Assembly: GCA_028554795.2 (NCBI GenBank) | Contig: CM068824.1 | Coordinates: 158,608,289 to 158,672,288, forward strand | Reading direction: 5' to 3' | Length of the DNA: 64,000 bases | Source: Sinohyriopsis cumingii | Lineage: Eukaryota > Mollusca > Bivalvia > Unionida > Unionidae | Shown here: in pieces, positions 1 through 64,000 of the stretch | How the letters are laid out: each line of letters starts with the position of its first letter | Numbering within the stretch: position 1 is the stretch's first letter | Notes under the pieces: model-generated | Told to the model about the DNA's origin: nothing | The model's input: only the letters and a program-made list of their open reading frames with translations | The model's database searches: none | Position numbers and translations under genes: made by a program

Positions 1-10
1 TTGACATTAG

Positions 11-11
<1 letters not shown>

Positions 12-65
<54 letters not shown>
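12..65. repeat. (TA)n microsatellite
   Basis: An uninterrupted TA dinucleotide run of about 54 bases. It is the first of four long TA tracts in the window and has no coding content. Confidence 0.97.
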
Positions 66-68
<3 letters not shown>

Positions 69-615
69 TCCATTTGGTTAAATCCCAAGAATTACCATTT
101 TGCATGCTGTCTGATTCCCAACAAATAAGATTTTGTTTAAAGTGCATGTACTCTTCCTGTACTTAGGCAGCAGTTGTGTTTGATCTTTGCTCATGCTAGA
201 TGTACTTTAAATCGCTGTTGGTTCCATAAGCAAGTTAAAAAATGTCACTGGCTGAGAAATTTACTAGAGTAACCACCTGGCATTTGCTTTCATTATATAG
301 TACAGTAATCATAACACCCATGGCTAACCTCATTTCCCTATTGGTAGCCTCGCTAATCTGATCTGGTCTGCTGAATCTTGACCTCAAACAGGTCTTAGCT
401 TGGAATGACTGAATACAGCCATAGCATATTTAATTAGCATGTAAATACCACTACAATGTGGTGTGATTCTTTTAATAATGGAAGTGGCAACAAAAACTAG
501 AAGGAATTGCTTTCCCAGTGGTATTAATTGATAATGGAATATGGTACTGTACTTGTACACAAGTAAGATCAGTCATCAGGTAAGTGAACAATACAGATTT
601 ACAATCGTGAATACA

Positions 616-646
<31 letters not shown>

Positions 647-1071
647 AATGGGGCATACGTTTTATTTGATCGTTACCTACAAGAAGAAAATTGTGATGGA
701 ATATGTCTTTGGCATGGTAATTCATCTTCTACCTTGTAATTTCTAATGCACATATATGTAATCAAATTTAAACAATGTATATTACAAACAATGTACATTA
801 CTGGTCCATACTGCTTTAGCGCAATGACATCTATGTTAATTTTTAATACTGGCAATAATGTAATTCTTTAAAATACTCGATGTGTGATCCTATATATTTT
901 CATAAATGACCTCTTCACTAAAACGAATTTTTTAAAACACATTTTTCGTACTCTTGGAGAATTATTTTCCATAAGAAAAATACGATAAAGCGATTCAGAT
1001 GACATAATCCATATATAAGTGGATTCGGAGTATAAGGTTTTATTGTCAACAAATTTCATCATATAGGCCTG

Positions 1072-1153
<82 letters not shown>

Positions 1154-1448
1154 ACACATACTACATAAATATTTTTTCCTGTGAACATAGACAAGCTTTT
1201 TGTTTTTGTTGCAGCTAGAAGAAGGAGAAATTGATGTTCGACTGAACTCATTCAAAGGTTGTCTTGCGCAGCAGCCTATACAGTGACATTTGAGTCATCT
1301 AAAAGCATCTTTGTATTGAAAAACTTTTACAGTTCTTGAAGAATAATCCTGTTGGTGCTTCTTTCCTTTGTAAAATTTCTGGATATTCCAATAGTTATAA
1401 AGTGTGTTTTCTTGCAATAATCCCTGAGAACTATTCATTATTGCAAAA
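66..1448. other. Host non-coding DNA with a CT tract and a TA tract
   Basis: I see no gene here. It holds a short CT microsatellite (about 629-646) and a TA run at 1074-1144. Open frames crossing the TA run are only Tyr-Ile repeats and are not genes. A pyrimidine stretch ending in CAG near 1213 could be a splice acceptor for a 5' untranslated exon of the TMEM18-like gene, but this is weak. Confidence 0.6.
1074..1144. repeat. (TA)n microsatellite
   Basis: A TA dinucleotide run of about 70 bases that passes into a short CA-rich tail. No other content. Confidence 0.97.
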
Positions 1449-1919
1449 ATGGAACCAATTAATGTCTCAGAATTAAATGGCATTTGGCAATATTTGAAAT
1501 CAATTGATTGGTCAGAACCATGGTTTCTTGGACTTGGTACATTTCATGTGCTGTGTATCATTGCCACAATTCTGACCAGAAACAAAGGAGCAGCCCAGGC
1601 AGTTTACTTTGGGATGATAACCTTGTTGGTTTTCTTTGCAGAGAGTATCAATGAATGGGCAGCTCATAATTGGAAGCTGTTTGCACGGCAGCAATATTTT
1701 GACAGTAATGGAATGTTTTTTTCTTTAGTGTTTTCCATTCCATTATTATTTAATTGTCTTGTGATGGTTGTCTGTTGGCTTTGGGATGTAGGTGTTCTCA
1801 TAAACAATGTAAAGCAAATGAAATATAGAAAAAGGTCAAAGACAAATGCAAAGAAAGAGTCTGAACAACATGATGAAAGCCCAGATGATACATCCTCTGA
1901 AGATAAAAAGGAAAAGTGA
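1449..1919 (+). CDS. TMEM18: TMEM18-like transmembrane protein (host gene)
   Basis: The 156-residue ORF matches the TMEM18 family in length and layout. It has the Asp-Trp-x-Glu-Pro-Trp segment near residues 20-25, a first hydrophobic segment at about 26-43, a second at about 50-67, the Glu-x-Ile-Asn-Glu-x-Ala-Ala and Phe-Asp-Ser-x-Gly-Met-Phe blocks, a third hydrophobic segment at about 92-117, and a Lys-rich, then acidic, C-terminal tail. TMEM18 proteins lie in the inner nuclear membrane, and the basic tail is thought to bind DNA. The reading frame is unbroken and has no visible intron. It could be a single-exon coding region with an upstream untranslated exon, or a retrocopy. It is the only confident host protein gene in the window. 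Confidence 0.9.
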   Translation: MEPINVSELNGIWQYLKSIDWSEPWFLGLGTFHVLCIIATILTRNKGAAQAVYFGMITLLVFFAESINEWAAHNWKLFARQQYFDSNGMFFSLVFSIPLLFNCLVMVVCWLWDVGVLINNVKQMKYRKRSKTNAKKESEQHDESPDDTSSEDKKEK

Positions 1920-3330
1920 CAATTTTTCGACACTGAATTCTGAGGGAGGTTCAGATTTATTCTAATGTAGGTTTCCGTGTGAGAAAATATGAATTTTTTC
2001 TCATTCACCATTTTGTACAGTTTAAATTAGCCATTTTTCAATGAATTTTCATCACTTAAAGAGATCAATTTTCGGTGGACAATTTCCAGTATTTTGATAA
2101 CAATTATGTTATATAAAATTATTATTTGTTCTTCAATGACATGAAATCTCAAGACAGGGCTGATCAAATCACATAGCCAGACATCTGCATTTTCAAAGTC
2201 GGACGAGTAAACATTTCCACTGTGTTAGTTTAGGATGAGTACTTTTTTTCCTATTTATAGGCAAATTGGGCAAGCATTAATTTTATAGTTTGATCACCTT
2301 TTCTACCTTTATCTGACCATTCATGCCCTCTGGTCACACTAAACACTTGAATCAAACTCAATTTAATCATTCATATTCTTATATGCTTCAGTTATTGGTC
2401 ATTGTTAATTGTCGTATTTGCACTATTTCTATTCCTGCTTGACTGTATGTTGGGCTAAGTTACCAAATTATCTGCTAATTAAAAGAATTCAAACAAAGCA
2501 TATCCTCTATGATCAATTAGCAGTGCTTTAAAATGAACTTGTTATATTGTGTTTACTCAACTTTGATAATAATGAGTGGGTCACCCTTTGATTTATATCA
2601 AGAGTCAATGCAATGAAATTAATGAAAGGCCCTTTGTCAGCCTCAGTATTAGTATGAACTGATTAAATTATGTTAATGGGTCTTTAATTTTTTGCAATTG
2701 ATTACATGTGTATTGAGGATTGACTTCAAAGTGCAGTATTGCTTTTTAAGCAAAACAATTACAATGAAACGGTGTTAAGGGATGAATATGATATGATTTT
2801 AGTTGATGTCAAATGACATGGAGATGATAAAGTGAGTTTACTAAATTATTTTCACAAGAAAGGTCATCAGGAAGATACACAGAAGGAAAATTCTTGAAAG
2901 TGGGAGGATACAACACAAGGCTTCCACTGTGTCTAAGGTAACTATTCCTCCAAAGAGATATTTATCAGACTTGTGGCAGCAAAAAATGTCAAATATGACA
3001 CAACTAACAACTATAAAAGGCTTAAATTCATTGACTCTGAAGGAAAGATGTTTTGCAGTTATTGCAGACAATATCCCAAACTGGAAAAATTGTATTTTTC
3101 AATGAAACTGACAAATTTAGGATTTAATTAAGGAAATCTCACGATAGTTTTGGATCGTATTAAGGTAGTATAAGCATGACAGACTGTGCAGTAAATCCCT
3201 AAAGTTGGGGTTGCTAACACTAGGAACGGCCATTTTAAAACTTAACACAGCCCACACCCAAGCCGAATGTGAAAAACCATTTTCTGATATGTAAATGTTG
3301 TATGCCGTCCAGGAGCAGAAGTCTTAAGCT
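1920..3330. other. Gene-free host DNA downstream of the TMEM18-like gene
   Basis: AT-rich sequence that presumably starts with the 3' untranslated region of the TMEM18-like gene. I found no convincing ORF or RNA gene here. Confidence 0.5.
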
Positions 3331-3534
3331 TGGTACTAATTGTAATAACACTCAGGGCAAGAGACTTTTTGGTACTAATTGTAATGACACTCAGGGCAAG
3401 AGACCTTTTGGTACTAATTGTAATAACACTCAGGGCAAGAGACTTTTTGGTACTAATTGTAATAACAACCAGGGCAAGAGACTTTGTTCTGTAGCTTGGT
3501 ACTAATTGTAATAACACTCAGGGCAAGAGACTTT
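3331..3534. repeat. Minisatellite, unit about 38 bp, five to six copies
   Basis: Tandem copies of a unit containing GGTACTAATTGTAATAACA followed by CTCAGGGCAAGAGACTTT. The units differ by a few substitutions, and the fourth is followed by a short insertion. It is read through by open frames on both strands because the unit lacks stops; these are not genes. Confidence 0.93.
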
Positions 3535-4049
3535 GTTCTGTCCATTGACCAGGTCTTGAAAAAAGAAGTTGGGAAGGGTCTGAATTCCAGTAAATAGCTT
3601 TCCATTCTTGCTGATGGAAGTACTGAGGTTACCTGCCATAGTGGAGTAAAAACTAGTGTATACATGATACCTTCACAATAACAAAAAGTAAAAACTAAAG
3701 CCATTTAAAGAAATAAATATGTTGTACATTGCTTTTGCTCTTAACATGGATTAAAATGCATACATCTCAATGAACCTAAGCACAAGATTGAAATATTTGG
3801 ATAAGTGAAAATGTAGGTTGGACAAGTGAATTGTCTGGGAAAAAAGTTATTTGATTGGCCCAGTCTCAAGAAAGTGCTTGAAGTTTGATAAAATAATTCT
3901 ACTGCTGCAGAAAATTGCAAGAAATTTTTTCAGTTTCGGTTGTTAATCTATAGCATCTTCTAATTTATGTCTTCCCTATTTAGCTATTTATGAAATCCAT
4001 TTGTTGTATTTTTTCAGTTAAAATGTCAGCATACATATGAATACTCTAT

Positions 4050-4875
4050 GTGTGGTAGATGTTGTGTGTAATGATTTAGATATCATAAATATGTAAGAAA
4101 ACTGTGTGTAATGATTTAGGTATCATGAAGTTGTCAGAAATCTGTGTAATGATTTTGGTATCGTGAAGTCAGAAATCTGTGTGTAATGATTTAGGTATCA
4201 TGAAGTCAGAAAACTAATGATCTAGGTATGAAGTTGTCAGAAAATTATGTGTAATGATTTAGGTATCATGAAGTTGTCAGAAAATTATGTGTAATTTAGG
4301 TATCATGAAGTTGTCAGAAAATTATGTGTAATGATTTATGTATCATGAAGTTGTCAAAAAACTAATAATTTAGGAATCATGAAGTTGTCAGAAAACTGTA
4401 TGATTTAAGTATGATGAAGTTGTCAGAAATCTGTATAATGATTTAGGTATCATAAACATATTAGAAATCTTTGTGTAATGATTTAGGTATCATACACATT
4501 AAAAGTCTGTGTGTAATGATTTAGGTATCATGAACTTGTTAGAAAACTGTTTAATGATTTAGGTATCATGAAGTCAGAAATCTGTGTGTAATGATTTAGG
4601 TATCATGAAGTTATCAGAAATTGGTGTGTTTTGATTTAGGTATCATGAAATTATCATAAATTGGTGTGTTGTGATTTAGGTATCATGAAATTATCAGAAA
4701 TTTGTGTGTTTTGATTTAGGTATCATGAATTTATCAGAAATTGGTGTGTTGTGATTTAGGTATCATGAAATTATCAGAAATTGGTGTGTTTTGATTTAGG
4801 TATCATGAAATATCAGAAATTGGTATGTTGTGATTTAGGTATCATGAACATATAAGATAACTGTGTAGTGATTTT
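4050..4875. repeat. Large degenerate minisatellite, unit about 36-40 bp, roughly twenty copies
   Basis: Repeated blocks built around GTAATGATTTAGGTATCATG followed by AAGTTGTCAGAAA. Units differ in length by small indels and change gradually along the array: the first half favours TGTGTAATGATT and the second half GGTGTGTTTTGATT. A remnant of the same unit reappears at about 5230-5325, on the far side of a TA tract. Confidence 0.93.
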
Positions 4876-5046
4876 GGTATAATGAGCAGAGATGTCAAAA
4901 TTTTAGAAAAAGTCAACCTGGTACCCGACAGAAATTATATTAAATGTGAATCTGAAATGCACATTTACAGTATGAAGAACAGTAATCCTTATTTTGTGTC
5001 TTGCTTGCTACTGACATCACAGATATTATCTTTGATCTGAATTCGG

Positions 5047-5050
<4 letters not shown>

Positions 5051-5135
<85 letters not shown>

Positions 5136-5136
5136 G
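5051..5136. repeat. (TA)n microsatellite inside the minisatellite region
   Basis: TA run of about 86 bases with one CA interruption. It separates the main ATGATTTAGGTATCATG minisatellite from its remnant at 5230-5325. Confidence 0.96.
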
Positions 5137-5229
5137 TAATCTTTTTACTTGAACTAATTGGATACCCTATAGCTAATTTTATTACCTAGGTAATTATGAA
5201 TGGGTGAGTACCCGGGTATCCAATGACAC

Positions 5230-5325
5230 CTTTAATCATGATCTTGTCAGAATCCTGAGCTATGATTTAGGTATAATGATTTTGTCAGAATCTTGTGTGT
5301 AATGATTTAAGTATCATGAACTTGA
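5230..5325. repeat. Remnant units of the 4.05-4.88 kb minisatellite
   Basis: Two to three diverged units with the TGATTTAGGTATAATG and TTGTCAGAATC blocks of the array at 4050-4875. Confidence 0.8.
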
Positions 5326-5329
5326 TGCA

Positions 5330-7006
5330 GTCAGGAATGGGGTGGGTGGGCTATAGATTTATGAAAAATATCAATGCTATATGGTCCCTGTATTGCCTTG
5401 AAAATTCACTGATTTCTTTAGAGATTAAGTCAGATTTCTTAGTGACATTGCATTTAATATGTATTTACATGTTGAGGGTTGTTGTCCTTTCACCCAACAT
5501 GACTCTATGTCAGTTATGATCAGATAACTTGCTGTCTTTAAATGTCTCATGTCCAGAAGTTGTAATGGCAAGCACTTGTGTAAACTCTATCCTATTAAAT
5601 TTGTAGGCAATAACATTTATCTTTGTTATCTGATTTTTAAAAAAGTCCCAGGACTAATGTTTGTATAGGATGATTACTGCCAATTTAATGGTAGAGTCTG
5701 ATCTTAACAGAATGTAAACCTGTGTTACTGATTGGATAAAAAATACTTTTGCAAGTTCAGTTTAGATGCAAAATATATTTGGAGAAAGCTTAATTAAGTG
5801 AACTCCGTTTATTTTGCTTTTGTGTATTCATGTCGTTTTAAAATCTTTAAATATGAAACTTACATTAGCAGCATGGATATATTAGGTCCATTTCATGAAA
5901 TGCATATTTCATCAACTTAGAGGATGTGATTGATAATGTACCTGTGAAAAAAATCTACAAGATATTCATTCATATGAAACATTTTGATTTCCTTCCTTGT
6001 ATTTAAAAAAAATTAATACTTTTTTTTCAGATAGTAAACTATATGGAAAGATGAATTTTTAATTCACTTCTGTCATATTAGGTCCTCAGTTATTTATAGC
6101 TGCGATCTTTAGAGTAATCACTTTCTTCATTTGTCTGGTTATCCATCCATCTGTCGTCATTTTGGATTGCAAGATAATTCAACTTAGAATAAGTAGACTT
6201 CAAGAAAACATGTTTGGAACTGTAAATTTATGAGACCTCCAATGAATATTGTTTTCAGTGTTCTGTTTCATTATGTAGGGATATATTTCCCCTGTAGTGT
6301 CTCAAGCTTTACTGCAGCATAATGCTGTTTTCAGCTTGAGGTCAGCTTGAAATTTCAATAAAAAAATGAAAGAACTAAGTTTCACTAATTTAATGAACAC
6401 TAGTAATAATAAAGATAATAATAAAGATAATATGTGATGAATGGTTAACCAAACAGTCTTGATACATTGCACAAGCAAGCAAAAGAGGGAAAAAAATTCA
6501 GAAGGGTACATGTTTGGATAGCCAGTGGCAAGCAGACATTGTTGATGTGCAAGGGTATTAAAATATAATGATGGATATAAATACATCGCAATAGTAACGA
6601 TTCTTTAAAAATAGGCATGGAGAATAAAAATTACTGAAACCATTAGCAATATTTTGTAGTCATTGTTTGAGTGTGTTTACAAATGATTTGCTTGGAGGTT
6701 TTGGAATAACAGCACCTTTTACAAAGTTTGTGATAGTCACAGCAAGAATTTTTACTTATACCAATAACTGTTTTGCTGTAGCTGCAATTTTCTATGGCAT
6801 TTCCAAGTTGTGGGCACTCTCACTGCATCTTTTTTGTTTTGACTCTGGTTTGTGTCATGTACATGTACAGAGAGATTACATTTTCCAGTATAGACCATAC
6901 AGTCAGGTTTTCATCTGAATTGACAAGCTATTAATTATGAATGCTGTATACAGAAAATGATAACAGGCAACATATAAAAGTTTCAGAGGAAATGGAATGC
7001 AAAAAA
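5330..7006. other. Gene-free host DNA
   Basis: AT-rich sequence without a supported gene. Short ORFs here show no recognisable motif and no codon structure. Confidence 0.45.
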
Positions 7007-7490
7007 GGGGACGTCCATTAATTATGTCAACAATTTTTAGGCAGTTTTTTACCCCCCTCCCCCCTTGTCAACAACTGTCAGACTTTCAGTGACCCCTCTA
7101 ATAAAATTTTACCCCCCCCCCCCAAACTAACAATATTTTATATGGCTGGCTTTTATGCTAAAAAATATGCTGAAAATAGAATTCTGGAAATTAAAAGGTC
7201 TACAAATAAATTTTAATACATTTGTTTTACTTGTTTAACAGATTTCAAATTGACTATAACACTTTGAATTCATGAAGAAATCGAGAGTTTATATTCTAGC
7301 TTCTATCATCTTCCCATAGGGAAGCCAAATGTTCCTCAGTTGTTATAATGGACATAGTGGCTGATTTTTTGTAAAAAATAACATTGTTGACGTCAATTTA
7401 TCTTGAACTCCCCCCTCCCCATGTCAACAATTGTCAAACTTCTTCAAACCCCCTCCCCCCATTTTGTTGACATAATTAATGGACAACCCC
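7007..7490. mobile_element. MITE (non-autonomous DNA transposon) with 27-bp terminal inverted repeats
   Basis: The left end (7007-7033) and right end (7464-7490, inverted) share GGGG, two variable bases, then GTCCATTAATTATGTCAACAA. C-rich runs and TTGTCAAC motifs occur just inside both ends, so the arms stay similar for about 100 bases. There is no coding capacity. I could not settle a target-site duplication by eye, so the superfamily is left open. Confidence 0.8.
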
Positions 7491-10055
7491 TAATGCGTAT
7501 GAACAAGTTGAGCAGCAAGTAAATTTTAATGTTAATTAACACAGAGAATTACCAGTGGAAGAATTCAACAACCTACTCAACAAGAAGAGAGAATAGGTTG
7601 CAGAATTCCATTGTAGTAGTTATTTTAAAAAAAGAAGCTGTCAAACTAGATATTGAAACATATGACCAACAGATACAGAACATAATTAAAAAAATATTTC
7701 AGCCCAGAAGGTTAATTTGCAAGAATGGTTTGAATTACTGAAAGCAAAAGGACACAAGTAAATGTACATTTAACACATTTAGAAAAATAGCGTTATTGTT
7801 CATAGAGGAATATGAATGATATTATAATTAAAGAAATATATGTTACATCTGTGTAAATCAAGAGATGGCCATGAACATTTAACAAGTTGCTCCAGCACAG
7901 CGGTTGCAACATGAATTCCAAATTATTTTAAATATACATATTGTTCATTAATTTCTTCTACGGTTTTAAACATTACCCAGTTGTAGAAGTAAAAATCGTA
8001 CCTAGCAACAACGAATATATTTTATTCAGTTAAGATTTTATAGTGGATAGGTTCAAGAAAGAAGAAACAGAAATACTAGTGACAAGGACAGTTAGGACTG
8101 GACATAGCATTAGATTCATGACTACAAACAAGTATTCAGAAAGATTAAAGCTGTCTGAATATTTCAGAAAAGACATTCATCCAAACGAATACACAATTAT
8201 CTTTGAAAGGTTGAATGTAACAGCTATACCATCAGTATAAAAGTTTTAAACATCGCCTAACAATTAAAATTTATCACGATGAATATTAGAAGTAGGTTGG
8301 TGTCATATTTCCGTTCAATATGTAAACTCTTGGAGATTTACATGACCATCACATAAAGATTAACATTTCTGAAGAATTTAGAAATGCCTGTTTTATAAAA
8401 TTACACACTAAACCATCCATACTAATATATTGCAGCAAGGACTATCATAGGATATAACACTAAACCATCCATACTAATATATTGCAGCAAGGACTATCAT
8501 AGGATATAACATTAAGGGTATTTTATGTTGAATCAGAACTTATGGCAGGGTGCGATATGGTCACAAAGAGCAAAAGTGGAATTACGAGATAATACATAAA
8601 ACTATAACAGTATGACTTTATTAAATCCTTGGCGATTTTGATACTAGCACTACATAACAATTTATATGGATAATCACTTATTGGCAAGTCATATAATGTA
8701 TCTACATCAAGTGTCTGTTCCATTTCGATGAGCTCAGCCATTAATTTAAAGGTAAAATACACAAATAATTGTCCTTATTTATAAATTAGTGATAATAGAA
8801 ATAGATGATACAAAATTATGTACAGGTGATAAAACACGACAAACAAAGAACATGGGTAAATGTATGTGAAATTCTAACACTTGAAAATGGCCATTAAAGC
8901 TGCCATACCTGAATGCCCATTAGAACATCAGCACTAATGTCTACTGAGTTTAATACACTGATCGGTGTGAAATAATAGACAAGTCATAATTGCACCACTA
9001 ACGTGAAACATATTACTATAAACATGTCATTGAAATAAAGACCATGATGGCAATCTTCAAACAATAATGCAAATAAACATGCACAAGATGAGATGATATC
9101 AACAAACAGAAAATCCGCAAAGACAGATTGCATAAAATGTTTAAAATCATCTTTTAGTCTTGTAAGATAGCAACATGAACCAAGTGGTATCAATCATTTG
9201 TGAAACCCAAAGCAGCTGATTGTGGATTCCATTGTAAAGTAACGATAGCAGACATTTATCTGTAAAACTTTCATCTGTTGGAAGGATGTGCTTTCAAACA
9301 AGACAAGTGGTCAGACATTCTATATTTCGCACCATCTTTGTATCTTGTGTTAATTTCCCTTTGAAACACAGCATTGTAATAACATTTGTTTGTGAGACAA
9401 GATTGTGCATCTTGTTTAGTTGAGTATGCCAATGGCCTTATTTATCACTAAAGCACACAAAAATGATCCTACCATCGAAATGACAGCCCCACAGCTATAG
9501 ACAACATTATATTGCCAAATAATTCTAAAACATTGCAATATAGTCTTTGATTGAGAATGTATGCAGGAAACTTGCTGTGAAAGAAACTTTCCTGATAAAA
9601 TCATGACCAGCTTTCAAACAATCAGTGGAATATATTTTATTGGAATCCTTCAGTCACCGTTATTGATACTCCATTGTAGAAAGGAGTATCTCTGTTCCAC
9701 CAATCTTGATCTTTCCTCACATTATCAGGAATGATAACTTTTTGTGTGTCTATAGCTAGTAGGTGGTGGAGGAAGAAGTGGTGATAGTGCTTCATTATTG
9801 GTAGTGTAATAACTAGATTGTTTCAAAGAATACTTTTATGACCAGGACACATCCATTGAAGGGAAGTATGTTTCCTTTGAAGAAACTTGGGGGAACAAGA
9901 TATCAAAAGGCTGAATGTGCACAATCTCCCATGCAGTAACACTGCTTCTTGGCCCACTTAAGCTGAAACATCGCTTCCTTTGCAACAACAAAAAACAAAA
10001 CAAACAAAAAACAAACTTAACCTGTTTCTGGGTCTCATTTCCATCGTGGTGAAAT
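7491..10055. other. Gene-free host DNA
   Basis: No supported gene. ORFs of 60-80 codons on both strands are unremarkable for AT-rich DNA. The only clear structure is a tandem duplication at 8405-8508. Confidence 0.4.
8405..8508. repeat. Perfect tandem duplication, 52-bp unit
   Basis: Two adjacent, apparently identical copies of a 52-bp unit containing TAAACCATCCATACTAATAT and GACTATCATAGGATATAAC. The identity points to a recent duplication. Confidence 0.93.
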
Positions 10056-10313
10056 GCTCCGGTGGCCTAAGTGGTTAGAGCGTCAGCCTCGGATTTGGGA
10101 ATTTTGTGGGGTCGAACCCCGGCCAAATAATACCAAAGACTTTTTCTTAAAAAAAAATGGTATTTGCAGCTGCCTCGCTTGGCGCTCAGCGTTACGAGGT
10201 TAGAACTGGTCTGCGTGGTGTCAAGATAATGTGACTGGGTGGACCATGATGCCACATATCTGCGGCATGATGCCTCAGTACTAAACATCACTATAAACTG
10301 CCACACTGCAGAC
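10056..10313 (+). mobile_element. tRNA-derived SINE
   Basis: The 5' part has a Pol III A box (TGGCCTAAGTGG) and a B box (GGGTCGAACCCC) in tRNA-like context. A family-specific body follows, including GCTGCCTCGCTTGGC and CACTATAAACTGCCACAC. A second copy of the same family lies on the minus strand at 17344-17554, which confirms that this is a dispersed repeat and not a functional tRNA. Confidence 0.85.
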
Positions 10314-10879
10314 ATTGTAGCGATATGGCTCAAATTGTTAAACCTATGTTGAAATTCCAAATCCCACACACACTCCTTATGGTAGGAATCACCTTGTAAC
10401 TCGAGGCATTGCCTTCTACAAAACTGTATTGTCGAGCAATTTTTCCCATTGTTTAAATGCTTGTTCTACAATTGGTCAGTGCGTTCAACTTCTTTTTGCG
10501 CTTGGGTGGCAGATGGAGGTCACGGGATGTCTAAAGGTGGGGTATCCCAAGTCACATGTAATAGTGCGTCCAATTCAAAGTCAAGTGGGCATGGTGTAAA
10601 CTCAACAAGACACAATTCTAATCATACTGTGTACGATCGCTCAGGCCAGAGTCAGATCGGAGTGGGGTGAGGCGGCTAACCCCTCGGCTAAAAGACAAAC
10701 AAACAAACATACACACATAAACACAAACATAGAGGCACTTGTAATATATGCAGGTGACAGCCCTTGGGTTGCGCAATTCTTTTTTGTATATAAAAAAGAT
10801 GGAACTGTCAGGTTCTAAATAGGCTGCAGGAAACTGAATGTTACCTCATACAGACATGCATCTGCTCTCTAGAATAGAT

Positions 10880-11150
10880 GACTCTGGATCCTATGACTGG
10901 ATCGACGTATTTATCCGCTTTAGAACTTGCCAGTGCATACTGGCAAGTAGCGTTGAATGAAAAATGATAAGAGAGAAAACAACCTTATATAGTTACAAAG
11001 GACTATTTCAATTTAAGGTGTTACCAACTTGGTCTAACTCAACTGTTTCTGTTGTGCCCTTGGTCCATGTCGTGCTACATGGATTGAGTGTTTAGTTTAT
11101 ATAGATGACATTATCATGATTGGTAGTACTTTCGAGTTTGCTTTGTAAAA
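10880..11150 (+). pseudogene. Ty3/gypsy-like reverse transcriptase remnant
   Basis: Decayed fragment of a retrotransposon polymerase. From 10911 one frame reads LSALELASAYWQV, like the gypsy LDLxSGYWQ block. A GLFQFKVLP block follows. At about 11089-11140 a different frame reads LVYIDDIIMIGSTFE, containing the catalytic YIDD motif. The motifs fall in different frames with stops between them, so it is dead. An RNase H-start remnant at 11655-11745 is probably part of the same element. Confidence 0.8.
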
Positions 11151-11514
11151 TATGAAATTAGTCCTTGCAGGTTTCATTGAGTCCAATTTAAAATTCAAGC
11201 AATCAAAATATAGTTTGTTTCAAAAGCAAGTCTCATAGTCAGGACACGATGGAAGGATATATAAAAAGGACACCACGTGTCCAAAGAGGGTATAATATGT
11301 GATCCAAGCAAGGTAGAAAGTGTTAAGAACTGGCATATATTGTGCAATGCAATGAAAGCTTGAAGATTTCTTGGTACAGCTTCCCATTGTAGAAGGGTTG
11401 TTCAAAACTTCTCCTTAATTGATTGGTTTCGTTTGGTGCGTTATGGTACAGCAACACATATAAGTTATTAATGTCCAGGCAATCAGAGTAAATGCCTTGT
11501 GCAAGGACACGCAA

Positions 11515-11605
11515 TGGTAGCTGACCCAGGCTGTTCTGTTAGTAGGATTTGAACCCGCATACTTCGGTCATGAGTCCATCATGCTAACTACTATGCTACC
11601 ATGGC
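11515..11605 (-). mobile_element. tRNA-like SINE fragment
   Basis: Read on the minus strand it has a B-box-like GGGTTCAAATCC and an A-box-like TGGTAGCATAGTAGTTAGC, with the spacing of a tRNA. The cloverleaf is imperfect and the fragment sits inside retrotransposon debris, so a SINE head is likelier than a functional tRNA gene. Confidence 0.55.
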
Positions 11606-11654
11606 TACCTCTCCTCAACTGTATACCTTCTGTCTCAGCTAAGTAAATCAAACT

Positions 11655-11745
11655 CTTTACTTGGTTGTACTTATTCTGACTTATCCCAGCTTGGATGGAA
11701 CATTTATGATAGACATCGATGCCACTTCGTTCGTGTTGGAGTGGA
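11655..11745 (+). pseudogene. Ty3/gypsy RT-RNase H junction remnant
   Basis: A short frame reads LTYPSLDGTFMIDIDATSF, resembling the start of the gypsy RNase H domain (LAYPDFxxPFxLxTDAS). It follows the reverse transcriptase remnant at 10880-11150 in the expected order, with a SINE-like fragment between them. Confidence 0.6.
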
Positions 11746-11749
11746 TGAT

Positions 11750-13325
11750 GAAGCTAGAGTTATTGCTTATGAGATCCCTCGTAAATGTAAGAGAGGCGAT
11801 TGTCAGGTGTGCTTGGATACTAATGCAGCAGTGCTTGGATACTAATGCAAGAGAAACAACTATACGAAGGCTATTGTCCGTAGAGTTTCCAAGCGGTCCG
11901 ATAAGACTGCTGTAGAGAGGGAGTAGACCATGACTCCAACAGTAACGCCGAAAAAGCGAGTCCAGTTGGTTAGGCATTTGGAGTATGGAACAACTAAGAG
12001 AGTTCAACAGAATGACCCTGATTAGTGTTGAAATTTAAGGAATACGGGGCTGAAAATCCCATTTCCTCTGAAGTATTTGGGGAGAGGCAGAGGTTTGTAG
12101 GTCCACAATGGCGTGTTATATAAGCATGGGGGATCACTCATAGTACCCAGTTTCGGTACTTGGAGACCTAACGGAGATAAGATGCCACATTTTAAAGAAT
12201 ATACATGAGTGTAGGACTGAAGAGCTAATAATGTGAATGCGGTTAGGCAGAGGTTTTAGTGACCTGATCAAATGGATGACGTGGCATGATGGTTCCAGAT
12301 GTTTGATCCGTGTGTATGTGCTACATTCGGACCATGCTGCAAGCCAGCTCCTTTGCAGGGAATAAGAACTGGTTATCTTTTGGAACGAATTGCTCCAAGA
12401 CTCTTTCTTCAGCCTCAAATTAAAGACAACACCTGCGGAGGCATTGCTTCCAGCTCTCTGAACTCCAGTTCCGGTGGGAGCACCTGCTCCAAGACTTATT
12501 CAGTTAAACTTAATATTTTCTCGTGCAAGACGTGTAACTTCCTGTTCATCTTCGACTATCACTTCTTCTACTGGCATGCAGGAGCAGCCATAGAACAGCT
12601 GCCAACAACTGGTGCCCTAGGCGAACCACACCGCTGGCCCCACCCCGATAATTTTTCCTCAAATGTGGTGCCCCATTTAACCTCACGTCCTAGACAACCG
12701 CTTATTTCGGTAATCATTTAACTGGTTTGTTTCCTTCACGTAGGAAACTGGAGATCTGATTTTAATCGGACTGTTTTTCGACCGGTCCAGCACTGGTTCC
12801 TTGTGTCTGTTTGCTAGTGTCGATCCTGTTTCGCATTGTCGCCATTGTGTGGCCTTATATTCGACTTTTTTGTCAAAAAGTTACTGAACACAAGACGCTA
12901 TAATCGTGTGTGGTGTATAACATGGTAAGCATTCCAGCGCAGTTCCATTTATTCCATTTTTTTGCACATACAAAATATATATGCTGTCCTTATTTTTCTC
13001 AAAAGTTTTATCTCCATCTATCAATACCAGACTATTCATTGTAATCATTTACTAATTATTTTCTTTAAATAAACCTCACGTTTATTTTACTGGAATTTAA
13101 GTTTTGCTGTTTATTTTCATTAGGTAGTAACTTTAACGAAATGAGCTATCATTGTTTTCTTCTCTGTTGTTCTACTGTTCACACTTTATTGTCTTTCTTC
13201 ATATCACCGAATACCCTTGTTAATAAAAATGAACATACGTGTCAGAATATATGAAATACATCCGCCGTGTGTCCGTCCTTTGTCAACAAAGTTTATCGAC
13301 GTGCATCAGTACCCCCACCCCCATA
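11750..13325. other. Gene-free host DNA with probable retrotransposon debris
   Basis: I recognise no gene. A 140-codon plus-strand ORF at 12299-12721 has no recognisable motif and may be leftover gypsy or long-terminal-repeat sequence. Confidence 0.35.
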
Positions 13326-13490
13326 CAGTGCCACAGTGCTGGATTTAGACATAGCGAGGCCCAAAGCTATGGGAAGCTGTAGAGGCCCTATTTGGTATAA
13401 AATAAATTTGAGAGGCCCCTTCAGACTGTGAGTTCAGACTTTGAGGCCCTAGGCTGTAGATTGTTTGGCATATACCTAAATCCGGCACTG
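13326..13490. mobile_element. hAT-type MITE with 8-bp target-site duplication
   Basis: The ends are inverted: CAGTGCCACAGTGCTGGATTT at the left and CTAAATCCGGCACTG at the right. The 8-bp direct repeat CCCCCATA lies immediately outside both ends (13318-13325 and 13491-13498). CAGTG termini with 8-bp duplications are typical of hAT elements. No coding capacity. Confidence 0.85.
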
Positions 13491-13498
13491 CCCCCATA

Positions 13499-15261
13499 CC
13501 ATAGACATATATAACACGTTATATCTCAACCCTCACACACAAAACAATCACGTCAACTGCTTAATGAGGTGCGAAAACCAGAGAAAGCCCTTATTAAGTT
13601 TTGTGAATTGACCGGTTGCAGGGCCAACAAGACAATAAGAAAATCACCTGTCTGGCAAGTTAAGCAGAAACTACGCAAACTTGTTTAAAGGTAATCAGTA
13701 TACAGAAAGTATGTGCAATGTTCATTGGATTTTTCCGTGCAAAGAGTACTATCAGGAGTCGCAAGCACTTGCGAAATTGTTACAGATAATGGCTGTAGCT
13801 GGCTGGAACTTTCGGGTGTTGGTGGCGTCAAATCAGTTGGGCACTGGTGCTGGACTGGGCGTTGGTGGCGTTAGGTTAGTTGAATTGTGGTCAAATGGAA
13901 ACTGGATCACTGGTGCTGAACTAGGTGCCGACAAGGTATTTGTTACACTTGCCGGAATCGTCTGGAAAGTTGACACTGGTGGGCAAATTGTCACTGGCGA
14001 TGTGTAGATAGCTGTTGGACCATCCAAAAGAAGAAAAATTGATGGAATCAAGGATCTGTTTTGTGAATAGGGTGGCGCTGTCGCTGATCTCGGCAAGGCG
14101 GCTGCTTCTGGTGTTGATGTGGCATAACTGGTCGGCGTGAAGTGTGCTGTTCGCAATAATTTCGATTCGAGTCTGTTCCCTAAATCATAATTATGCAGAG
14201 TGACACCTTTATTCATGATATTCGTCCACCAGTTGTCATGTCTTCACAGCTTGTTATAAACATTGTTTTCATAACTTTTCAATGTTATTCCCATAGTCAG
14301 AGTGAGAGAGGAAGACAGAGGCAGAGAGTTAAGGCTTGCTAAAAGGAGGTGTCACTCATAACTGTGTAGATATGCCTACATCTAAGGAAATACGGCGAAA
14401 CGAGAGGTACCGGAACGACTGTAAGAAAAACAAGCCCTCTTGGTTCTCGATGAATGAAGCGAATTCGTCATTTACAATAAACAATAGTATAAATTTAAAT
14501 GAATATAATTTTTTTTAAACAATTCAACTTTCTAATTATAATACATAACAGAAAAAGAATGTACAACAATTTTGCAATATGTCGAGCCTAGACTGAATTA
14601 TTACCATTGAAATCTTGAACATTAGTAGTCCCTATATTCCAAAGAATGTCTACAAAAGCAGACAGATGCTTACCTGTAGGAAAAACAACCCCTCTTGATT
14701 CTCGACGAATGAACTGATTTGCGCCAAGATTGTTCTCGCTTTATACGCGATTTTGGACGTATCCTCAGGCTAAATATGAACAGTCGTCTAGCTACTTTTT
14801 ACGTTCATTCGTCTCGAATCAGAAAGAGGCCTGATATTCTCTGTGTCTGTGTACTTCATCAGACATAAAATCTTCTGTAAGACCTTATTTTCTTAAAGAA
14901 ACCACGTGAAACTGTTCTGATATACTCAGCACAAATGAATTTGGCTTGCTCAGCACACCTTGCTACTGAGTCTAAATCAGCTGACTTATCATACAAGAGA
15001 ACTGTGTTAAACTGTTCAAGGGTTTTTTAATTTAACATAAAAGCACCACAATCTTCATTAAAATAATACACATTTGTATTACAGGAATAAAAAAAAATTG
15101 CTTTTAGTACAATTTACTGAAAAATTCTATCCTAATAAGTTTACTCAAAAATTCTACCCTAACAGACAAATATTTTCTTCTTTTGGTTGCGAAAATACCA
15201 TACAAAGTGGGTTTACATGAAAACATTTCTTTTCCGTATTACGCACACGATATACCAATCC
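13499..15261. other. Gene-free host DNA
   Basis: No supported gene. A 127-codon minus-strand frame at 13833-14216, rich in Pro, Thr and Ser, has no recognisable domain. Related blocks reading CCCTCTTGGTTCTCGA near 14432 and CCCCTCTTGATTCTCGA near 14690 show a diverged internal duplication. Confidence 0.4.
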
Positions 15262-16119
15262 TTCCCGCAGGTGCTTGACGGGAGCTTGATGTTGAAAAAA
15301 AGCCATAATCTAACAGGAAAAAAAAAAAATCATACCGAGTGACAACATTACCTCAGTTTACCCATATGACCCGTTCTGACATAGGACCCTATCTATCATA
15401 TATAAAAGAGAGAGGGTAAGTAACTTCCAAAACCTTCGTCACTTATTTTACTCCTAAGATATTTTTCTATTCACAAAGCAATCATTGACTTTTCTGCATT
15501 GCATCAAACTGAAGCTACGGGCACCGAACGAACGAATTGCGCGAATTTTGCCTGCCGGACAAAGTTACGCTCCTGTGCAACGTGGCATAGATTATGGTCG
15601 TGTGTCTTAAAAGACGGAAATAGCAGAAGGAGATCGAGGGTGAGGTGTGGAACGAAGGTTTTGAAAGTTACTATAACATTGTCTCCTAGGGTATTATTGC
15701 TAATTTCGTAGGAGGACGTACAATTTAAATTTTTAAATAGATGGATATACAGCCTCGAGCCCCAGTCAACAATGCCTACGGTCTATGTGGATAACATATA
15801 AAACTTACAAAGTTAGGAATAACAATTTAATAACAGGTCTAAATATTCAAACAACACAAGTACATTTCCACAATTTCTCCACTCGGTCGATCTATTTAAT
15901 CTGCAAATTTCATCATTTGATGTGCAGCGTGAGAGTGTTTCCTCCTACTACTTTCCTCATCTGTAGTATTTTCCTTTGCGTCCCTCGACTAAGTCCTTCA
16001 CCTTCCACATCCTCCACTTCCGTTCTCCAGTCTGCCTTCAAACTTTTGCCTCTGTTATTCTGTCCGATCCAGTGACCTCTATAACAACTTCTCCCTTCTT
16101 CGTCACCTATGGGTGGCAC

Positions 16120-16277
16120 CAGTGCCGGATTACCAAATAGGCAGAGTAAACACCGGCCTAGGGGCCCCGCGACAACGGATCAAAATAATATTGATAAAAC
16201 GTATTAGGAGATAATTTCCGAGGGACCCCCAAGATTTCGACTCCCTAAGGGCCTCCACAGGGTTTAGTCCGGCACTG
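16120..16277. mobile_element. hAT-type MITE with perfect 8-bp target-site duplication
   Basis: Starts CAGTGCCGGATTA and ends TAGTCCGGCACTG (inverted). It is flanked by the identical 8-mer GGTGGCAC at 16112-16119 and 16278-16285. Same broad family as the element at 13326-13490. No coding capacity. Confidence 0.92.
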
Positions 16278-16433
16278 GGTGGCACTCGGTCCAACCCGAA
16301 CAACTATAAACAGCACCGAAAGCTTCTCTTTAAGAAGCTTTTCATGTCTGAATTCCCGCTCTCCCTTTTATGAATAACATGCTTTCGGAGTACCCTCTTA
16401 GAATTCACTCCCTAACTTACTAGACCTCTGCTT

Positions 16434-16600
16434 CGGTCATAATACTGGCGAGTACTGAAGTGATCGTAAAGTGACATGTAGAGTAAGGGTCTACTTCGGA
16501 CAGATGCCCCGCCTATATTTCCCTAACTCAGCCCTGATTTGATACTTGGTCTCTTTGACCTGTAGTCTGCCAAGTTTCTCATTCGCATGTCAATTTCTTT
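16434..16600 (+). repeat. Direct repeat, copy 1 of 2 (167 bp)
   Basis: Nearly identical to 17570-17736. Both begin CGGTCATAATACTGGCGAG and end GCATGTCAATTTCTTT. Copy 2 ends only 38 bases before the target duplication of element A. Confidence 0.93.
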
Positions 16601-17267
16601 CTCCCGCGGATCTGCCGTAGCTTGGGTGTGAATAAACAACATTTTCCGGTTTTACCAGTTACTTCGTCCCTTTGAAGATAGCCACCCCTTTGTTCCCTCC
16701 AGTGTCGATCCAAGCCGCAATCTTATGCAACAAAGGTCAGTCGCCAATGTCGTGGTGACATTCTCTCCCCCCCCCCCACGTAAGTCGTTTACATGAGGGC
16801 TGTGTTCGCAACGTGACAGTTACTTACCTTGTCTCTCTTTTATAGTATAAAAGACAGGGTCCTATGCTAGAACAGGTCATGGGGGTAATATGAGGTAATA
16901 TTGCACTCGGTATGATTGTTTCCTTCTGATTATTACTCTAATTTTCAACATCGAACTCGGGTCGAGCACCAGTGATCCCTCCATATAATGTACTTCCCAT
17001 GCGGGAATATAAGGGTGGCCCATTTTACAATACAGACCTCTCTATTTAGATCTCTACAATATAATTAGTTATATGTTACTGAGATCTCTAAGTCAGTTAG
17101 AGACTTCAATATTTGTCTCATTTGTTGACCTCTATAAATGAATCGCAGGCCTCTATAATATAAGTAGAAAGCTCGGTAATAGAATTAGAGTGGTCTGCAA
17201 AAGAATTAGAGCCATAATTCAGCGTAAAGCACCGTGTTAAGGTCGAATAATAATTTCTCCTTCCATA

Positions 17268-17270
<3 letters not shown>

Positions 17271-17300
<30 letters not shown>
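17271..17300. repeat. (GT)n microsatellite
   Basis: About 30 bases of GT dinucleotide repeat. Confidence 0.95.
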
Positions 17301-17301
<1 letters not shown>

Positions 17302-17343
17302 TTTGGATTTTTAACGTAGCTTTAAAAAAAATTTTCAGTCATA

Positions 17344-17554
17344 AGTCTGCTGTGTGGCAGTTTATAGTGATGTCTAGCACTGGTGCATCATACCGCAGAC
17401 ATGTAGCATGATGTCCAACCCAGTCATATTATGAGTGCCAAGCGAGGCAGCTGTTAGTACCATTTTTGTAAGTTTTTGGTATTACTCAGCCGGGGATGGA
17501 ACCCACGACCTCCCGCATCCGAGGCGGACGCTCTAACTACTGGGCCACCGGAGC
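17344..17554 (-). mobile_element. tRNA-derived SINE, second copy
   Basis: Reverse-strand copy of the SINE at 10056-10313. On the minus strand it begins GCTCCGGTGGCCCAGTAGT, carries a B box (GGGTTCCATCCC) and shares the CTGCCTCGCTTGGC and CACTATAAACTGCCACAC body blocks. Confidence 0.85.
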
Positions 17555-17569
17555 GGTTCCCAGACAGTC

Positions 17570-17736
17570 CGGTCATAATACTGGCGAGTACTGAAGTGAT
17601 CGTAAAATGACATGTAGAGTAAGGGTCTACTTCGGACAGGTGCCCCGCCTATACTTCCCTAACTCAGCCCTGATTTGATACTTGGTCTCTTTGACCTGTA
17701 GTCTGCCAAGTTTCTCACGCGCATGTCAATTTCTTT
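17570..17736 (+). repeat. Direct repeat, copy 2 of 2 (167 bp)
   Basis: Same sequence as 16434-16600 with a handful of substitutions. It lies directly upstream of the element A insertion site. Confidence 0.93.
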
Positions 17737-17774
17737 AACGCCGCGCAGACAGAGCAAAGGCAATACAAAGACGG

Positions 17775-17781
17775 CACATCG
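17775..17781 (+). repeat. Target-site duplication of element A, left
   Basis: CACATCG abuts the left terminal inverted repeat and recurs at 32950-32956 beyond the right one. Polintons typically make 6-bp duplications; the seventh base may be chance or part of the terminus. Confidence 0.85.
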
Positions 17782-18014
17782 AGCAGCAGGGAAGTTTAAC
17801 AGACCTTCGTGTACAGACCAAATAAACCTTCCTACGCGAACTTTCTCCGTAGAAGCCTCAGAAATAAAAAATAAAGCCTTCTACGGGAGCTAATTTTCAT
17901 GCATTTCAGACCGGATGCATCGGTTGGTCGCGCCGGTGTGTTAGTAAATATAGCGTTCGAGACAGGAAAAATAAATGTCAGGGAATAATTTTTTGTGTTA
18001 ATTTTTTTGTTGCA
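17782..18014 (+). repeat. Element A left terminal inverted repeat
   Basis: 233 bases, close to the reverse complement of 32717-32949 with scattered substitutions. The inner boundary (GTTGCA) lies 16 bases from the stop codon of the ATPase gene, so the element is very compact. Confidence 0.93.
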
Positions 18015-18030
18015 TGGTTGGGCTGATTTT

Positions 18031-18681
18031 TCATGAATAAATTTGATCAAGACCGATTCGATACCGACTGCGTGGATCGTGAAGATTTATCGTGATGAAA
18101 CCGTGTGGCGTTGCCTGAGCGCGGCTGAACAAATTTTTAATTTTTTTTATATCCATGTCGCCGTTGCACCAGGTCTGATGAATATTTCTCAGCGTGTGCG
18201 TGTCCACGCCATTGAATACCGATAAAATATTACAATTGTCCCTAATCACCTTTGGAATCTGCGTATATCTCTGTGTTACGTAAATAACATCGGTATTCTT
18301 GTGTCTGCCACGCGAGAATATCCTAGCCGGGTTGGTCTGCTTGTCCAGCATAACGTCATCGAAAACAACAAGATTATTAATATCGCCGTCCAAATTCTAC
18401 ACAGATGGAGCTTCATTGATGTCTGTGATAAATTCGATTGTACCCTCATCGGTATTGTCACTGAATTCCTTTAGCACTTGATAACAACGTTGATCGTCAA
18501 CGGATGGTGCAACCAAATACAATTTGTCCCATTTTAGCCATCGCATGATCAAATTCAATAACAACTGTGTCTTACCAGATCCAGATGGACCAATGATTAT
18601 CATTCTAATCGAATTCGGTAATACCGCATGATGTTTCACCTGCTCGCGTCGTTTCGTGGCTGAAAAATCAATTACATTCAT
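18031..18681 (-). pseudogene. FtsK/HerA-type (A32-like) genome-packaging ATPase, broken by a stop codon (copy A)
   Basis: This enzyme would power DNA packaging into the capsid. The frame starts at the ATG at 18681. It has a Walker A motif GPSGSGKT at about codons 30-37 and a Walker B-like LVVFDDV near codon 105, then the SRGRHKNTDVIYVTQ region typical of Polinton ATPases. An in-frame TAG at 18397-18399 (codon 95) separates the two Walker motifs, so the protein would be truncated. The reading frame is otherwise unbroken. Its start lies 13 bases from the divergent zinc-ribbon gene. In copy B only the first 25 codons are inside the window. Confidence 0.87.
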
Positions 18682-18694
18682 GTTAATAAAATAC

Positions 18695-18868
18695 ATGGAT
18701 CTATATTGTGTTAAGTGCCGCACGCACACAGCTACGATAAATCCAACCGAAATCGTTACACGCAATAACAGGAACGCAATTGCAGGAGAATGCGAAGTTT
18801 GCAAGACACGCAAGTTTAGATTTGTAAAAATAAAACTAGAACCGGAGGAGACATTGCCGCCTCCATGA
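18695..18868 (+). CDS. Small zinc-ribbon protein, DUF5679-like (copy A)
   Basis: 57 residues. Two Cys pairs (CVKC at about residues 5-8 and CEVC at about 35-38) bracket a basic segment with Thr-Arg-Asn-Asn-Arg-Asn-Ala. This fits the DUF5679 zinc-ribbon family seen in many large DNA viruses, whose function is unknown. I chose the ATG at 18695 because copy B has the same start and both lie 13 bases from the divergent ATPase start. The last codons overlap the phospholipase gene as ATGA, which suggests coupled expression. Confidence 0.75.
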   Translation: MDLYCVKCRTHTATINPTEIVTRNNRNAIAGECEVCKTRKFRFVKIKLEPEETLPPP

Positions 18869-19200
18869 AAAATCTACCTGGGCTGCCCTGGGCGAAATAT
18901 CCCGGAGAGAAGCATCTACCAGGGTACAATTATTGTGGACCCGGAACGAGGCTCGATATCAGACTCGACGATAATGACCAACCAAAGCAAGGTGAAGATC
19001 CGGTAAACGCAATCGATAAAGCTTGTTACTATCACGATCTCGCATATCGCAGCGGAGATTTACAACAAAGACATCTCGCTGATATCAAGCTAATTCACGC
19101 ACTAGACGCGATTCCTGATAAAAGTTTCAAAGAAAAATTGGCATCCTGGTTGATAAAAGGCGCGATGAAAGGTAAATTAGTATTCGGTGCTGGTAAATAA
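18865..19200 (+). CDS. Parvovirus-type phospholipase A2 (copy A)
   Basis: 111 residues. It has the calcium-loop motif YCGPGT at residues 23-28 and the catalytic His-Asp pair in ACYYHDLAY (H57, D58), the arrangement of the PLA2 domain in parvovirus capsid proteins. There that activity opens endosomal membranes during entry. Here it is a free-standing gene, not part of a capsid protein. The C-terminal third is basic with a weak amphipathic helix (FKEKLASWLIKGAMKGK). It overlaps the zinc-ribbon gene by four bases and is followed one base later by the integrase. The frame is intact in both copies. The role in this element is inferred from the parvovirus domain. Confidence 0.88.
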   Translation: MKNLPGLPWAKYPGEKHLPGYNYCGPGTRLDIRLDDNDQPKQGEDPVNAIDKACYYHDLAYRSGDLQQRHLADIKLIHALDAIPDKSFKEKLASWLIKGAMKGKLVFGAGK

Positions 19201-19201
19201 T

Positions 19202-20152
19202 ATGGAACAAATATATTATTCTCCGCGAGGATTCTGGCGAGGAAAATCAGCGATTGCCAAACTCGCTAAAGCCGCTAAAGTAAAACAATCCGTCGCTGAA
19301 TCGTGGTTATCAAAACAGGCAATTTGGCAAATATATCTTCCTCCACCTAAGAAAATACCATACTCGAGTTTCACTGTCAGCGTCCCTAATGAGGTCCATC
19401 AGGCGGATCTAATGTTTCTTCCTCACGATACCGTTGACGGAGTCACGTACAAATATGTCCTGACAATCGTTGATATCGCTAGCAGGTATAAAGAAGCCGA
19501 GCCGTTATCGAATAAAACAGCAACGGAAATTGCAAAGGCATTTGGCGAAATTTATTCACGATCCCCGTTGACATGGCCGAATCTTCTCCAGGTTGATCCA
19601 GGTCGAGAATTTCTTGGCGCGGTTACTTCGTTGATGAAAAAGAACAACGTGAAAATCCGTCGCGGTATTGTAGGTGTTCATCACAATCAAGCTATCGTCG
19701 AAAGATTCAACAAAACGCTCGCAGAACGATTATTTGGATACCAATACGCGCGTGAATTTATTCAAGATAATCGATCTCACGATTGGGTATCAAGATTGCC
19801 TCATGTGATTAACGCGCTAAATAACGAAGTAACTCGAACGATAGCAATGAAACCCGCAATTGCAATTACAAAATCGAATATACCCCTAAAGCGAGATTCC
19901 ACAATTCAGCCTGTACTAGGTAGTGTCACAGTCAGGTATTTATATAAAGAAGGCGAGGCTGAAGGAGGCAGAAAAAGAGCAACCGACCCAACCTGGAGCG
20001 TTACAACTCACAAAATATCCGCCGTAACAAGATCGTCAGGAAGACCAGCGATTTATATCCTAGATTCGTTAGCGCCACAACGCGGATTTACCAAAGAAGA
20101 ATTACAAATAGTACCAGAAGATACTCAACTACCGCCAGCGTCACTGATGTAA
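19202..20152 (+). CDS. Retrovirus-type DDE integrase (rve) (copy A)
   Basis: 316 residues from the ATG at 19202. The catalytic triad is D69 (HQADLMF), D132 (VDPGREF) and E167 (AIVERFNKTL), giving D-x62-D-x34-E as expected for retroviral and Polinton integrases. An N-terminal helical region precedes the core (residues 1-50) and a basic C-terminal domain follows (about 220-316). I see no chromodomain, unlike the integrase of element C. It would insert the linear element using the terminal inverted repeats and make the flanking duplication. Its last 28 bases overlap the end of the convergent polymerase-helicase gene. Confidence 0.92.
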   Translation: MEQIYYSPRGFWRGKSAIAKLAKAAKVKQSVAESWLSKQAIWQIYLPPPKKIPYSSFTVSVPNEVHQADLMFLPHDTVDGVTYKYVLTIVDIASRYKEAEPLSNKTATEIAKAFGEIYSRSPLTWPNLLQVDPGREFLGAVTSLMKKNNVKIRRGIVGVHHNQAIVERFNKTLAERLFGYQYAREFIQDNRSHDWVSRLPHVINALNNEVTRTIAMKPAIAITKSNIPLKRDSTIQPVLGSVTVRYLYKEGEAEGGRKRATDPTWSVTTHKISAVTRSSGRPAIYILDSLAPQRGFTKEELQIVPEDTQLPPASLM

Positions 20153-23103
20153 TTTACTCGAATTCGTCCTAGCTGAGATAATTTTCTTACTCTCGACACG
20201 GCTAAATATACCAAATTTGACCAAGAAATTCTATCATCGACGATCCAAACTTGACCATCCACGGTTAATCCTTGTGACGAGTGTATCGTTGTTGCGTAGC
20301 CTAATTTCCACGGTGATTTTTCTGCATTTAACGCTTCATTAACAAGATTAATATCAACAAAGATAATATCATTCAAGACCAAAATCTTTTCCTCTCCGCA
20401 TGGCAAAGTAACGTTGATATTTTGTCGTCGAGTATTAGCGGGCCTGTAGCATAACGGTACCTGCAACGTTGGAAATTTCTCACAATGCAGTTTGAATAAC
20501 ATTTCCTGAATAATATCACGAACAATTTTCCTACTAGCAACGATCAGATGATCGGGACGCCACAAATTTAGAAAATCGCTCATTGGAGTCTCGTCGATTA
20601 TTTTTCTCATAACGTCACACTGAATCTTATTCGGTTGTAATCGAATTAATTTTTTGAATTCGGTCAACAAAATATCCGTTGATCTATAATCAGCGTCGAT
20701 TTCCTCGTAATAATCAACGAAGTTTCTGAGCCATTCGTGAGGAGATTCGCCATCGATAGGATTAGGTTGGCCATGATCGCCGCACATTATAACGGCGGTA
20801 TTTTTCCCTTCCAACCAAGTCAAGATCGATTTTAATATATCTAAATTCACCGTACAAATCTCATCAAATATTATGATCTTGTTGATATATTTATTGCCCA
20901 TGCGTGCCGAGTCCCATGATCCACCGCTGTATTTGAAATAGCTATGATACGTGCAAGAATTAACGCCACGTTGCTTTATTTCTCGCGCTAATCTGTGAGT
21001 CGGAGTCAACACAATCATATCGGAATTTGCAAATAAGTTTATTACTCGCGTTGTTTTACCGCTACCACCAGGTCCATTTAGGTAAACGAATTTGCTGCGT
21101 GAAATTGGGTCAAACGCAGATGCGGCTTTGGAAAAATCTTCAAATTTATCTCGATGAAATTCATCGCGATCTTCGACATCGGCGTCCTCGCAATAATCTA
21201 GTATATCCTCGTTTTTTATCCTCCAAGTTCCCCAGGAGCTACCATCGGTGATTAAATTTTCCAATCTATCTTGATATTTTTTATCGATATAGAACGAATC
21301 CGTTGCGACTCTTACCGCGATATCAGAAAATTTGTTTATCATCGACAGCAAATTTATACTAACATAAGCGAGCATCGACGATCGTAAATGCGTATATTGC
21401 GCTGATTCTCCGTCAAGGTAGCTAATCACGGTACCTAACTTTGCTCCATCAATCATAATATTCTCTCTGTTGCAAAATATTCCTCGTGATACCGTATCGG
21501 CGATTATAAAATCCATCTCGGTGTCGTTGATAAATAATCTAGCGTGTCGATGTTTATGATCAACGGATCCACCTTGAGTAAATTTACCAATTATTTTTCT
21601 TCCTATATCTTTCGCGTTGTCACAATCTGTTGGCAACCACACATCGGTCTGTTTTCTATACGATATAATCGCCTCGCTCACCGTCAACGACACTAACATC
21701 GACGAATCTAGCATATATCTTAATAACACTGTAGGAACCCAACGGCGCTGAGATAAATGCCTGCCGAACCAAATATAACAAATTTTATGTAAATTTTCAG
21801 CAAACTCAAATGACGTTACACAAGCGAATCCGGTCATGACAAAATTAGGTAACGGTCCGTTAATTGCTACCCTTGTCATTTCGCTGGTAGGATGGCCGAA
21901 TTTAGCAAAATAATCTGCACAATCGCCATATCCAAGGAAACTTCCAGGATAACACGCGCTCATGTCGACGGAGATCATATCTTCGAAATCGTACTTGGTA
22001 TTCCACAGTCCGCCATGGCCGTATTCGATACAACTAAGTTGAACATCAGCGAGGAATTCGTTCCTTGTAGGCTTCCACGAGTTTTTCTCTCTAGCGGCGT
22101 GAGCGGCCACAGACGGAACTGTGAAGCAATTCGTTAGCAACTGGTCGGGATTCGACGAATATTTCATCGCAAGTTTTTTCATCGACTCGTGTAATATTTC
22201 GTCTCTGTAAATATCACCGCATGGCAAAATAAATTGATCGTATATTTCTTCACTCGAAAATAACCATATCGATATTGGATCAGATGCGCTTAATTTTTTG
22301 ATAAATCTGAACATGGCATCGGAATTATTATTCTCCGCATCTATAGGATAAAATTTAACAATACGATCCCGTGGAAATATCATTACCGACTGCGACCACG
22401 CGTGGGAATTGTGATCGACAATCTCGATTGGTGCTCCTCGAGATCTATACGGTGACGAGTATAATATTTCTCCCGATAACGTTTTCACTGTGATAGGAAA
22501 TTTAAGTTTTTTGCTCAACGCAGCTACGTCGTCCACCGATGCACCATTAGCAACGGTCCTTGCCCACGCGTTAATTTTATCTAGCCTCAACTGGGTCAGA
22601 CCAGATCCACGCCGAGCGTTTTTCATATGCTCGATGACACGCTCAGCCACGCAATTTATCATCGGTGATTCTTTCATCGCAGGTAGATTTTTCACGTTGG
22701 GGTTGTTATTTAGCCGATAAATACCATAAACAACAGCGCTGGCTGGATAAGATCTAGCATAATAAGGGCCATCGATTCCCAGTAACAATCCGGGTTTAGA
22801 ATTTTTATCGAGAACAACGTTTTTCTTACCACCACGCACTGGATCTCGTTTATCACGAATAATCCAGGTATCGTCAGGCATTTGTGCGATAAATTTTATT
22901 CCAAAGATAAATCGCTCTTCTTTGTGTTCGGTTTTTATGTGCTCGATTATTTTCTTGGCTCGTTCCAGATTCATCGTAGCATCGATAGAATTCGTTTTCC
23001 ACGTCGACCAAGTGTGAATCGCTCCGTCATCGAAAAATTCTTTTTTCGCTCGGTCAACTTCAGGTATAATATATTCTGCCTCATCAAGATCAAATGCATC
23101 CAT
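20125..23103 (-). CDS. DNA polymerase B-like / superfamily 1 helicase fusion protein (copy A)
   Basis: 992 residues with no break. The N-terminal part (about 1-650) has a PolB-like motif A (VDMSACYPG, about 376-384) and a motif C variant (RVATDSFYI, about 598-606), the usual place of the DTDS aspartates. A clear exonuclease motif was not found. The C-terminal part is a full SF1 helicase: Walker A GPGGSGKT at about 677, DEICT at about 744, CGDHGQP at about 775, TIHSSQG at about 940 and LAVSR at about 967, like Pif1/RecD-type enzymes. It is the presumed replication protein of the element. The gene starts 32 bases from the divergent Cys-rich gene. The polymerase assignment rests on two motifs; the helicase is certain. 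Confidence 0.85.
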   Translation of the reverse strand: MDAFDLDEAEYIIPEVDRAKKEFFDDGAIHTWSTWKTNSIDATMNLERAKKIIEHIKTEHKEERFIFGIKFIAQMPDDTWIIRDKRDPVRGGKKNVVLDKNSKPGLLLGIDGPYYARSYPASAVVYGIYRLNNNPNVKNLPAMKESPMINCVAERVIEHMKNARRGSGLTQLRLDKINAWARTVANGASVDDVAALSKKLKFPITVKTLSGEILYSSPYRSRGAPIEIVDHNSHAWSQSVMIFPRDRIVKFYPIDAENNNSDAMFRFIKKLSASDPISIWLFSSEEIYDQFILPCGDIYRDEILHESMKKLAMKYSSNPDQLLTNCFTVPSVAAHAAREKNSWKPTRNEFLADVQLSCIEYGHGGLWNTKYDFEDMISVDMSACYPGSFLGYGDCADYFAKFGHPTSEMTRVAINGPLPNFVMTGFACVTSFEFAENLHKICYIWFGRHLSQRRWVPTVLLRYMLDSSMLVSLTVSEAIISYRKQTDVWLPTDCDNAKDIGRKIIGKFTQGGSVDHKHRHARLFINDTEMDFIIADTVSRGIFCNRENIMIDGAKLGTVISYLDGESAQYTHLRSSMLAYVSINLLSMINKFSDIAVRVATDSFYIDKKYQDRLENLITDGSSWGTWRIKNEDILDYCEDADVEDRDEFHRDKFEDFSKAASAFDPISRSKFVYLNGPGGSGKTTRVINLFANSDMIVLTPTHRLAREIKQRGVNSCTYHSYFKYSGGSWDSARMGNKYINKIIIFDEICTVNLDILKSILTWLEGKNTAVIMCGDHGQPNPIDGESPHEWLRNFVDYYEEIDADYRSTDILLTEFKKLIRLQPNKIQCDVMRKIIDETPMSDFLNLWRPDHLIVASRKIVRDIIQEMLFKLHCEKFPTLQVPLCYRPANTRRQNINVTLPCGEEKILVLNDIIFVDINLVNEALNAEKSPWKLGYATTIHSSQGLTVDGQVWIVDDRISWSNLVYLAVSRVRKLSQLGRIRVNYISDAGGS

Positions 23104-23135
23104 CGATTATATTTTAGACAAATGTTTAAATTATA

Positions 23136-23426
23136 ATGAATCAATGCAAGTGGATACTAATCGGTTCAACAAAATTCTGTGACAAATCCTGCAGAGGCGA
23201 TTATTGCGGCGCTCACATACATGCGATTCGGCGTGGCAGTAAAGGACCGCAACGATGTTTAGTTTGCCAAGTTGGCACGCGAGGAAAAACTCGACTGTGT
23301 TTGGCCTGCGGATGAAAAAATTATCGGGAATTACGACGATATTACGAAAAAAGATCTTCCTCCGTGATAACATGCGAAGAAGATTATATTAATCGATTCA
23401 AGGCAAATAACGATTTAGACATATAA
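23136..23426 (+). pseudogene. Cysteine-rich zinc-binding protein, interrupted by a stop codon (copy A)
   Basis: I do not recognise the family. The frame has three Cys clusters suited to zinc binding: CDKSCRGDYCGAH, CLVC and CLACG. An in-frame TGA at 23313-23315, codon 60, follows CLACG where copy B has a glycine codon; the rest of the frame is intact to 23426. Copy B encodes 116 residues. The C-terminal part has a basic Tyr-rich segment (RRYYEKRSSS). It is divergent from the polymerase-helicase gene across 32 bases. Confidence 0.7.
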
Positions 23427-23436
23427 TTATTATATA

Positions 23437-24030
23437 ATGAATCCAAAATCAGCGATTCCTGAATCAACAATTTCAGAGAAAGTGACACACGAGTTTAAAT
23501 CTCATCCAACGATCAGTGGATACGAAGCGTCGTCCGATGGTGTCGTTAGGCATATCATAACAAAGAATAATGTGGGTTTCGTTTGTAATTCGGGTTATCT
23601 CATGTTTTCCGCCGGTAAGAATAAAAAAAGAAAAAAAACGAATTATTATATTCATAGATTTATATTCGAAGTTTTCAACGGACCAATAAAAATCGGTCTT
23701 GTTATCGACCACATCGACGGAAATAAGCTAAATAATAAAATAATCAATCTTCGAGCGGTAACTCCTAGTGAAAATTGCACATCCGGCAATACCGGCGGTG
23801 GACGGCGACTAGCTAAGGCGGTTAAATCGATAAATCGAGAAACAAACGAAGAAATTGTGTTCACATCGATGAGTGTCGCTGCAAAATATTTCGGTATTCA
23901 AGTAGCATCGGTGCGTCGTGCGACAGAAAAAATAATAAACGCGACGTTTTCATATAAATTCGACGAGTGGATTGAGTTTTACTATATTCCGATAATTTCA
24001 GACTCAGAAAGTGAAATCGAAGATTTTTGA
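23437..24030 (+). CDS. HNH endonuclease with NUMOD-type DNA-binding domains (copy A)
   Basis: 197 residues. An N-terminal NUMOD4-like stretch (GYEASSDGVVRHI, residues about 26-38) is followed by the HNH core HRFIFEVFNG...VIDHIDGNKLNN...NLRAVTPSEN (about 75-115). A C-terminal NUMOD1-like helix-turn-helix (SMSVAAKYFGI) follows. This is the domain order of free-standing homing endonucleases of phages and large DNA viruses. Its role here is unknown; it could be a selfish gene riding on the element or help process recombination intermediates. It is intact in both copies, in the same place. Confidence 0.85.
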   Translation: MNPKSAIPESTISEKVTHEFKSHPTISGYEASSDGVVRHIITKNNVGFVCNSGYLMFSAGKNKKRKKTNYYIHRFIFEVFNGPIKIGLVIDHIDGNKLNNKIINLRAVTPSENCTSGNTGGGRRLAKAVKSINRETNEEIVFTSMSVAAKYFGIQVASVRRATEKIINATFSYKFDEWIEFYYIPIISDSESEIEDF

Positions 24031-24063
24031 AAATTAATTAAATATTACAAAATATAATATAAA

Positions 24064-24438
24064 ATGAACGAGGAAAATGTAAACAACATCATCGAAGCCA
24101 TCGAGGATCTGAAAAACAAAAACATAAATTTACCCTTGGATTTGGACGCAGGTAAAATCCGGTCCGAATTTGAGACGATCGTCCAGGGAAAGCTCGAATA
24201 TAGGTACACGCTGCCATCTGAATATAAATTCATAAAGAAAATCCAGATTGCGATGTACCAATCGCTCGCGACTGTCAGCGATGATCAAATCGAGAATTTT
24301 GTTAAATTATCGACGTTGGTAGAAAAAGTTAGGTCGAGTTTATCAGACGAGTACGAGTCAAGAAAAATTACCAGCTCGCGTGTCAGGCAGCTAAAAAAGC
24401 TAGTCGATGAAAGTAGAATTAGAATCGAAGATTCTTAA
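24064..24438 (+). CDS. Conserved small charged protein of unknown function (copy A)
   Basis: 124 residues, highly charged and almost wholly helical in character, with heptad-like spacing near the end (SRVRQLKKLVDESR). It has no recognisable domain. Copy B (58200-58571) encodes 123 residues with strong conservation, especially IRSEFETI, GKLEY, TLPSEYK, KKIQIAMYQSLATVSDDQIE and the C-terminal helix, so it is a real gene. It is the last gene of its strand block before a convergent junction with the capsid block. Confidence 0.75.
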   Translation: MNEENVNNIIEAIEDLKNKNINLPLDLDAGKIRSEFETIVQGKLEYRYTLPSEYKFIKKIQIAMYQSLATVSDDQIENFVKLSTLVEKVRSSLSDEYESRKITSSRVRQLKKLVDESRIRIEDS

Positions 24439-24774
24439 GATTCTGAAGATTCTTGATTCTTGCCATAAAAAAAACAAAAATTTCTGATTTTTATTATTTT
24501 TTTTATTATTTTACTGAAATTGTACAATTTTCTTGTTTCTGACTACCATTTACCCCAGCAGATTCGCGAAATTATATAAATTGCACAATTTGACGGGTAT
24601 TTACCCCAGCAGATTTACTAAATTACATAAATTGCTCAATTTGACGGGTATTTACCCCATCAAAATTAAAAAAATCTACTAATTTTGAAAATTTCGTTGG
24701 GTTTTATTTATTTTTTTTGGCTATTTTTTTCTGGCGGGCAGATTTAAGAATCTTAAGAATCTTTGATTCTAATT
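24439..24774. repeat. Convergent intergenic region with 51-bp direct repeats and an inverted repeat
   Basis: Two full and one partial 51-bp unit (about 24551-24660), each starting TTTACCCCAGCAGATT and ending TTGACGGGTA. Outside them an inverted repeat joins the ends of the convergent genes: AAGATTCTTAAGATTCT near 24428 pairs with AGAATCTTAAGAATCTT near 24747. It could end transcription from both sides. Copy B has only 105 bases here and lacks the repeat units. Confidence 0.85.
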
Positions 24775-26328
24775 TCACGATCTCACAAGCAAATTGATAC
24801 TCAGTGTTTCCTCGCGTATATCAAGCAAATTTCCATTTTGATCCGTCAGTTTGAAATTTATCCTTGATAATAATCGACTGTGACATCGCAGGTAAAATGG
24901 ATTTACCGGCTCTTTTATTATCAAAAATCCCGGAGAGACGCTAGGTGAAAACGAATATAAGATAAATCCCTGATGTGCCTGTTTTGACACAGACGAATCA
25001 ACGTTATAGCTATCTTCGACGACATCCGCGTGAAGATTAATCGCGATGACCTCCGTTATATTAACGATACCCGGCGAGATATGCCGCCCTTGTTTGGCTG
25101 GATCATTATCATGCTGGAGAATTGATTTTGATTGTAATTTTTTAATCAACCACGCGGCATGTAATTTCGGGAATAAATCATCGATGGTATCAGCGACCGA
25201 TTTTCTCATTTCATCAACGTTATAATCAGGAAATTTGAAATTTGGTAATGTTTCCTCGTTTAATCCAAATAGCGTCATAAATTTTTGTTTCTCTCCTGAA
25301 TTTCTAATCAACTTGAAGTTACTGGCGGGAAAAACATAATCAGCGACCGATATATCGTCGATTATCGCCTGAATGAGCATGCCGTGATAATATTCAACAT
25401 CAAACTCGAGTTGGTTCAGAATCTTCACACGTTCGATAATAATTTTGTTGCATGATTCTGATTCATCTAAGATACACTCATGAAAATATTTTTTTAGTAA
25501 ATTTAATTGTAATTTATGTTCCTGATTAAAATCATTGATGACTTTTCTTATAAACGTACCGACTATGGGTATCCTAATTCCAACTTTGGAAACATCGACG
25601 ATTTCGGTATTCGGAGGGACCTTAGGAAGAGGCAATCATGAGAAAATCTTATCCTTAAGAGTGAAAGCAAAAAATACCGAGCCGGATTTGTGATGTTCAT
25701 TGAGAATGATGGCATCTTCGACAAGATTTTTATGTCTGATGGCTGTTTCGTAATATCCTTCATTGGTGGTAAAGTCAGATTTTTTTGGTTCAGGTGGATC
25801 TGGAGGAGCTTCTTCGTGCCAACCTGGAATAAAAACATCCGGTTTTTTTGGTTTTACCGGAGGTGCGTTTTCAGGTCAACCTAGCACTGTCCTAATCGAT
25901 GATTGGTAAATATCCACCATATACGGCGATTTTACTTCGATGATCGACGATAACGTTGGTTCGTGTGCTAATATTTTTATTCCTGGAGTAGCATCGCCGG
26001 TTATATTTGATATCCTATAGGTTATTTCCTTGTCGATTTGCTCAATCTCATAGCTGCCTGTTGGTATACTAACGACGGTCCAATCGGGATCTCCATCTGG
26101 TTTGTTTTTGTTGGCAAAAATAAGCGAATTGTTTGATAATAATCTACCGAACGATTTCGATCTAATATTGGGCCAACTGTTATAGACACGTAACTGCGAT
26201 AATGCAATTTCCTTGACGCTAATTGGCGTTAGAAAATCGATACTAAATTCTGGCTTGGTTGAGCTTACCGATATCAGTGTTGTTATCAGCGGTGTCGTGT
26301 TTGTCACGATTTGAGCTAGTTCGGACAT
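24775..26328 (-). pseudogene. Penton-like minor capsid protein, two in-frame stops (copy A)
   Basis: A 518-codon frame matching the intact 510-residue protein of copy B. The N-terminus has FSIDFPTPISVKEIALSQLRVYNSWPN in outline, the hallmark of Polinton minor capsid (penton) proteins, and the C-terminus ends in a beta-rich block with DQNGNLLDIREE. Together these make a single jelly roll with a long insertion of about 300 residues. TGA codons at 25876-25878 and 25636-25638 break it; no frameshift is visible. The start at 26328 lies inside the membrane-protein gene (86-base overlap). The penton assignment comes from terminal motifs and gene order. Confidence 0.78.
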
Positions 26329-26773
26329 TATTGATATTCATTTGTTCAATCTCGGAGTAGATATTTATCATCGCTGAAAATTCTAGATCGGATATAACGC
26401 CGTCGTTGAGACTCTCAGAAAGCAACGATGATAATTTCGAATACGCCTCGTTGACCTGGGATAGTTTACTCGTGTACAGGGACAATTTCTCATTCGTGCA
26501 TGAAGATATTTTTTTTGCGATGATATTGAGAACACCAGCGATTGTCGTTGTTGATGATATTACTATCGTTGCAACGATCGGCGCGATCGTTGTTACCGCG
26601 GATAAGATTATACCTGCACCGGCGACTATTGCACTTACCGCGTACACGGCAACATCGATGGTAACTAATATACGTTGATATTTCTTTATTTTTACCTGAT
26701 GCTCGTCAAGAAGTTTTTTTAGCGAATCCTGCCACGAACGCGCCTGATTGTATCGGTAGTCCGATGCGGTCAT
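26243..26773 (-). CDS. Membrane protein with central hydrophobic hairpin (copy A)
   Basis: 176 residues. A basic N-terminal helix (1-38) is followed by about 50 residues rich in Ala, Ile, Val and Thr (about 39-88), long enough for two membrane passes or a fusion-type hairpin. A heptad-rich helical tail follows (about 95-150). I recognise no family. It is encoded between fibre and penton genes and overlaps the penton start by 86 bases, so it may be a virion membrane-active component. Copy B has lost one base just after the ATG. Confidence 0.7.
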   Translation of the reverse strand: MTASDYRYNQARSWQDSLKKLLDEHQVKIKKYQRILVTIDVAVYAVSAIVAGAGIILSAVTTIAPIVATIVISSTTTIAGVLNIIAKKISSCTNEKLSLYTSKLSQVNEAYSKLSSLLSESLNDGVISDLEFSAMINIYSEIEQMNINNVRTSSNRDKHDTADNNTDIGKLNQARI

Positions 26774-26789
26774 TTATTAGTTAATTTAT

Positions 26790-28549
26790 CTAACCAATTG
26801 CAGTCCACGTGGATAAATATTCGAAAATAACATAATACGTAATTGATCTTGTGGTGATTCTATCTGGCGGTTCTAGTACGAACCTTTCCAAGGTATTTTC
26901 ACCTATCGAAATAATAAAAAATCCAGGATAAAATTCGTAAATTTTATTAAGTAAGGTTGTTACGTTGAATTTTATCTCGGAGATAAAATATACTCGATAC
27001 ACGCCAGTAATTGGCGCAATGAAGTCAAAACTATTTTCATAGGGTGACCATGTGCTATTTTGTGTTTTTACCACAAATGGTACATGGCAAGGAATACTTT
27101 TTGTTTCTACCTCCGCTGGTATTGAAATACGCGCTAATTTTGGAAGATTCACTGACGATATTTTTGTGTTAACATCGCTAATTTTTGTAGATGCGTCGAG
27201 AAGTTTCGCGTTTAAATCTCGAATTTCTCCGTCGTACACCGATGTATCGACCTTTTGACGCGCCAATTCACGTACCGCGTTAATATCATCGTTGATTTTA
27301 GTAATATCCTCGTTGATTTTTTTTATTTTCTCGCTGAGATCGTCGTGTGATGTTTTATCGACTTTTTCACCCGCAATTTGACGTATCTCGGAAGTTTCCT
27401 TGTTAATTTTAGTAATATCCTCGTTGATTTTTTTTGTTTTTTCGCTGAGATCGTCGTGTGATGTTTTATCGACTTTTTCACTCGCCAATTTACGTACCGC
27501 GTTAATATCCTCGTTAATTTTTTTTGTTTTCTCGCTGAGATCGTCGTGTGATGTTTTATCGACTTTTTGACGCACCAATTCACGTACCGCGTTAATATCC
27601 TCGTTGATTTGGGCAATATCCTCGTTTATTTTATTTTTTTTCCGCTAAGATCGTTGTGTGATGTTTTATCGACCTTTTGATGCGCCAATTCGCGTACCGC
27701 GTTAATATCCTCGTTGATTTTAGTAATATCCTCGTTGATTTTTTTTGTTTTCTCGTCGAGGTCGTCGTACAATGACATATCGACCTTTTGACGCACCAGT
27801 TCACGTATTACGTCAATATCCTTGTTAATTTTGGCAATATCCTCGTTTATTTTTTTTGTTTTCTCGCTGAGATCGTCGTGTAGTGTTTTATCGCTTTTCT
27901 GACCCATTACGGTTTTTATTTCAGTAACATCGGTAAAAATCTTAGTAACATCCCCGCTGATTTTTTCTACCTTATCGCTAAGATCATCGTGCAATTCTTG
28001 ATCAACTTTTTTCTTTACTAGTTCGTCTGCGGCGAAGGAAGTATCGATGGATTTTTTTATGTCCTCGTCAACTTTTTTACTAAGTTTAGTTAAGGTATCG
28101 TTGAGTTTTTTAAGATCGCTACTTAGCCTGTTAAGTCTTCTTGTCAATTTGTCCTGAGTATCGTCGTATAATGTTTTATCAACCTTCAGAAGCAACGTCG
28201 CTGATAATTCATTGTCTTTTTTTTCCACATCCGCGATATCAGCCTTTGAGGGCAACTTCGCTACAAGATCGGCGATATCAGCGATGGATTTTGATACCGA
28301 ATCTGATAGGCTGGTAAACTGATTGATACGATCGTTATATTCGTCTCGCTTGATTATATCGGTTATTTTGACATTGCTTGTTTGTAATCTTCCTTCACGG
28401 CTCTGAAAAATAGCAACTTCGCCAGGATCTACCTCTGACAGCGATAGAAGATTATTAATATCAGCCCTGGTTGTAAATTTTGATGTATCAGCGTCAGTCA
28501 CTGCTGCCTCCTTCTTCCTGTAGAGGAATCTACCGTAAATATCAACCAT
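26790..28549 (-). pseudogene. Fibre-like protein: coiled-coil repeat shaft and C1q-like head, frameshifted (copy A)
   Basis: The N-terminus (MVDIYGRF...) is shared with copy B. A heptad-rich region follows, then about six units of 30-37 residues built on DKTSHDDLSEKTKKINEDI, and a C-terminal beta-rich domain with the C1q/TNF-like signature FDFIAPITGVYRVYF. This is the plan of trimeric receptor-binding fibres. A frameshift in an A/T-run near 27640 splits the frame into 28549-27626 and 27578-26790. The ATG overlaps the protease stop by eight bases. The head assignment rests on one motif and the overall position. Confidence 0.75.
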
Positions 28550-28880
28550 GATATTTATCTACGGTGTATTTAAATACGATCCTGTGATATGGATCGGATG
28601 ATTTTGAAATCGCATCGAGAACGTTAATTGATTCTGGACCGCATATCGGTGGATCCATTAACGTCTGCGTCGGAAGTGTCGAGTACCAAATCGGAATATT
28701 TAACTTTGATACGTAATTGATGAATTCTTTTGGTGGCACTAGTCCGTACGAGTCAAAATAAACAACTTAACGAGGATTAATCGCGTAGGCAACCCAGTGT
28801 GTGCCAGGACCGGTACTTGAATCGAGATTTATTATTCCCGTCTCGGTGGTGTTTGGTTTTTCTGGTAGTTGGTTTCGCAT
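28542..28880 (-). pseudogene. Adenain-like cysteine protease, interrupted (copy A)
   Basis: Core of the adenovirus-type maturation protease. It has GTHWV with the catalytic His, YFDSYG with the acidic residue, and PPICGPES with the catalytic Cys. An in-frame TAA lies between the His and Asp motifs where copy B has GAA. The first ATG is at 28880, but conserved protease-like sequence (NLDLSSEAK and FFRGVF) is encoded upstream in the same frame. That frame stays open without a start codon back to an A8G run at 29041-29033 inside the pX-like gene. The gene ends by overlapping the fibre ATG. Confidence 0.85.
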
Positions 28881-28933
28881 AAATACGCCTCTGAAAAATT
28901 TTATTTTTTTATTTTTGGCTTCGCTTGATAAAT

Positions 28934-29419
28934 CTAAATTTGAATAGGGCGTGCCAATCTTAGGCCGGATCCGTACATAGGAGGTCGTCCCAATCTTAGG
29001 CCGGATCCGTACAGAGGTCGTCTTGGATAAAGCTTTTTTTTACCGTATCGTCCTCCTGTAACTTTTTCTAATAATTTTTTACCTGCGAATCCGGCTGCGG
29101 CTGATGCTAGACCGGTTGCTACCGATGGACCAATCGCGGCTAGTAATCCAGGAATAGCGGCTAATAGAGGGAAAAATCCACCTACTTTGACCATGTCTCT
29201 GATGGCGCCTATACTAAGATTCACATGAACGCCAGAATTTGCTGATTTGGCTTTGGTAAAGCGTTCACGTTGACCCCTAGTTAGCGATAGTTTGTTAGGA
29301 CCACCATGAATTTGATCATTTTTCAAGGTTAATTTCATACCGCATCACTTTGATATCGCTGATTGGAGCTTTTTCATCTGACCCTGGGTCAGAGTTACGC
29401 TGACGTGTTCGTATGGCAT
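28934..29419 (-). pseudogene. pX-like core/minor capsid peptide, stop codon near start (copy A)
   Basis: The frame begins at the ATG at 29419. Two related segments (VSVTLTxGQMKKLQ and LSLTRGQRERFTKA) are followed by a hydrophobic Gly/Ala stretch and a basic, Gly-rich tail with YGSGLRLGR repeats. This matches the small basic pX/mu-like proteins of Polintons and adintoviruses, thought to coat DNA or act on membranes. A TGA at 29345-29347 (CGA in copy B, so a CpG transition) interrupts the first repeat. Translation could restart at the ATG at 29338. The 3' part overlaps the upward extension of the protease frame. Confidence 0.75.
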
Positions 29420-29462
29420 ATTAATAATCGTTTAATCTAAATTTAGAAAAATCTGGGTTTTA

Positions 29463-30848
29463 TTACATTTTCTCGACAGGAGCGTCGATGACTCTCATTC
29501 TGCCACTGATTCCTTCCAAGATCATTGTTCTATCGCTGAGAATCACCGCGATTGCCCTAGCTGGTCCACCTGTGTTAATTCTGGCTTTGAAATGAATATC
29601 AACGACAGATTGTTTTACCAAATCGAGATGTTCCAGAGAAAAGTAATAGATAGGATAAAGAGTATTAAAATCTAACTGTGATATTTGCAATCCTGTATCG
29701 ATATTTTGATCGCGACCCATGAAACACAATAATCGATGATATGCACGGGCCGTCGAGAATTTTTCAAAATCAATCGATATTTCCTCGGATGGCTCTTGTT
29801 GCCCGTTTATCCTTAGTGATACGTTTGTTGCTGCGAAATTATCGAATATCATGTGACTGTGAGTTTGATCGTATCTATTTGAGGCATGAAGAGCCACAAA
29901 GATGTGTCTGGGCGCCGAGACGCCTTGTTGTGACGCAATTCGCCAGGTAAATATTCCATTGATATCAACGTCGATAGAGTCAGTCGTGGTTGTTAGCCAG
30001 GACATAACAGACTTACCACCTTGATTCATGAATGACAATAATTTTTCTTCCTCAAGCATCGATGGAACTATCGCTGGCATCCACAAGGTAAATTTGGTTA
30101 GTTCCACCTTACCTTGATCACCTACACCCGCACCTGCTTCTCGCCAGATGGCTCTGTTATTGCCTGCGTCGTCTCGAACAAAAGAAATCGTATGCTTCGC
30201 TCCGTAAATAACTTTCCTGAAATGCCTGCAAAATCCAAAAATGTGAGATAACGGAATTGCACAGGAGAAATCTCGTTTATCTCCTTTTAATATTTTTCTC
30301 CGCGTGGCAAATCCAAGGTTGTAATTGTCATTGGTGCTGATCATCGCGGATTTAACATCAGCATCAGCGTTATCAGCGGCATTTCTCGGTTTACCGATAT
30401 TATACGGAAGATATTCAGCGTTATTAGAATTATCCTTGGCGAACATCATACTAGGACCGGCTGACCTGGTAAAATCATCCGAGTATCTAGCTAGGCCTAT
30501 TATCGTCGTTGCTAAATCAACGTTGCCAGTGATTGACTCGATTTCTCTTCCATCGATCATGTAAGTGGCGCTCTTGAATAAAGCCATGATACCGTTGTTA
30601 ACGAATCCTACTTTAAAATCTTTTCCGTAGTTACCACCGCCAGGGTATTTCACAATATTACCAACAAATTCGATATACGCCTCAGACGGAAGAAAATATC
30701 TCGTCGTATCGTGAACTTGAATTTCAACGCGATTAGTCGCATTTGGTGTCACTGTGTCGTACGAGAAATACTGGAAATCACGCACGGATGTGTCTCTACC
30801 TACAGGCTCGTCCATGTCGAACACTTCGTTTGACACTTGTGCGAACAT
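29463..30848 (-). CDS. Double-jelly-roll major capsid protein (copy A)
   Basis: 461 residues, unbroken in both copies. It starts MFAQVSNEVFDMDEP and contains blocks I associate with Polinton/adintovirus hexon-like proteins: a conserved FLPSEAYIEF strand, LFKSATYMIDGREIES, CAIPLSHIFGFCRHF, KFTLWMPAIVPS and a C-terminal YYFSLEHLDLV. It would form the pseudo-hexameric capsomer. It lies between the pVI-like and pX-like genes, the usual morphogenetic order. It is only distantly similar to the capsid protein of element C. Confidence 0.85.
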   Translation of the reverse strand: MFAQVSNEVFDMDEPVGRDTSVRDFQYFSYDTVTPNATNRVEIQVHDTTRYFLPSEAYIEFVGNIVKYPGGGNYGKDFKVGFVNNGIMALFKSATYMIDGREIESITGNVDLATTIIGLARYSDDFTRSAGPSMMFAKDNSNNAEYLPYNIGKPRNAADNADADVKSAMISTNDNYNLGFATRRKILKGDKRDFSCAIPLSHIFGFCRHFRKVIYGAKHTISFVRDDAGNNRAIWREAGAGVGDQGKVELTKFTLWMPAIVPSMLEEEKLLSFMNQGGKSVMSWLTTTTDSIDVDINGIFTWRIASQQGVSAPRHIFVALHASNRYDQTHSHMIFDNFAATNVSLRINGQQEPSEEISIDFEKFSTARAYHRLLCFMGRDQNIDTGLQISQLDFNTLYPIYYFSLEHLDLVKQSVVDIHFKARINTGGPARAIAVILSDRTMILEGISGRMRVIDAPVEKM

Positions 30849-30867
30849 TTATTATTAAGAATTTCAT

Positions 30868-31312
30868 CTAAAACGAAGACCGCTGCCCGATATGAAACTT
30901 GTGTTTGCGACTTCCTGTGCTAGATTTGTGTTAGCAACTTCCTGTGCTAGCTCATTTATTTTTTTATTTGCTGCGTCGTTTATAGCTTTACTGACCTCGG
31001 CGGGCATTTCACTGGTGCTAGGTAATTTGACGGGCTGCTTTTTTTGCGCATTAAATTTGATATTTTACCTTTGACAACATCGAAGCCTTTACTGGCCAAA
31101 TTACCAATACCAGAGATGACAGTCTCGCCGATCTTTCCTATTGCCTTTGATGCAATTTGTTTGGCTGCGGGTCCGATTTTAGGGACTACTCGCGTGACGA
31201 GGCTTTTAACGATGTCGCCGAGTCCATTGCCGTGAATATATTTGTATACGGGCAATCGAGAGTTAGCTATGCGGACCTGTCTAGGTCTGCGCTGATGTTT
31301 GTGAACAATCAT
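30868..31312 (-). pseudogene. pVI-like membrane-active minor capsid protein, frameshifted (copy A)
   Basis: The N-terminus is basic (MIVHKHQRRPRQVR), followed by YIHGNGLGDIVKSL and an amphipathic Gly/Ile/Ala-rich segment, as in adenovirus protein VI and its Polinton counterparts. In copy B the C-terminus carries repeats of QEVAKTNLA. Here one extra A in an A-run near 31037 shifts the frame, so the predicted protein stops after 110 residues; the true end, matching copy B, is at 30868-30870. Confidence 0.75.
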
Positions 31313-31332
31313 GTTATTTCAATTGTGTTGTT

Positions 31333-32658
31333 TTAATCGATGAGTTCGTCAACGAGCTCTTTGTAAATGTAGGAATCAATAACACCGCCGCGAAACAATC
31401 GCTGACAAATATCTGAGGCCTCGTTGATTATTTCAGAAGAATTATTTCCGGCTCGTTTTCCTCCGATTAATATTTCGAGGCGAGATACGTCGTTGACGAC
31501 GCTGTCAGGGCAAATAGTATATCCGCTTCCTGTTTTTGGTTCTGGCGATGAATCACCAAGCAACGATGTTAATATATCTTCCTCTTCTTCTTCTGGCTCT
31601 TCTGTTTCTTTTATTTTTTCCAGAAAATTTTGGTAACCCGGATCATTAAAATCAATGCGTTTTCCCTTTGTGGCAAAATATACCGCGGGAATCCAATCAT
31701 CCTTGGTGTATTTATTGATACTTCTGTCATACAAATATCTATCTCTTTTATCGAAGCCAGATTTGGCAACGTCGATCAAATTATCCCCTATTTTAAAATA
31801 CCTGATAGCGTCATCGGTAAAATCTGTGAAGGGCATAGTTCCTTCGATGGATTTTGCTTGTTCTGGTATTCCCCCCAATTCCTGCGGTTGAATTTCTTGT
31901 GATTTCTTCGAGGATTTAGATTTTTCTTCTCTCGAAGTTATCCCCCTATTGTACAAATATTTTTCATTGGCAATCTTCAAGAATCGAGCATAAATCGGGT
32001 TAGACTTCTGCGCCTGGGATAAATTAAATCTAGCTCGGAATAGTGTATTATACCAAATTTTTCGTGTACCATTTTTTTTAAATCCTTTTTTTGTTAAAAA
32101 AACTTGCTTTTTACTGAAAGAATCTTCCGCGAATGTAGCAAACACATAAATATCATCACCGTCAGTTTTTCTATATTTATCAAAAATTTCAAATTGTTTT
32201 TCCATCGCTTTCCAACCACTATCGGTAAATTCTTCCATTAATTTTTCGCGAGGGCTTTTCTTTTGGCCTTCTTCTTCTTCTTCTTCTTCTTCTTGCTGCG
32301 GTTGTTCTTGTGGCGCTTGTGCTTGTACTTGTGCTTGTGCTTGTGCTTGGCGAATTTGGTCCAGTCGATCTGGCACTAATCGAGTGTGTTCCTCAATATC
32401 TCTCAACACAGGAAGAATTCCACGTTTTTTGATATCTGGATCTTTCACATCACCAAGAAAAACTTTTTCGGTTGTTTCGGTGACTGGCTTTAACAATTGT
32501 GATGATAAATCGGTAAGATGATACTTCGCGTCTTCGTAATCACGAACCTTTTTCTTGAATAATTCTTTTGCTGGGATAAGTTTCCTTACTGCCGCTAATT
32601 GTTCTCGCGCTAATCTAGCAGAATGAGGCTCTCCAACTGTGCTAGTTTTCCGACTCAT
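31333..32658 (-). CDS. Conserved large protein of unknown function, first gene at the right end (copy A)
   Basis: 441 residues. I do not recognise a domain. The first 100 residues (MSRKTSTVGEPHSARLAREQ...) and the last 65 (GSGYTICPDSVVNDVSRLEI...VDELID) are strongly conserved with copy B. The middle is Gln/Glu-rich and variable. Mixed helices suggest a structural or scaffolding role. It heads the capsid block, just inside the terminal repeat, and the leader just before its ATG (TTGAAAATAAT) resembles that of the pVI-like gene. Confidence 0.72.
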   Translation of the reverse strand: MSRKTSTVGEPHSARLAREQLAAVRKLIPAKELFKKKVRDYEDAKYHLTDLSSQLLKPVTETTEKVFLGDVKDPDIKKRGILPVLRDIEEHTRLVPDRLDQIRQAQAQAQVQAQAPQEQPQQEEEEEEEEGQKKSPREKLMEEFTDSGWKAMEKQFEIFDKYRKTDGDDIYVFATFAEDSFSKKQVFLTKKGFKKNGTRKIWYNTLFRARFNLSQAQKSNPIYARFLKIANEKYLYNRGITSREEKSKSSKKSQEIQPQELGGIPEQAKSIEGTMPFTDFTDDAIRYFKIGDNLIDVAKSGFDKRDRYLYDRSINKYTKDDWIPAVYFATKGKRIDFNDPGYQNFLEKIKETEEPEEEEEDILTSLLGDSSPEPKTGSGYTICPDSVVNDVSRLEILIGGKRAGNNSSEIINEASDICQRLFRGGVIDSYIYKELVDELID

Positions 32659-32716
32659 ATTATTTTCAAGTATATCATTTTAATGTGACGTAAAATTGGC
32701 CAAAGCAGCCCCACGT

Positions 32717-32949
32717 TGCAACAAAAAAATTAACACAAAAAATTATTCCCCGACTTTTATTTTTCCTGTCTCGAACGCTATATTTACTAACACACCGGCG
32801 CGACCAACCGATGCACTCGGTCTGAAATGCACGAAAATTGATCTCCGTAGAAGGCTTTATTTTTGAATTCTGAGACTTCTACGGAGAAAGTTCGCGTAGG
32901 AAGCTTTATTTGGTCTGTACACGAAGGTCTGTTAAACTTCCCTGCTGCT
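32717..32949 (-). repeat. Element A right terminal inverted repeat
   Basis: Reverse complement of 17782-18014 at about 95 percent by eye. It ends CCTGCTGCT immediately before the CACATCG duplication. Confidence 0.93.
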
Positions 32950-32956
32950 CACATCG
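32950..32956 (+). repeat. Target-site duplication of element A, right
   Basis: CACATCG, identical to 17775-17781. Confidence 0.85.
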
Positions 32957-33597
32957 ACAGTTTAATCTGATAATAATGGAAAATATTTACTGTTGATACA
33001 AAATTTATAAAAGAAATATATAAGAAATAGAAATGTTTGCTATGTTCATATGTTGATGTTTTTTTTTTCTCTTTAAATTTCTACTTATACTCAACATTGT
33101 AATGAGTTACGTTAAATGTTCAATAACACATTTTGTCAAAACAATGGAATCTTTTCATCATTATTTGTAAAATATTTTATCATTTAAAACAGATGCAGCA
33201 AGTTCCTCGTGAGTATATATTTTATATGTACATATAGTAAGTACTGTAGAAAGAAAAAAAAAAAAAAAAAAAAAAAAAACAGAAGTGCGCAAACACGTCC
33301 AGAGAGGTTATATACGTACAATACCATAAAATATTTACAAACTTTATGTAAATAAACACATAAATTTATATGTGTTTGCTTGTTTATATGTTGATCGTTC
33401 TTTTCTTTAGATAATTAAATATTTTCATATATGGAAGTTACTTCTACTTTCCCTTTTTTTTTGACCCCATAAATGTCCTCGTTTAACATTCTACAACTAT
33501 TTAATTAAGGTAAGTATTGAGAAAAGGAATAAGACTCGCAAAGACAGTACAGAAATGTAATATACTTACAATACTGGAAAATATTTACTGTGATGCA

Positions 33598-33694
<97 letters not shown>

Positions 33695-34259
33695 GGTTTA
33701 TCGTGCTTTATTTTAAAATATAATTTAATCAATTACCCTACCGACAGTACCAGAGCAAAGAGGTTACAATACTGGAAAATATTTATTGTTGATATAAAAT
33801 TTACGTTATATGGTAGTGAAGTGTAACTATAATCCGATTATCACGTGTCAACGCGTGTTACAATCACAAGTAGCAGAGTCAGAGGCGGTGTTAGTAAGCG
33901 GGACCTAGGGCCGAACATGACCGGGCGTGCCAGAGTATCGGTATCAGCAGATTGAACTAAGTTGCTGTGGTATCTATAGACTATCTGGGTACCTGGACAG
34001 GAATGACCATAGACTAGAGAAAGACGAGACATCGCCCGCCTAGCCCAACGGCTCCCGCGCTACCCTGCGAAAATTTTAAAAACTGAGATCCTAGTTATCG
34101 GACAGCCGTTTCCCGCTAGTGGCGTTGAGAAAATGGGTGCATCTGTATGCGTCTGTGCTGCCACTTGTTAATTGCGTTACGAAGTTGACTATTAAGGTGA
34201 CATCGCAACTTTGCGTGCATTACGTGCGGCCTGTATCAGCGTTAGTAGTTAAGTGGGAT
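32957..34259. other. Spacer between elements A and C
   Basis: No gene. It contains an A-run (33254-33280), a 92-base TA tract (33601-33692) and several diverged copies of a short unit reading TGGAAAATATTTACTGT with TTACAATAC context (near 32978, 33320, 33570 and 33770). The last 400 bases are more GC-rich, and I cannot assign them. Confidence 0.5.
33601..33692. repeat. (TA)n microsatellite
   Basis: Pure TA dinucleotide run of about 92 bases. Confidence 0.97.
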
Positions 34260-34458
34260 ACATTAGCGTCAATGGGAATTAGCATTACAGAGACCCCTGG
34301 GACAGATTAGCGTCAAGGGAAATTTAACATGGAGAAAAATCGTGGGTCAGATTAGCGTCGAGGGAAATTAACATGGAGAAAAATCGTGGGACGGTTTAGC
34401 GTCAAAGGAATTTAAACAGGGTGGGACTTTATAGCGTCAAGGGAAATTGAACATGGGA
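34260..34458 (+). repeat. Tandem repeat, unit about 45 bp, about five degenerate copies
   Basis: Units contain TTAGCGTCAAGGGAAATT followed by AACATGG and AAATCGTGGGA. The second and third units are nearly identical. It lies just outside the first gene of element C and could be subterminal sequence of that element. Confidence 0.85.
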
Positions 34459-34538
34459 TTTTTTTTTTTTTAATTTTTTTTTTTTTTAAAAAAAGGGGTA
34501 GGCAATGGAAAGGCTATCTCTTTTCGAGAAATATGGCT

Positions 34539-34554
34539 GGCCCTGAAAAGGGCC
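34539..34554 (-). terminator. Histone-type 3' stem-loop for the 34579-34812 gene
   Basis: On the minus strand: GGCCCT-TTTC-AGGGCC, a perfect 6-bp stem with a TTTC loop, 24 bases after the stop codon. It is followed by a purine-rich CTCGAAAAGAGA, comparable with a histone downstream element. Confidence 0.85.
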
Positions 34555-34578
34555 TTTGGGTTTATGTTAATGTATTCA

Positions 34579-34812
34579 TTAACATAAAGGGCACCGCATT
34601 GGTCTTCTTCTTGTCCTTAGACTACGTCTCACTGTTGGTCCGTAAATCAGCACTCTTTTCAGGCATCCTTGTCTTTCTACGTAGATCCTACGTATCCACA
34701 GACTGGTGTTTGTCCTGTGGACAACGGTCCACTTGGATCGGACATACATGGGTATGTCCGTCCGGAACATCATGGAAGACACAAGCGTAGAAGATTGCAT
34801 ATCGGTCCACAT
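34579..34812 (-). CDS. Small Arg-rich basic protein of element C
   Basis: 77 residues, 14 of them Arg, with Arg clusters in the C-terminal half (VRRSLRTRRR) and a final CPLC. I recognise no family; it could bind nucleic acid. The ATG at 34812 is preceded by a minus-strand TATA box (TATAAATA, 34857-34864), about 45 bases upstream. It is divergent from the 35032 gene, sharing a 220-base promoter region. The mRNA would end in a histone-type stem-loop. These promoter and terminator signals are the main reasons to call this short ORF real. Confidence 0.65.
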   Translation of the reverse strand: MWTDMQSSTLVSSMMFRTDIPMYVRSKWTVVHRTNTSLWIRRIYVERQGCLKRVLIYGPTVRRSLRTRRRPMRCPLC

Positions 34813-34856
34813 CTTGAAGCGACGAGAACAAGTGAATCAATGCACTGAACTGCGCT

Positions 34857-34984
34857 TATTTATAGGTAGAGGCAGGATTGAAACGGATTGAGTTCATTCA
34901 CCAATCCAAACACGCGTTACAAAATTCAGTCAGCCCGCATCCAATCCGAAGAGAGTAGTCTGTGACGTCAGTTGGTCTATATAG
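34857..34984. promoter_or_regulatory. Divergent promoter with two TATA boxes, CCAAT motifs and a CRE
   Basis: Minus-strand TATAAATA at 34857-34864 serves the 34812 gene. Plus-strand TATATAG at 34978-34984 serves the 35032 gene. Between them lie two CCAAT motifs (34901 and 34941) and a perfect palindromic CRE, TGACGTCA, at 34963-34970, eight bases upstream of the second TATA box. Such a set fits a strong early viral promoter using host factors. Confidence 0.75.
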
Positions 34985-35031
34985 ATTCGCTAGCGCTTGT
35001 GTGCAGTCAATCTATGCGACAGTGATTCAAC

Positions 35032-35592
35032 ATGACGGAAACTCAGAAAACGATCCATTGGGGTGCACCAGCAGGGGAGACCGCCCAAGGGAACCCGGAC
35101 TTACTTTCAGAAGAGGTACATTGGGATTTTGTGGATTTTCTTACCTCGCAAGAATTTGTTCCGGAACCTTCGTTACCTTCTTCATTACCGCAAGTGGAGA
35201 ATTTTAGACAGAGACAGAAAGAAGAATTGGAGAAATTTATGCAACGACAAAAGGAAGCGGAACAAGCTTTTCTCCTACAGCAACAGCAACAGCAACAAGA
35301 AGAGGTAAGAAAAAAACAACAGCAACAACAGCAAGAAGAAGTAGCAGCAAAGAAACAAGAGGGTGAAAATCAAACGGCTACGGTACTGTTGGACATTTTA
35401 GCGGAGTTAAGAAGTCTGAAACAAATGTATCAAACTTCTTTATCACGACCGAAGAGAATACGACCTTCCCGAGCTAAACACGCCAACCCTGTGACTAAGC
35501 CTGTCGTACCACCCTTAGTGATTTCAACCCAATCATCAGAAGTAGGCCTTGGCCGTGGCAAAGGCTTAAGGCAGTTAAAGTTGATTGGTTAA
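35032..35592 (+). CDS. Gln-rich coiled-coil accessory protein of element C
   Basis: 186 residues. An acidic N-terminal segment (residues about 20-50) is followed by a long Gln/Glu/Lys-rich coiled coil (about 55-110) with two polyglutamine runs. After a short helical stretch (LLDILAELRSLKQMY) comes a basic Pro/Ser-rich tail. I recognise no domain. The ATG lies about 48 bases after the TATA box at 34978-34984. A histone-type stem-loop follows the stop codon by 25 bases. The acidic-then-basic layout resembles transcription regulators, but that is a guess. Confidence 0.75.
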   Translation: MTETQKTIHWGAPAGETAQGNPDLLSEEVHWDFVDFLTSQEFVPEPSLPSSLPQVENFRQRQKEELEKFMQRQKEAEQAFLLQQQQQQQEEVRKKQQQQQQEEVAAKKQEGENQTATVLLDILAELRSLKQMYQTSLSRPKRIRPSRAKHANPVTKPVVPPLVISTQSSEVGLGRGKGLRQLKLIG

Positions 35593-35617
35593 ACTCACCC
35601 CTACACCAAAATAAAAA

Positions 35618-35633
35618 GGCCCTTTTCAGGGCC
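35618..35633 (+). terminator. Histone-type 3' stem-loop for the 35032 gene
   Basis: GGCCCT-TTTC-AGGGCC with A-rich 5' flank and ACCCA 3' flank, matching the metazoan histone mRNA 3' element at nearly every position. A purine-rich CTCGAAAAGAAAT follows 10-20 bases later. Confidence 0.9.
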
Positions 35634-36045
35634 ACCCACATTTCTCGAAAAGAAATACAATTTCAATTTGCCAATAACTCAAAAATAAACCCCACCCATT
35701 TTACCCTTATAGTACGTGTCTGTGTATGAGTGCTTGAGTTTAGCTTCTTATTTTAAAATCAAAACTCAAAGACACTTACCTTATATCATTCATGTATTCT
35801 TTTATCCATTTTTTACAATCCAATTCACAATTCACCACAGAACACTTTAATTAAAAGTTCATTGACTTCTTCTTTCTCCTTGTTTAGTCTCTCTGTTTTT
35901 TGAATTTCTTCACCGTTTTTTCCTCATTTTCTCCCCTTCTTCTTTTCTTCTCCTGTTTCTTTGCCTCTTTTAAATGGAATTGTCTTCTTTCTTCCTCTTC
36001 TTCCTCTGAAGAATCCCTCTCTTCTTCCGAAGAATCCCTCTCTTC
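35634..36045. other. Intergenic region of element C
   Basis: No separate gene. The block after the stem-loop (ATTTGCCAAT and ATAAAC) resembles those after the stem-loops at the right end of C. On the minus strand 35883-36045 is an open continuation of the zinc-knuckle frame beyond its stop, with Glu/Ser-rich repeats, so it may be a former C-terminal extension. Confidence 0.5.
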
Positions 36046-36354
36046 TTATGAAGAATCCTTCTTTTCTTCTGACTCCTCTTGTTTCTTTTTTGGGTAATCT
36101 GGAGACCAATGTCCTTTTTCTTTACAATAATAACAGGTATCTTGACTTTTGTCTTTTTTAGCCCCTGTTTTTTTTCTTTTTTGACGGTCTGGACACTCTG
36201 AAGACCAATGCCCTTTCTTCTGACAGATATAACAAGTATCTTGACTTTTATCTCGAAAGGAAGGAGAGTAGTCCGTCGGCTGGTCTGAAGAGAATTTTCT
36301 AATGACCCCTCGCAAAGCTCTGACGAAACGTTCCATCTGGGTAGTCTCTTCCAT
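36046..36354 (-). CDS. CCHC zinc-knuckle protein of element C
   Basis: 102 residues from the ATG at 36354. Two Cys-rich knuckles in direct repeat: CYICQKKGHWSSEC (C-x2-C-x4-H-x4-C, complete) and CYYCKEKGHWSPDY, where the last Cys is Tyr. A Lys/Glu/Ser-rich tail follows. CCHC knuckles bind single-stranded nucleic acid. A TATA box (TATAAAAA) lies at 36409-36416 on the minus strand, 55 bases upstream. The frame could continue past the TAA at 36046 for about 50 more codons, so the stop may be recent. The gene is divergent from the polymerase. Confidence 0.75.
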   Translation of the reverse strand: MEETTQMERFVRALRGVIRKFSSDQPTDYSPSFRDKSQDTCYICQKKGHWSSECPDRQKRKKTGAKKDKSQDTCYYCKEKGHWSPDYPKKKQEESEEKKDSS

Positions 36355-36408
36355 CGTTGTGCTCGGCTTGAGAGTGAAATGAATAGTGAAAGGACAAGAC
36401 ACACACCC

Positions 36409-36443
36409 TTTTTATACACGCTGGTTTGCCAAGACTATAAATT
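36409..36443. promoter_or_regulatory. Divergent TATA boxes for the zinc-knuckle and polymerase genes
   Basis: Minus-strand TATAAAAA at 36409-36416 and plus-strand TATAAATT at 36436-36443, each about 46-55 bases from the respective ATG. The two boxes are only 19 bases apart. Confidence 0.7.
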
Positions 36444-36489
36444 AGTCTATGGTGTTTAAACTTGAGTCATTTGACGTTTTGCACTCAAG

Positions 36490-39400
36490 ATGAAACGATC
36501 CCATTCATTCGAGAAGAAAGAAGAAGAAAGTAAGAGGCAGAAACGTGATCTATCGCCTCGTACCAGGGCTGAAATCTTGGCACAAATTCATGCCAGTGAT
36601 TTTGAAGAGGACATGAGTGAACCAGAATTTGAAACCTCTAAACCAAGTTCACCACCCTTAGTCAACCCTGAAAAATACTATTCCATTCGAGAGACGGAAA
36701 AGCGCTCCTCTAGAAAATTTAGAACCACGGCTTACACCTACACGGTGAAGTTTAAAGATTTCAAGGCCGACGTACCCTTGGAGAAAGCAGAAGGGTTTAT
36801 CACTGAGATGTGGGATTCTTTGCTCACCGCACTCAAGCGACAATGTCAACCCAAAGAAGACGATCGCTTGACACTATCCATAGATCACGACGGTTTGAAA
36901 TCCCCTGTTTGGATCGAGTTTAGCAGACCTGCAGAACTAACCCCTTCCAAAATCATGGACAAGATTCAACACGTACAACAATCTAATGACCAGTTTGACA
37001 TCACCGATGGTAAAGCCACACTGAAAATGGCCCACGTCTCTCTTCCTCAAGGGACAGGACGCAAAAAGATGTTATTGGTGGACGACCTTCGCAACACCAA
37101 AAAGAGTCTCGTCCGAATTAACAACCCTCAAGACCAAATGTGTTTAGCCCGTGCCATCGTGGTGGGACGAACCTATGCCGACAAGAACGACACGGTAGAA
37201 TGGAAAAGAACCTGGAAAACTATTCAACAATCCGACCGAGCCAAACAACGAAATGAAGCAGAACTCCTGTTGCAACAAGCCGGACTGTCCAAAGACACAC
37301 CCTGTGGCATTCCTGAGATGCAAAAATTGCAAGATGCCCTAGCTCCACGCTACACCTTGAAAGTGCACCCTCAAGAAATGCGTGGAACTCTGTTGTTTCG
37401 AGGCCAAGATTTTAAGGACGGAAAATACATTCATGTCTATCATCACGATGATCATTTCGATACCATTACCAGTATCACTGGATTCCTTGGATACGGTTAT
37501 TATTGTGAGAAATGTGACTATGGTTATAACAATCGAGAGCAACACAAGCATTGTGGAATGAAATGCCCAGGATGTTTGGCCTCTCCACCCTGTCTGAGCG
37601 AAGAACCAGTGCCTTGTTCGACTTGTTTGCGCACGTTTGTCAGTCCTACCTGTTACCAACAACATTTGAAAACACAAGGTTCACAGAAGAAATGTGCTTG
37701 TCAATTCCTGAGATTGTGCCCTACGTGTGGACAAGGCATACTTACCAACAATGCCAAGGCACACGTATGTCGAGGAAAGAAAAAATGTCACATTTGTCAC
37801 CACATCGTGGACTTGGAACACGAATGTTACGTGCAAAAATACCAACCCCCACCAGAGAAAGAGGACGGTCACAAGAAGAAAGGCAATTTCATCTTTTTCG
37901 ATTTCGAATGCATGCAAGAGACTGGCATTCACATCCCTAATTTCTGCGTGGCTCATCGAGCGTGCGAGAAGTGCATTCAAGAACCTATCTTCAGTCATTG
38001 CCCTCACTGCAGCAAGATTCCTGGAGGACGTGAAAAAATCTTTCGGGGACCAAACACGTTAGCCGATTTTGCCCAATGGGTCTTAGACCCCACCGACAAG
38101 ACGTGGAACCAAGAGGACATCGAACGTTACGGAGATTGTCATCGTCATGCCACGGTATTGGCTCACAATTTCTCCGGATACGATGGACAGTTTCTTCTCA
38201 GATACTATACGGAACAAGGCACCGAACGTCCTAAAGTGATTTTGAATGGAGCCAAAATCATTTTCATGCAAGTGGGACAAGTACAGTTTAAAGATTCGAT
38301 GAGCTATTTGGCCATGCCTTTGAGCCGAATGCCTAAAACGTTTGGAATGACAGAAATGGCTAAAGGGTACTTTCCACACTTTTTCAATACGGAAGCCAAT
38401 CAACACGCCGTTCTACCCCATTTGCCTGAGGCTCACTATTACGACCCCGACAACATGCGTACCGAACAACGAGAAGCTTTCTACGCTTGGTACCAGGCTC
38501 ACGCCTCTGACCCTTTCGACTTTCAGGAAGAAATGTTAAAGTATTGTCGTTCCGACGTGGACATTTTACGACGTTGCTGTGGAAAATTTCGAGAACTGTT
38601 CATGGAACACGGAGGGGTCGATCCTTTGAAAGAAGCTTGCACCATTGCCAAAGCGTGTTCCTTAGTGTACCGCCAACGATTCATGCCTGAAAACACCGTG
38701 GCTGTCATCAGTCCTCAAACAACCCACTATGTCAAACGTCAATACTCGGTCAAAGCCCTACGTTGGTTACATTACTTGTGCGACAAGGAAGACAAATGGA
38801 TTCAGCATGCCCGCAACGGAGGAGGCGAAAAGACCATCGGAACGTATTCGGTCGACGGCTGGGACTTAGAAAACCCCAAGATCGTGTACGAGTTTAACGG
38901 TTGCTTATTTCACGGATGTCCCGTCTGCTACACTGACCGTGACACTAAAAATCAGTTTTTACAACGGACCATGGAAGACCTGTACCAGGACACTTGTCAG
39001 CGACGCCTAAAGTTAGAACAGCAAGGATACCAAGTGGTGGAAATGTGGGAACACGAGTACGATCACCGTATGAAAACCGATCCCGAGTTTAAACGCCTCG
39101 TGGAAAGTTACCAGTTCATGGACCCGCTGAATCCGAGGGATAGTTTGTACGGAGGAAGGACCAATGCCACCTGTTTGCTGTACCAAGCCGACGAAGAGAA
39201 AGGAGAAGAAATCAAATACTTGGACGTGTGTTCGTTGTATCCCTACGTGTGCAAATATTGTCGCTTTCCTGTAGGGCACCCGCAATTGCTGACGGAACAC
39301 ATCGACCTGAAAAACATTCGACAATACGAAGACTTGATCAAGTGCAAAGTTTTGCCTCCCACGAACCTATACCATCCCGTCTTACCTCACCATTGTCAAG

Positions 39401-40551
39401 GCAAACTGATGTTTCCCTTGTGCCGTACTTGTGCCGAAACGTGCAACCAGGACCAACCTTGCCATCACAGCCAGGAAGAACGTGCCTTGACGGGAACCTG
39501 GGTCAGCGTAGAATTGTTCAAAGCTCTGGACATGGGATACCAACTGTTAGAAGTGTACGAAATTTGCTACTTTCCCAAGACACAACAGTACCACAAGGGT
39601 GACCCTACTCAGAAAGGCATTTTCGCCGACTACGTGGATGCCTTTTTGAAACTGAAACAAGAAGCCAGCGGCTATCCTTCCTGGTGTCACACTCACGAAG
39701 ACCAAATACAATTCAAAGAGAAATACTACGAACAAGAAGGCATCTCTTTAGACCACATCGAAAAAAACGAAGGCAGGCGATCGTTTGCCAAAGTGATGTT
39801 AAATTGCTTGTGGGGTAAAATGGCACAACGACCGTGTTTACCCAAGACGGAATATTTGACAGAACCTTCCCGCTACTTCCAGATGATTCACGACAAAACC
39901 AAATACATGAAACACGTGGACGTCGTTCGAGAGGATTTGATCTTGGTCAATTACGAAGAAGATCTGGACTTTGTACAAGACGACCCTTTTGGAAATGTCA
40001 TCATTGCGGCTTACGTGACAGCTCATGCTCGCTTAAAATTGTACGAAGCTTTAGAACTGTTAGAAGAACGCGTCCTGTAGTTTGACACGGACGGTTGCAT
40101 TTACATCCATCACCCGATTCAACAGCACCCTGACATCGAAGGAGACCGTTTAGGAGCCTGGACAGACGAGCATCCCGACGACAAGATTCTAAGTTTCGTC
40201 AGTGGTGGTCCCAAAAATTACGGCTACGAATACCGGGACAAACAAGGAGAAGTGCACACGACGTGCAAAGTGAAAGGACTGACTCTGAATCATCGTACCA
40301 GTCGAGTGGTCAACTTTGGGGTATTGAAAGAAGCCTTGCAATCGGGAGAGGATGGAAACTTTAAAGTGACCACTTATCAACCGAGCAAGATTGTACGTTT
40401 ACCCACTCACCACATCGTCAGTCGGCCCCTGGAAAAAATCTATCAAATCGTGTACCAGAAGCGAGTGAGACTTCCCAATCACTTTACGTTGCCGTACGGT
40501 CACATCGATATTGGTCAGCATATAAAAAGGGACAACGTCCAAGACCAATAG
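36490..40551 (+). pseudogene. Protein-primed family B DNA polymerase (pPolB), stop codon at the catalytic motif
   Basis: Presumed replicative polymerase of element C. In order: a disordered basic N-terminus; a Cys/His-rich zinc-finger region (about 340-450) typical of Polinton pPolB; 3'-5' exonuclease motifs FFDFEC (about 468), NFSGYDGQF (about 557) and YCRSDVDIL (about 682); motif A LDVCSLYP (about 911); and a motif B-like NCLWGK (about 1101). A TAG at 40078-40080 (codon 1197) lies directly before FDTDG, the metal-binding motif C. The frame then stays open for 156 more codons to 40551. As it stands the protein lacks motif C and the thumb. A TATA box lies at 36436-36443. Confidence 0.93.
40521..40528 (+). 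promoter_or_regulatory. TATA box upstream of the 40.6-kb small gene
   Basis: TATAAAAA embedded in the last codons of the polymerase frame, 57 bases before the ATG at 40578. Confidence 0.6.
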
Positions 40552-40577
40552 TTCATTGTTCATTGAAGTAACTTACC

Positions 40578-40825
40578 ATGTCGTTGACGAAGAAGAAACC
40601 AGATTGGTTAGGAGTCAAATGTTGGACATCACCGAGACCAGGGTTTTGAGGCTTGGACACAAGAGGTGGCCCAGTATCCACGAGAGTTATGCAAGGAAAA
40701 AAGTTACTTTTCAACCTGTGTTAGTGACGGTGCCAGAAGAACCCGTCACCCAGGACAGGACTGTCGTGGACAGGCCTGAAAGACCCTTTCGGGAGGACAC
40801 TTGTGTGACCTTACCCCTACTATAG
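40578..40825 (+). pseudogene. Small hypothetical gene of element C, probably frameshifted
   Basis: An ATG in good context (ACCATGT) follows a TATA box but its frame stops after 24 codons. An overlapping frame is open from about 40556 to 40825 and encodes a basic, Val/Pro/Arg-rich segment with no recognised domain. Its first ATG is at 40619. The two together look like one small gene with an indel. An AATAAA at about 40972 could serve as its poly(A) signal. Confidence 0.4.
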
Positions 40826-40992
40826 AACTGGTTAGAACTTTACCCAAAACATGTGGTTGTTGTACAGACACTTGTTTTTTATTCCACGTTCATGTGCCTT
40901 TTATTCTTGTACTTAAGCCTTTGGCTTTTATGTATTTTTGTCTTTCGTATTCATGTTTGAAAAAAATATTCAATAAACGTGTTCTGAAAAAG

Positions 40993-41000
40993 TATATAAA
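40993..41000 (+). promoter_or_regulatory. TATA box of the packaging ATPase gene
   Basis: TATATAAA, 49 bases upstream of the ATG at 41049. Confidence 0.65.
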
Positions 41001-41048
41001 CTCTTGTCTTGTTTGTTTTTTCGTGTCACAAGTGACATTCCTCACACC

Positions 41049-41792
41049 ATGGCTACCTCTACTGTCTCTGCTCCCTCTTCCTCTACTGTCAAAGTCATCG
41101 ACGAACACTTAGATCGTGCCAGTTGGGAGGCTTTGTATCTTCGCCATCCCTTTAACATGCTCATTGCTGGACCTAGCGGTTCTGGCAAAACCGAATTCGT
41201 CAAACGTTTGATCGAACATAAACATCATTTGATCGATCGGCCCCCTCAACGGATCGTGTGGTGTTACAAAGAGTGGCAATCGGCGTACAGCCTCTTGCGA
41301 GAAAGTCAAGGCGATTCCATCGTGTTTGTGGAAGGCATTCCTAAAGAAGACGACGGTATCGTCTCTGACTCCCGTCAAACCCATTTGGTCATTTTCGACG
41401 ACATGTTAGGAGAAGACGAAGAAGAAATTAAACTGTGGTTCACGCGCAAAGGGCATCACCGTAATGCCAGTGTCGTTTACATCACCCAAAATTTGTTTCA
41501 ACAAAGTAAAGCCCATCGCACCATCAGTCTCAATGCGCATTACGTGGTCTTGTTTAAAAGCCCTCGAGATAAATCACAAGTGCAAGTCTTAGCCAAACAG
41601 TTAGGAACGCCTTGGCTGACTCAGGCGTACGACGATGCCACTCAAACGCCACACGCCTATTTACTCGTCGATTTGAAACCTACGACTCCCGAGGATTTGC
41701 GATTTCGTACCCACTTGTTTCACCACTGGTGCCAAGACGGAGGGCCTGTCCTGTACACGTCTCCGTCCTCGACTTCATTTCACTCCCCATAA
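41049..41792 (+). CDS. A32-like genome-packaging ATPase of element C
   Basis: 247 residues from an ATG in good context (CCATGG). Walker A GPSGSGKT is at about residues 41-48 and Walker B LVIFDDML at about 113-120. The sensor region FTRKGHHRNASVVYITQNLF is characteristic of the FtsK/HerA packaging ATPases of Polintons, virophages and large DNA viruses. It would drive the linear genome into the capsid. The frame is intact, unlike the equivalent gene in element A. Confidence 0.92.
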   Translation: MATSTVSAPSSSTVKVIDEHLDRASWEALYLRHPFNMLIAGPSGSGKTEFVKRLIEHKHHLIDRPPQRIVWCYKEWQSAYSLLRESQGDSIVFVEGIPKEDDGIVSDSRQTHLVIFDDMLGEDEEEIKLWFTRKGHHRNASVVYITQNLFQQSKAHRTISLNAHYVVLFKSPRDKSQVQVLAKQLGTPWLTQAYDDATQTPHAYLLVDLKPTTPEDLRFRTHLFHHWCQDGGPVLYTSPSSTSFHSP

Positions 41793-41799
41793 AAAAATC

Positions 41800-41807
41800 T
41801 ATAAAAA
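41800..41807 (+). promoter_or_regulatory. TATA box of the 41846 gene
   Basis: TATAAAAA, 38 bases upstream of the ATG at 41846. Confidence 0.65.
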
Positions 41808-41845
41808 CCTCAGACCCTTTTTCGTCTGTCTCACACAGTGTGAAC

Positions 41846-42766
41846 ATGACGTCCCTTCAGTCGCATCTTCCCGTCAAATTGATTCGTGCCTTGTATGGCA
41901 TCAGTCGAGAAAAAAATCCACAAACACGAGCTCGTGTCTTAGAAGCTAGTCTCAAAGAAATCTTACGATGGTTCACGGTGACGGCACGTCAATTACTCCA
42001 AGGAATCATTCAGATTCCTCATCAAACCAAACGCTTTTTCGATCGAAACAAAGTCGCTTTGGTCCAACTGGCCGATCCCCGCATCGACACTCAAACCAAA
42101 AAACAAATCATTTTGAAACCTGGAGGGAGCGGTACTCTAGGAGGGGTCATCATTCGCTCACTCTTAAGATGGGATCCTAATGCCCCCAAAGTTATACCCA
42201 AGACAAAAGTCCAACGAAGCCCCAAGAAGAAAAAGACCAGGTCCCCAAGGAGAACTTCTCCAGTGGCAGGACCCTCCTCTGACCAGACACCACCACCACC
42301 CCGGAAAAAGAAAAGAAGCCCCCAGGAAAAGAAAAGTCCACAGAAAACTAGTCGCAAGAGAGGCACTTCGGCCAGGACGCAACCTTACACTCGCAAACCA
42401 CGACCTGCCACGGCGGTGACTGCGTCTCCGGCAGCTTCACGTTTGTCCACTTCTCCGTTAATGACACCCAGAACTGAAGAGTACTTGGAGACGTTGATCA
42501 CACCAAGAACTTCTCCGTTGATGACCCCCAAAAGAACTTCCCCAGTGGCAGGACCTTCCAATTTAGTGGCAGTGGCTGCTGCTCACAAAGTACCTTCTCC
42601 CAAAATCAAAGTTCAAGAAAGATCGGGCATGTTACAAAGTTTACTGGATTTGTCCAAGCAAGAACTGGCTCGATTTAGTCCGTTACGTACCCCTGCACGA
42701 CGTGTCATGCCTGTCCTCAAACTAATACGACGTAAAGACAATCAGTGGCGACGCGTTCCAGTATAA
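41846..42766 (+). CDS. Basic core or minor virion protein with Pro/Ser/Lys-rich repeats
   Basis: 306 residues from the ATG at 41846, just after a TATA box. The helical N-terminal part (1-100) ends in a KQIILKPGGSGTLGGVI segment resembling the RGG-hydrophobic endings of Polinton pX-like peptides. The rest (about 110-290) is a low-complexity basic tail with repeated RTSPVAGPS and TSPLMTPRT blocks, phosphorylation-prone and suited to DNA binding. No enzyme motif is present. I infer a chromatin-like or core role. Confidence 0.65.
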   Translation: MTSLQSHLPVKLIRALYGISREKNPQTRARVLEASLKEILRWFTVTARQLLQGIIQIPHQTKRFFDRNKVALVQLADPRIDTQTKKQIILKPGGSGTLGGVIIRSLLRWDPNAPKVIPKTKVQRSPKKKKTRSPRRTSPVAGPSSDQTPPPPRKKKRSPQEKKSPQKTSRKRGTSARTQPYTRKPRPATAVTASPAASRLSTSPLMTPRTEEYLETLITPRTSPLMTPKRTSPVAGPSNLVAVAAAHKVPSPKIKVQERSGMLQSLLDLSKQELARFSPLRTPARRVMPVLKLIRRKDNQWRRVPV

Positions 42767-42769
42767 AAA
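42762..42769 (+). promoter_or_regulatory. TATA box of the 42825 gene
   Basis: TATAAAAA overlapping the stop codon of the preceding gene, 55 bases upstream of the ATG at 42825. Confidence 0.65.
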
Positions 42770-42824
42770 AGGCCTGTGACCAAGTCGGGTATCAGTGTTT
42801 TTTGGTGCTCCTGAAGACTCAAAG

Positions 42825-43211
42825 ATGTCACCCTCCAGAAAACCCCAAGGAAAGAAAAGGAAAGGACTGCCACCACGTTTAGCCAAAAATGGGGACATGT
42901 TATCTGTTCTGTCCAAAGCTTCTCCACCCCTACGAAAAAAACTCATTCAAACGGCCTCCAAAGAGGTCATCGATACCGTGTGCGAATGTTGTTTGAACGT
43001 TTTGAAAGGCACGATCCCTTTGTCCAAACACCAGAAACAATGCTTAAGCAAACATCGTCACGTTCTTCGCCAAATGGTTCAAAAGAAAATTCCCATTCGT
43101 CAAAAAAAGAAGATGTTAGTGCAACGTGGAGGTATTTTACCTCTCTTGTTAGGCCCCATACTGAAAGGAGTCTTGGGAACCATGTTGGGAGGACTGGTGG
43201 GAGCAAGATAA
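42825..43211 (+). CDS. pX-like small basic protein of element C
   Basis: 128 residues. A basic N-terminus is followed by the block VIDTVCECCLNVLKGTIPLSKHQKQCL, a HRHVLRQMVQKKI helix and LVQRGGILPLLLGPIL, then a Gly-rich hydrophobic end. This is a familiar conserved small protein of animal Polintons, often compared with the adenovirus pX/mu precursor. It probably binds DNA or perturbs membranes in the virion. The ATG follows the TATA box at 42762-42769. Confidence 0.78.
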   Translation: MSPSRKPQGKKRKGLPPRLAKNGDMLSVLSKASPPLRKKLIQTASKEVIDTVCECCLNVLKGTIPLSKHQKQCLSKHRHVLRQMVQKKIPIRQKKKMLVQRGGILPLLLGPILKGVLGTMLGGLVGAR

Positions 43212-43215
43212 AAAG
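43207..43215 (+). promoter_or_regulatory. TATA-like box of the 43260 gene
   Basis: GATAAAAAG, 44 bases upstream of the ATG at 43260 and overlapping the end of the pX-like gene. Confidence 0.5.
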
Positions 43216-43259
43216 GCCTCGGAAGTTCCAAGATCTCAGAATCGACCCCTGACAACCCC

Positions 43260-43904
43260 ATGGAAGGACGAAAACTAGCTTTAGTGCCTTACAAACGATG
43301 GATGGAATACCATCGGTGGCAAGAACAACACACCCCGCATTTACCTCCCAATCCCCATTTGAGCGAGATGTCCCAGTTACAACACGAATTGCAGTCCTTG
43401 ATGGATCGCCAAGATTTGTCCGAAACAGAAAAATCGCAAAAGTACGGTCAACTCTTGCAACGACTGCAACTATTTCACCAGAAAGCTTTAGACGAAACAG
43501 CTCTACCCACTCTGAAAGATTTTAAGACCTTGATGAAAAGTCCAGCACCATCTCCAGTACCAGTACCAGTACCAGTACCACCAGTACCCGTGACCAAGAC
43601 AGAAAAAGGAGAAGAAGAGGAAGGGTTTCAAACTCCACCAGAAAAAGTACGCAAGTTAACAACACCACCTACCTCCAGAATTGGATGGATTAAAAAGATG
43701 ATGGCCACCCCTTCTTCCTCACAAGAGAAAAAGAAAGTAAAGACAGAAGTGAAGACAGAAGTGAAACAAGAACCGATATCCCCCGCTCAGACATCCTTCT
43801 CCTCTTCGACACCTATTGCTGGCCGCACACGCAAAGCATTGCAATCCAAGAAAATACCCCAAGAGAAAAAGAGTAGCATCCTCCAAGAGTGGGTGTCTTA
43901 TTAA
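43260..43904 (+). CDS. Conserved Polinton protein of unknown function (PY-like position)
   Basis: 214 residues. The N-terminal third (MEGRKLALVPYKRW...LQHELQSLMDRQDLSETEKSQKY in outline) is a helical block that I associate with a recurrent but uncharacterised animal Polinton protein. The rest is low complexity: a run of Pro-Val repeats near 98-111, acidic and basic patches and several SP/TP sites. It ends at 43904, 14 bases before the integrase ATG. It could be a regulatory or packaging adaptor; there is no direct evidence. Confidence 0.65.
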   Translation: MEGRKLALVPYKRWMEYHRWQEQHTPHLPPNPHLSEMSQLQHELQSLMDRQDLSETEKSQKYGQLLQRLQLFHQKALDETALPTLKDFKTLMKSPAPSPVPVPVPVPPVPVTKTEKGEEEEGFQTPPEKVRKLTTPPTSRIGWIKKMMATPSSSQEKKKVKTEVKTEVKQEPISPAQTSFSSSTPIAGRTRKALQSKKIPQEKKSSILQEWVSY

Positions 43905-43918
43905 CACAAAAAATAAAA

Positions 43919-45028
43919 ATGGAAAAAGTCTTAGCCAGCATTTACTACGATCCGTTCCATTTTGCAGGTTACGCAGGAGTTCAAAAATTGTATCGTGCTG
44001 CCAAAACGCGACTGAAAAGTCTCCGTTTACCTCAAGTGCAACGATGGTTACAAGAACAAGCTACCTACACTTTACACAAACCCATTCGACGCAAGTTTGC
44101 CAGAAGTCGCACCCGAGTGGAAGGCATCGATCATCAATGGCAAGCCGATTTAGCCGATGTCTCTCATTTAGCCAGCTACAATCGTGGCTACAAATATTTG
44201 TTTTGTGTCATCGATGTCTTTTCCAAATTTGCTTGGGTCGTACCCTTGACTTCCAAATCGAGCAGCGAGTTAGTGCGAGCCCTGCAACGGGTGTTGAAAC
44301 AAAGCGGTCGTCACCCTCTTCGATGGCAAACGGACAAAGGCACCGAATTTCTGAACCAAGCTTTCCAAAAAGAATTAAAGAAACGTGACATTCATTTTTT
44401 TACCACCGAGAATCCCAAAACCAAAGCCAGCATCGTGGAACGTTTTCAACGCACTTTGAAAGAACGCATGTGGAAATATTTTACGCATCACCACACTCTG
44501 AAGTACATCGACATCTTACCGCACCTGGTGCAAGCGTACAACCAATCTTACCATCGAAGCATTGGACGTGCCCCGCAAGACGTGACACCCGACAACGAAG
44601 TGCTGGTGTTTGAGCGTCTGTTTGGTCCGTCCCCGACGAGGGCTGTCCCCAAGAAAAGTGGAGAGTTGGCCGTAGGAGATTGGGTGCGCATTGGCAAAAC
44701 CAAACGCACTTTCGACAAAGGTTACTTACCTAACTGGACGACCGAATTATTTCGCGTCACTGGACGAGTGCATGGTCGTCATCCTGCCGTCTATAAATTG
44801 GAAGACATGAACGGAGAAGTGCTCAAAGGAACGTTTTATTTGCCCGAGTTACAACGTGTCACCAAAAAAGAAGACGACGTGTACGACATCGAAAGCATTC
44901 TCGAACGCAGAACCCGTAAAGTGGGCAAACGACGTGTCAAAGAAGTCAAAGTACGTTGGAAAGGATATCCGCCCAGTTTTGATTCTTGGATCGACGCTTC
45001 GCAAGTCATCGACTATAAAAAGAAGTGA
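43919..45028 (+). CDS. DDE integrase with C-terminal chromodomain (element C)
   Basis: 369 residues from the ATG at 43919. Catalytic residues are D77 (WQADLADV), D139 (WQTDKGTEF) and E174 (SIVERFQRTL), spaced D-x61-D-x34-E. A C-terminal chromodomain (about 322-367: YDIESILERR...VRWKGYPPSFDSWI) is visible, including the aromatic positions used to bind methylated histone tails. Such chromodomains can target integration to chromatin. Elements A and B lack one. The frame is intact. Confidence 0.94.
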   Translation: MEKVLASIYYDPFHFAGYAGVQKLYRAAKTRLKSLRLPQVQRWLQEQATYTLHKPIRRKFARSRTRVEGIDHQWQADLADVSHLASYNRGYKYLFCVIDVFSKFAWVVPLTSKSSSELVRALQRVLKQSGRHPLRWQTDKGTEFLNQAFQKELKKRDIHFFTTENPKTKASIVERFQRTLKERMWKYFTHHHTLKYIDILPHLVQAYNQSYHRSIGRAPQDVTPDNEVLVFERLFGPSPTRAVPKKSGELAVGDWVRIGKTKRTFDKGYLPNWTTELFRVTGRVHGRHPAVYKLEDMNGEVLKGTFYLPELQRVTKKEDDVYDIESILERRTRKVGKRRVKEVKVRWKGYPPSFDSWIDASQVIDYKKK

Positions 45029-45033
45029 CCATC

Positions 45034-45450
45034 ATGCCCTTTCACACAGCAGACGCAGCTACGTCGACCACTCCTCCTTCACCTAGTTCTTCTGTGCAAG
45101 ATTTACAAAAACAACCCTTGTGGGTGTGGTGTGGAGAACGTGTGCCTAAAACGCAAATCGTCTTTTTCTGCCAAATCTTCGTGGTGTATTGTGTCATCGG
45201 GGCAGCCATCGCCAATTTGAGTTTGCAACAAGGAGACAAACAATTGTGGACCATTTTATTGAGCAGTTGCATCGGTTACCTGCTTCCTAATCCCTCCCTG
45301 AAATTCACCTCGAACGGGAACCCCGGGAACCTTGTGTCCAGTGCCAGTGCCAGTTACCACTTCAATCACAACCAGAACCCCATTTTGGGCGGAGACACGC
45401 CTCTGACGTCCACTAACCCCTCGGACAGCCACAGAACTCTGGAATTATGA
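45034..45450 (+). CDS. Two-helix membrane protein conserved in Polintons
   Basis: 138 residues. A Ser/Thr/Pro-rich N-terminus is followed by a hydrophobic helix (QIVFFCQIFVVYCVIGAAIA, about 49-68) and a second, shorter one ending in GYLLPNPSL (about 80-95), then a polar Asn/Ser-rich tail. This pattern recurs in animal Polintons next to the minor capsid gene. Its stop codon overlaps the penton start as ATGA (45447-45450), which suggests coupled translation. Its function is unknown; it may sit in the virion inner membrane or at exit sites. Confidence 0.75.
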   Translation: MPFHTADAATSTTPPSPSSSVQDLQKQPLWVWCGERVPKTQIVFFCQIFVVYCVIGAAIANLSLQQGDKQLWTILLSSCIGYLLPNPSLKFTSNGNPGNLVSSASASYHFNHNQNPILGGDTPLTSTNPSDSHRTLEL

Positions 45451-46371
45451 GTCACCAAAACCAATTTTACTTAACTTTACCCAGTGACAGTTCCATGGAG
45501 GTGTTTCCCAAGAACACGTTGTGCTGTTACACGGCCAAATTACCTCAAGCCATCCCCTTAGATCACGAAGCCCATTGGGAAGTGGCTTTAGTAGAAATGA
45601 TTCACGCGACCCAAGTCCTCAAAGTCCTTCCCAATCAAAATTTTTTGGATGTGGAAGTTCATGACGAACAATTGCAACAGTGGATGGATAGCAATGTCAA
45701 ATTTGACAAGAAAACCCGTACACAAAAGTACACCACCTATCACTTGTTCATTCCCCCAGGCTATTATTTTAGTGGTCAACATTTGGTCAGCACCATAACC
45801 TCCAGGTTTAATGTCGTGTTTCTGAAAGCTTTGGAGCATGTCAACAAAAGTGTCACCCTGGAGTACCAAAAAAGCAGCTCGTCGCTTCTTGATGAAATTT
45901 GAACGAAGTAAAATCCTGTCCATTTTATTTTGTCCTGAATTGTTTGACATGTTGGGCGGAGACATGGACATGAGAAAGACCATGCTCAAGAAAAATGAAT
46001 TACCCATCGTTTACGACAACGAGTCTTTTAGCAAGTTATTTCGTGCCCCGGTAGAACTGAACCAAGGACTGAATTTGATGTTTGTGTATTCCGATGTGGT
46101 GGAGTACAACGTGGTGGGACACACCTCCGTACCGTTACTGCGTGTCATTCCTTTCAAAGTGGATTCTGCCACGGACGCTGACGAGGAAGGTGGAAACACT
46201 TACCACGTCCACCGCGAATTTGTACATCCTCACTATTTGCCTGTCAGTAAGTCGTATTTGGACACGGTCAACATTGCTATAAAATGAGATCTGGGACAAA
46301 ATATTCCATTCACCAAAGGAAAAGTCACGGTGAAACTCCATTTTCGAAAACGGTTCTCTCACGACTCGTAA
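45447..46371 (+). pseudogene. Penton-like minor capsid protein of element C, frameshift plus stop
   Basis: The N-terminal frame starts FYLTLPSDSSMEVFPKNT and contains WEVALVEM, the usual opening of Polinton minor capsid proteins. It shifts frame near 45885-45900. The second frame carries on with FRAPVELNQGLNLMFVYSDVVE and LLRVIPF and is interrupted by a TGA at 46285-46287. Conserved end sequence (GKVTVKLHFRKR) continues to the TAA at 46369-46371. It would form the capsid vertices if intact. It has none of the long central insertion seen in copies A and B. Confidence 0.85.
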
Positions 46372-46378
46372 GTAAGTC

Positions 46379-46796
46379 ATGTATCCAGTGTACCGAGGGG
46401 TTGCTCGACAGCGAGGACACGGTTTAGGAGACATGTTAAAATCGGTCTTTCGTTCGGTGGCCCCGGTGTTGAAACCGATGGTGACACGCGGATTGCACGC
46501 CTTGAAAGATGCGGCACTGACGCAAGGCAAAGAATTTCTCCAAAATGTCATCATCGACAAACAAAACCCTAAAGAAGCCTTCATGAGGGCAGGCAAAAAA
46601 TGTCTTGCTGCAAACGGGCAAAGACATTTTAGGCCAACGAGAAACACCTATAAATGCCCTGCACGCTACCGAGTCAGGCATTCAGCAAGGACAAGGCAGA
46701 AAGAGACGACGAAGAAAACACCCTTTCACCAGACTTCAAGCGAGAAAGGCCAAGAAAAGAAGAACCGTTCGAGACTTAGACGTTTTCGATTATTGA
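46379..46796 (+). pseudogene. pVI-like minor capsid protein of element C, frameshifted
   Basis: The start MYPVYRGVARQRGHGLGDMLKSVFRSVAPVLKP has the basic head and the Gly-Leu-Gly-Asp amphipathic segment of pVI-like proteins, also seen in A and B. The frame shifts near 46600 in an A-run. The other frame supplies the basic tail with RKRRRRK and ends DLDVFDY at 46796, nineteen bases before the capsid gene. The membrane-disrupting role is known for adenovirus VI and inferred here. Confidence 0.78.
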
Positions 46797-46814
46797 GAAA
46801 AAAGAGACAAAAAA

Positions 46815-48128
46815 ATGATGCACCGAGAATCTTGCGCTTGTTCCAAGACGGAACTGGATCTGTTTGCCATGCCCCCCACGATGATGACGATGCAAGAATC
46901 CCAGTGGGTGGAATTTCACCCCGTCTCCTCACTGACCGATTCCGCTCCCATCGAGTTTGAAATCAAAGGACAGCCCGAAGATTACATCGATCTGAATAGC
47001 AGTTACTTGTACCTGAAAGTCAAAATTCTAGATAAGACTGGAGGTGCTATAGACGATGAAGCAGTAGCTCCCGTCAACAATTTCATGCATTCCTTGTTCA
47101 GTGGAGTGGACTTGTACTTGAATAACAAACTGGTCAGTAGCAGCATGGATACTTACCCTTATCGTGCCTACCTGGAAAATCTCTTGACGTACGGAATAGA
47201 TGCCAAGAACACTCATCTCAATGCCTGTGTGGTATGGGAAGCTGACGAACCTACCAAGTTTGAAATATTGGAAACTGATGAAAAGAAAGACAACAATGAT
47301 GGATTTGTAGAACGAAGAAAGAGAATCACGGGAGCCGACACAAGTTTAGAACTGATGGATCGTTTGCATTTGGACATGTGGTTGCAAGAAAAGTATTTGC
47401 TGAACGGGGTGGATGTCCGCCTGAGACTGAATCGTAGCAGTGCCGCTTTCCATTTGATGGCTGATAGTGACGGTTACAAAACCAAAATCCTAGAAGCCAG
47501 ACTCTACGTACGCCGTGTGGAAGTGTTACCTAAAGTGGGAAACGACATCAGTCAGACGTTGAGTAGAACGACCGCCAAGTATCCCATACGACGCGTGGAA
47601 GTGAAAACCTTCACCATTCCCAAGGGACAGCGATCCATGATCGAAGATCATCTGTTCCAAGGACAGTTACCCAAACGTTTGATCGTTGGTATCGTCGAGA
47701 ATACAGCCTTCAACGGAGCTGCCGAAAAAAATCCTTTCTACTTTCAACACTTTGGCGTGTCCAAAATCGAAGTCAGTCGCGATGGCAAGACCTTGTGTAC
47801 CCGACCTTTCGAACCTGACTTTACCAAGAAGAATTACTTGAGATCGTACTTGTCCCTGTACGAAGCCACCGGACAGTTAGGAACCAATACCAGTCACGGT
47901 ATTACGTACGAGGATTATGCAGGAGGCTACGCTTTGTGGGCTTTCGATATCACTCCAGACCAAGGCAGCGACGAGGGACATTTCCACCCTATAAAATCTG
48001 GCCAGATTCGTGTGGAAATTCAGTTTAAAGACCGAGACCCTGATGAAACGGTGAACGTCATCCTGTATGCAGAATTCGATAATACCATAGAAATCAACAG
48101 TTTGAGAGAAGTCATCCTAGATTACTAG
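46815..48128 (+). CDS. Double-jelly-roll major capsid protein of element C
   Basis: 437 residues, intact. The N-terminus (ESCACSKTELDLF), QWVEFHPVSSLTD, DYIDLNSSYLYLKVKI, NFMHSLFSGVDLYLNNKLV and YPYRAYLENLLTYG are signature blocks of the classical animal Polinton capsid protein. Very little of this is shared with the capsid proteins of A and B, so C belongs to a distinct lineage. The 3' region carries two AATAAA signals inside a duplicated block. Confidence 0.92.
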   Translation: MMHRESCACSKTELDLFAMPPTMMTMQESQWVEFHPVSSLTDSAPIEFEIKGQPEDYIDLNSSYLYLKVKILDKTGGAIDDEAVAPVNNFMHSLFSGVDLYLNNKLVSSSMDTYPYRAYLENLLTYGIDAKNTHLNACVVWEADEPTKFEILETDEKKDNNDGFVERRKRITGADTSLELMDRLHLDMWLQEKYLLNGVDVRLRLNRSSAAFHLMADSDGYKTKILEARLYVRRVEVLPKVGNDISQTLSRTTAKYPIRRVEVKTFTIPKGQRSMIEDHLFQGQLPKRLIVGIVENTAFNGAAEKNPFYFQHFGVSKIEVSRDGKTLCTRPFEPDFTKKNYLRSYLSLYEATGQLGTNTSHGITYEDYAGGYALWAFDITPDQGSDEGHFHPIKSGQIRVEIQFKDRDPDETVNVILYAEFDNTIEINSLREVILDY

Positions 48129-48187
48129 AAACCATGGAAGACTGTTATCCCTCTTTACCTAGTGGAGAAACTTTTAGTGTTGCATTG

Positions 48188-48359
48188 TTGTTAAAAAATG
48201 TTAGAGTTGTTGTTTAGTGTTAAGTGATTTTTGAATAAAAAATGTTGTGTTTTGAAAAAATTGTTTGATGTTATATTGTTGGATTATTGTTAAAAATGTT
48301 AGAGTTGTTGTTTAGTGTTAAATGATTTTTGAATAAAAATTGTTGTGTTTTGAAAAAAA
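48188..48359 (+). repeat. Tandem duplication (about 73 bp, spaced) with two poly(A) signals
   Basis: The blocks 48188-48260 and 48287-48359 are nearly identical and each contains AATAAA (48234-48239 and 48332-48337). They lie downstream of the major capsid gene and probably supply its polyadenylation site. Confidence 0.8.
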
Positions 48360-48464
48360 TGCCTTTGTCTTTTGTTTAGCTATAAGAATGTTGGATTGAT
48401 GCTCTTTCATTTCTTACTATCCCTCTCATGACACTCACTAAACGTTGCGACTCAAAAACCGTGT

Positions 48465-48494
48465 GGGGGATGTTTTCCTTCACGTCCGCGCTTT
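48465..48494 (+). promoter_or_regulatory. Conserved 30-bp upstream element, copy 1
   Basis: Identical over 30 bases to 49321-49350. It starts GGGGGATG, contains TTCCTTCACGTCCGCGC and lies about 62 bases before the ATG of the 48557 gene. No clear TATA box follows in this copy. Confidence 0.8.
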
Positions 48495-48556
48495 AACTTT
48501 AAGAACCGGGTTGTTTCCAGTCTAACCATCCATTGTCGACTCATCCTCCTAAGAAG

Positions 48557-48916
48557 ATGTGCTCCAAACTAGCTAAACTCAACGAAGCCTACGTGAATTT
48601 GCATAGGGTCAGACACAGTCTGATACCGAAGCCAGAAGAAATTGAGAATGTGAGAATGTTAAAAATCACTGAAGACCTGATAGAAGAGCTCTTCAGAGAA
48701 GAAATGAACAGGGAAAAAGAAGAATGGACAGAGAAGTACAGACTACAGAGACAGCAGCAACAACAACAACAAGAGCAGCAGCAGCAGCAACCTGAACCTG
48801 ACAGAGGCTTTGTCGATTGCCGTATCGACACCAAAGAGTTCTTCTTTTCTTTCCGAAGAAGCAGACCTATCGCCAGAAAGTCAATCCTCAGAGGACATCG
48901 CATTCTTAGAAACTAA
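48557..48916 (+). CDS. Gln-rich accessory protein of element C, paralogue 1
   Basis: 119 residues from the ATG at 48557. The helical N-terminus (KLAKLNEAYVNLHRVRHSL) resembles that of the 49412 protein (RLSKLLELHVHLEYARRLL), so the two genes look like tandem duplicates. A Glu/Lys-rich helix and a polyglutamine run (about residues 70-84) follow, then a short Arg-rich tail. I recognise no domain. A histone-type stem-loop lies 29 bases after the stop, and the upstream 30-bp element is shared with its paralogue. Confidence 0.7.
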   Translation: MCSKLAKLNEAYVNLHRVRHSLIPKPEEIENVRMLKITEDLIEELFREEMNREKEEWTEKYRLQRQQQQQQQEQQQQQPEPDRGFVDCRIDTKEFFFSFRRSRPIARKSILRGHRILRN

Positions 48917-48945
48917 AAAAAGAATGCCATAGCAAACAAAAAAAC

Positions 48946-48961
48946 AGCCCTTTTCAGGGCT
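48946..48961 (+). terminator. Histone-type 3' stem-loop for the 48557 gene
   Basis: AGCCCT-TTTC-AGGGCT, a perfect 6-bp stem and TTTC loop with A-rich 5' flank and ACCCC 3' flank. A purine-rich CAAAAGAAATAAC follows. The first base pair is A-T where the histone consensus has G-C. Confidence 0.85.
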
Positions 48962-49411
48962 ACCCCAATACTCTACAAAAGAAATAACGATCGATTTGCC
49001 AATGTGTGTAGGTAGAGTAGTGTGAAAATAAACACTAACTCTTTTTTAAAAAATGTGAGCGTATGTGTTTGTGTGTTAGTAAGTGCTTAAGTAAGTTGGT
49101 ATGAATAGTAGATTAAAATCATGTTTTTTTGGTGTTTGAGGTGTATATTTGGAGTTAGATTGGATTGCTTTGCGTATGTGGATAGTCTAATGAAGTGATT
49201 TATAAAAAATTTTAATATAGTGATGGGTAGCATAAAAAAAGTGAATGAGTGTTTCTTTTAGGTCCGCGCGTTGTTGTTTTTGGTCATGATGTAGGTAACA
49301 TTAATTTTATGTTTTTTTTAGGGGGATGTTTTCCTTCACGTCCGCGCTTTCACTATAAATTGAAACTCGCTGGGCAGTCTAGCTACCCTTGTTGATTGAT
49401 CAACACCAAAA
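48962..49411. other. Intergenic region between the two duplicated accessory genes
   Basis: No gene. The block after the stem-loop (ATTTGCCAATGTG and GTAGAGTAGTGTGAA, about 49000-49030) recurs after the next stem-loop at about 49870-49900. The 3' end carries the second 30-bp upstream element and a TATA box. Confidence 0.65.
49321..49360 (+). promoter_or_regulatory. Conserved 30-bp upstream element, copy 2, with TATA box
   Basis: Bases 49321-49350 repeat 48465-48494 exactly. TATAAAT at 49354-49360 lies 52 bases before the ATG at 49412. A partial third copy of the core (TCCGCGCGTTG) lies near 49262. Confidence 0.8.
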
Positions 49412-49792
49412 ATGAACACGAGACTGTCTAAACTGTTGGAACTTCATGTGCATCTGGAATATGCCAGGCGCCTGTTGAATGAACTGGCCGCGGAAGCCAT
49501 TGTGGAGGAGGGAAGGATAAGAGAGGAGGAGGAAAGAAGAAAAAAAGAAGAGGAGGAGAGAAGATATAAAGAAGAAGAGGAAAGAAGATACAAAGAGGAG
49601 GAGAGAAGAAACAAAGAAGAGGAGGAGGAGAAGGAAAAGAAGAGAAGAAGAATAAATTTCAGAATCCCAGAGAGCGAAAATTGGGATTCTGAAGCGACAT
49701 ATCCTGCCTCTGCTCTCTCCCCCAAAAAAGTAAAAAGTAACTGGGGGATAAGATGTGTATGTGGCGCCAGGCCTGGAAGGTGCCACCATTAA
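49412..49792 (+). CDS. Glu/Arg/Lys-rich coiled-coil accessory protein of element C, paralogue 2
   Basis: 126 residues. A helical N-terminus like that of the 48557 protein is followed by a long charged helix with repeats of EEEERRYK (about 35-80) and a C-terminal segment with an SP site and a small Cys/His cluster (CVCGARPGRCHH). I recognise no domain. It has a TATA box, the shared 30-bp upstream element, and a histone-type stem-loop 29 bases after the stop, which together support a real gene despite low complexity. Confidence 0.7.
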   Translation: MNTRLSKLLELHVHLEYARRLLNELAAEAIVEEGRIREEEERRKKEEEERRYKEEEERRYKEEERRNKEEEEEKEKKRRRINFRIPESENWDSEATYPASALSPKKVKSNWGIRCVCGARPGRCHH

Positions 49793-49820
49793 CCAGGTGT
49801 CCATGAAGTTCCAAAAAAAC

Positions 49821-49836
49821 AGCCCTTTTCAGGGCT
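49821..49836 (+). terminator. Histone-type 3' stem-loop for the 49412 gene
   Basis: AGCCCT-TTTC-AGGGCT with ACCCA downstream, an A-run upstream and a purine-rich AGAAAAGAAATAACC after it. Almost identical to the stem-loop at 48946-48961. Confidence 0.88.
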
Positions 49837-50033
49837 ACCCAATACTCTAGAAAAGAAATAACCATCAATTTGCCAATGTGTAGGTAGAGTAGTGTGAATA
49901 TAAACACTAACTCTTTTTTAAGATAGTGTGAGGGTATGTGTTTGTGTGTTTGTGTTTGTGTGTTTGTGTTTGTACCCGCTCACGTACGATTGTGTGGATA
50001 GTAGATTATGGATTTGTTTATTGTTTCTTAGCG

Positions 50034-50150
50034 AGCAGCAGGGAAGTTCTACAGACCAGTGGTTCCAGACCAAATAAGCCTTCCTACGAGAACATTTCCC
50101 GTAGAAGCCTCGGATTTCAAAAATAAGCCTTCCCACGAAAATTAATTTGC
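50034..50150 (+). repeat. Element B left terminal repeat (homologous to the ends of A)
   Basis: The first 15 bases are AGCAGCAGGGAAGTT, and CAGACCAAATAA, CCTTCCTACG and GTAGAAGCCT blocks follow as in element A. Similarity fades after about 115 bases, so the terminal repeat has diverged inwards. A 12-base G-run lies at 50213-50224. Confidence 0.8.
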
Positions 50151-50317
50151 GTAAATTCGTCACCGATTGCAATTTTTGTATGCAAAAATCATTGATTTTG
50201 GACAGCAATTTTAGGGGGGGGGGGGTAGGAGAAATTTATTCCATCGATGAAGTTTGCGAAGATTTGGCTGCCGATCCTAATTTTACCTCGCATTAAAACA
50301 ATATAGTTGAAAATAAT

Positions 50318-51727
50318 ATGAGTCGGAAAGCTAGTAGAGTTGGAGAGCCTCATTCTGCCAGATTAGCGCGAGAAGAATTAGCGGCAGTAAGGAAACTTAT
50401 CCCGGCAAAACAATTATTTAAGAAAAAAGTTCGTGATTACGAAGACTCGCAATATGGAATTACTGAGATATCGTCAAAGTTGTTGAGTCCAGTCACTGGA
50501 GCAATCGAGCAAGTCGCATACGGCGACAAAAAGGAAGATAAGGAACTTAGGAAGCGCGGTCTTATTCCTATGACGAGAGATATCGAGCAACACACTCGAG
50601 TGGTTCCGGATAGATTGGACCAAATTCGTCAAGAACAAGTACAAACGCGTCAAGAACAAGCACAAACACAAGCGCTGCAAGAACAATTATATAAAACACA
50701 AGCAGAATTGAGGATGGGGCAAATTCTGGAAGAATTAGATGAAGATCAAAAATTACGGCAAGAACAAGCGCAAGAAGAAGAACAAGCGCAAGAAGAACAA
50801 GCGCAAGAGGAAGAAGAAGAAGAAAAGGAAGAAAGGGAGGAGGGTATTCAAGATAAAGAACCTCGGGACATAATAAAAGAAAAATTTACCGAGAGTGGTT
50901 GGAAAACAATGTATAATCAAATTGAAAAATTTGATAAAAATATTGAATTATTTGCTATTTTTGCTGAAGATCCCTTTGACAATAGAAAGGCTTTTTTAAC
51001 GGAAGACGGATTGAAAAAAATTAAATCGCGGGATGTTTGGTATAATAACTTATTTCGAGCTAAATTTAATTTGCCTGAGGTGAGAAAAACTAGTGCTCTT
51101 TATAGTAATTTTCTGGAGGTCGCAAATGCAAGGAAGGAGGAAAAAAAAACTTCGGATAAATCACGAACAATAACTCAACAAGAGAAAGAAACTGCGAAGT
51201 CCGACTATGAAAAACTTCATCATGTTATTGGAGTACATTTTACCCGTGATGCGCATGAACAAATCGCAAGGGGAGAAAATTTAGTAGATATTGCCGCGGA
51301 TTATGATGATAGGGATAAATATTTATACCTAAATGTTCGTGGAAAACCTCTTGAAAAAAACAAATATATCGAGTGGATATATTTTGCTAGTAAAAAACCT
51401 CCTTACAGATATGATGCTGAATATCGTGAATTTGTGGAAAAAGTAAAACAAAAAGAAAAAGAAAAAGAAGAAGAGGAGGACGTGTTATTGGAGTGGTTTA
51501 GCGAGCCATCAACACCAGAACCAAAGACAGGTAGCGGATATACCATTTGCCCTGATAGTGTTGTCAACGATGTATCTCGCCTCGAGATATTAATCGGAGG
51601 AAAACGAGCTGGAAATAACTCCCGTGAAATAATCAACGAGGCCTCAGATATTTGTCAGCGATTATTCCGTGGTGGCGTCATTAATTCTCACATTTACAAG
51701 GAACTTGTCGATGAGCTCATCGATTAA
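50318..51727 (+). CDS. Conserved large protein of unknown function, first gene (copy B)
   Basis: 469 residues, homologous to the 441-residue protein of copy A at both ends. The middle holds a longer Gln/Glu-rich region (about 105-185, with QEEEQAQEE repeats) and is variable between copies. No domain is recognised. It is the first gene inside the terminal repeat and heads a run of eight genes on the plus strand. The ATG is preceded by TTGAAAATAAT, shared with copy A. Confidence 0.72.
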   Translation: MSRKASRVGEPHSARLAREELAAVRKLIPAKQLFKKKVRDYEDSQYGITEISSKLLSPVTGAIEQVAYGDKKEDKELRKRGLIPMTRDIEQHTRVVPDRLDQIRQEQVQTRQEQAQTQALQEQLYKTQAELRMGQILEELDEDQKLRQEQAQEEEQAQEEQAQEEEEEEKEEREEGIQDKEPRDIIKEKFTESGWKTMYNQIEKFDKNIELFAIFAEDPFDNRKAFLTEDGLKKIKSRDVWYNNLFRAKFNLPEVRKTSALYSNFLEVANARKEEKKTSDKSRTITQQEKETAKSDYEKLHHVIGVHFTRDAHEQIARGENLVDIAADYDDRDKYLYLNVRGKPLEKNKYIEWIYFASKKPPYRYDAEYREFVEKVKQKEKEKEEEEDVLLEWFSEPSTPEPKTGSGYTICPDSVVNDVSRLEILIGGKRAGNNSREIINEASDICQRLFRGGVINSHIYKELVDELID

Positions 51728-51747
51728 AACAACACAATTGAAATAAT

Positions 51748-52317
51748 ATGATTGTTCACAAATATCAGCGCAGACCCAGACAGGTCCGCGTAGTAAACTC
51801 TAGATTGCCCGTATATAGATATATACACGGTAATGGATTCGGTGATATTATTGGAAGTCTTTTTACGCGAATAATACCTAAAATTGGACCCATGATCAAA
51901 CAGCTCGGGTTAAAAGCAATAGGAAAGATCGGCGAGACTGCCGTTTCTGGTATCGGTAATTTGGCCAGTAAAGGCTTCAATGTTGTCAAAAATAAAATAT
52001 TAAATTTAATGCGCAAAAAACAACCCGTCAAATTGCCTATCACCAGAGAAATGCCACCCGAAATCAGCAAAGTCATAAATGACGCGGCAAATAAAAAAAT
52101 AAACGATCTAGCGCAGGAAGTTGCTAAGACAAATATAGCGCAGGAAGTTGCTAAGACAAATCTAGCACAGGAAGTTGCTAACACAAATCTAGCAAAGGAA
52201 ATTGCTAACATAAATCTAGCAAAGGAAATTGCTAAGACAAATCTAGCAAAGGAAGTTGCTAAGACAAATCTAGCAAATACAAGCTTCATTTCAGGCAGCG
52301 GTCTTCGTTTTAGATGA
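51748..52317 (+). CDS. pVI-like membrane-active minor capsid protein (copy B)
   Basis: 189 residues, intact. A basic head (HKYQRRPRQVR) is followed by an YIHGNGFGDIIGSL segment, then an amphipathic Ile/Gly/Ala-rich region (about 30-80). The C-terminal third consists of tandem 10-11-residue units of the type AQEVAKTNL (about seven), ending GSGLRFR. The repeat tail is not seen in adenovirus VI. It overlaps nothing and lies 15 bases before the capsid gene. Confidence 0.78.
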   Translation: MIVHKYQRRPRQVRVVNSRLPVYRYIHGNGFGDIIGSLFTRIIPKIGPMIKQLGLKAIGKIGETAVSGIGNLASKGFNVVKNKILNLMRKKQPVKLPITREMPPEISKVINDAANKKINDLAQEVAKTNIAQEVAKTNLAQEVANTNLAKEIANINLAKEIAKTNLAKEVAKTNLANTSFISGSGLRFR

Positions 52318-52332
52318 TATTCTTAATAATAA

Positions 52333-53718
52333 ATGTTCGCACAAGTGTCAAATGAAGTGTTTGACATGGACGAGCCTGTAGGCAGGGATACATCCGTGCG
52401 AGATTTCCAGTATTTCTCGTACGATGCAGTTGACCCAAATACAAATAATCGCTTGGAAATTCAAGTCCACGATACAACAAGATATTTTCTTCCATCTGAG
52501 GCATATATCGAGGTTGTTGGGAGTATTATTAAAAACGATAATACCAACTATGGAGCAAATTTCAAAGTCGGATTTGTCAATAACGGCATTATGGCATTAT
52601 TCAAGAGCGCCACTTACATGATCGACGGAAGAGAAATCGAATCAATTACGGACAACGTTGATATAGCAACGACGATTATAGGCCTAGCGAGATACTCGGA
52701 TGATTTTACCAGGTCAGCCGGTCCTAGTATGATGTTCGCCAAGGATAATTCTAATCACGCTGATCATGTCCAGTATACCATCAGACAACCGAAAAAAAAT
52801 ACTAACGCCGCCGAAAATGCTGACGTCGAAAGCATGATAATTAATACCAATGACAATTACAACCTTGGATTTGCCACGCGAAGAGCTATGTTGACTGGGG
52901 TTGAACGAAGATTTTCCTGTGCAATTCCACTATCTCATATTTTTGGATTTTGCAGGCATTTCAGAAAAGTTATTTATGGAGCAAAACACACGATAACTTT
53001 CGTTCGAGACGCTGCTGGTAGTGACAAAGCCATCTGGCGAGAAGCAGGCGCGGGTGCAGGTGATGCAGGCAAGGTAATCCTAAACAAATTTACCTTGTGG
53101 ATGCCAGCGATAGTTCCATCGATGCTCGAGGAAGAAAAATTATTATCATTCATGAATCAAGGCGGAAAATCCGTCATGTCCTGGTTGACAACGATGACCG
53201 ACTCCTGCGATGTTAATATTAACGGAATATTTACCTGGAGAATTGCGTCACAACAAGGCGCTTCGGCACCTAGGCACATCTTTGTTGCTCTTCAAGCCGC
53301 AAATAGATACGATCAAGAACACAGTCATATGATATTCGATCAATTCGCGGCAACAAACGTTTCACTGAGAATAAACGGCCAGCAAGAGCCATCCGAGGAA
53401 ATAGCCATCGATTTTGAAAATTTTTCGACGGCCCGCGCGTATCATCGATTGTTAAGTTTCATGGGTCGCGATCAAAATATCGATACCGGATTGCAAATAT
53501 CACAGTTGGATTTTAATACTCGCTATCCCATCTATTACTTTTCCTTGGAGCATCTCGATTTGGTAAAACAATCCGTTGTTGATATTCATTTCAAAGCCAG
53601 AATTAACACAGCCGGAGCAGCAAGAGCCATCGCGGTAATTCTCAGCGATAGAACAATGATCTTGGAAGGCATCAGCGGCAGAATGAGAGTCATCGATGCT
53701 CCTGTCGAGAATATGTGA
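52333..53718 (+). CDS. Double-jelly-roll major capsid protein (copy B)
   Basis: 461 residues, the same length as copy A and largely identical apart from a variable surface-like stretch around residues 150-180. Conserved blocks are FLPSEAYIEV, ALFKSATYMIDGREIES, FGFCRHFRKVIYGAKHT and KFTLWMPAIVPS. The uninterrupted frame and mostly conservative differences from A point to past purifying selection on this protein. Confidence 0.86.
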   Translation: MFAQVSNEVFDMDEPVGRDTSVRDFQYFSYDAVDPNTNNRLEIQVHDTTRYFLPSEAYIEVVGSIIKNDNTNYGANFKVGFVNNGIMALFKSATYMIDGREIESITDNVDIATTIIGLARYSDDFTRSAGPSMMFAKDNSNHADHVQYTIRQPKKNTNAAENADVESMIINTNDNYNLGFATRRAMLTGVERRFSCAIPLSHIFGFCRHFRKVIYGAKHTITFVRDAAGSDKAIWREAGAGAGDAGKVILNKFTLWMPAIVPSMLEEEKLLSFMNQGGKSVMSWLTTMTDSCDVNINGIFTWRIASQQGASAPRHIFVALQAANRYDQEHSHMIFDQFAATNVSLRINGQQEPSEEIAIDFENFSTARAYHRLLSFMGRDQNIDTGLQISQLDFNTRYPIYYFSLEHLDLVKQSVVDIHFKARINTAGAARAIAVILSDRTMILEGISGRMRVIDAPVENM

Positions 53719-53751
53719 TAAATTCCAAATTTAGACTAAGCGATTATTAAT

Positions 53752-54258
53752 ATGCCATACGAACACGTCAGCGTAACTCTGACCCCGGGTCAGATGAAAA
53801 AACTCCAAACAGCGATATCAAAGCGATGCGGTATGAAATTAACACTGAAAAACGATCAGATTCACGGTGGGCCTAACAAACTGTCGCTAACTAGAGGTCT
53901 ACGTGAACGATTTACCAAGGCCAAATCAGCAAATTCTGGCGTTCATGTGAGCCTTTCCATAGGCGCCATCAGAGACATGGTCAAAACGGGCGGATTTCTT
54001 CCTTTTCTTCCCCTGATAAAAATGGCCCTTCCGATTATTGGAAAGACATTAGGATTAGGCGCGCTAACAGGCATAGGTTCCAAATTAGGAGAAAAAGTGG
54101 TGGGAGGACGATACGGTAAAAAAAAGGGAGGATTATTTCCCGCCTTCTCTCCCCTAATCGCGAAAATGTTGCAAAAACAACAAAAAGGATCCGGCCTTTA
54201 TCTAAGACGCCCCCCATACGGATCCGGCCTAAGATTAGCACGGCCTATTCAAATTTAG
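53752..54258 (+). CDS. pX-like core/minor capsid peptide (copy B)
   Basis: 168 residues, intact. It has two LT-x-GQ type repeats (VSVTLTPGQMKKLQ and LSLTRGLRERFTKA), a hydrophobic Gly/Leu-rich centre (about 85-120) and a basic GSGL-rich tail. At 54118-54126 the codons for Lys-Lys-Lys form an A8G run. From this point the -1 frame is open through the rest of this gene and into the protease, without any start codon. Confidence 0.78.
   Translation: MPYEHVSVTLTPGQMKKLQTAISKRCGMKLTLKNDQIHGGPNKLSLTRGLRERFTKAKSANSGVHVSLSIGAIRDMVKTGGFLPFLPLIKMALPIIGKTLGLGALTGIGSKLGEKVVGGRYGKKKGGLFPAFSPLIAKMLQKQQKGSGLYLRRPPYGSGLRLARPIQI
54118..54126 (+). promoter_or_regulatory. Candidate -1 frameshift slippery site before the protease frame (copy B)
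   Basis: The pX-like frame reads GGT AAA AAA AAG, containing an A-AAA-AAG heptamer. The stop that closes the -1 frame upstream (TAA, 54117-54119) overlaps the run itself, so the -1 frame opens exactly here and runs uninterrupted to the protease stop at 54650. Copy A has the identical run at 29041-29033 with the same property. Confidence 0.5.
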
Positions 54259-54311
54259 ATTTACTTAGCGAAGCAAAGAAAAAAAAAAAAAAATTTTTCA
54301 GAGGCGTATTT

Positions 54312-54650
54312 ATGCGAGATCAACTACCAGAAAAACCAAACCCTACCGAGACAGGAATAATTAATCTCGATAAAAATACCGGCCCTGGAACACACTGGGT
54401 TGCCTACGCGATTAATCCTCGTGAAGTTATTTACTTTGATTCGTATGGATTAGCACCGCCAAATGAATTTATCAAATACGTGTCAAAACTAAATCTTCCG
54501 GTTTGGTATTCGACTCTTCCAACACAAACATTAGCGGATCCACCAATATGCGGCCCTGAATCAATTAATGTTCTTGACGCAATTTCAAAATCATCCGGTC
54601 CGTATCACAAAATTGTATTTGAATACGCCGTAGATAAATATCATGGTTGA
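54312..54650 (+). CDS. Adenain-like cysteine protease (copy B)
   Basis: 112 residues from the first ATG. The catalytic set is H28 (GTHWV), D43 (YFDSYG), Q72 and C80 (PPICGPES), as in adenovirus protease and Polinton relatives, which mature capsid precursors. The domain is short at the N-terminus. Upstream, in the same frame, lie NLDLLSEAK and FFRGVF, which match the missing first helix and strand, yet no start codon exists in that frame back to 54120. Expression by -1 frameshift from the pX-like gene or by splicing (TTTTTCAG ends at 54301) is possible. The stop overlaps the fibre ATG. Confidence 0.88.
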   Translation: MRDQLPEKPNPTETGIINLDKNTGPGTHWVAYAINPREVIYFDSYGLAPPNEFIKYVSKLNLPVWYSTLPTQTLADPPICGPESINVLDAISKSSGPYHKIVFEYAVDKYHG

Positions 54651-56097
54651 TATTTACGGTAGATTTATCTACAGGAAGGAAAAAGCAGAAGTGACTGACG
54701 TCGATCTATCAAAGTTCGCAACCAAGAGCGATATTAACAATCTTCTATCGCTGTCAGAGGTGGATCCTGGTGAAGTTGCTGTTTTTCAAAATACCGAAGG
54801 GCGATTACAAACCAGCAATGTCAAAATAGCTGATATAATCAAGCGAGAAGAATATAATGATCATATCAGTCAATTTACTCGTCAATCAGAATTAGTGTTG
54901 AAATCTATAGCTGATATTACTGATCTATTAGCGGTATTGCCACTAAAGGCTAATATCGCGGATGTAGAAAAATCCGACAAAGAGCTATCAGCGGCGATAC
55001 TTCTAAAGGCCGATAAAGCATTACACGACGATCTTCAGGACAGAATGATAAAAAGATTTACCAAGCTAACTAACGATCTTAAAAAACTAGACGATACATC
55101 AAAAAATCTCAATAAAAAACTCGACGAGGATATAAAAAAATTCATCGAAACCTCCTCAACTACACACAGCGATCTCATCGAGAAAACAAAGAAAATAAAC
55201 GAAGATATCGCCCAAATCAACAGAGAGATTGAATCGGCACGTGCATTAATATTTCAAAAAGCCGATAGAACATCACATAACGATCTTACCGAGAAAACAA
55301 AGAAAACAAACGAAGATATCGCCCAAATCAACAGAGAGATTGAATCGGCACGCGCATTAATTTTTCAAAAAGCCGATAGAACATCACACAGCGATCTCAT
55401 CGAGAGAGTAAAATCCATCAACGAGGAAATTACCAAAATAAATACCGCGATGGGTCAGAGAGCAACAATCGACGATATCAACAAGGAAATTAATAAACTC
55501 AGCGAACTTGTTGTTCCCGAATTTACTAAGGGGTTTAACGCGATGCGTGAATCGACAGATGAGAAAACAAGAAAAATCGACGAGGATATTACTAAAATTA
55601 ACGATGAAATTAACGCGGTACGTGAATTAGCGCGTCAAAAGGTTGATACATCAGCGAACGATGGAAAAATTCAAGAAATCAACGCGAAACTTCTCGACGC
55701 AACTACAAAAATTAACGATATTAAAGAAGAAATATTACCGTTGGATATTCCAATATTAGCGCGTATTTCGGTACCTGATCAGTTTATAACAGCGAATATA
55801 TCCTGTAGTGTGACATTTGTTGTTAAAAGATTATCTCTCACTTGGACACCCGAGAATGATTCTTTTAACTTTACCGCGCCATTTCCGGGTATATATCGAG
55901 TTTATGTTATATCCAGGATAAAATTCAATGTAAATTCGAATTATGAAATTCATGAATATTATCCTGGATTTTTCATTATTTCGTTAAATGAAGGTACCAT
56001 CGCAAATTTCACACTAAAACCACCAGATAGAACCACCATGGGACCAGTGCAATATTTTGTAATATTCGAATATTTATACCTGATAGACTACAATTAG
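54643..56097 (+). CDS. Fibre-like protein: coiled-coil repeat shaft and C1q-like head (copy B)
   Basis: 484 residues, intact. A conserved N-terminus (MVDIYGRF...) possibly anchors to the capsid. A coiled-coil shaft (about 60-360) has two to three units of 37 residues with EKTKKxNEDIAQINREIE, against about six units in copy A. The C-terminal 110 residues are beta-rich with FNFTAPFPGIYRVYV, like the C1q/TNF fold. Such trimeric heads bind receptors in fibres of adenovirus-like viruses and phages; the receptor is unknown. Confidence 0.77.
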   Translation: MVDIYGRFIYRKEKAEVTDVDLSKFATKSDINNLLSLSEVDPGEVAVFQNTEGRLQTSNVKIADIIKREEYNDHISQFTRQSELVLKSIADITDLLAVLPLKANIADVEKSDKELSAAILLKADKALHDDLQDRMIKRFTKLTNDLKKLDDTSKNLNKKLDEDIKKFIETSSTTHSDLIEKTKKINEDIAQINREIESARALIFQKADRTSHNDLTEKTKKTNEDIAQINREIESARALIFQKADRTSHSDLIERVKSINEEITKINTAMGQRATIDDINKEINKLSELVVPEFTKGFNAMRESTDEKTRKIDEDITKINDEINAVRELARQKVDTSANDGKIQEINAKLLDATTKINDIKEEILPLDIPILARISVPDQFITANISCSVTFVVKRLSLTWTPENDSFNFTAPFPGIYRVYVISRIKFNVNSNYEIHEYYPGFFIISLNEGTIANFTLKPPDRTTMGPVQYFVIFEYLYLIDYN

Positions 56098-56117
56098 TCA
56101 GGTAAATTAACTAATAA

Positions 56118-56635
56118 ATGACGCATCTGACTACCGTTACAATCAGGCGCGATCATGGCAGGATTCGCTAAAAAAACTCCTCGACGAATATCAAACAAAA
56201 ATAAAAAAATACCAGCGTAGATTAGTTACCATTGACGTTGCTGTGTACGCGGTATCTGCGGTAGTCGCCGGCGCGGGAATAATTTTATCCGCGGTAACAA
56301 CAATCGCACCAATCGTTGCAACGATAATAATCACGTCAACAACGACAATCGCTGGTGTTCTCAATATCGTAGCGAAAAAAATCTCCTCGTGCACGAGTGA
56401 GAAATTATCGTTGTACAAAAACAAACTAACCAAGATCAACGACGCGTATTCGAAATTATCATCGCTGCTTTCGGAGAGTCTCAACGACGGCGTTATCTCC
56501 GATCTAGAATTTTCGGTAATGATCGGTATTTACTCGGAGATTGAACAAATGAATATTAATAATGTCCGAGCTAGCTCAGATCGTGACAAACACGACACCG
56601 CCGACAACAACGTTAATATCGTTAAGCTCAACTAA
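56118..56635 (+). pseudogene. Membrane protein with hydrophobic hairpin, one-base deletion at the start (copy B)
   Basis: The homologue of the 176-residue protein of copy A is open from 56111 to 56635, but its ATG (56118-56120) is out of frame because one base is missing just after it. No other in-frame ATG precedes the hydrophobic region. The hydrophobic segment and helical tail are conserved. It is the only clear lesion in copy B and could be a real mutation or a sequencing error. Confidence 0.65.
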
Positions 56636-58094
56636 GCCAGAATTTAGCATCAATTTTCCAACACCAATCAGCGTCAAAGAAATTGCGTTAACACAATTGC
56701 GTGTCTACAACAGTTGGCCTAATGTTAGATCGACGTCATTCGGTAAATTATTGTCAAATAATTCACTTGTTTTTGCCAACAAAAACAAATCCGATGGAAC
56801 ACCTGATTGGATACATGTTGGTATACCAACAGGCAGTTACGAAATTGATCAGCTGGATAAGGAATTTACCACCAGAATATCAAATATAACCGGCGATGCT
56901 ACTCCGGGAATAAAAATATCTGCGCACGAACCAACGCTATCATCGATGATAGAAGTGAAATCACCATATATGGTAGATATTTACCAATCATCGATTAGGA
57001 CCATATTAGGTTGGCCTGAAATTCCTCCTGCGGAAACATCGGATGATACAACTCCCGGGTTTACCTCGTTGGATTTACCAAGTACATTAGAACCAAAAAA
57101 ATCCGACTTTACCACGGACGAGGTATCGTATGAAGTTCTCTCATATCACTTGGATCGAGTCAGTGCAGCTATTGATTTCATTAATCAACATAAATCCGGC
57201 AAAATAATAATCGTCTTTACTTCCGTTAATGAGGAATCGATAACATTTATTTCCGTCCCCTCCACACCCTCGGATACACAAATCGTCTATATCGGTGCAA
57301 ATAAGCACCCGACCATAATATACGGCGATTATATAAAAAAAACTATCGACGAATTTAACGCGGAACATAAAATGTATCTATCTCACGTGAGAACATTATT
57401 CAACGAATGTATCTCAGATAAATCAATTTCATGTGAATTAATTTCCAAATATGTGAAATATTTAAATGGACTCGCGAACGATCTTGAATATTATCACGGT
57501 ATGTTCATTAGGGCTATCATCAACGATATATCAGCTGGGTTTAATTTCTACGGCCACACATTGATCAAAAATTCAGGAAATAAGAAAAAATTCATGGAAT
57601 TACATAAATTAACCACGGAGACACTACCAAATTTCAAATTTCCCGGTTATGACATTGATAAACTAAGAAAATCCGTCACTGATACCATCGATGAGTTATT
57701 TCCGAAATTACATGCCGCGTGGGCAGAGAAAAAACAATTAGCGCTGTTTCTCAGACACGATAATGATCCGACCAAAGGCGGGCGGCATATCTCGCCAGGT
57801 ATCGTTAATATAACGGAAGTTATCGCGATTTATCTTCACGCGGATGTTGTCGAGGGCAGCTACAATGTTGATTCATCAGAGTCAAATCAAGCACAACAGG
57901 GATTTATCTTGTATTCGTTTTCACCTAGCGCCTCTCCTGGTTATTTGATAATAAAAGAGCCAGTGAATCCATTTTACCTGCGATGTCATAATCGATTATT
58001 GTCAAGGATAAATTTCAAACTGACGGATCAGAAAGGAAATTTGCTTGATATACGCGGGGAAACTGTTAGTATCAATCTGCTGGTGAAATCGTAA
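56562..58094 (+). CDS. Penton-like minor capsid protein with long central insertion (copy B)
   Basis: 510 residues, intact. The N-terminal strand block (INFPTPISVKEIALTQLRVYNSWPN in outline) and the C-terminal block (NPFYLRCHNRLLSRINFKL, DQKGNLLDIRGE) correspond to the two ends of the Polinton penton jelly roll. Between them, residues about 150-400 include a helical segment (YIKKTIDEFNAEHKMYL, HGMFIRAIINDIS) absent from the penton of element C. The start lies inside the membrane-protein gene (74-base overlap). Confidence 0.78.
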   Translation: MSELAQIVTNTTPPTTTLISLSSTKPEFSINFPTPISVKEIALTQLRVYNSWPNVRSTSFGKLLSNNSLVFANKNKSDGTPDWIHVGIPTGSYEIDQLDKEFTTRISNITGDATPGIKISAHEPTLSSMIEVKSPYMVDIYQSSIRTILGWPEIPPAETSDDTTPGFTSLDLPSTLEPKKSDFTTDEVSYEVLSYHLDRVSAAIDFINQHKSGKIIIVFTSVNEESITFISVPSTPSDTQIVYIGANKHPTIIYGDYIKKTIDEFNAEHKMYLSHVRTLFNECISDKSISCELISKYVKYLNGLANDLEYYHGMFIRAIINDISAGFNFYGHTLIKNSGNKKKFMELHKLTTETLPNFKFPGYDIDKLRKSVTDTIDELFPKLHAAWAEKKQLALFLRHDNDPTKGGRHISPGIVNITEVIAIYLHADVVEGSYNVDSSESNQAQQGFILYSFSPSASPGYLIIKEPVNPFYLRCHNRLLSRINFKLTDQKGNLLDIRGETVSINLLVKS

Positions 58095-58199
58095 ATCCGT
58101 CCTCCAGGGAAAACAGGCCAAAAAAAATAAATAAAATCCAGGGAATTTTTTTAAAATTGGAAGATTTTTTTAATTTTTGTTTTTTTTTGTGGAATTTCT
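58095..58199. terminator. Short convergent intergenic region (copy B)
   Basis: About 105 T- and A-rich bases between convergent genes, with several T-runs. It lacks the 51-bp repeats found at the same place in copy A. Confidence 0.4.
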
Positions 58200-58571
58200 T
58201 CAGGAAGATATTTCCTTGGCCTTGCTCTCATCGACAAGCTTTTTCAACTGTCTGATGCGTGAACTTGTAATTTTTCTTGATTCATATTCGTCGGATAAAA
58301 TCAATCTAGCTTTTTCCACTAGCGTAGATAATTTAACAAAATCCTCAATTTGATCATCGCTGACTGTTGCAAGCGATTGATACATCGCGATTTGGATCTT
58401 TTTTATTAATTTGTATTCGGATGGTAGCGTGTATTTGTATTCGAGTTTTCCTTGAATGATTGTTTCGAATTCGGATCGGATTTTACTCGTGTCCAACTCT
58501 GATGGAAGATTTATTTTTTTCTTCAGGTCATCGATAGCTTCGATGATGTTATTTATAGTTTGTTCTTCCAT
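58200..58571 (-). CDS. Conserved small charged protein of unknown function (copy B)
   Basis: 123 residues, homologous to 24064-24438 of copy A. It is helical and charged, with the best conserved block IQIAMYQSLATVSDDQIE and a C-terminal coiled-coil-like SSRIRQLKKLVDES. Function not recognised. Conservation with the frame kept in both copies supports a real gene. Confidence 0.75.
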   Translation of the reverse strand: MEEQTINNIIEAIDDLKKKINLPSELDTSKIRSEFETIIQGKLEYKYTLPSEYKLIKKIQIAMYQSLATVSDDQIEDFVKLSTLVEKARLILSDEYESRKITSSRIRQLKKLVDESKAKEISS

Positions 58572-58596
58572 ATTATATTAATTTTGTAATATTCAA

Positions 58597-59172
58597 TTAT
58601 TCTTCGTCGCTTTCCGAATCGAATATTATTGGTATATAAGAAAATTTGATCCAAGTGCCGAGATTGTAGGAAAATGTCGCATTGATTTTTCCTTCTGCCG
58701 CGAATTTCACCGAGCGTGAATTAATTTCATAATATTTCGCAGCTGCAGTCATCGATTCGAATATCATCTCCTCGCCCGTTTCCTGATTTATCGATTTGAC
58801 CGCCCTGGCATATTTCGGATGTTTGCCAGTATTACCATATATACAATTTTCACTCGGAGTTACCGCGCGTAGATTGGATAGTTTATTATTGAGTTTGTTT
58901 CCGTCGATATGGTCAATGACCAAATTATTCTTGATGAGTCCGCGGAAACACTCGAATACAAACCGATGAAGGGCGTAATTTGTGGATCTTCTCTTTCCAC
59001 CATTACTGAAGTTACATATCAAATAACCCGAATTGCCAACTCTACCAACATGTTTCTTCGTTCTGATATGTCTGACGGTACCATCGGATGATGCCTCGTA
59101 ACCCTCGATCGTAGGATGAGATCTATACTCGTGTGTGATTTTCATTGCAGGAATCGTCGATTTCATTTCCAT
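58597..59172 (-). CDS. HNH endonuclease with NUMOD-type domains (copy B)
   Basis: 191 residues from the ATG at 59172. Domain order is as in copy A: NUMOD4-like GYEASSDGTVRHI, HNH core HRFVFECF...VIDHIDGNKLNN...LRAVTPSEN, and NUMOD1-like SMTAAAKYYEI. The first 51 bases overlap the end of the Cys-rich gene. The C-terminal helix-turn-helix differs more from copy A than the core does, so target specificity may differ. Confidence 0.85.
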   Translation of the reverse strand: MEMKSTIPAMKITHEYRSHPTIEGYEASSDGTVRHIRTKKHVGRVGNSGYLICNFSNGGKRRSTNYALHRFVFECFRGLIKNNLVIDHIDGNKLNNKLSNLRAVTPSENCIYGNTGKHPKYARAVKSINQETGEEMIFESMTAAAKYYEINSRSVKFAAEGKINATFSYNLGTWIKFSYIPIIFDSESDEE

Positions 59173-59473
59173 ATACAATATTCCATTTGTTTAAATCATA
59201 ATTTGCCTTGAATCGATTAATATAATCTTCTTCGCATGTTATCACCGAGGAAGATTTCTTTTTGTAATATCTGAGCAATTCCCGATAATTTTTCCCTCCA
59301 CAGGATAAACACAATCGAGTCTTTCCTCGCGTGCCAACTTGACAAACTAAACACCGCTGTGGTCCTTTACTGCCTCGTCGAATCGCATATATGTGAGCAC
59401 CACAATAATCGCCTCTGCAGGATTTGTCGCATGATTTTGTTGATCCGATTGGTATCCACGAACATTTATTCAT
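59123..59473 (-). CDS. Cysteine-rich zinc-binding protein (copy B)
   Basis: 116 residues, intact. Cys/His clusters CDKSCRGDYCGAH (about 14-26), CLVC (about 41-44) and CLSCG (about 54-58) could bind two zinc ions. A basic Tyr/Lys-rich segment and an acidic tail follow. I recognise no family. It is divergent from the polymerase-helicase gene over 31 bases and overlaps the HNH gene. The tail beyond KANYDL is longer than in copy A. Confidence 0.72.
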   Translation of the reverse strand: MNKCSWIPIGSTKSCDKSCRGDYCGAHIYAIRRGSKGPQRCLVCQVGTRGKTRLCLSCGGKNYRELLRYYKKKSSSVITCEEDYINRFKANYDLNKWNIVYGNEIDDSCNENHTRV

Positions 59474-59504
59474 TATAATTTAGATATTTGTCTAAAATAT
59501 AATA

Positions 59505-62477
59505 ATGGACGTATTTGATCTTGATGAGGCAGAATATATCATTCCTGAGGTCGATCGCGCCAAGAGAGAATTCCTTGATGATGGAGCGATTCACACTTGG
59601 TCGACATGGAAAACTAACTCCGTTGATGCCACGATGAACCTAGAGCGGGCCAAGAAGATAATCGAGCACATAAAATTCGAACACAAGGAAGAGCGATTTA
59701 TCTTTGGGATAAAATTCATCGCACAAATGCCTGACGACACTTGGATTATTCGCGATAAACGAGATCCAATACGTGGCGGTAAGAAAAACGTCGTTCTTGA
59801 TAAAAATTCGAAGCCAGGATTATTATTGGGAATTGACGGTCCTTATTATGCTAGGGCATATCCATCTAGCGCTGTTGTTTATGGAATTTATCGGTTGAAT
59901 AATAATCCGGATGTGAAAAATCTACCCGCGATGAAAGAATCTCCGATGATAAATTGCGTGGCTGAGCGCGTTATCGAGCACATGAAAAATGCTCGTCGCG
60001 GATCTGGCCTGACTCAGTTGAGGTTGGATAAAATTAATTCATGGGCAAAGACGGTTGTTGATGGCGCGTCGATTGACGATGTTGCTGTGTTGAGCAAGAA
60101 ACTTAAATTTCCTATCACGGTGAAAACACTATCGGGAGAAATATTATATTCGTCGCCATATAGATCTCGAGGAGTACCAATCGAGATTGTTGATCATAAT
60201 TCACATGCGTGGTCGCAGTCGGTAATGATATTCCCGCGAGATCGGGTTGTTAAATTTTATCCTGTTGATGATGCAAAAGACAATTCCGATGCCATGTTCC
60301 GATATATCAAAATATTAGCCGCGTCTGATCCAATATCGGTTTGGTTATTCTCGAGCGAAGAAAAGTATGATCAGTTTATCTTGCCTCGAGGAGATATTTA
60401 CCGAGATGAAAAATTGCATGAATCTATGAAAAATATCGCGGTGAAATATTCGTCAAATCCTGATCAATTACTGACAAATTGTTTTACGGTTCCGTCTGTT
60501 GCCGCTCACGCTGCCAGAGAGAGAAATTCGTGGAAACCTACAAGGAACGAATACCTCGCTGATATTCAACTTAGCTGTATCGAATACGGCCATGGCGGAT
60601 TGTGGAATACCAAATATTATTTCGAAGACATGATATCCGTTGATATGAGCGCGTGCTATCCTGGAAGTTTCCTCGGATATGGCGATTGTGCGGATTATTT
60701 TGCTAAATTTGGTCATCCCACCAACGAAATGACAAGGGTAACAATTAACGGACCGTTACCTGATTTTGTCATGACCGGATTCGCTTGTGTCACTTCATTC
60801 GAGTTTGCTGAAAATTTACATAAAATTTGCTATATTTGGTTCGGTCGGCATTTCTCTCAACGCAGATGGGTTCCTATAGTGTTGTTGAGGTATATGCTGG
60901 ATTCGTCAATGTTAATATCGTTGACGGTTAGCGAGGCGATTATATCATACAGGAAACAAACTGAAGTGTGGTTACCTACGGACTGTGAAAACGCGAAAGA
61001 TATCGGAAGAAAAATAATTGGCAAATTTACTCAAGGAGGATCCGTTGATCATAAACACCGACACGCTAGATTGTTTATCAATGATGTCGAGATGGATTTT
61101 ATTATTGCCGATACGGTATCGCGAGGAATATTCTGCAACAGAGAAAATATTATCATTGACGGAGAAAAATTGGGTACCGTAATTAGCTATCTCGATGGAG
61201 AATCAGCGCAGTATACACATTTGAGGTCTTCGATGCTCGCTTATGTGAGTATAAATTTACTGTCGATGATAAATAAATTTTCTGATATCGCGGTAAGGGT
61301 CGCAACGGACTCGTTTTATATCGATAAGAAATATCAGTATAGGCTGGAGAATTTAATCTCCGATGGCTCCTGGGGCACTTGGAGGATAAAAAACGAAGAT
61401 ATCTTAGATTACTGTGAGGACGCCGATGTCGAAGATTGCGATAAATTTCATCGAGATAAATGCGAGGAAATATCGACGGCTGCATCCGCATTTGACCCGA
61501 TTTCGCGTAGTAAATTCGTTTACCTAAATGGTCCTGGCGGTAGCGGTAAAACAACACGAGCGATAAATTTATTTGCGAAATCTGATATGATCGTGTTGAC
61601 TCCAACTCACAGATTAGCGCGAGAAATAAGGCAACGCGGCGTTGATTCTGGTACTTATCATAGTTATTTCAAATACAGCGGCGGATTGTGGGATTCGGCT
61701 CGTATGGGAAATAAATATATCAACAGGATCATAATATTTGATGAAATTTGCACAGTAAATTTAGTTGTATTAAAATCGTTCCTAACCTGGCTGGAGGAGA
61801 AAAATACAGCCGTGATAATGTGCGGCGATCATGGCCAGCCTGATCCGATTGATGGTGAATCTCCTCACGAATGGCTCAGGAACTTTGTTGACTATTATGA
61901 GGAAATCGACGCTGATTATAGATCCGATGATATTTTACTGACTGAATTTAAGAAAATAATTCGATTACAACCGAATAAAATTCAATGCGATGTGATGAGA
62001 AGAATAATCGACGAGACTCCGATGGATATTTTTCTAAATTTGTGGCGTCCCGATCATCTGATTGTTGCTAGTAGGAAAATTGTTCGTGATGTTATTCAGG
62101 AAATGTTATTTAAGCTGCATTGCGAGAAATTTCCAACATTGCAGGTGCCGTTGTGTTACAGGCCCGCTGATACCAGAAAACAAAATATCAGTGTTACTTT
62201 ACCCTGCGGAGAGGAAAAGATCTTAGTCTTGAATGATATTATTCTCGTTGATATTAATCTTGTCAATGACGCGATAAACGCAGAAAGATCGCCATGGAAA
62301 CTAGGCTACGCAACAACGATACATTCATCGCAGGGATTAACCGTGGATGGCCAAGTTTGGATCGTCGATGATAGAATTTCCTGGTCAAATTTAGTTTATT
62401 TAGCCGTGTCGAGAGTAAGAAAATTATCTCAGTTAGGTAGAATTCGGTTTCACATTAATGACGCTGGCGGTAGTTGA
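59505..62477 (+). CDS. DNA polymerase B-like / superfamily 1 helicase fusion protein (copy B)
   Basis: 990 residues, intact and close to copy A throughout. PolB-like motif A VDMSACYPG (about 376-384) and motif C variant RVATDSFYI (about 598-606) are both conserved, as are SF1 helicase motifs GPGGSGKT, FDEICT, CGDHGQP, TIHSSQG and LAVSR. The two-residue length difference from A includes the loss of one Ser near 613. It converges on the integrase with a 28-base overlap. Conservation of both halves in both copies argues that the fusion is functional and not an annotation artefact. Confidence 0.86.
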   Translation: MDVFDLDEAEYIIPEVDRAKREFLDDGAIHTWSTWKTNSVDATMNLERAKKIIEHIKFEHKEERFIFGIKFIAQMPDDTWIIRDKRDPIRGGKKNVVLDKNSKPGLLLGIDGPYYARAYPSSAVVYGIYRLNNNPDVKNLPAMKESPMINCVAERVIEHMKNARRGSGLTQLRLDKINSWAKTVVDGASIDDVAVLSKKLKFPITVKTLSGEILYSSPYRSRGVPIEIVDHNSHAWSQSVMIFPRDRVVKFYPVDDAKDNSDAMFRYIKILAASDPISVWLFSSEEKYDQFILPRGDIYRDEKLHESMKNIAVKYSSNPDQLLTNCFTVPSVAAHAARERNSWKPTRNEYLADIQLSCIEYGHGGLWNTKYYFEDMISVDMSACYPGSFLGYGDCADYFAKFGHPTNEMTRVTINGPLPDFVMTGFACVTSFEFAENLHKICYIWFGRHFSQRRWVPIVLLRYMLDSSMLISLTVSEAIISYRKQTEVWLPTDCENAKDIGRKIIGKFTQGGSVDHKHRHARLFINDVEMDFIIADTVSRGIFCNRENIIIDGEKLGTVISYLDGESAQYTHLRSSMLAYVSINLLSMINKFSDIAVRVATDSFYIDKKYQYRLENLISDGSWGTWRIKNEDILDYCEDADVEDCDKFHRDKCEEISTAASAFDPISRSKFVYLNGPGGSGKTTRAINLFAKSDMIVLTPTHRLAREIRQRGVDSGTYHSYFKYSGGLWDSARMGNKYINRIIIFDEICTVNLVVLKSFLTWLEEKNTAVIMCGDHGQPDPIDGESPHEWLRNFVDYYEEIDADYRSDDILLTEFKKIIRLQPNKIQCDVMRRIIDETPMDIFLNLWRPDHLIVASRKIVRDVIQEMLFKLHCEKFPTLQVPLCYRPADTRKQNISVTLPCGEEKILVLNDIILVDINLVNDAINAERSPWKLGYATTIHSSQGLTVDGQVWIVDDRISWSNLVYLAVSRVRKLSQLGRIRFHINDAGGS

Positions 62478-63400
62478 GTATCTTTCGGTATTATTTGTAA
62501 TTCCTCCTTGGTAAATCCGCGTTGTGGCGCTAGCGAATCTAGGAAATAAATTGCCGGTCTCCCTGACGATCTTGTTACGGCAGATATTTTGTGTGTTGTA
62601 ACGCTCCAATTTGGATCAGTTGCTCTTTTTCTTCCTCCTTCGGCCTCGCCTTCTTTATATAAGTACCTGACCGTGACGCTACCTAATACAGGCGGAATTG
62701 TGGAATCTCGCTTTAGGGGTATATTTGTTTTTGTAATTGCAATTGCGGGTTTCATTGCTATTATTCGAGTTACTTCGTTATTTAGCGCGTTAATCACGTG
62801 AGGCAATCTTGTTACCCAATCATGAGATCGATTATCTTGAATAAATTCACGCGCGTATTGGTATCCGAATAATCGTTCTGCAAGAGTTTTGTTGAATCTC
62901 TCAACGATAGCTTGATTGTGATGAACACCTACAATACCGCGACGGATTTTAACATTATTCTTTTTCATCAGTGAAGTAACCGCGCCAAGAAATTCTCGAC
63001 CTGGATCAACCTGGAGAAGCTTCGGCCATGTTAATGGAGATCGTGAATAAATTTCGCTAAACGCCTTAGCGATCTCCGTTGCTGTTTTATTCGATAACGG
63101 CTCGGCTTCCTTGTATCTGCTAGCGATATCAACAACCGTCAACACATACTTGTATGTGACTCCGTCGACGGTATCGTAAGGAAGAAACATTAAATCAGCC
63201 TGATGGACTTCATTAGGGACGCTGACAGAGAAACTCGCATATGATATTTTCTTAGGTGGAGGAAGATAAATTTGCCAGACTGCCTGTTTCGATAGCCACG
63301 ATTCAGCAACGGATTGTTTTACTTTTGCTGCCTTGGCGAGTTTGGCTATTGCTGATTTTCCTCGCCAAAAACCTCGCGGAGAATAATATATTTGCTCCAT
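62450..63400 (-). CDS. Retrovirus-type DDE integrase (copy B)
   Basis: 316 residues, intact. The DDE triad lies in HQADLMF, VDPGREF and AIVERFNKTL at the same positions as copy A (69, 132, 167). No chromodomain. It begins two bases after the phospholipase stop codon, so the zinc ribbon, phospholipase and integrase genes form a tight three-gene block. Confidence 0.92.
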   Translation of the reverse strand: MEQIYYSPRGFWRGKSAIAKLAKAAKVKQSVAESWLSKQAVWQIYLPPPKKISYASFSVSVPNEVHQADLMFLPYDTVDGVTYKYVLTVVDIASRYKEAEPLSNKTATEIAKAFSEIYSRSPLTWPKLLQVDPGREFLGAVTSLMKKNNVKIRRGIVGVHHNQAIVERFNKTLAERLFGYQYAREFIQDNRSHDWVTRLPHVINALNNEVTRIIAMKPAIAITKTNIPLKRDSTIPPVLGSVTVRYLYKEGEAEGGRKRATDPNWSVTTHKISAVTRSSGRPAIYFLDSLAPQRGFTKEELQIIPKDTQLPPASLM

Positions 63401-63402
63401 TA

Positions 63403-63738
63403 TTATTTACCAGCGCCGAGTACTAATTTACCTTTCATTGCGCCTTTTATCAACCAAGTTGCCAATTTTTCTTTGAAACTTTTGTCAGGAATCGCGTTTA
63501 GTGCGTGAATTAGCCTAATATCAGCGAGATGTCTTTGTTGTAAATCCCCGCTGCGATACGCAAGATCATGATAGTAACACGCGTTATCGATGGCGTTTAC
63601 TGGATCTTCGTCGGGATTTGGTTGATTATTATCGTTGAGTCTTATATCGAGCCTCGTACCAGGTCCGCAGTAATTGTATCCTGGCAGATGCTTCTCTCCG
63701 GGATATTTCGCCCAGGGCAGCCCAGGTAGATTTTTCAT
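63403..63738 (-). CDS. Parvovirus-type phospholipase A2 (copy B)
   Basis: 111 residues with YCGPGT (23-28) and ACYYHDLAY (H57, D58), identical at every catalytic position to copy A. Differences are in the exposed DDNDQPKQ-type loop. It overlaps the zinc-ribbon gene by four bases (ATGA). Confidence 0.88.
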   Translation of the reverse strand: MKNLPGLPWAKYPGEKHLPGYNYCGPGTRLDIRLNDNNQPNPDEDPVNAIDNACYYHDLAYRSGDLQQRHLADIRLIHALNAIPDKSFKEKLATWLIKGAMKGKLVLGAGK

Positions 63739-63911
63739 GGAGGCGGTAATGTCTCCTCCGGTTCTTCTATTTTTTTTTTTACAAATTTGAATTTGCGTGT
63801 ATTACAAACTTCGCATTCTCCTGCAATTGCGTTCCTGTTATTGCGTGTGACGATTTCGGTTGGATTTATCGTAGCTGTGCGCGTGCGACACTTAACACAA
63901 TATAGATCCAT
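63735..63911 (-). CDS. Small zinc-ribbon protein, DUF5679-like (copy B)
   Basis: 58 residues from the ATG at 63911, with CVKC and CEVC pairs. The spacing to the divergent ATPase ATG is 13 bases, the same as in copy A, which supports both start codons. Confidence 0.75.
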   Translation of the reverse strand: MDLYCVKCRTRTATINPTEIVTRNNRNAIAGECEVCNTRKFKFVKKKIEEPEETLPPP

Positions 63912-63924
63912 GTATTCTAGTAAC

Positions 63925-64000
63925 ATGAATGTAATTGATTTTTCAGCCACGAAGAAACGCGAGCAAGCGAAACACAACGCGGTATTACCGAATTCGATAA
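63925..64000 (+). CDS. Packaging ATPase, first 25 codons (copy B, cut by window end)
   Basis: From the ATG at 63925 the frame matches the start of the copy A packaging ATPase (MNVIDFSATKKREQ). The Walker motifs lie beyond the window. Confidence 0.8.
   Translation, partial: MNVIDFSATKKREQAKHNAVLPNSI

Follow-up and report, generated by a model that had tools for sequence, protein, structure and literature searches.

The window, that is, the whole 64-kb stretch of DNA that was analysed, holds three virus-like elements, and the four stem-loops considered here all lie inside the central one. The preliminary description had labelled this element a Polinton, a label upheld by a family B DNA polymerase, an integrase with a chromodomain, an A32-type packaging ATPase, a double jelly-roll capsid fold and a terminal inverted repeat (TIR). 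The polymerase open reading frame (ORF; 36490..40080, plus strand) matches DNA_pol_B_2 with 147.2 bits, the ATPase (41049..41792, plus strand) matches Pox_A32 with 32.7 bits at a cut-off of 22.8, and the integrase (43919..45028, plus strand) matches rve with 54.1 bits and Chromo with 31.9 bits. The major capsid protein (46815..48128, plus strand) matches no Pfam family at E 0.1; its AlphaFold model has a pLDDT of 82.8, and the best Foldseek match is to Sputnik (E 5.4e-17, TM 0.62), with mavirus at E 1.2e-15. A zinc-knuckle gene lies on the minus strand at 36046..36354, and no cysteine protease was recognised among the ten proteins put through the general family scan. None of these genes is followed by a stem-loop.

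The window itself holds the left TIR only (34241..34563, outer end approximate), and this repeat of ~320 bp was established by comparing the left end with the right ends of other copies. Twenty distinct right ends were considered: a partial match is present in all 20, the match starts at the same inner base in 18, and the ~320 bp are matched nearly whole and in one piece in 12. Five repeats of ~35-44 nt each lie inside the left TIR. At the right side, a second element, B2, starts at 50032..50033 (to a base or two); beyond this junction, the other copies continue with a further gene, SLg5, and the right TIR.

Four genes at the element's ends are followed by a histone-type stem-loop, and are denoted SLg1 to SLg4. 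SLg1 (77 aa; 34579..34812, minus strand) and SLg2 (186 aa; 35032..35592, plus strand) are on the left, and SLg3 (119 aa; 48557..48916, plus strand) and SLg4 (126 aa; 49412..49792, plus strand) on the right. SLg4 is E/K/R-rich, varies between copies, and is a probable paralogue of SLg3, the two sequences being 29% identical. SLg2 has 20 database relatives, and its model presents one long helix (residues 53-137, pTM 0.27) followed by the basic stretch RPKRIRPSRAK; SLg3 has nine relatives over residues 1-66. An LxCxE retinoblastoma motif was found in none of the four, while a single LFCPE occurs in another of the 16 ORFs.

The stem-loops are located at 34539..34554 on the minus strand (SLg1) and at 35618..35633 (SLg2), 48946..48961 (SLg3) and 49821..49836 (SLg4) on the plus strand. 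The positions and strands first reported for them are correct, as are the perfect 6-bp stems and the TTTC loop in all four. Each loop follows the stop codon on the coding strand, as had also been claimed, with a gap of 24 nt for SLg1, 25 for SLg2, 29 for SLg3 and 28 for SLg4; in the window, the orientation of a loop is always that of its gene. Histone 3' stem-loops are defined by a stem of 6 bp whose outer pairs are G-C, closed by a UUUC-type loop. Scoring with the Rfam Histone3 covariance model (RF00032, gathering score 34), which the preliminary description had proposed as a check, was carried out on the 33-52 kb stretch and bore the reading out in part. SLg1 (35.6 bits, E 3.5e-7, over 34514-34559) and SLg2 (41.2 bits, E 2.9e-9, over 35613-35657) score above the gathering score, but SLg3 (29.0 bits, E 1.1e-4, over 48941-48985) and SLg4 (31.0 bits, E 1.9e-5, over 49816-49861) fall below it. 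The outermost stem pair is G-C in the former two and A-U in the latter, lower-scoring two.

That the loops arose by chance, or belong to host histone genes that happen to sit in the element, has next to no probability. Chance is ruled out by shuffles, by the genome-wide count and by recurrence at the same places in sampled copies. With up to 3 mismatches, the 16-nt loop occurs nowhere else in the 64 kb, and 100 shuffles yielded a mean of 0.16 occurrences and a maximum of 2. The window's own 2.9-Gb genome contains 35,021 occurrences of the exact motif, histone genes included, against 0 for the reversed pattern. Histone genes, degenerate ones included, are likewise rejected, as none of the four loop-gene proteins matches a histone family.

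Downstream of the loops, the purine-rich element claimed earlier is present in all four cases in the form (G/C)AAAAGARAU: GAAAAGAGAT at 34516..34525 on the minus strand (SLg1), GAAAAGAAAT at 35647..35656 (SLg2), CAAAAGAAAT at 48976..48985 (SLg3) and again GAAAAGAAAT at 49850..49859 (SLg4), these three on the plus strand. Given that the TIR's inner edge lies 9 nt before the SLg1 stem-loop, both this loop and its downstream element are inside the TIR, so that a loop terminates the last gene at either end of the element.

The capsid and polymerase genes had been reported to differ from the loop genes in their 3' ends. The capsid ORF indeed lacks a loop and has AATAAA at +106 and +204, and the polymerase ORF has neither a loop nor AATAAA/ATTAAA in the 300 nt past its stop. 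The picture needs correcting in that such signals also occur past the stop, beyond the loop, in three of the four loop genes: AATAAA at +92 (SLg2) and +111 (SLg3), and ATTAAA at +105 (SLg1). SLg2 has an additional AATAAA just before its loop. Among the 12 non-loop ORFs, only three have AATAAA/ATTAAA within 300 nt (the zinc-knuckle gene has ATTAAA at +195), and the other nine have none. Polyadenylated forms of SLg1-SLg3 are therefore possible, and the ends could be dual or conditional, with the loops used only in cycling cells and polyadenylation at the downstream AATAAA elsewhere, as happens with some vertebrate histone genes. As described in PMC9756948, human H2AC18 combines a loop and a poly(A) signal within the same 3' region and can undergo either kind of processing. 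We consider this alternative rather unlikely for the element: SLg4 has no AATAAA/ATTAAA within 300 nt of its stop. Moreover, dual ends would bear only on the exclusiveness of processing at the loop, and are compatible with the rest of that explanation.

The host histone genes provide a direct comparison. The host histone repeat comprises H3, H4, H2B, H2A and H1, each with a GGYCCTTTTNAGGRCC loop 27-38 nt past the stop. The identical 16-mer loop is present only in host H2B, while those of H3, H4 and H2A differ by one loop base and that of H1 by one stem pair. Downstream of the host loops, CTAGAAAAGA is found in H3, H4, H2B and H1, and CCCGAAAAGG in H2A. In the element, SLg4 has the same CTAGAAAAGA as the former four histone genes, its GAAAAGAAAT lying within it, and CTCGAAAAGA is found at SLg1 and SLg2; the downstream elements of the SLg genes thus resemble those of the same genome's histone genes. 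When the host histone repeat was compared blindly with the whole window by blastn, the top 13 rows (E from 3e-8 to 0.004) all fell at the four loops. For a separate array of host H2B, the top six rows correspond to loops and the seventh to the SLg3 promoter. This 1851-bp tandem array had been considered as odd copies of the element, which was rejected, the array being one of host H2B. A match to loop and downstream element is also found in a database protein that runs past its stop, with its best site in the window at 35617 (38/42 nt).

One of the loops lies within the TIR, which would fit a hairpin that works as DNA when the element's ends are replicated or packaged. This is very improbable given the remaining evidence: the SLg2, SLg3 and SLg4 loops are outside the TIR, orientation in the window tracks the gene, and the downstream element and the stop-to-loop distance are as in histone genes.

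The likeness to histone genes extends to the promoters of the right-hand genes. Host H2B and H1 have a 22-nt promoter element that is also present before SLg3, as ATGTTTTCCTTCACGTCCGCGC at 48470..48491, and before SLg4, at 49326..49347, both on the plus strand. It starts 87 nt before the ATG of SLg3 and 86 nt before that of SLg4, compared with offsets of -106 in host H2B and -104 in H1. With up to 3 mismatches it occurs in the window solely before these two genes, and 0 times in 100 shuffles; with up to 8 mismatches, no occurrence was found within 300 nt upstream of any of the remaining 13 of the element's 15 genes, SLg1 and SLg2 among them. Host histone H4 shares a promoter stretch with the element, TTTCTTTTAGGTCCGCGCGTT at 49252..49279 on the plus strand (28 columns, 92.9%, E 0.031). 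The promoter rows of the histone-repeat blastn have E values of 0.012-0.031, no better than three other matches taken for chance; what gives them weight is the motif search together with their position, rather than E. A TATA box was rejected as a hallmark of the loop genes, since it also occurs on genes that lack a loop. What is established is the presence of the signals, their resemblance to those of host histone genes, and their restriction to end genes in the window.

The genes and signals were also followed in other copies of the element. SLg1 has a tblastn match in all 16 sampled left ends. SLg3 is visible in 16 of 20 sampled right ends, all 16 of which have the promoter element and the loop (13 loops exact, three with one mismatch). 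Loci L106, L110, L111 and L112 coincide with L145, L144, L146 and L147, respectively, and were counted once. Conservation of the 3' regions was evaluated only in copies with an SLg3 or SLg4 match reaching the C-terminus (17 and 19 of 21, window included), which were not selected by those loops; the left-end copies and the SLg5 loops had been selected by the exact loop, and are therefore uninformative on loop conservation. The best conserved parts are the loop (.978 for SLg3 and.967 for SLg4) and the downstream element (.965 and.970), with.887 and.788 between stop and loop. At the protein level, SLg1, SLg2 and SLg3 are under purifying selection, with median dN/dS among intact copies of 0.14, 0.39 and 0.11, respectively, values that are lowered by the use of intact frames only. 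Sequences with an intact frame and at least 85% of the length were used (16, 9 and 14, each of 17, window included), and pairs were restricted to dS above 0.03 (114, 31 and 90). Both the signal conservation at SLg3 and SLg4 and the selection on the three proteins are established.

These values bear on whether the element acquired a histone gene's promoter and 3' end in a single capture, spread them by internal duplication, and now has them as an unused relic. The promoter and 3' blocks common to SLg3 and SLg4 recur ~856-874 nt apart, as a tandem duplication would leave them, and the loop is damaged in some copies (3/16 for SLg3, 3/18 for SLg4). Yet nothing in the 3' region is better conserved than the loop and the downstream element, which at SLg3 and SLg4 already points to loop conservation beyond the neutral level; the outer stem pair is changed on both sides between paralogues, the three proteins are under selection, and two different-looking SLg5 proteins, encoded by the fifth loop gene, have the same promoter element and loop. 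An unused relic is hence improbable.

The preliminary reading of histone-type 3' ends is supported by the loop kind and downstream element shared with host histone genes, by the 3' conservation at SLg3 and SLg4, and by the promoter element. The most likely explanation, which we hold with considerable confidence on the basis of sequence, is that the element's small end genes undergo SLBP/U7 processing and replication-coupled expression. This animal Polinton would have end genes whose control regions are built like those of histone genes, with mRNAs ending at the stem-loop in SLg1 and SLg2 on the left and in SLg3, SLg4 and, in other copies, SLg5 on the right. SLBP would bind the loop, U7 snRNP would pair with the GAAAAGARAU element, and the histone cleavage complex would cut between the two, leaving no poly(A) tail. 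SLg3-SLg5 would additionally be driven by the host H2B/H1 promoter element, and the element's other genes would end otherwise. Given the histone-type end and promoter signals, SLg expression is expected to peak with histone expression, presumably in S phase, as host DNA and element copies replicate, which may be where the benefit lies; alternatively, the peak may fall in the oocyte or early embryo, where histone mRNA is stored.

If so, these would probably be the first known non-histone animal mRNAs, as a class, made by the histone pathway, a somewhat less secure claim than the processing itself. A replication-dependent histone gene, with its promoter element and tail-less 3' end, would have been rebuilt around the non-histone cargo of a self-synthesising, virus-like transposon, with the 3' signal inside the TIRs and the terminal genes expressed on each round of host DNA replication. 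At a copy number that we infer to be on the order of ten thousand, the element could compete on a large scale for SLBP, U7 and the histone locus body in its host, and the 35,021 exact loops would raise the question of how the host copes with so many additional SLBP/U7 sites. The arrangement would serve as a natural experiment on the signals sufficient to couple expression to replication, and would show a way for a Polinton to time its genes to DNA replication; it would be unexpected both in histone RNA biology and in mobile-element research. If the mechanism holds, the transcripts would be missed by poly(A)-selected RNA-seq and the element would seem silent. The proposal is directly testable, because the same genome's own histone genes are a built-in control.

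Among IMG/VR viral contigs, 101 loci have the exact loop, none with both the AAA flank and the downstream purine element; the longer loop pattern yielded 0, and no relative was found by integrase, capsid alignment or SLg2 alignment. GTDB records yielded four relatives (L102-L105) with capsids 27-45% identical, and Histone3 matched none of them at E 0.5; the end genes may be absent from those of the contigs that are short. In Mimivirus, hairpins of varied sequence mark the ends of viral transcripts, and poly(A) is added there; here, in contrast, both the hairpin sequence and what flanks it are of histone-gene type. Human H2AC18 resembles the loop genes in having a loop and a poly(A) signal together, which here occur in non-histone genes of a mobile element. 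With Polinton/Maverick (adintovirus-like) elements, the element shares the polymerase, integrase, ATPase, capsid fold and TIR described above; what sets it apart is that its end genes have 3' ends of histone type and that three of them also have promoters of that type, a combination that did not come up in the literature searches. The earlier remark that no such Polinton is known agrees with these searches, whose results showed no precedent; neither "histone" nor "stem-loop" occurs in PMC11071308. Compared with metazoan replication-dependent histone genes, the genes studied here are non-histone, lie in a mobile element and have an A-U outer pair in two of four loops, yet they have the same kind of loop, stop-to-loop distance and downstream element, and a promoter element in common with host H2B and H1.

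Four small end genes of the central Polinton, SLg1 (34579..34812, minus strand), SLg2 (35032..35592, plus), SLg3 (48557..48916, plus) and SLg4 (49412..49792, plus), each end in a histone-type stem-loop, at 34539-34554 (minus), 35618-35633, 48946-48961 and 49821-49836 (plus), respectively, exactly where the preliminary description had placed them. The measured stop-to-loop distances of 24, 25, 29 and 28 nt agree with the 24-29 bases reported there. The check it had proposed against Histone3 (RF00032), the Rfam model of the histone 3' stem-loop, put SLg2 (41.2 bits) and SLg1 (35.6 bits) above the gathering score of 34, and SLg4 (31.0 bits) and SLg3 (29.0 bits) below it. An alignment of the four 3' regions shows no variation in the core of the loop or in AAAAGA, the latter bearing out the purine-rich downstream element also claimed; an extra TTGCC block is common to all four, and the outermost stem pair is G-C in two loops and A-U in two. 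No loop follows the stop codon within 300 nt in any of the 12 other ORFs examined in the element, in keeping with the proposed restriction to a subset of genes, and three of these 12 have AATAAA or ATTAAA within that distance.

The host histone genes served as a control. A histone family search scored 150 matches from 662 candidates. A single 8.3-kb host repeat contains H3, H4, H2B, H2A and H1 (identified from the letters), every one with a loop 27-38 nt past its stop. The H2B loop is GGCCCTTTTCAGGGCC, from which H3, H4 and H2A differ by one loop base and H1 by one stem pair. Downstream of the loop, H3, H4, H2B and H1 have CTAGAAAAGA and H2A has CCCGAAAAGG; H2A also has CATCAATTTTGCCA, whose counterpart at that place in SLg4 is CATCAATTTGCCA. 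When this repeat was compared with the whole window by blastn, with no positions given, the top 13 rows (E 3e-8 to 0.004) all fell at the four loops. Rows 14-25 (E 0.012-0.23) mix loop rows, promoter elements (E 0.012-0.031) and three matches elsewhere, which were taken as chance. For bivalve histone mRNAs, a loop close to the stop codon has been described, along with purine-rich elements that only some genes have (PMC6210712).

A further host tandem array, of 1,851-bp units, holds seven of the 100 listed sites of the loop motif; one unit, when translated, encodes H2B. This array (G000:C1:5072800-5086000), with its seven loops at 1851-bp spacing, lies apart from the 8.3-kb repeat. Using the H2B unit as blastn query, matches directly below six loop rows were found 5' of SLg3 (33 columns, E 0.003) and 5' of SLg4 (32 columns, E 0.007). 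Exact copies of the shared promoter element, ATGTTTTCCTTCACGTCCGCGC, start 87 nt before the ATG of SLg3 (48470) and 86 nt before that of SLg4 (49326). Even with 3 mismatches allowed, the window has no further copy, and none of 100 shuffled sequences has one. It lies 106 nt before the ATG of host H2B (one difference) and 104 nt before that of H1 (two differences); H2A has an inverted, imperfect copy (4 differences), and none was seen upstream of H3 and H4. The SLg4 upstream region also contains a stretch common to the host H4 promoter. Upstream of the 13 other genes, of 15 in the element, no copy was found within 300 nt, even with 8 mismatches allowed. Given a promoter element upstream and a loop downstream, SLg3 and SLg4 have, as judged from sequence, histone signals at both gene ends, and SLg1 and SLg2 the 3' signal only. 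ATGTTTTCCTTCACGTCCGCGC resembles Site II of vertebrate H4 genes, to which HiNF-P binds. Through HiNF-P, H4 genes are linked with NPAT and with the transition from G1 to S phase (PMC5706932).

Twenty right-end copies (L134-L153) were picked solely by the loop of their outermost gene, so that the SLg3 and SLg4 loops played no part in the choice. SLg3 is visible in 16 of them, always with the promoter element upstream (at most 2 mismatches) and the loop downstream (13 exact, three with one mismatch). SLg4 is visible in 18, with 15 exact loops, two with one mismatch and one damaged; 17 have the promoter element, and the eighteenth piece begins inside the gene. Two right ends show neither gene. The promoter element recurs ahead of the last loop in 18 of the 20, and in 16 an open frame, SLg5, ends 16-34 nt ahead of that loop. 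Nine SLg5 frames are of the type MASNQMDK...DKIRTWWRKRRN and the other seven of the type ...GMMDKIRGWWKKLRS. By eye, the two kinds have the C-terminus alone in common, which in both is basic, contains tryptophan and looks similar (DKIRTWWRKRRN / DKIRGWWKKLRS). Promoter element and loop are the same for both kinds.

Mean pairwise identities for SLg3 and SLg4, respectively, are.978 and.967 in the loop,.965 and.970 in the downstream element,.940 and.851 in the last 60 coding nt, and.887 and.788 in the stop-to-loop interval, with.81-.92 past the downstream element. SLg1 and SLg2 matches were found in 16 of 16 left ends, a sample chosen by its loops and hence biased for loop presence. Among intact copies, dN/dS has a median of 0.14 for SLg1 (114 pairs), 0.11 for SLg3 (90 pairs) and 0.39 for SLg2 (31 pairs, half of the frames being not intact and left out), and no pair counted reaches 1.

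The terminal inverted repeat (TIR), at ~34241-34563, emerged when the window copy's left end was set against the 20 right ends. All 20 match it in part, 18 from the identical inner base and 12 near full length in one piece. Since its inner edge is nine bases ahead of the SLg1 loop, the TIR takes in the outermost genes' loop and downstream element, both facing outward. In its interior (34254-34456), a ~35-44-nt repeat with (T)TAGCGTCAA is present five times.

The window, part of a 193-Mb contig in a 2.9-Gb genome, has a TMEM18 ORF close to its left end, which marks it as animal DNA, and contains three virus-like elements, the middle one carrying the histone signals. Its family B polymerase, A32-type ATPase, integrase with chromodomain and capsid protein, the latter with a predicted fold matching that of capsids from virophages, iridoviruses and PBCV-1 (closest to Sputnik, E 5.4e-17, TM 0.62), confirm the earlier Polinton label. 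Where the best 120 of 1013 capsid relatives carry an organism name, it is that of a bivalve (Mercenaria, Crassostrea, Ostrea, Saccostrea) or, in one case, of a bacterial-symbiont bin, which makes a mollusc the probable host. The polymerase ORF (36490-40080) stops at 40080 and is followed by a long gap until the next gene at 41049. Two copies of one other family flank the element in opposite orientation (17781-32950 and 50033 onward). As seen in a Pfam run on the second copy (50033-64000), this family encodes an integrase and a double jelly-roll capsid, together with a protein resembling phospholipase A2 (Phospholip_A2_4) and one of ~990 aa whose C-terminal third contains a helicase-type AAA domain; the first copy has TIRs of ~250 bp and CACATCG at both sides. 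The second starts within the Polinton at 50032-50033, between SLg4 and the expected SLg5 site, as a nested insertion, hence the lack of SLg5 in the window.

The exact 16-nt loop motif has 35,021 sites genome-wide (17,286 and 17,735 by strand), against about 5 expected by arithmetic in random sequence of that size and none for the reversed pattern in the same genome. Of the 100 sites listed, 54 are arranged as 27 divergent pairs with a spacing of 1,066-1,104 bp, the layout of SLg1 and SLg2, often with another loop ~15-20 kb off. At about three motifs per element, the genome-wide count suggests on the order of ten thousand Polinton copies. In twelve fetched motif places, 23 Histone3 matches exceed the gathering score, six of them from the H2B array.

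Among database proteins, 20 are related to SLg2 (56-91%) and nine to SLg3 (74-83%, residues 1-66). One SLg2 relative continues through its stop into a tail that matches loop and downstream element (best window place 35617, 38/42 nt), the loop lying 28 nt past the lost stop as read from the letters. Copies within this genome are equally divergent, so its source may be the same species or a close one. Another database protein, P0140, has an SLg2-like start followed by an apparent stretch of polymerase N-terminus, possibly an internally deleted copy. Four more distant elements from other records, their end regions partly missing, have no Histone3 match, so the trait may be lineage-specific. In one of them (L103, 11734-11798), a stretch matches the twister-P1 ribozyme weakly, at 28.9 bits against a gathering score of 67.2, probably by chance. 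Among the matches listed from 5.39 million open-access papers, none has a title or abstract that connects histone 3' ends to Polintons or to any other mobile element.

Read from these signals, host SLBP and U7 snRNP would probably process SLg transcripts in the manner of histone pre-mRNA, and the promoter element would probably tie SLg3-SLg5 to histone transcription. The element would probably gain by having these genes timed to the replication of host DNA, or active in oocyte and embryo. SLg2 has a long helix in its predicted model, and one basic stretch of it resembles a nuclear signal; that SLg products are nuclear helpers is a guess. Finally, AATAAA or ATTAAA lies downstream at three of the four loop genes, which would allow conditional polyadenylation of the kind known for human H2AC18 (PMC9756948).
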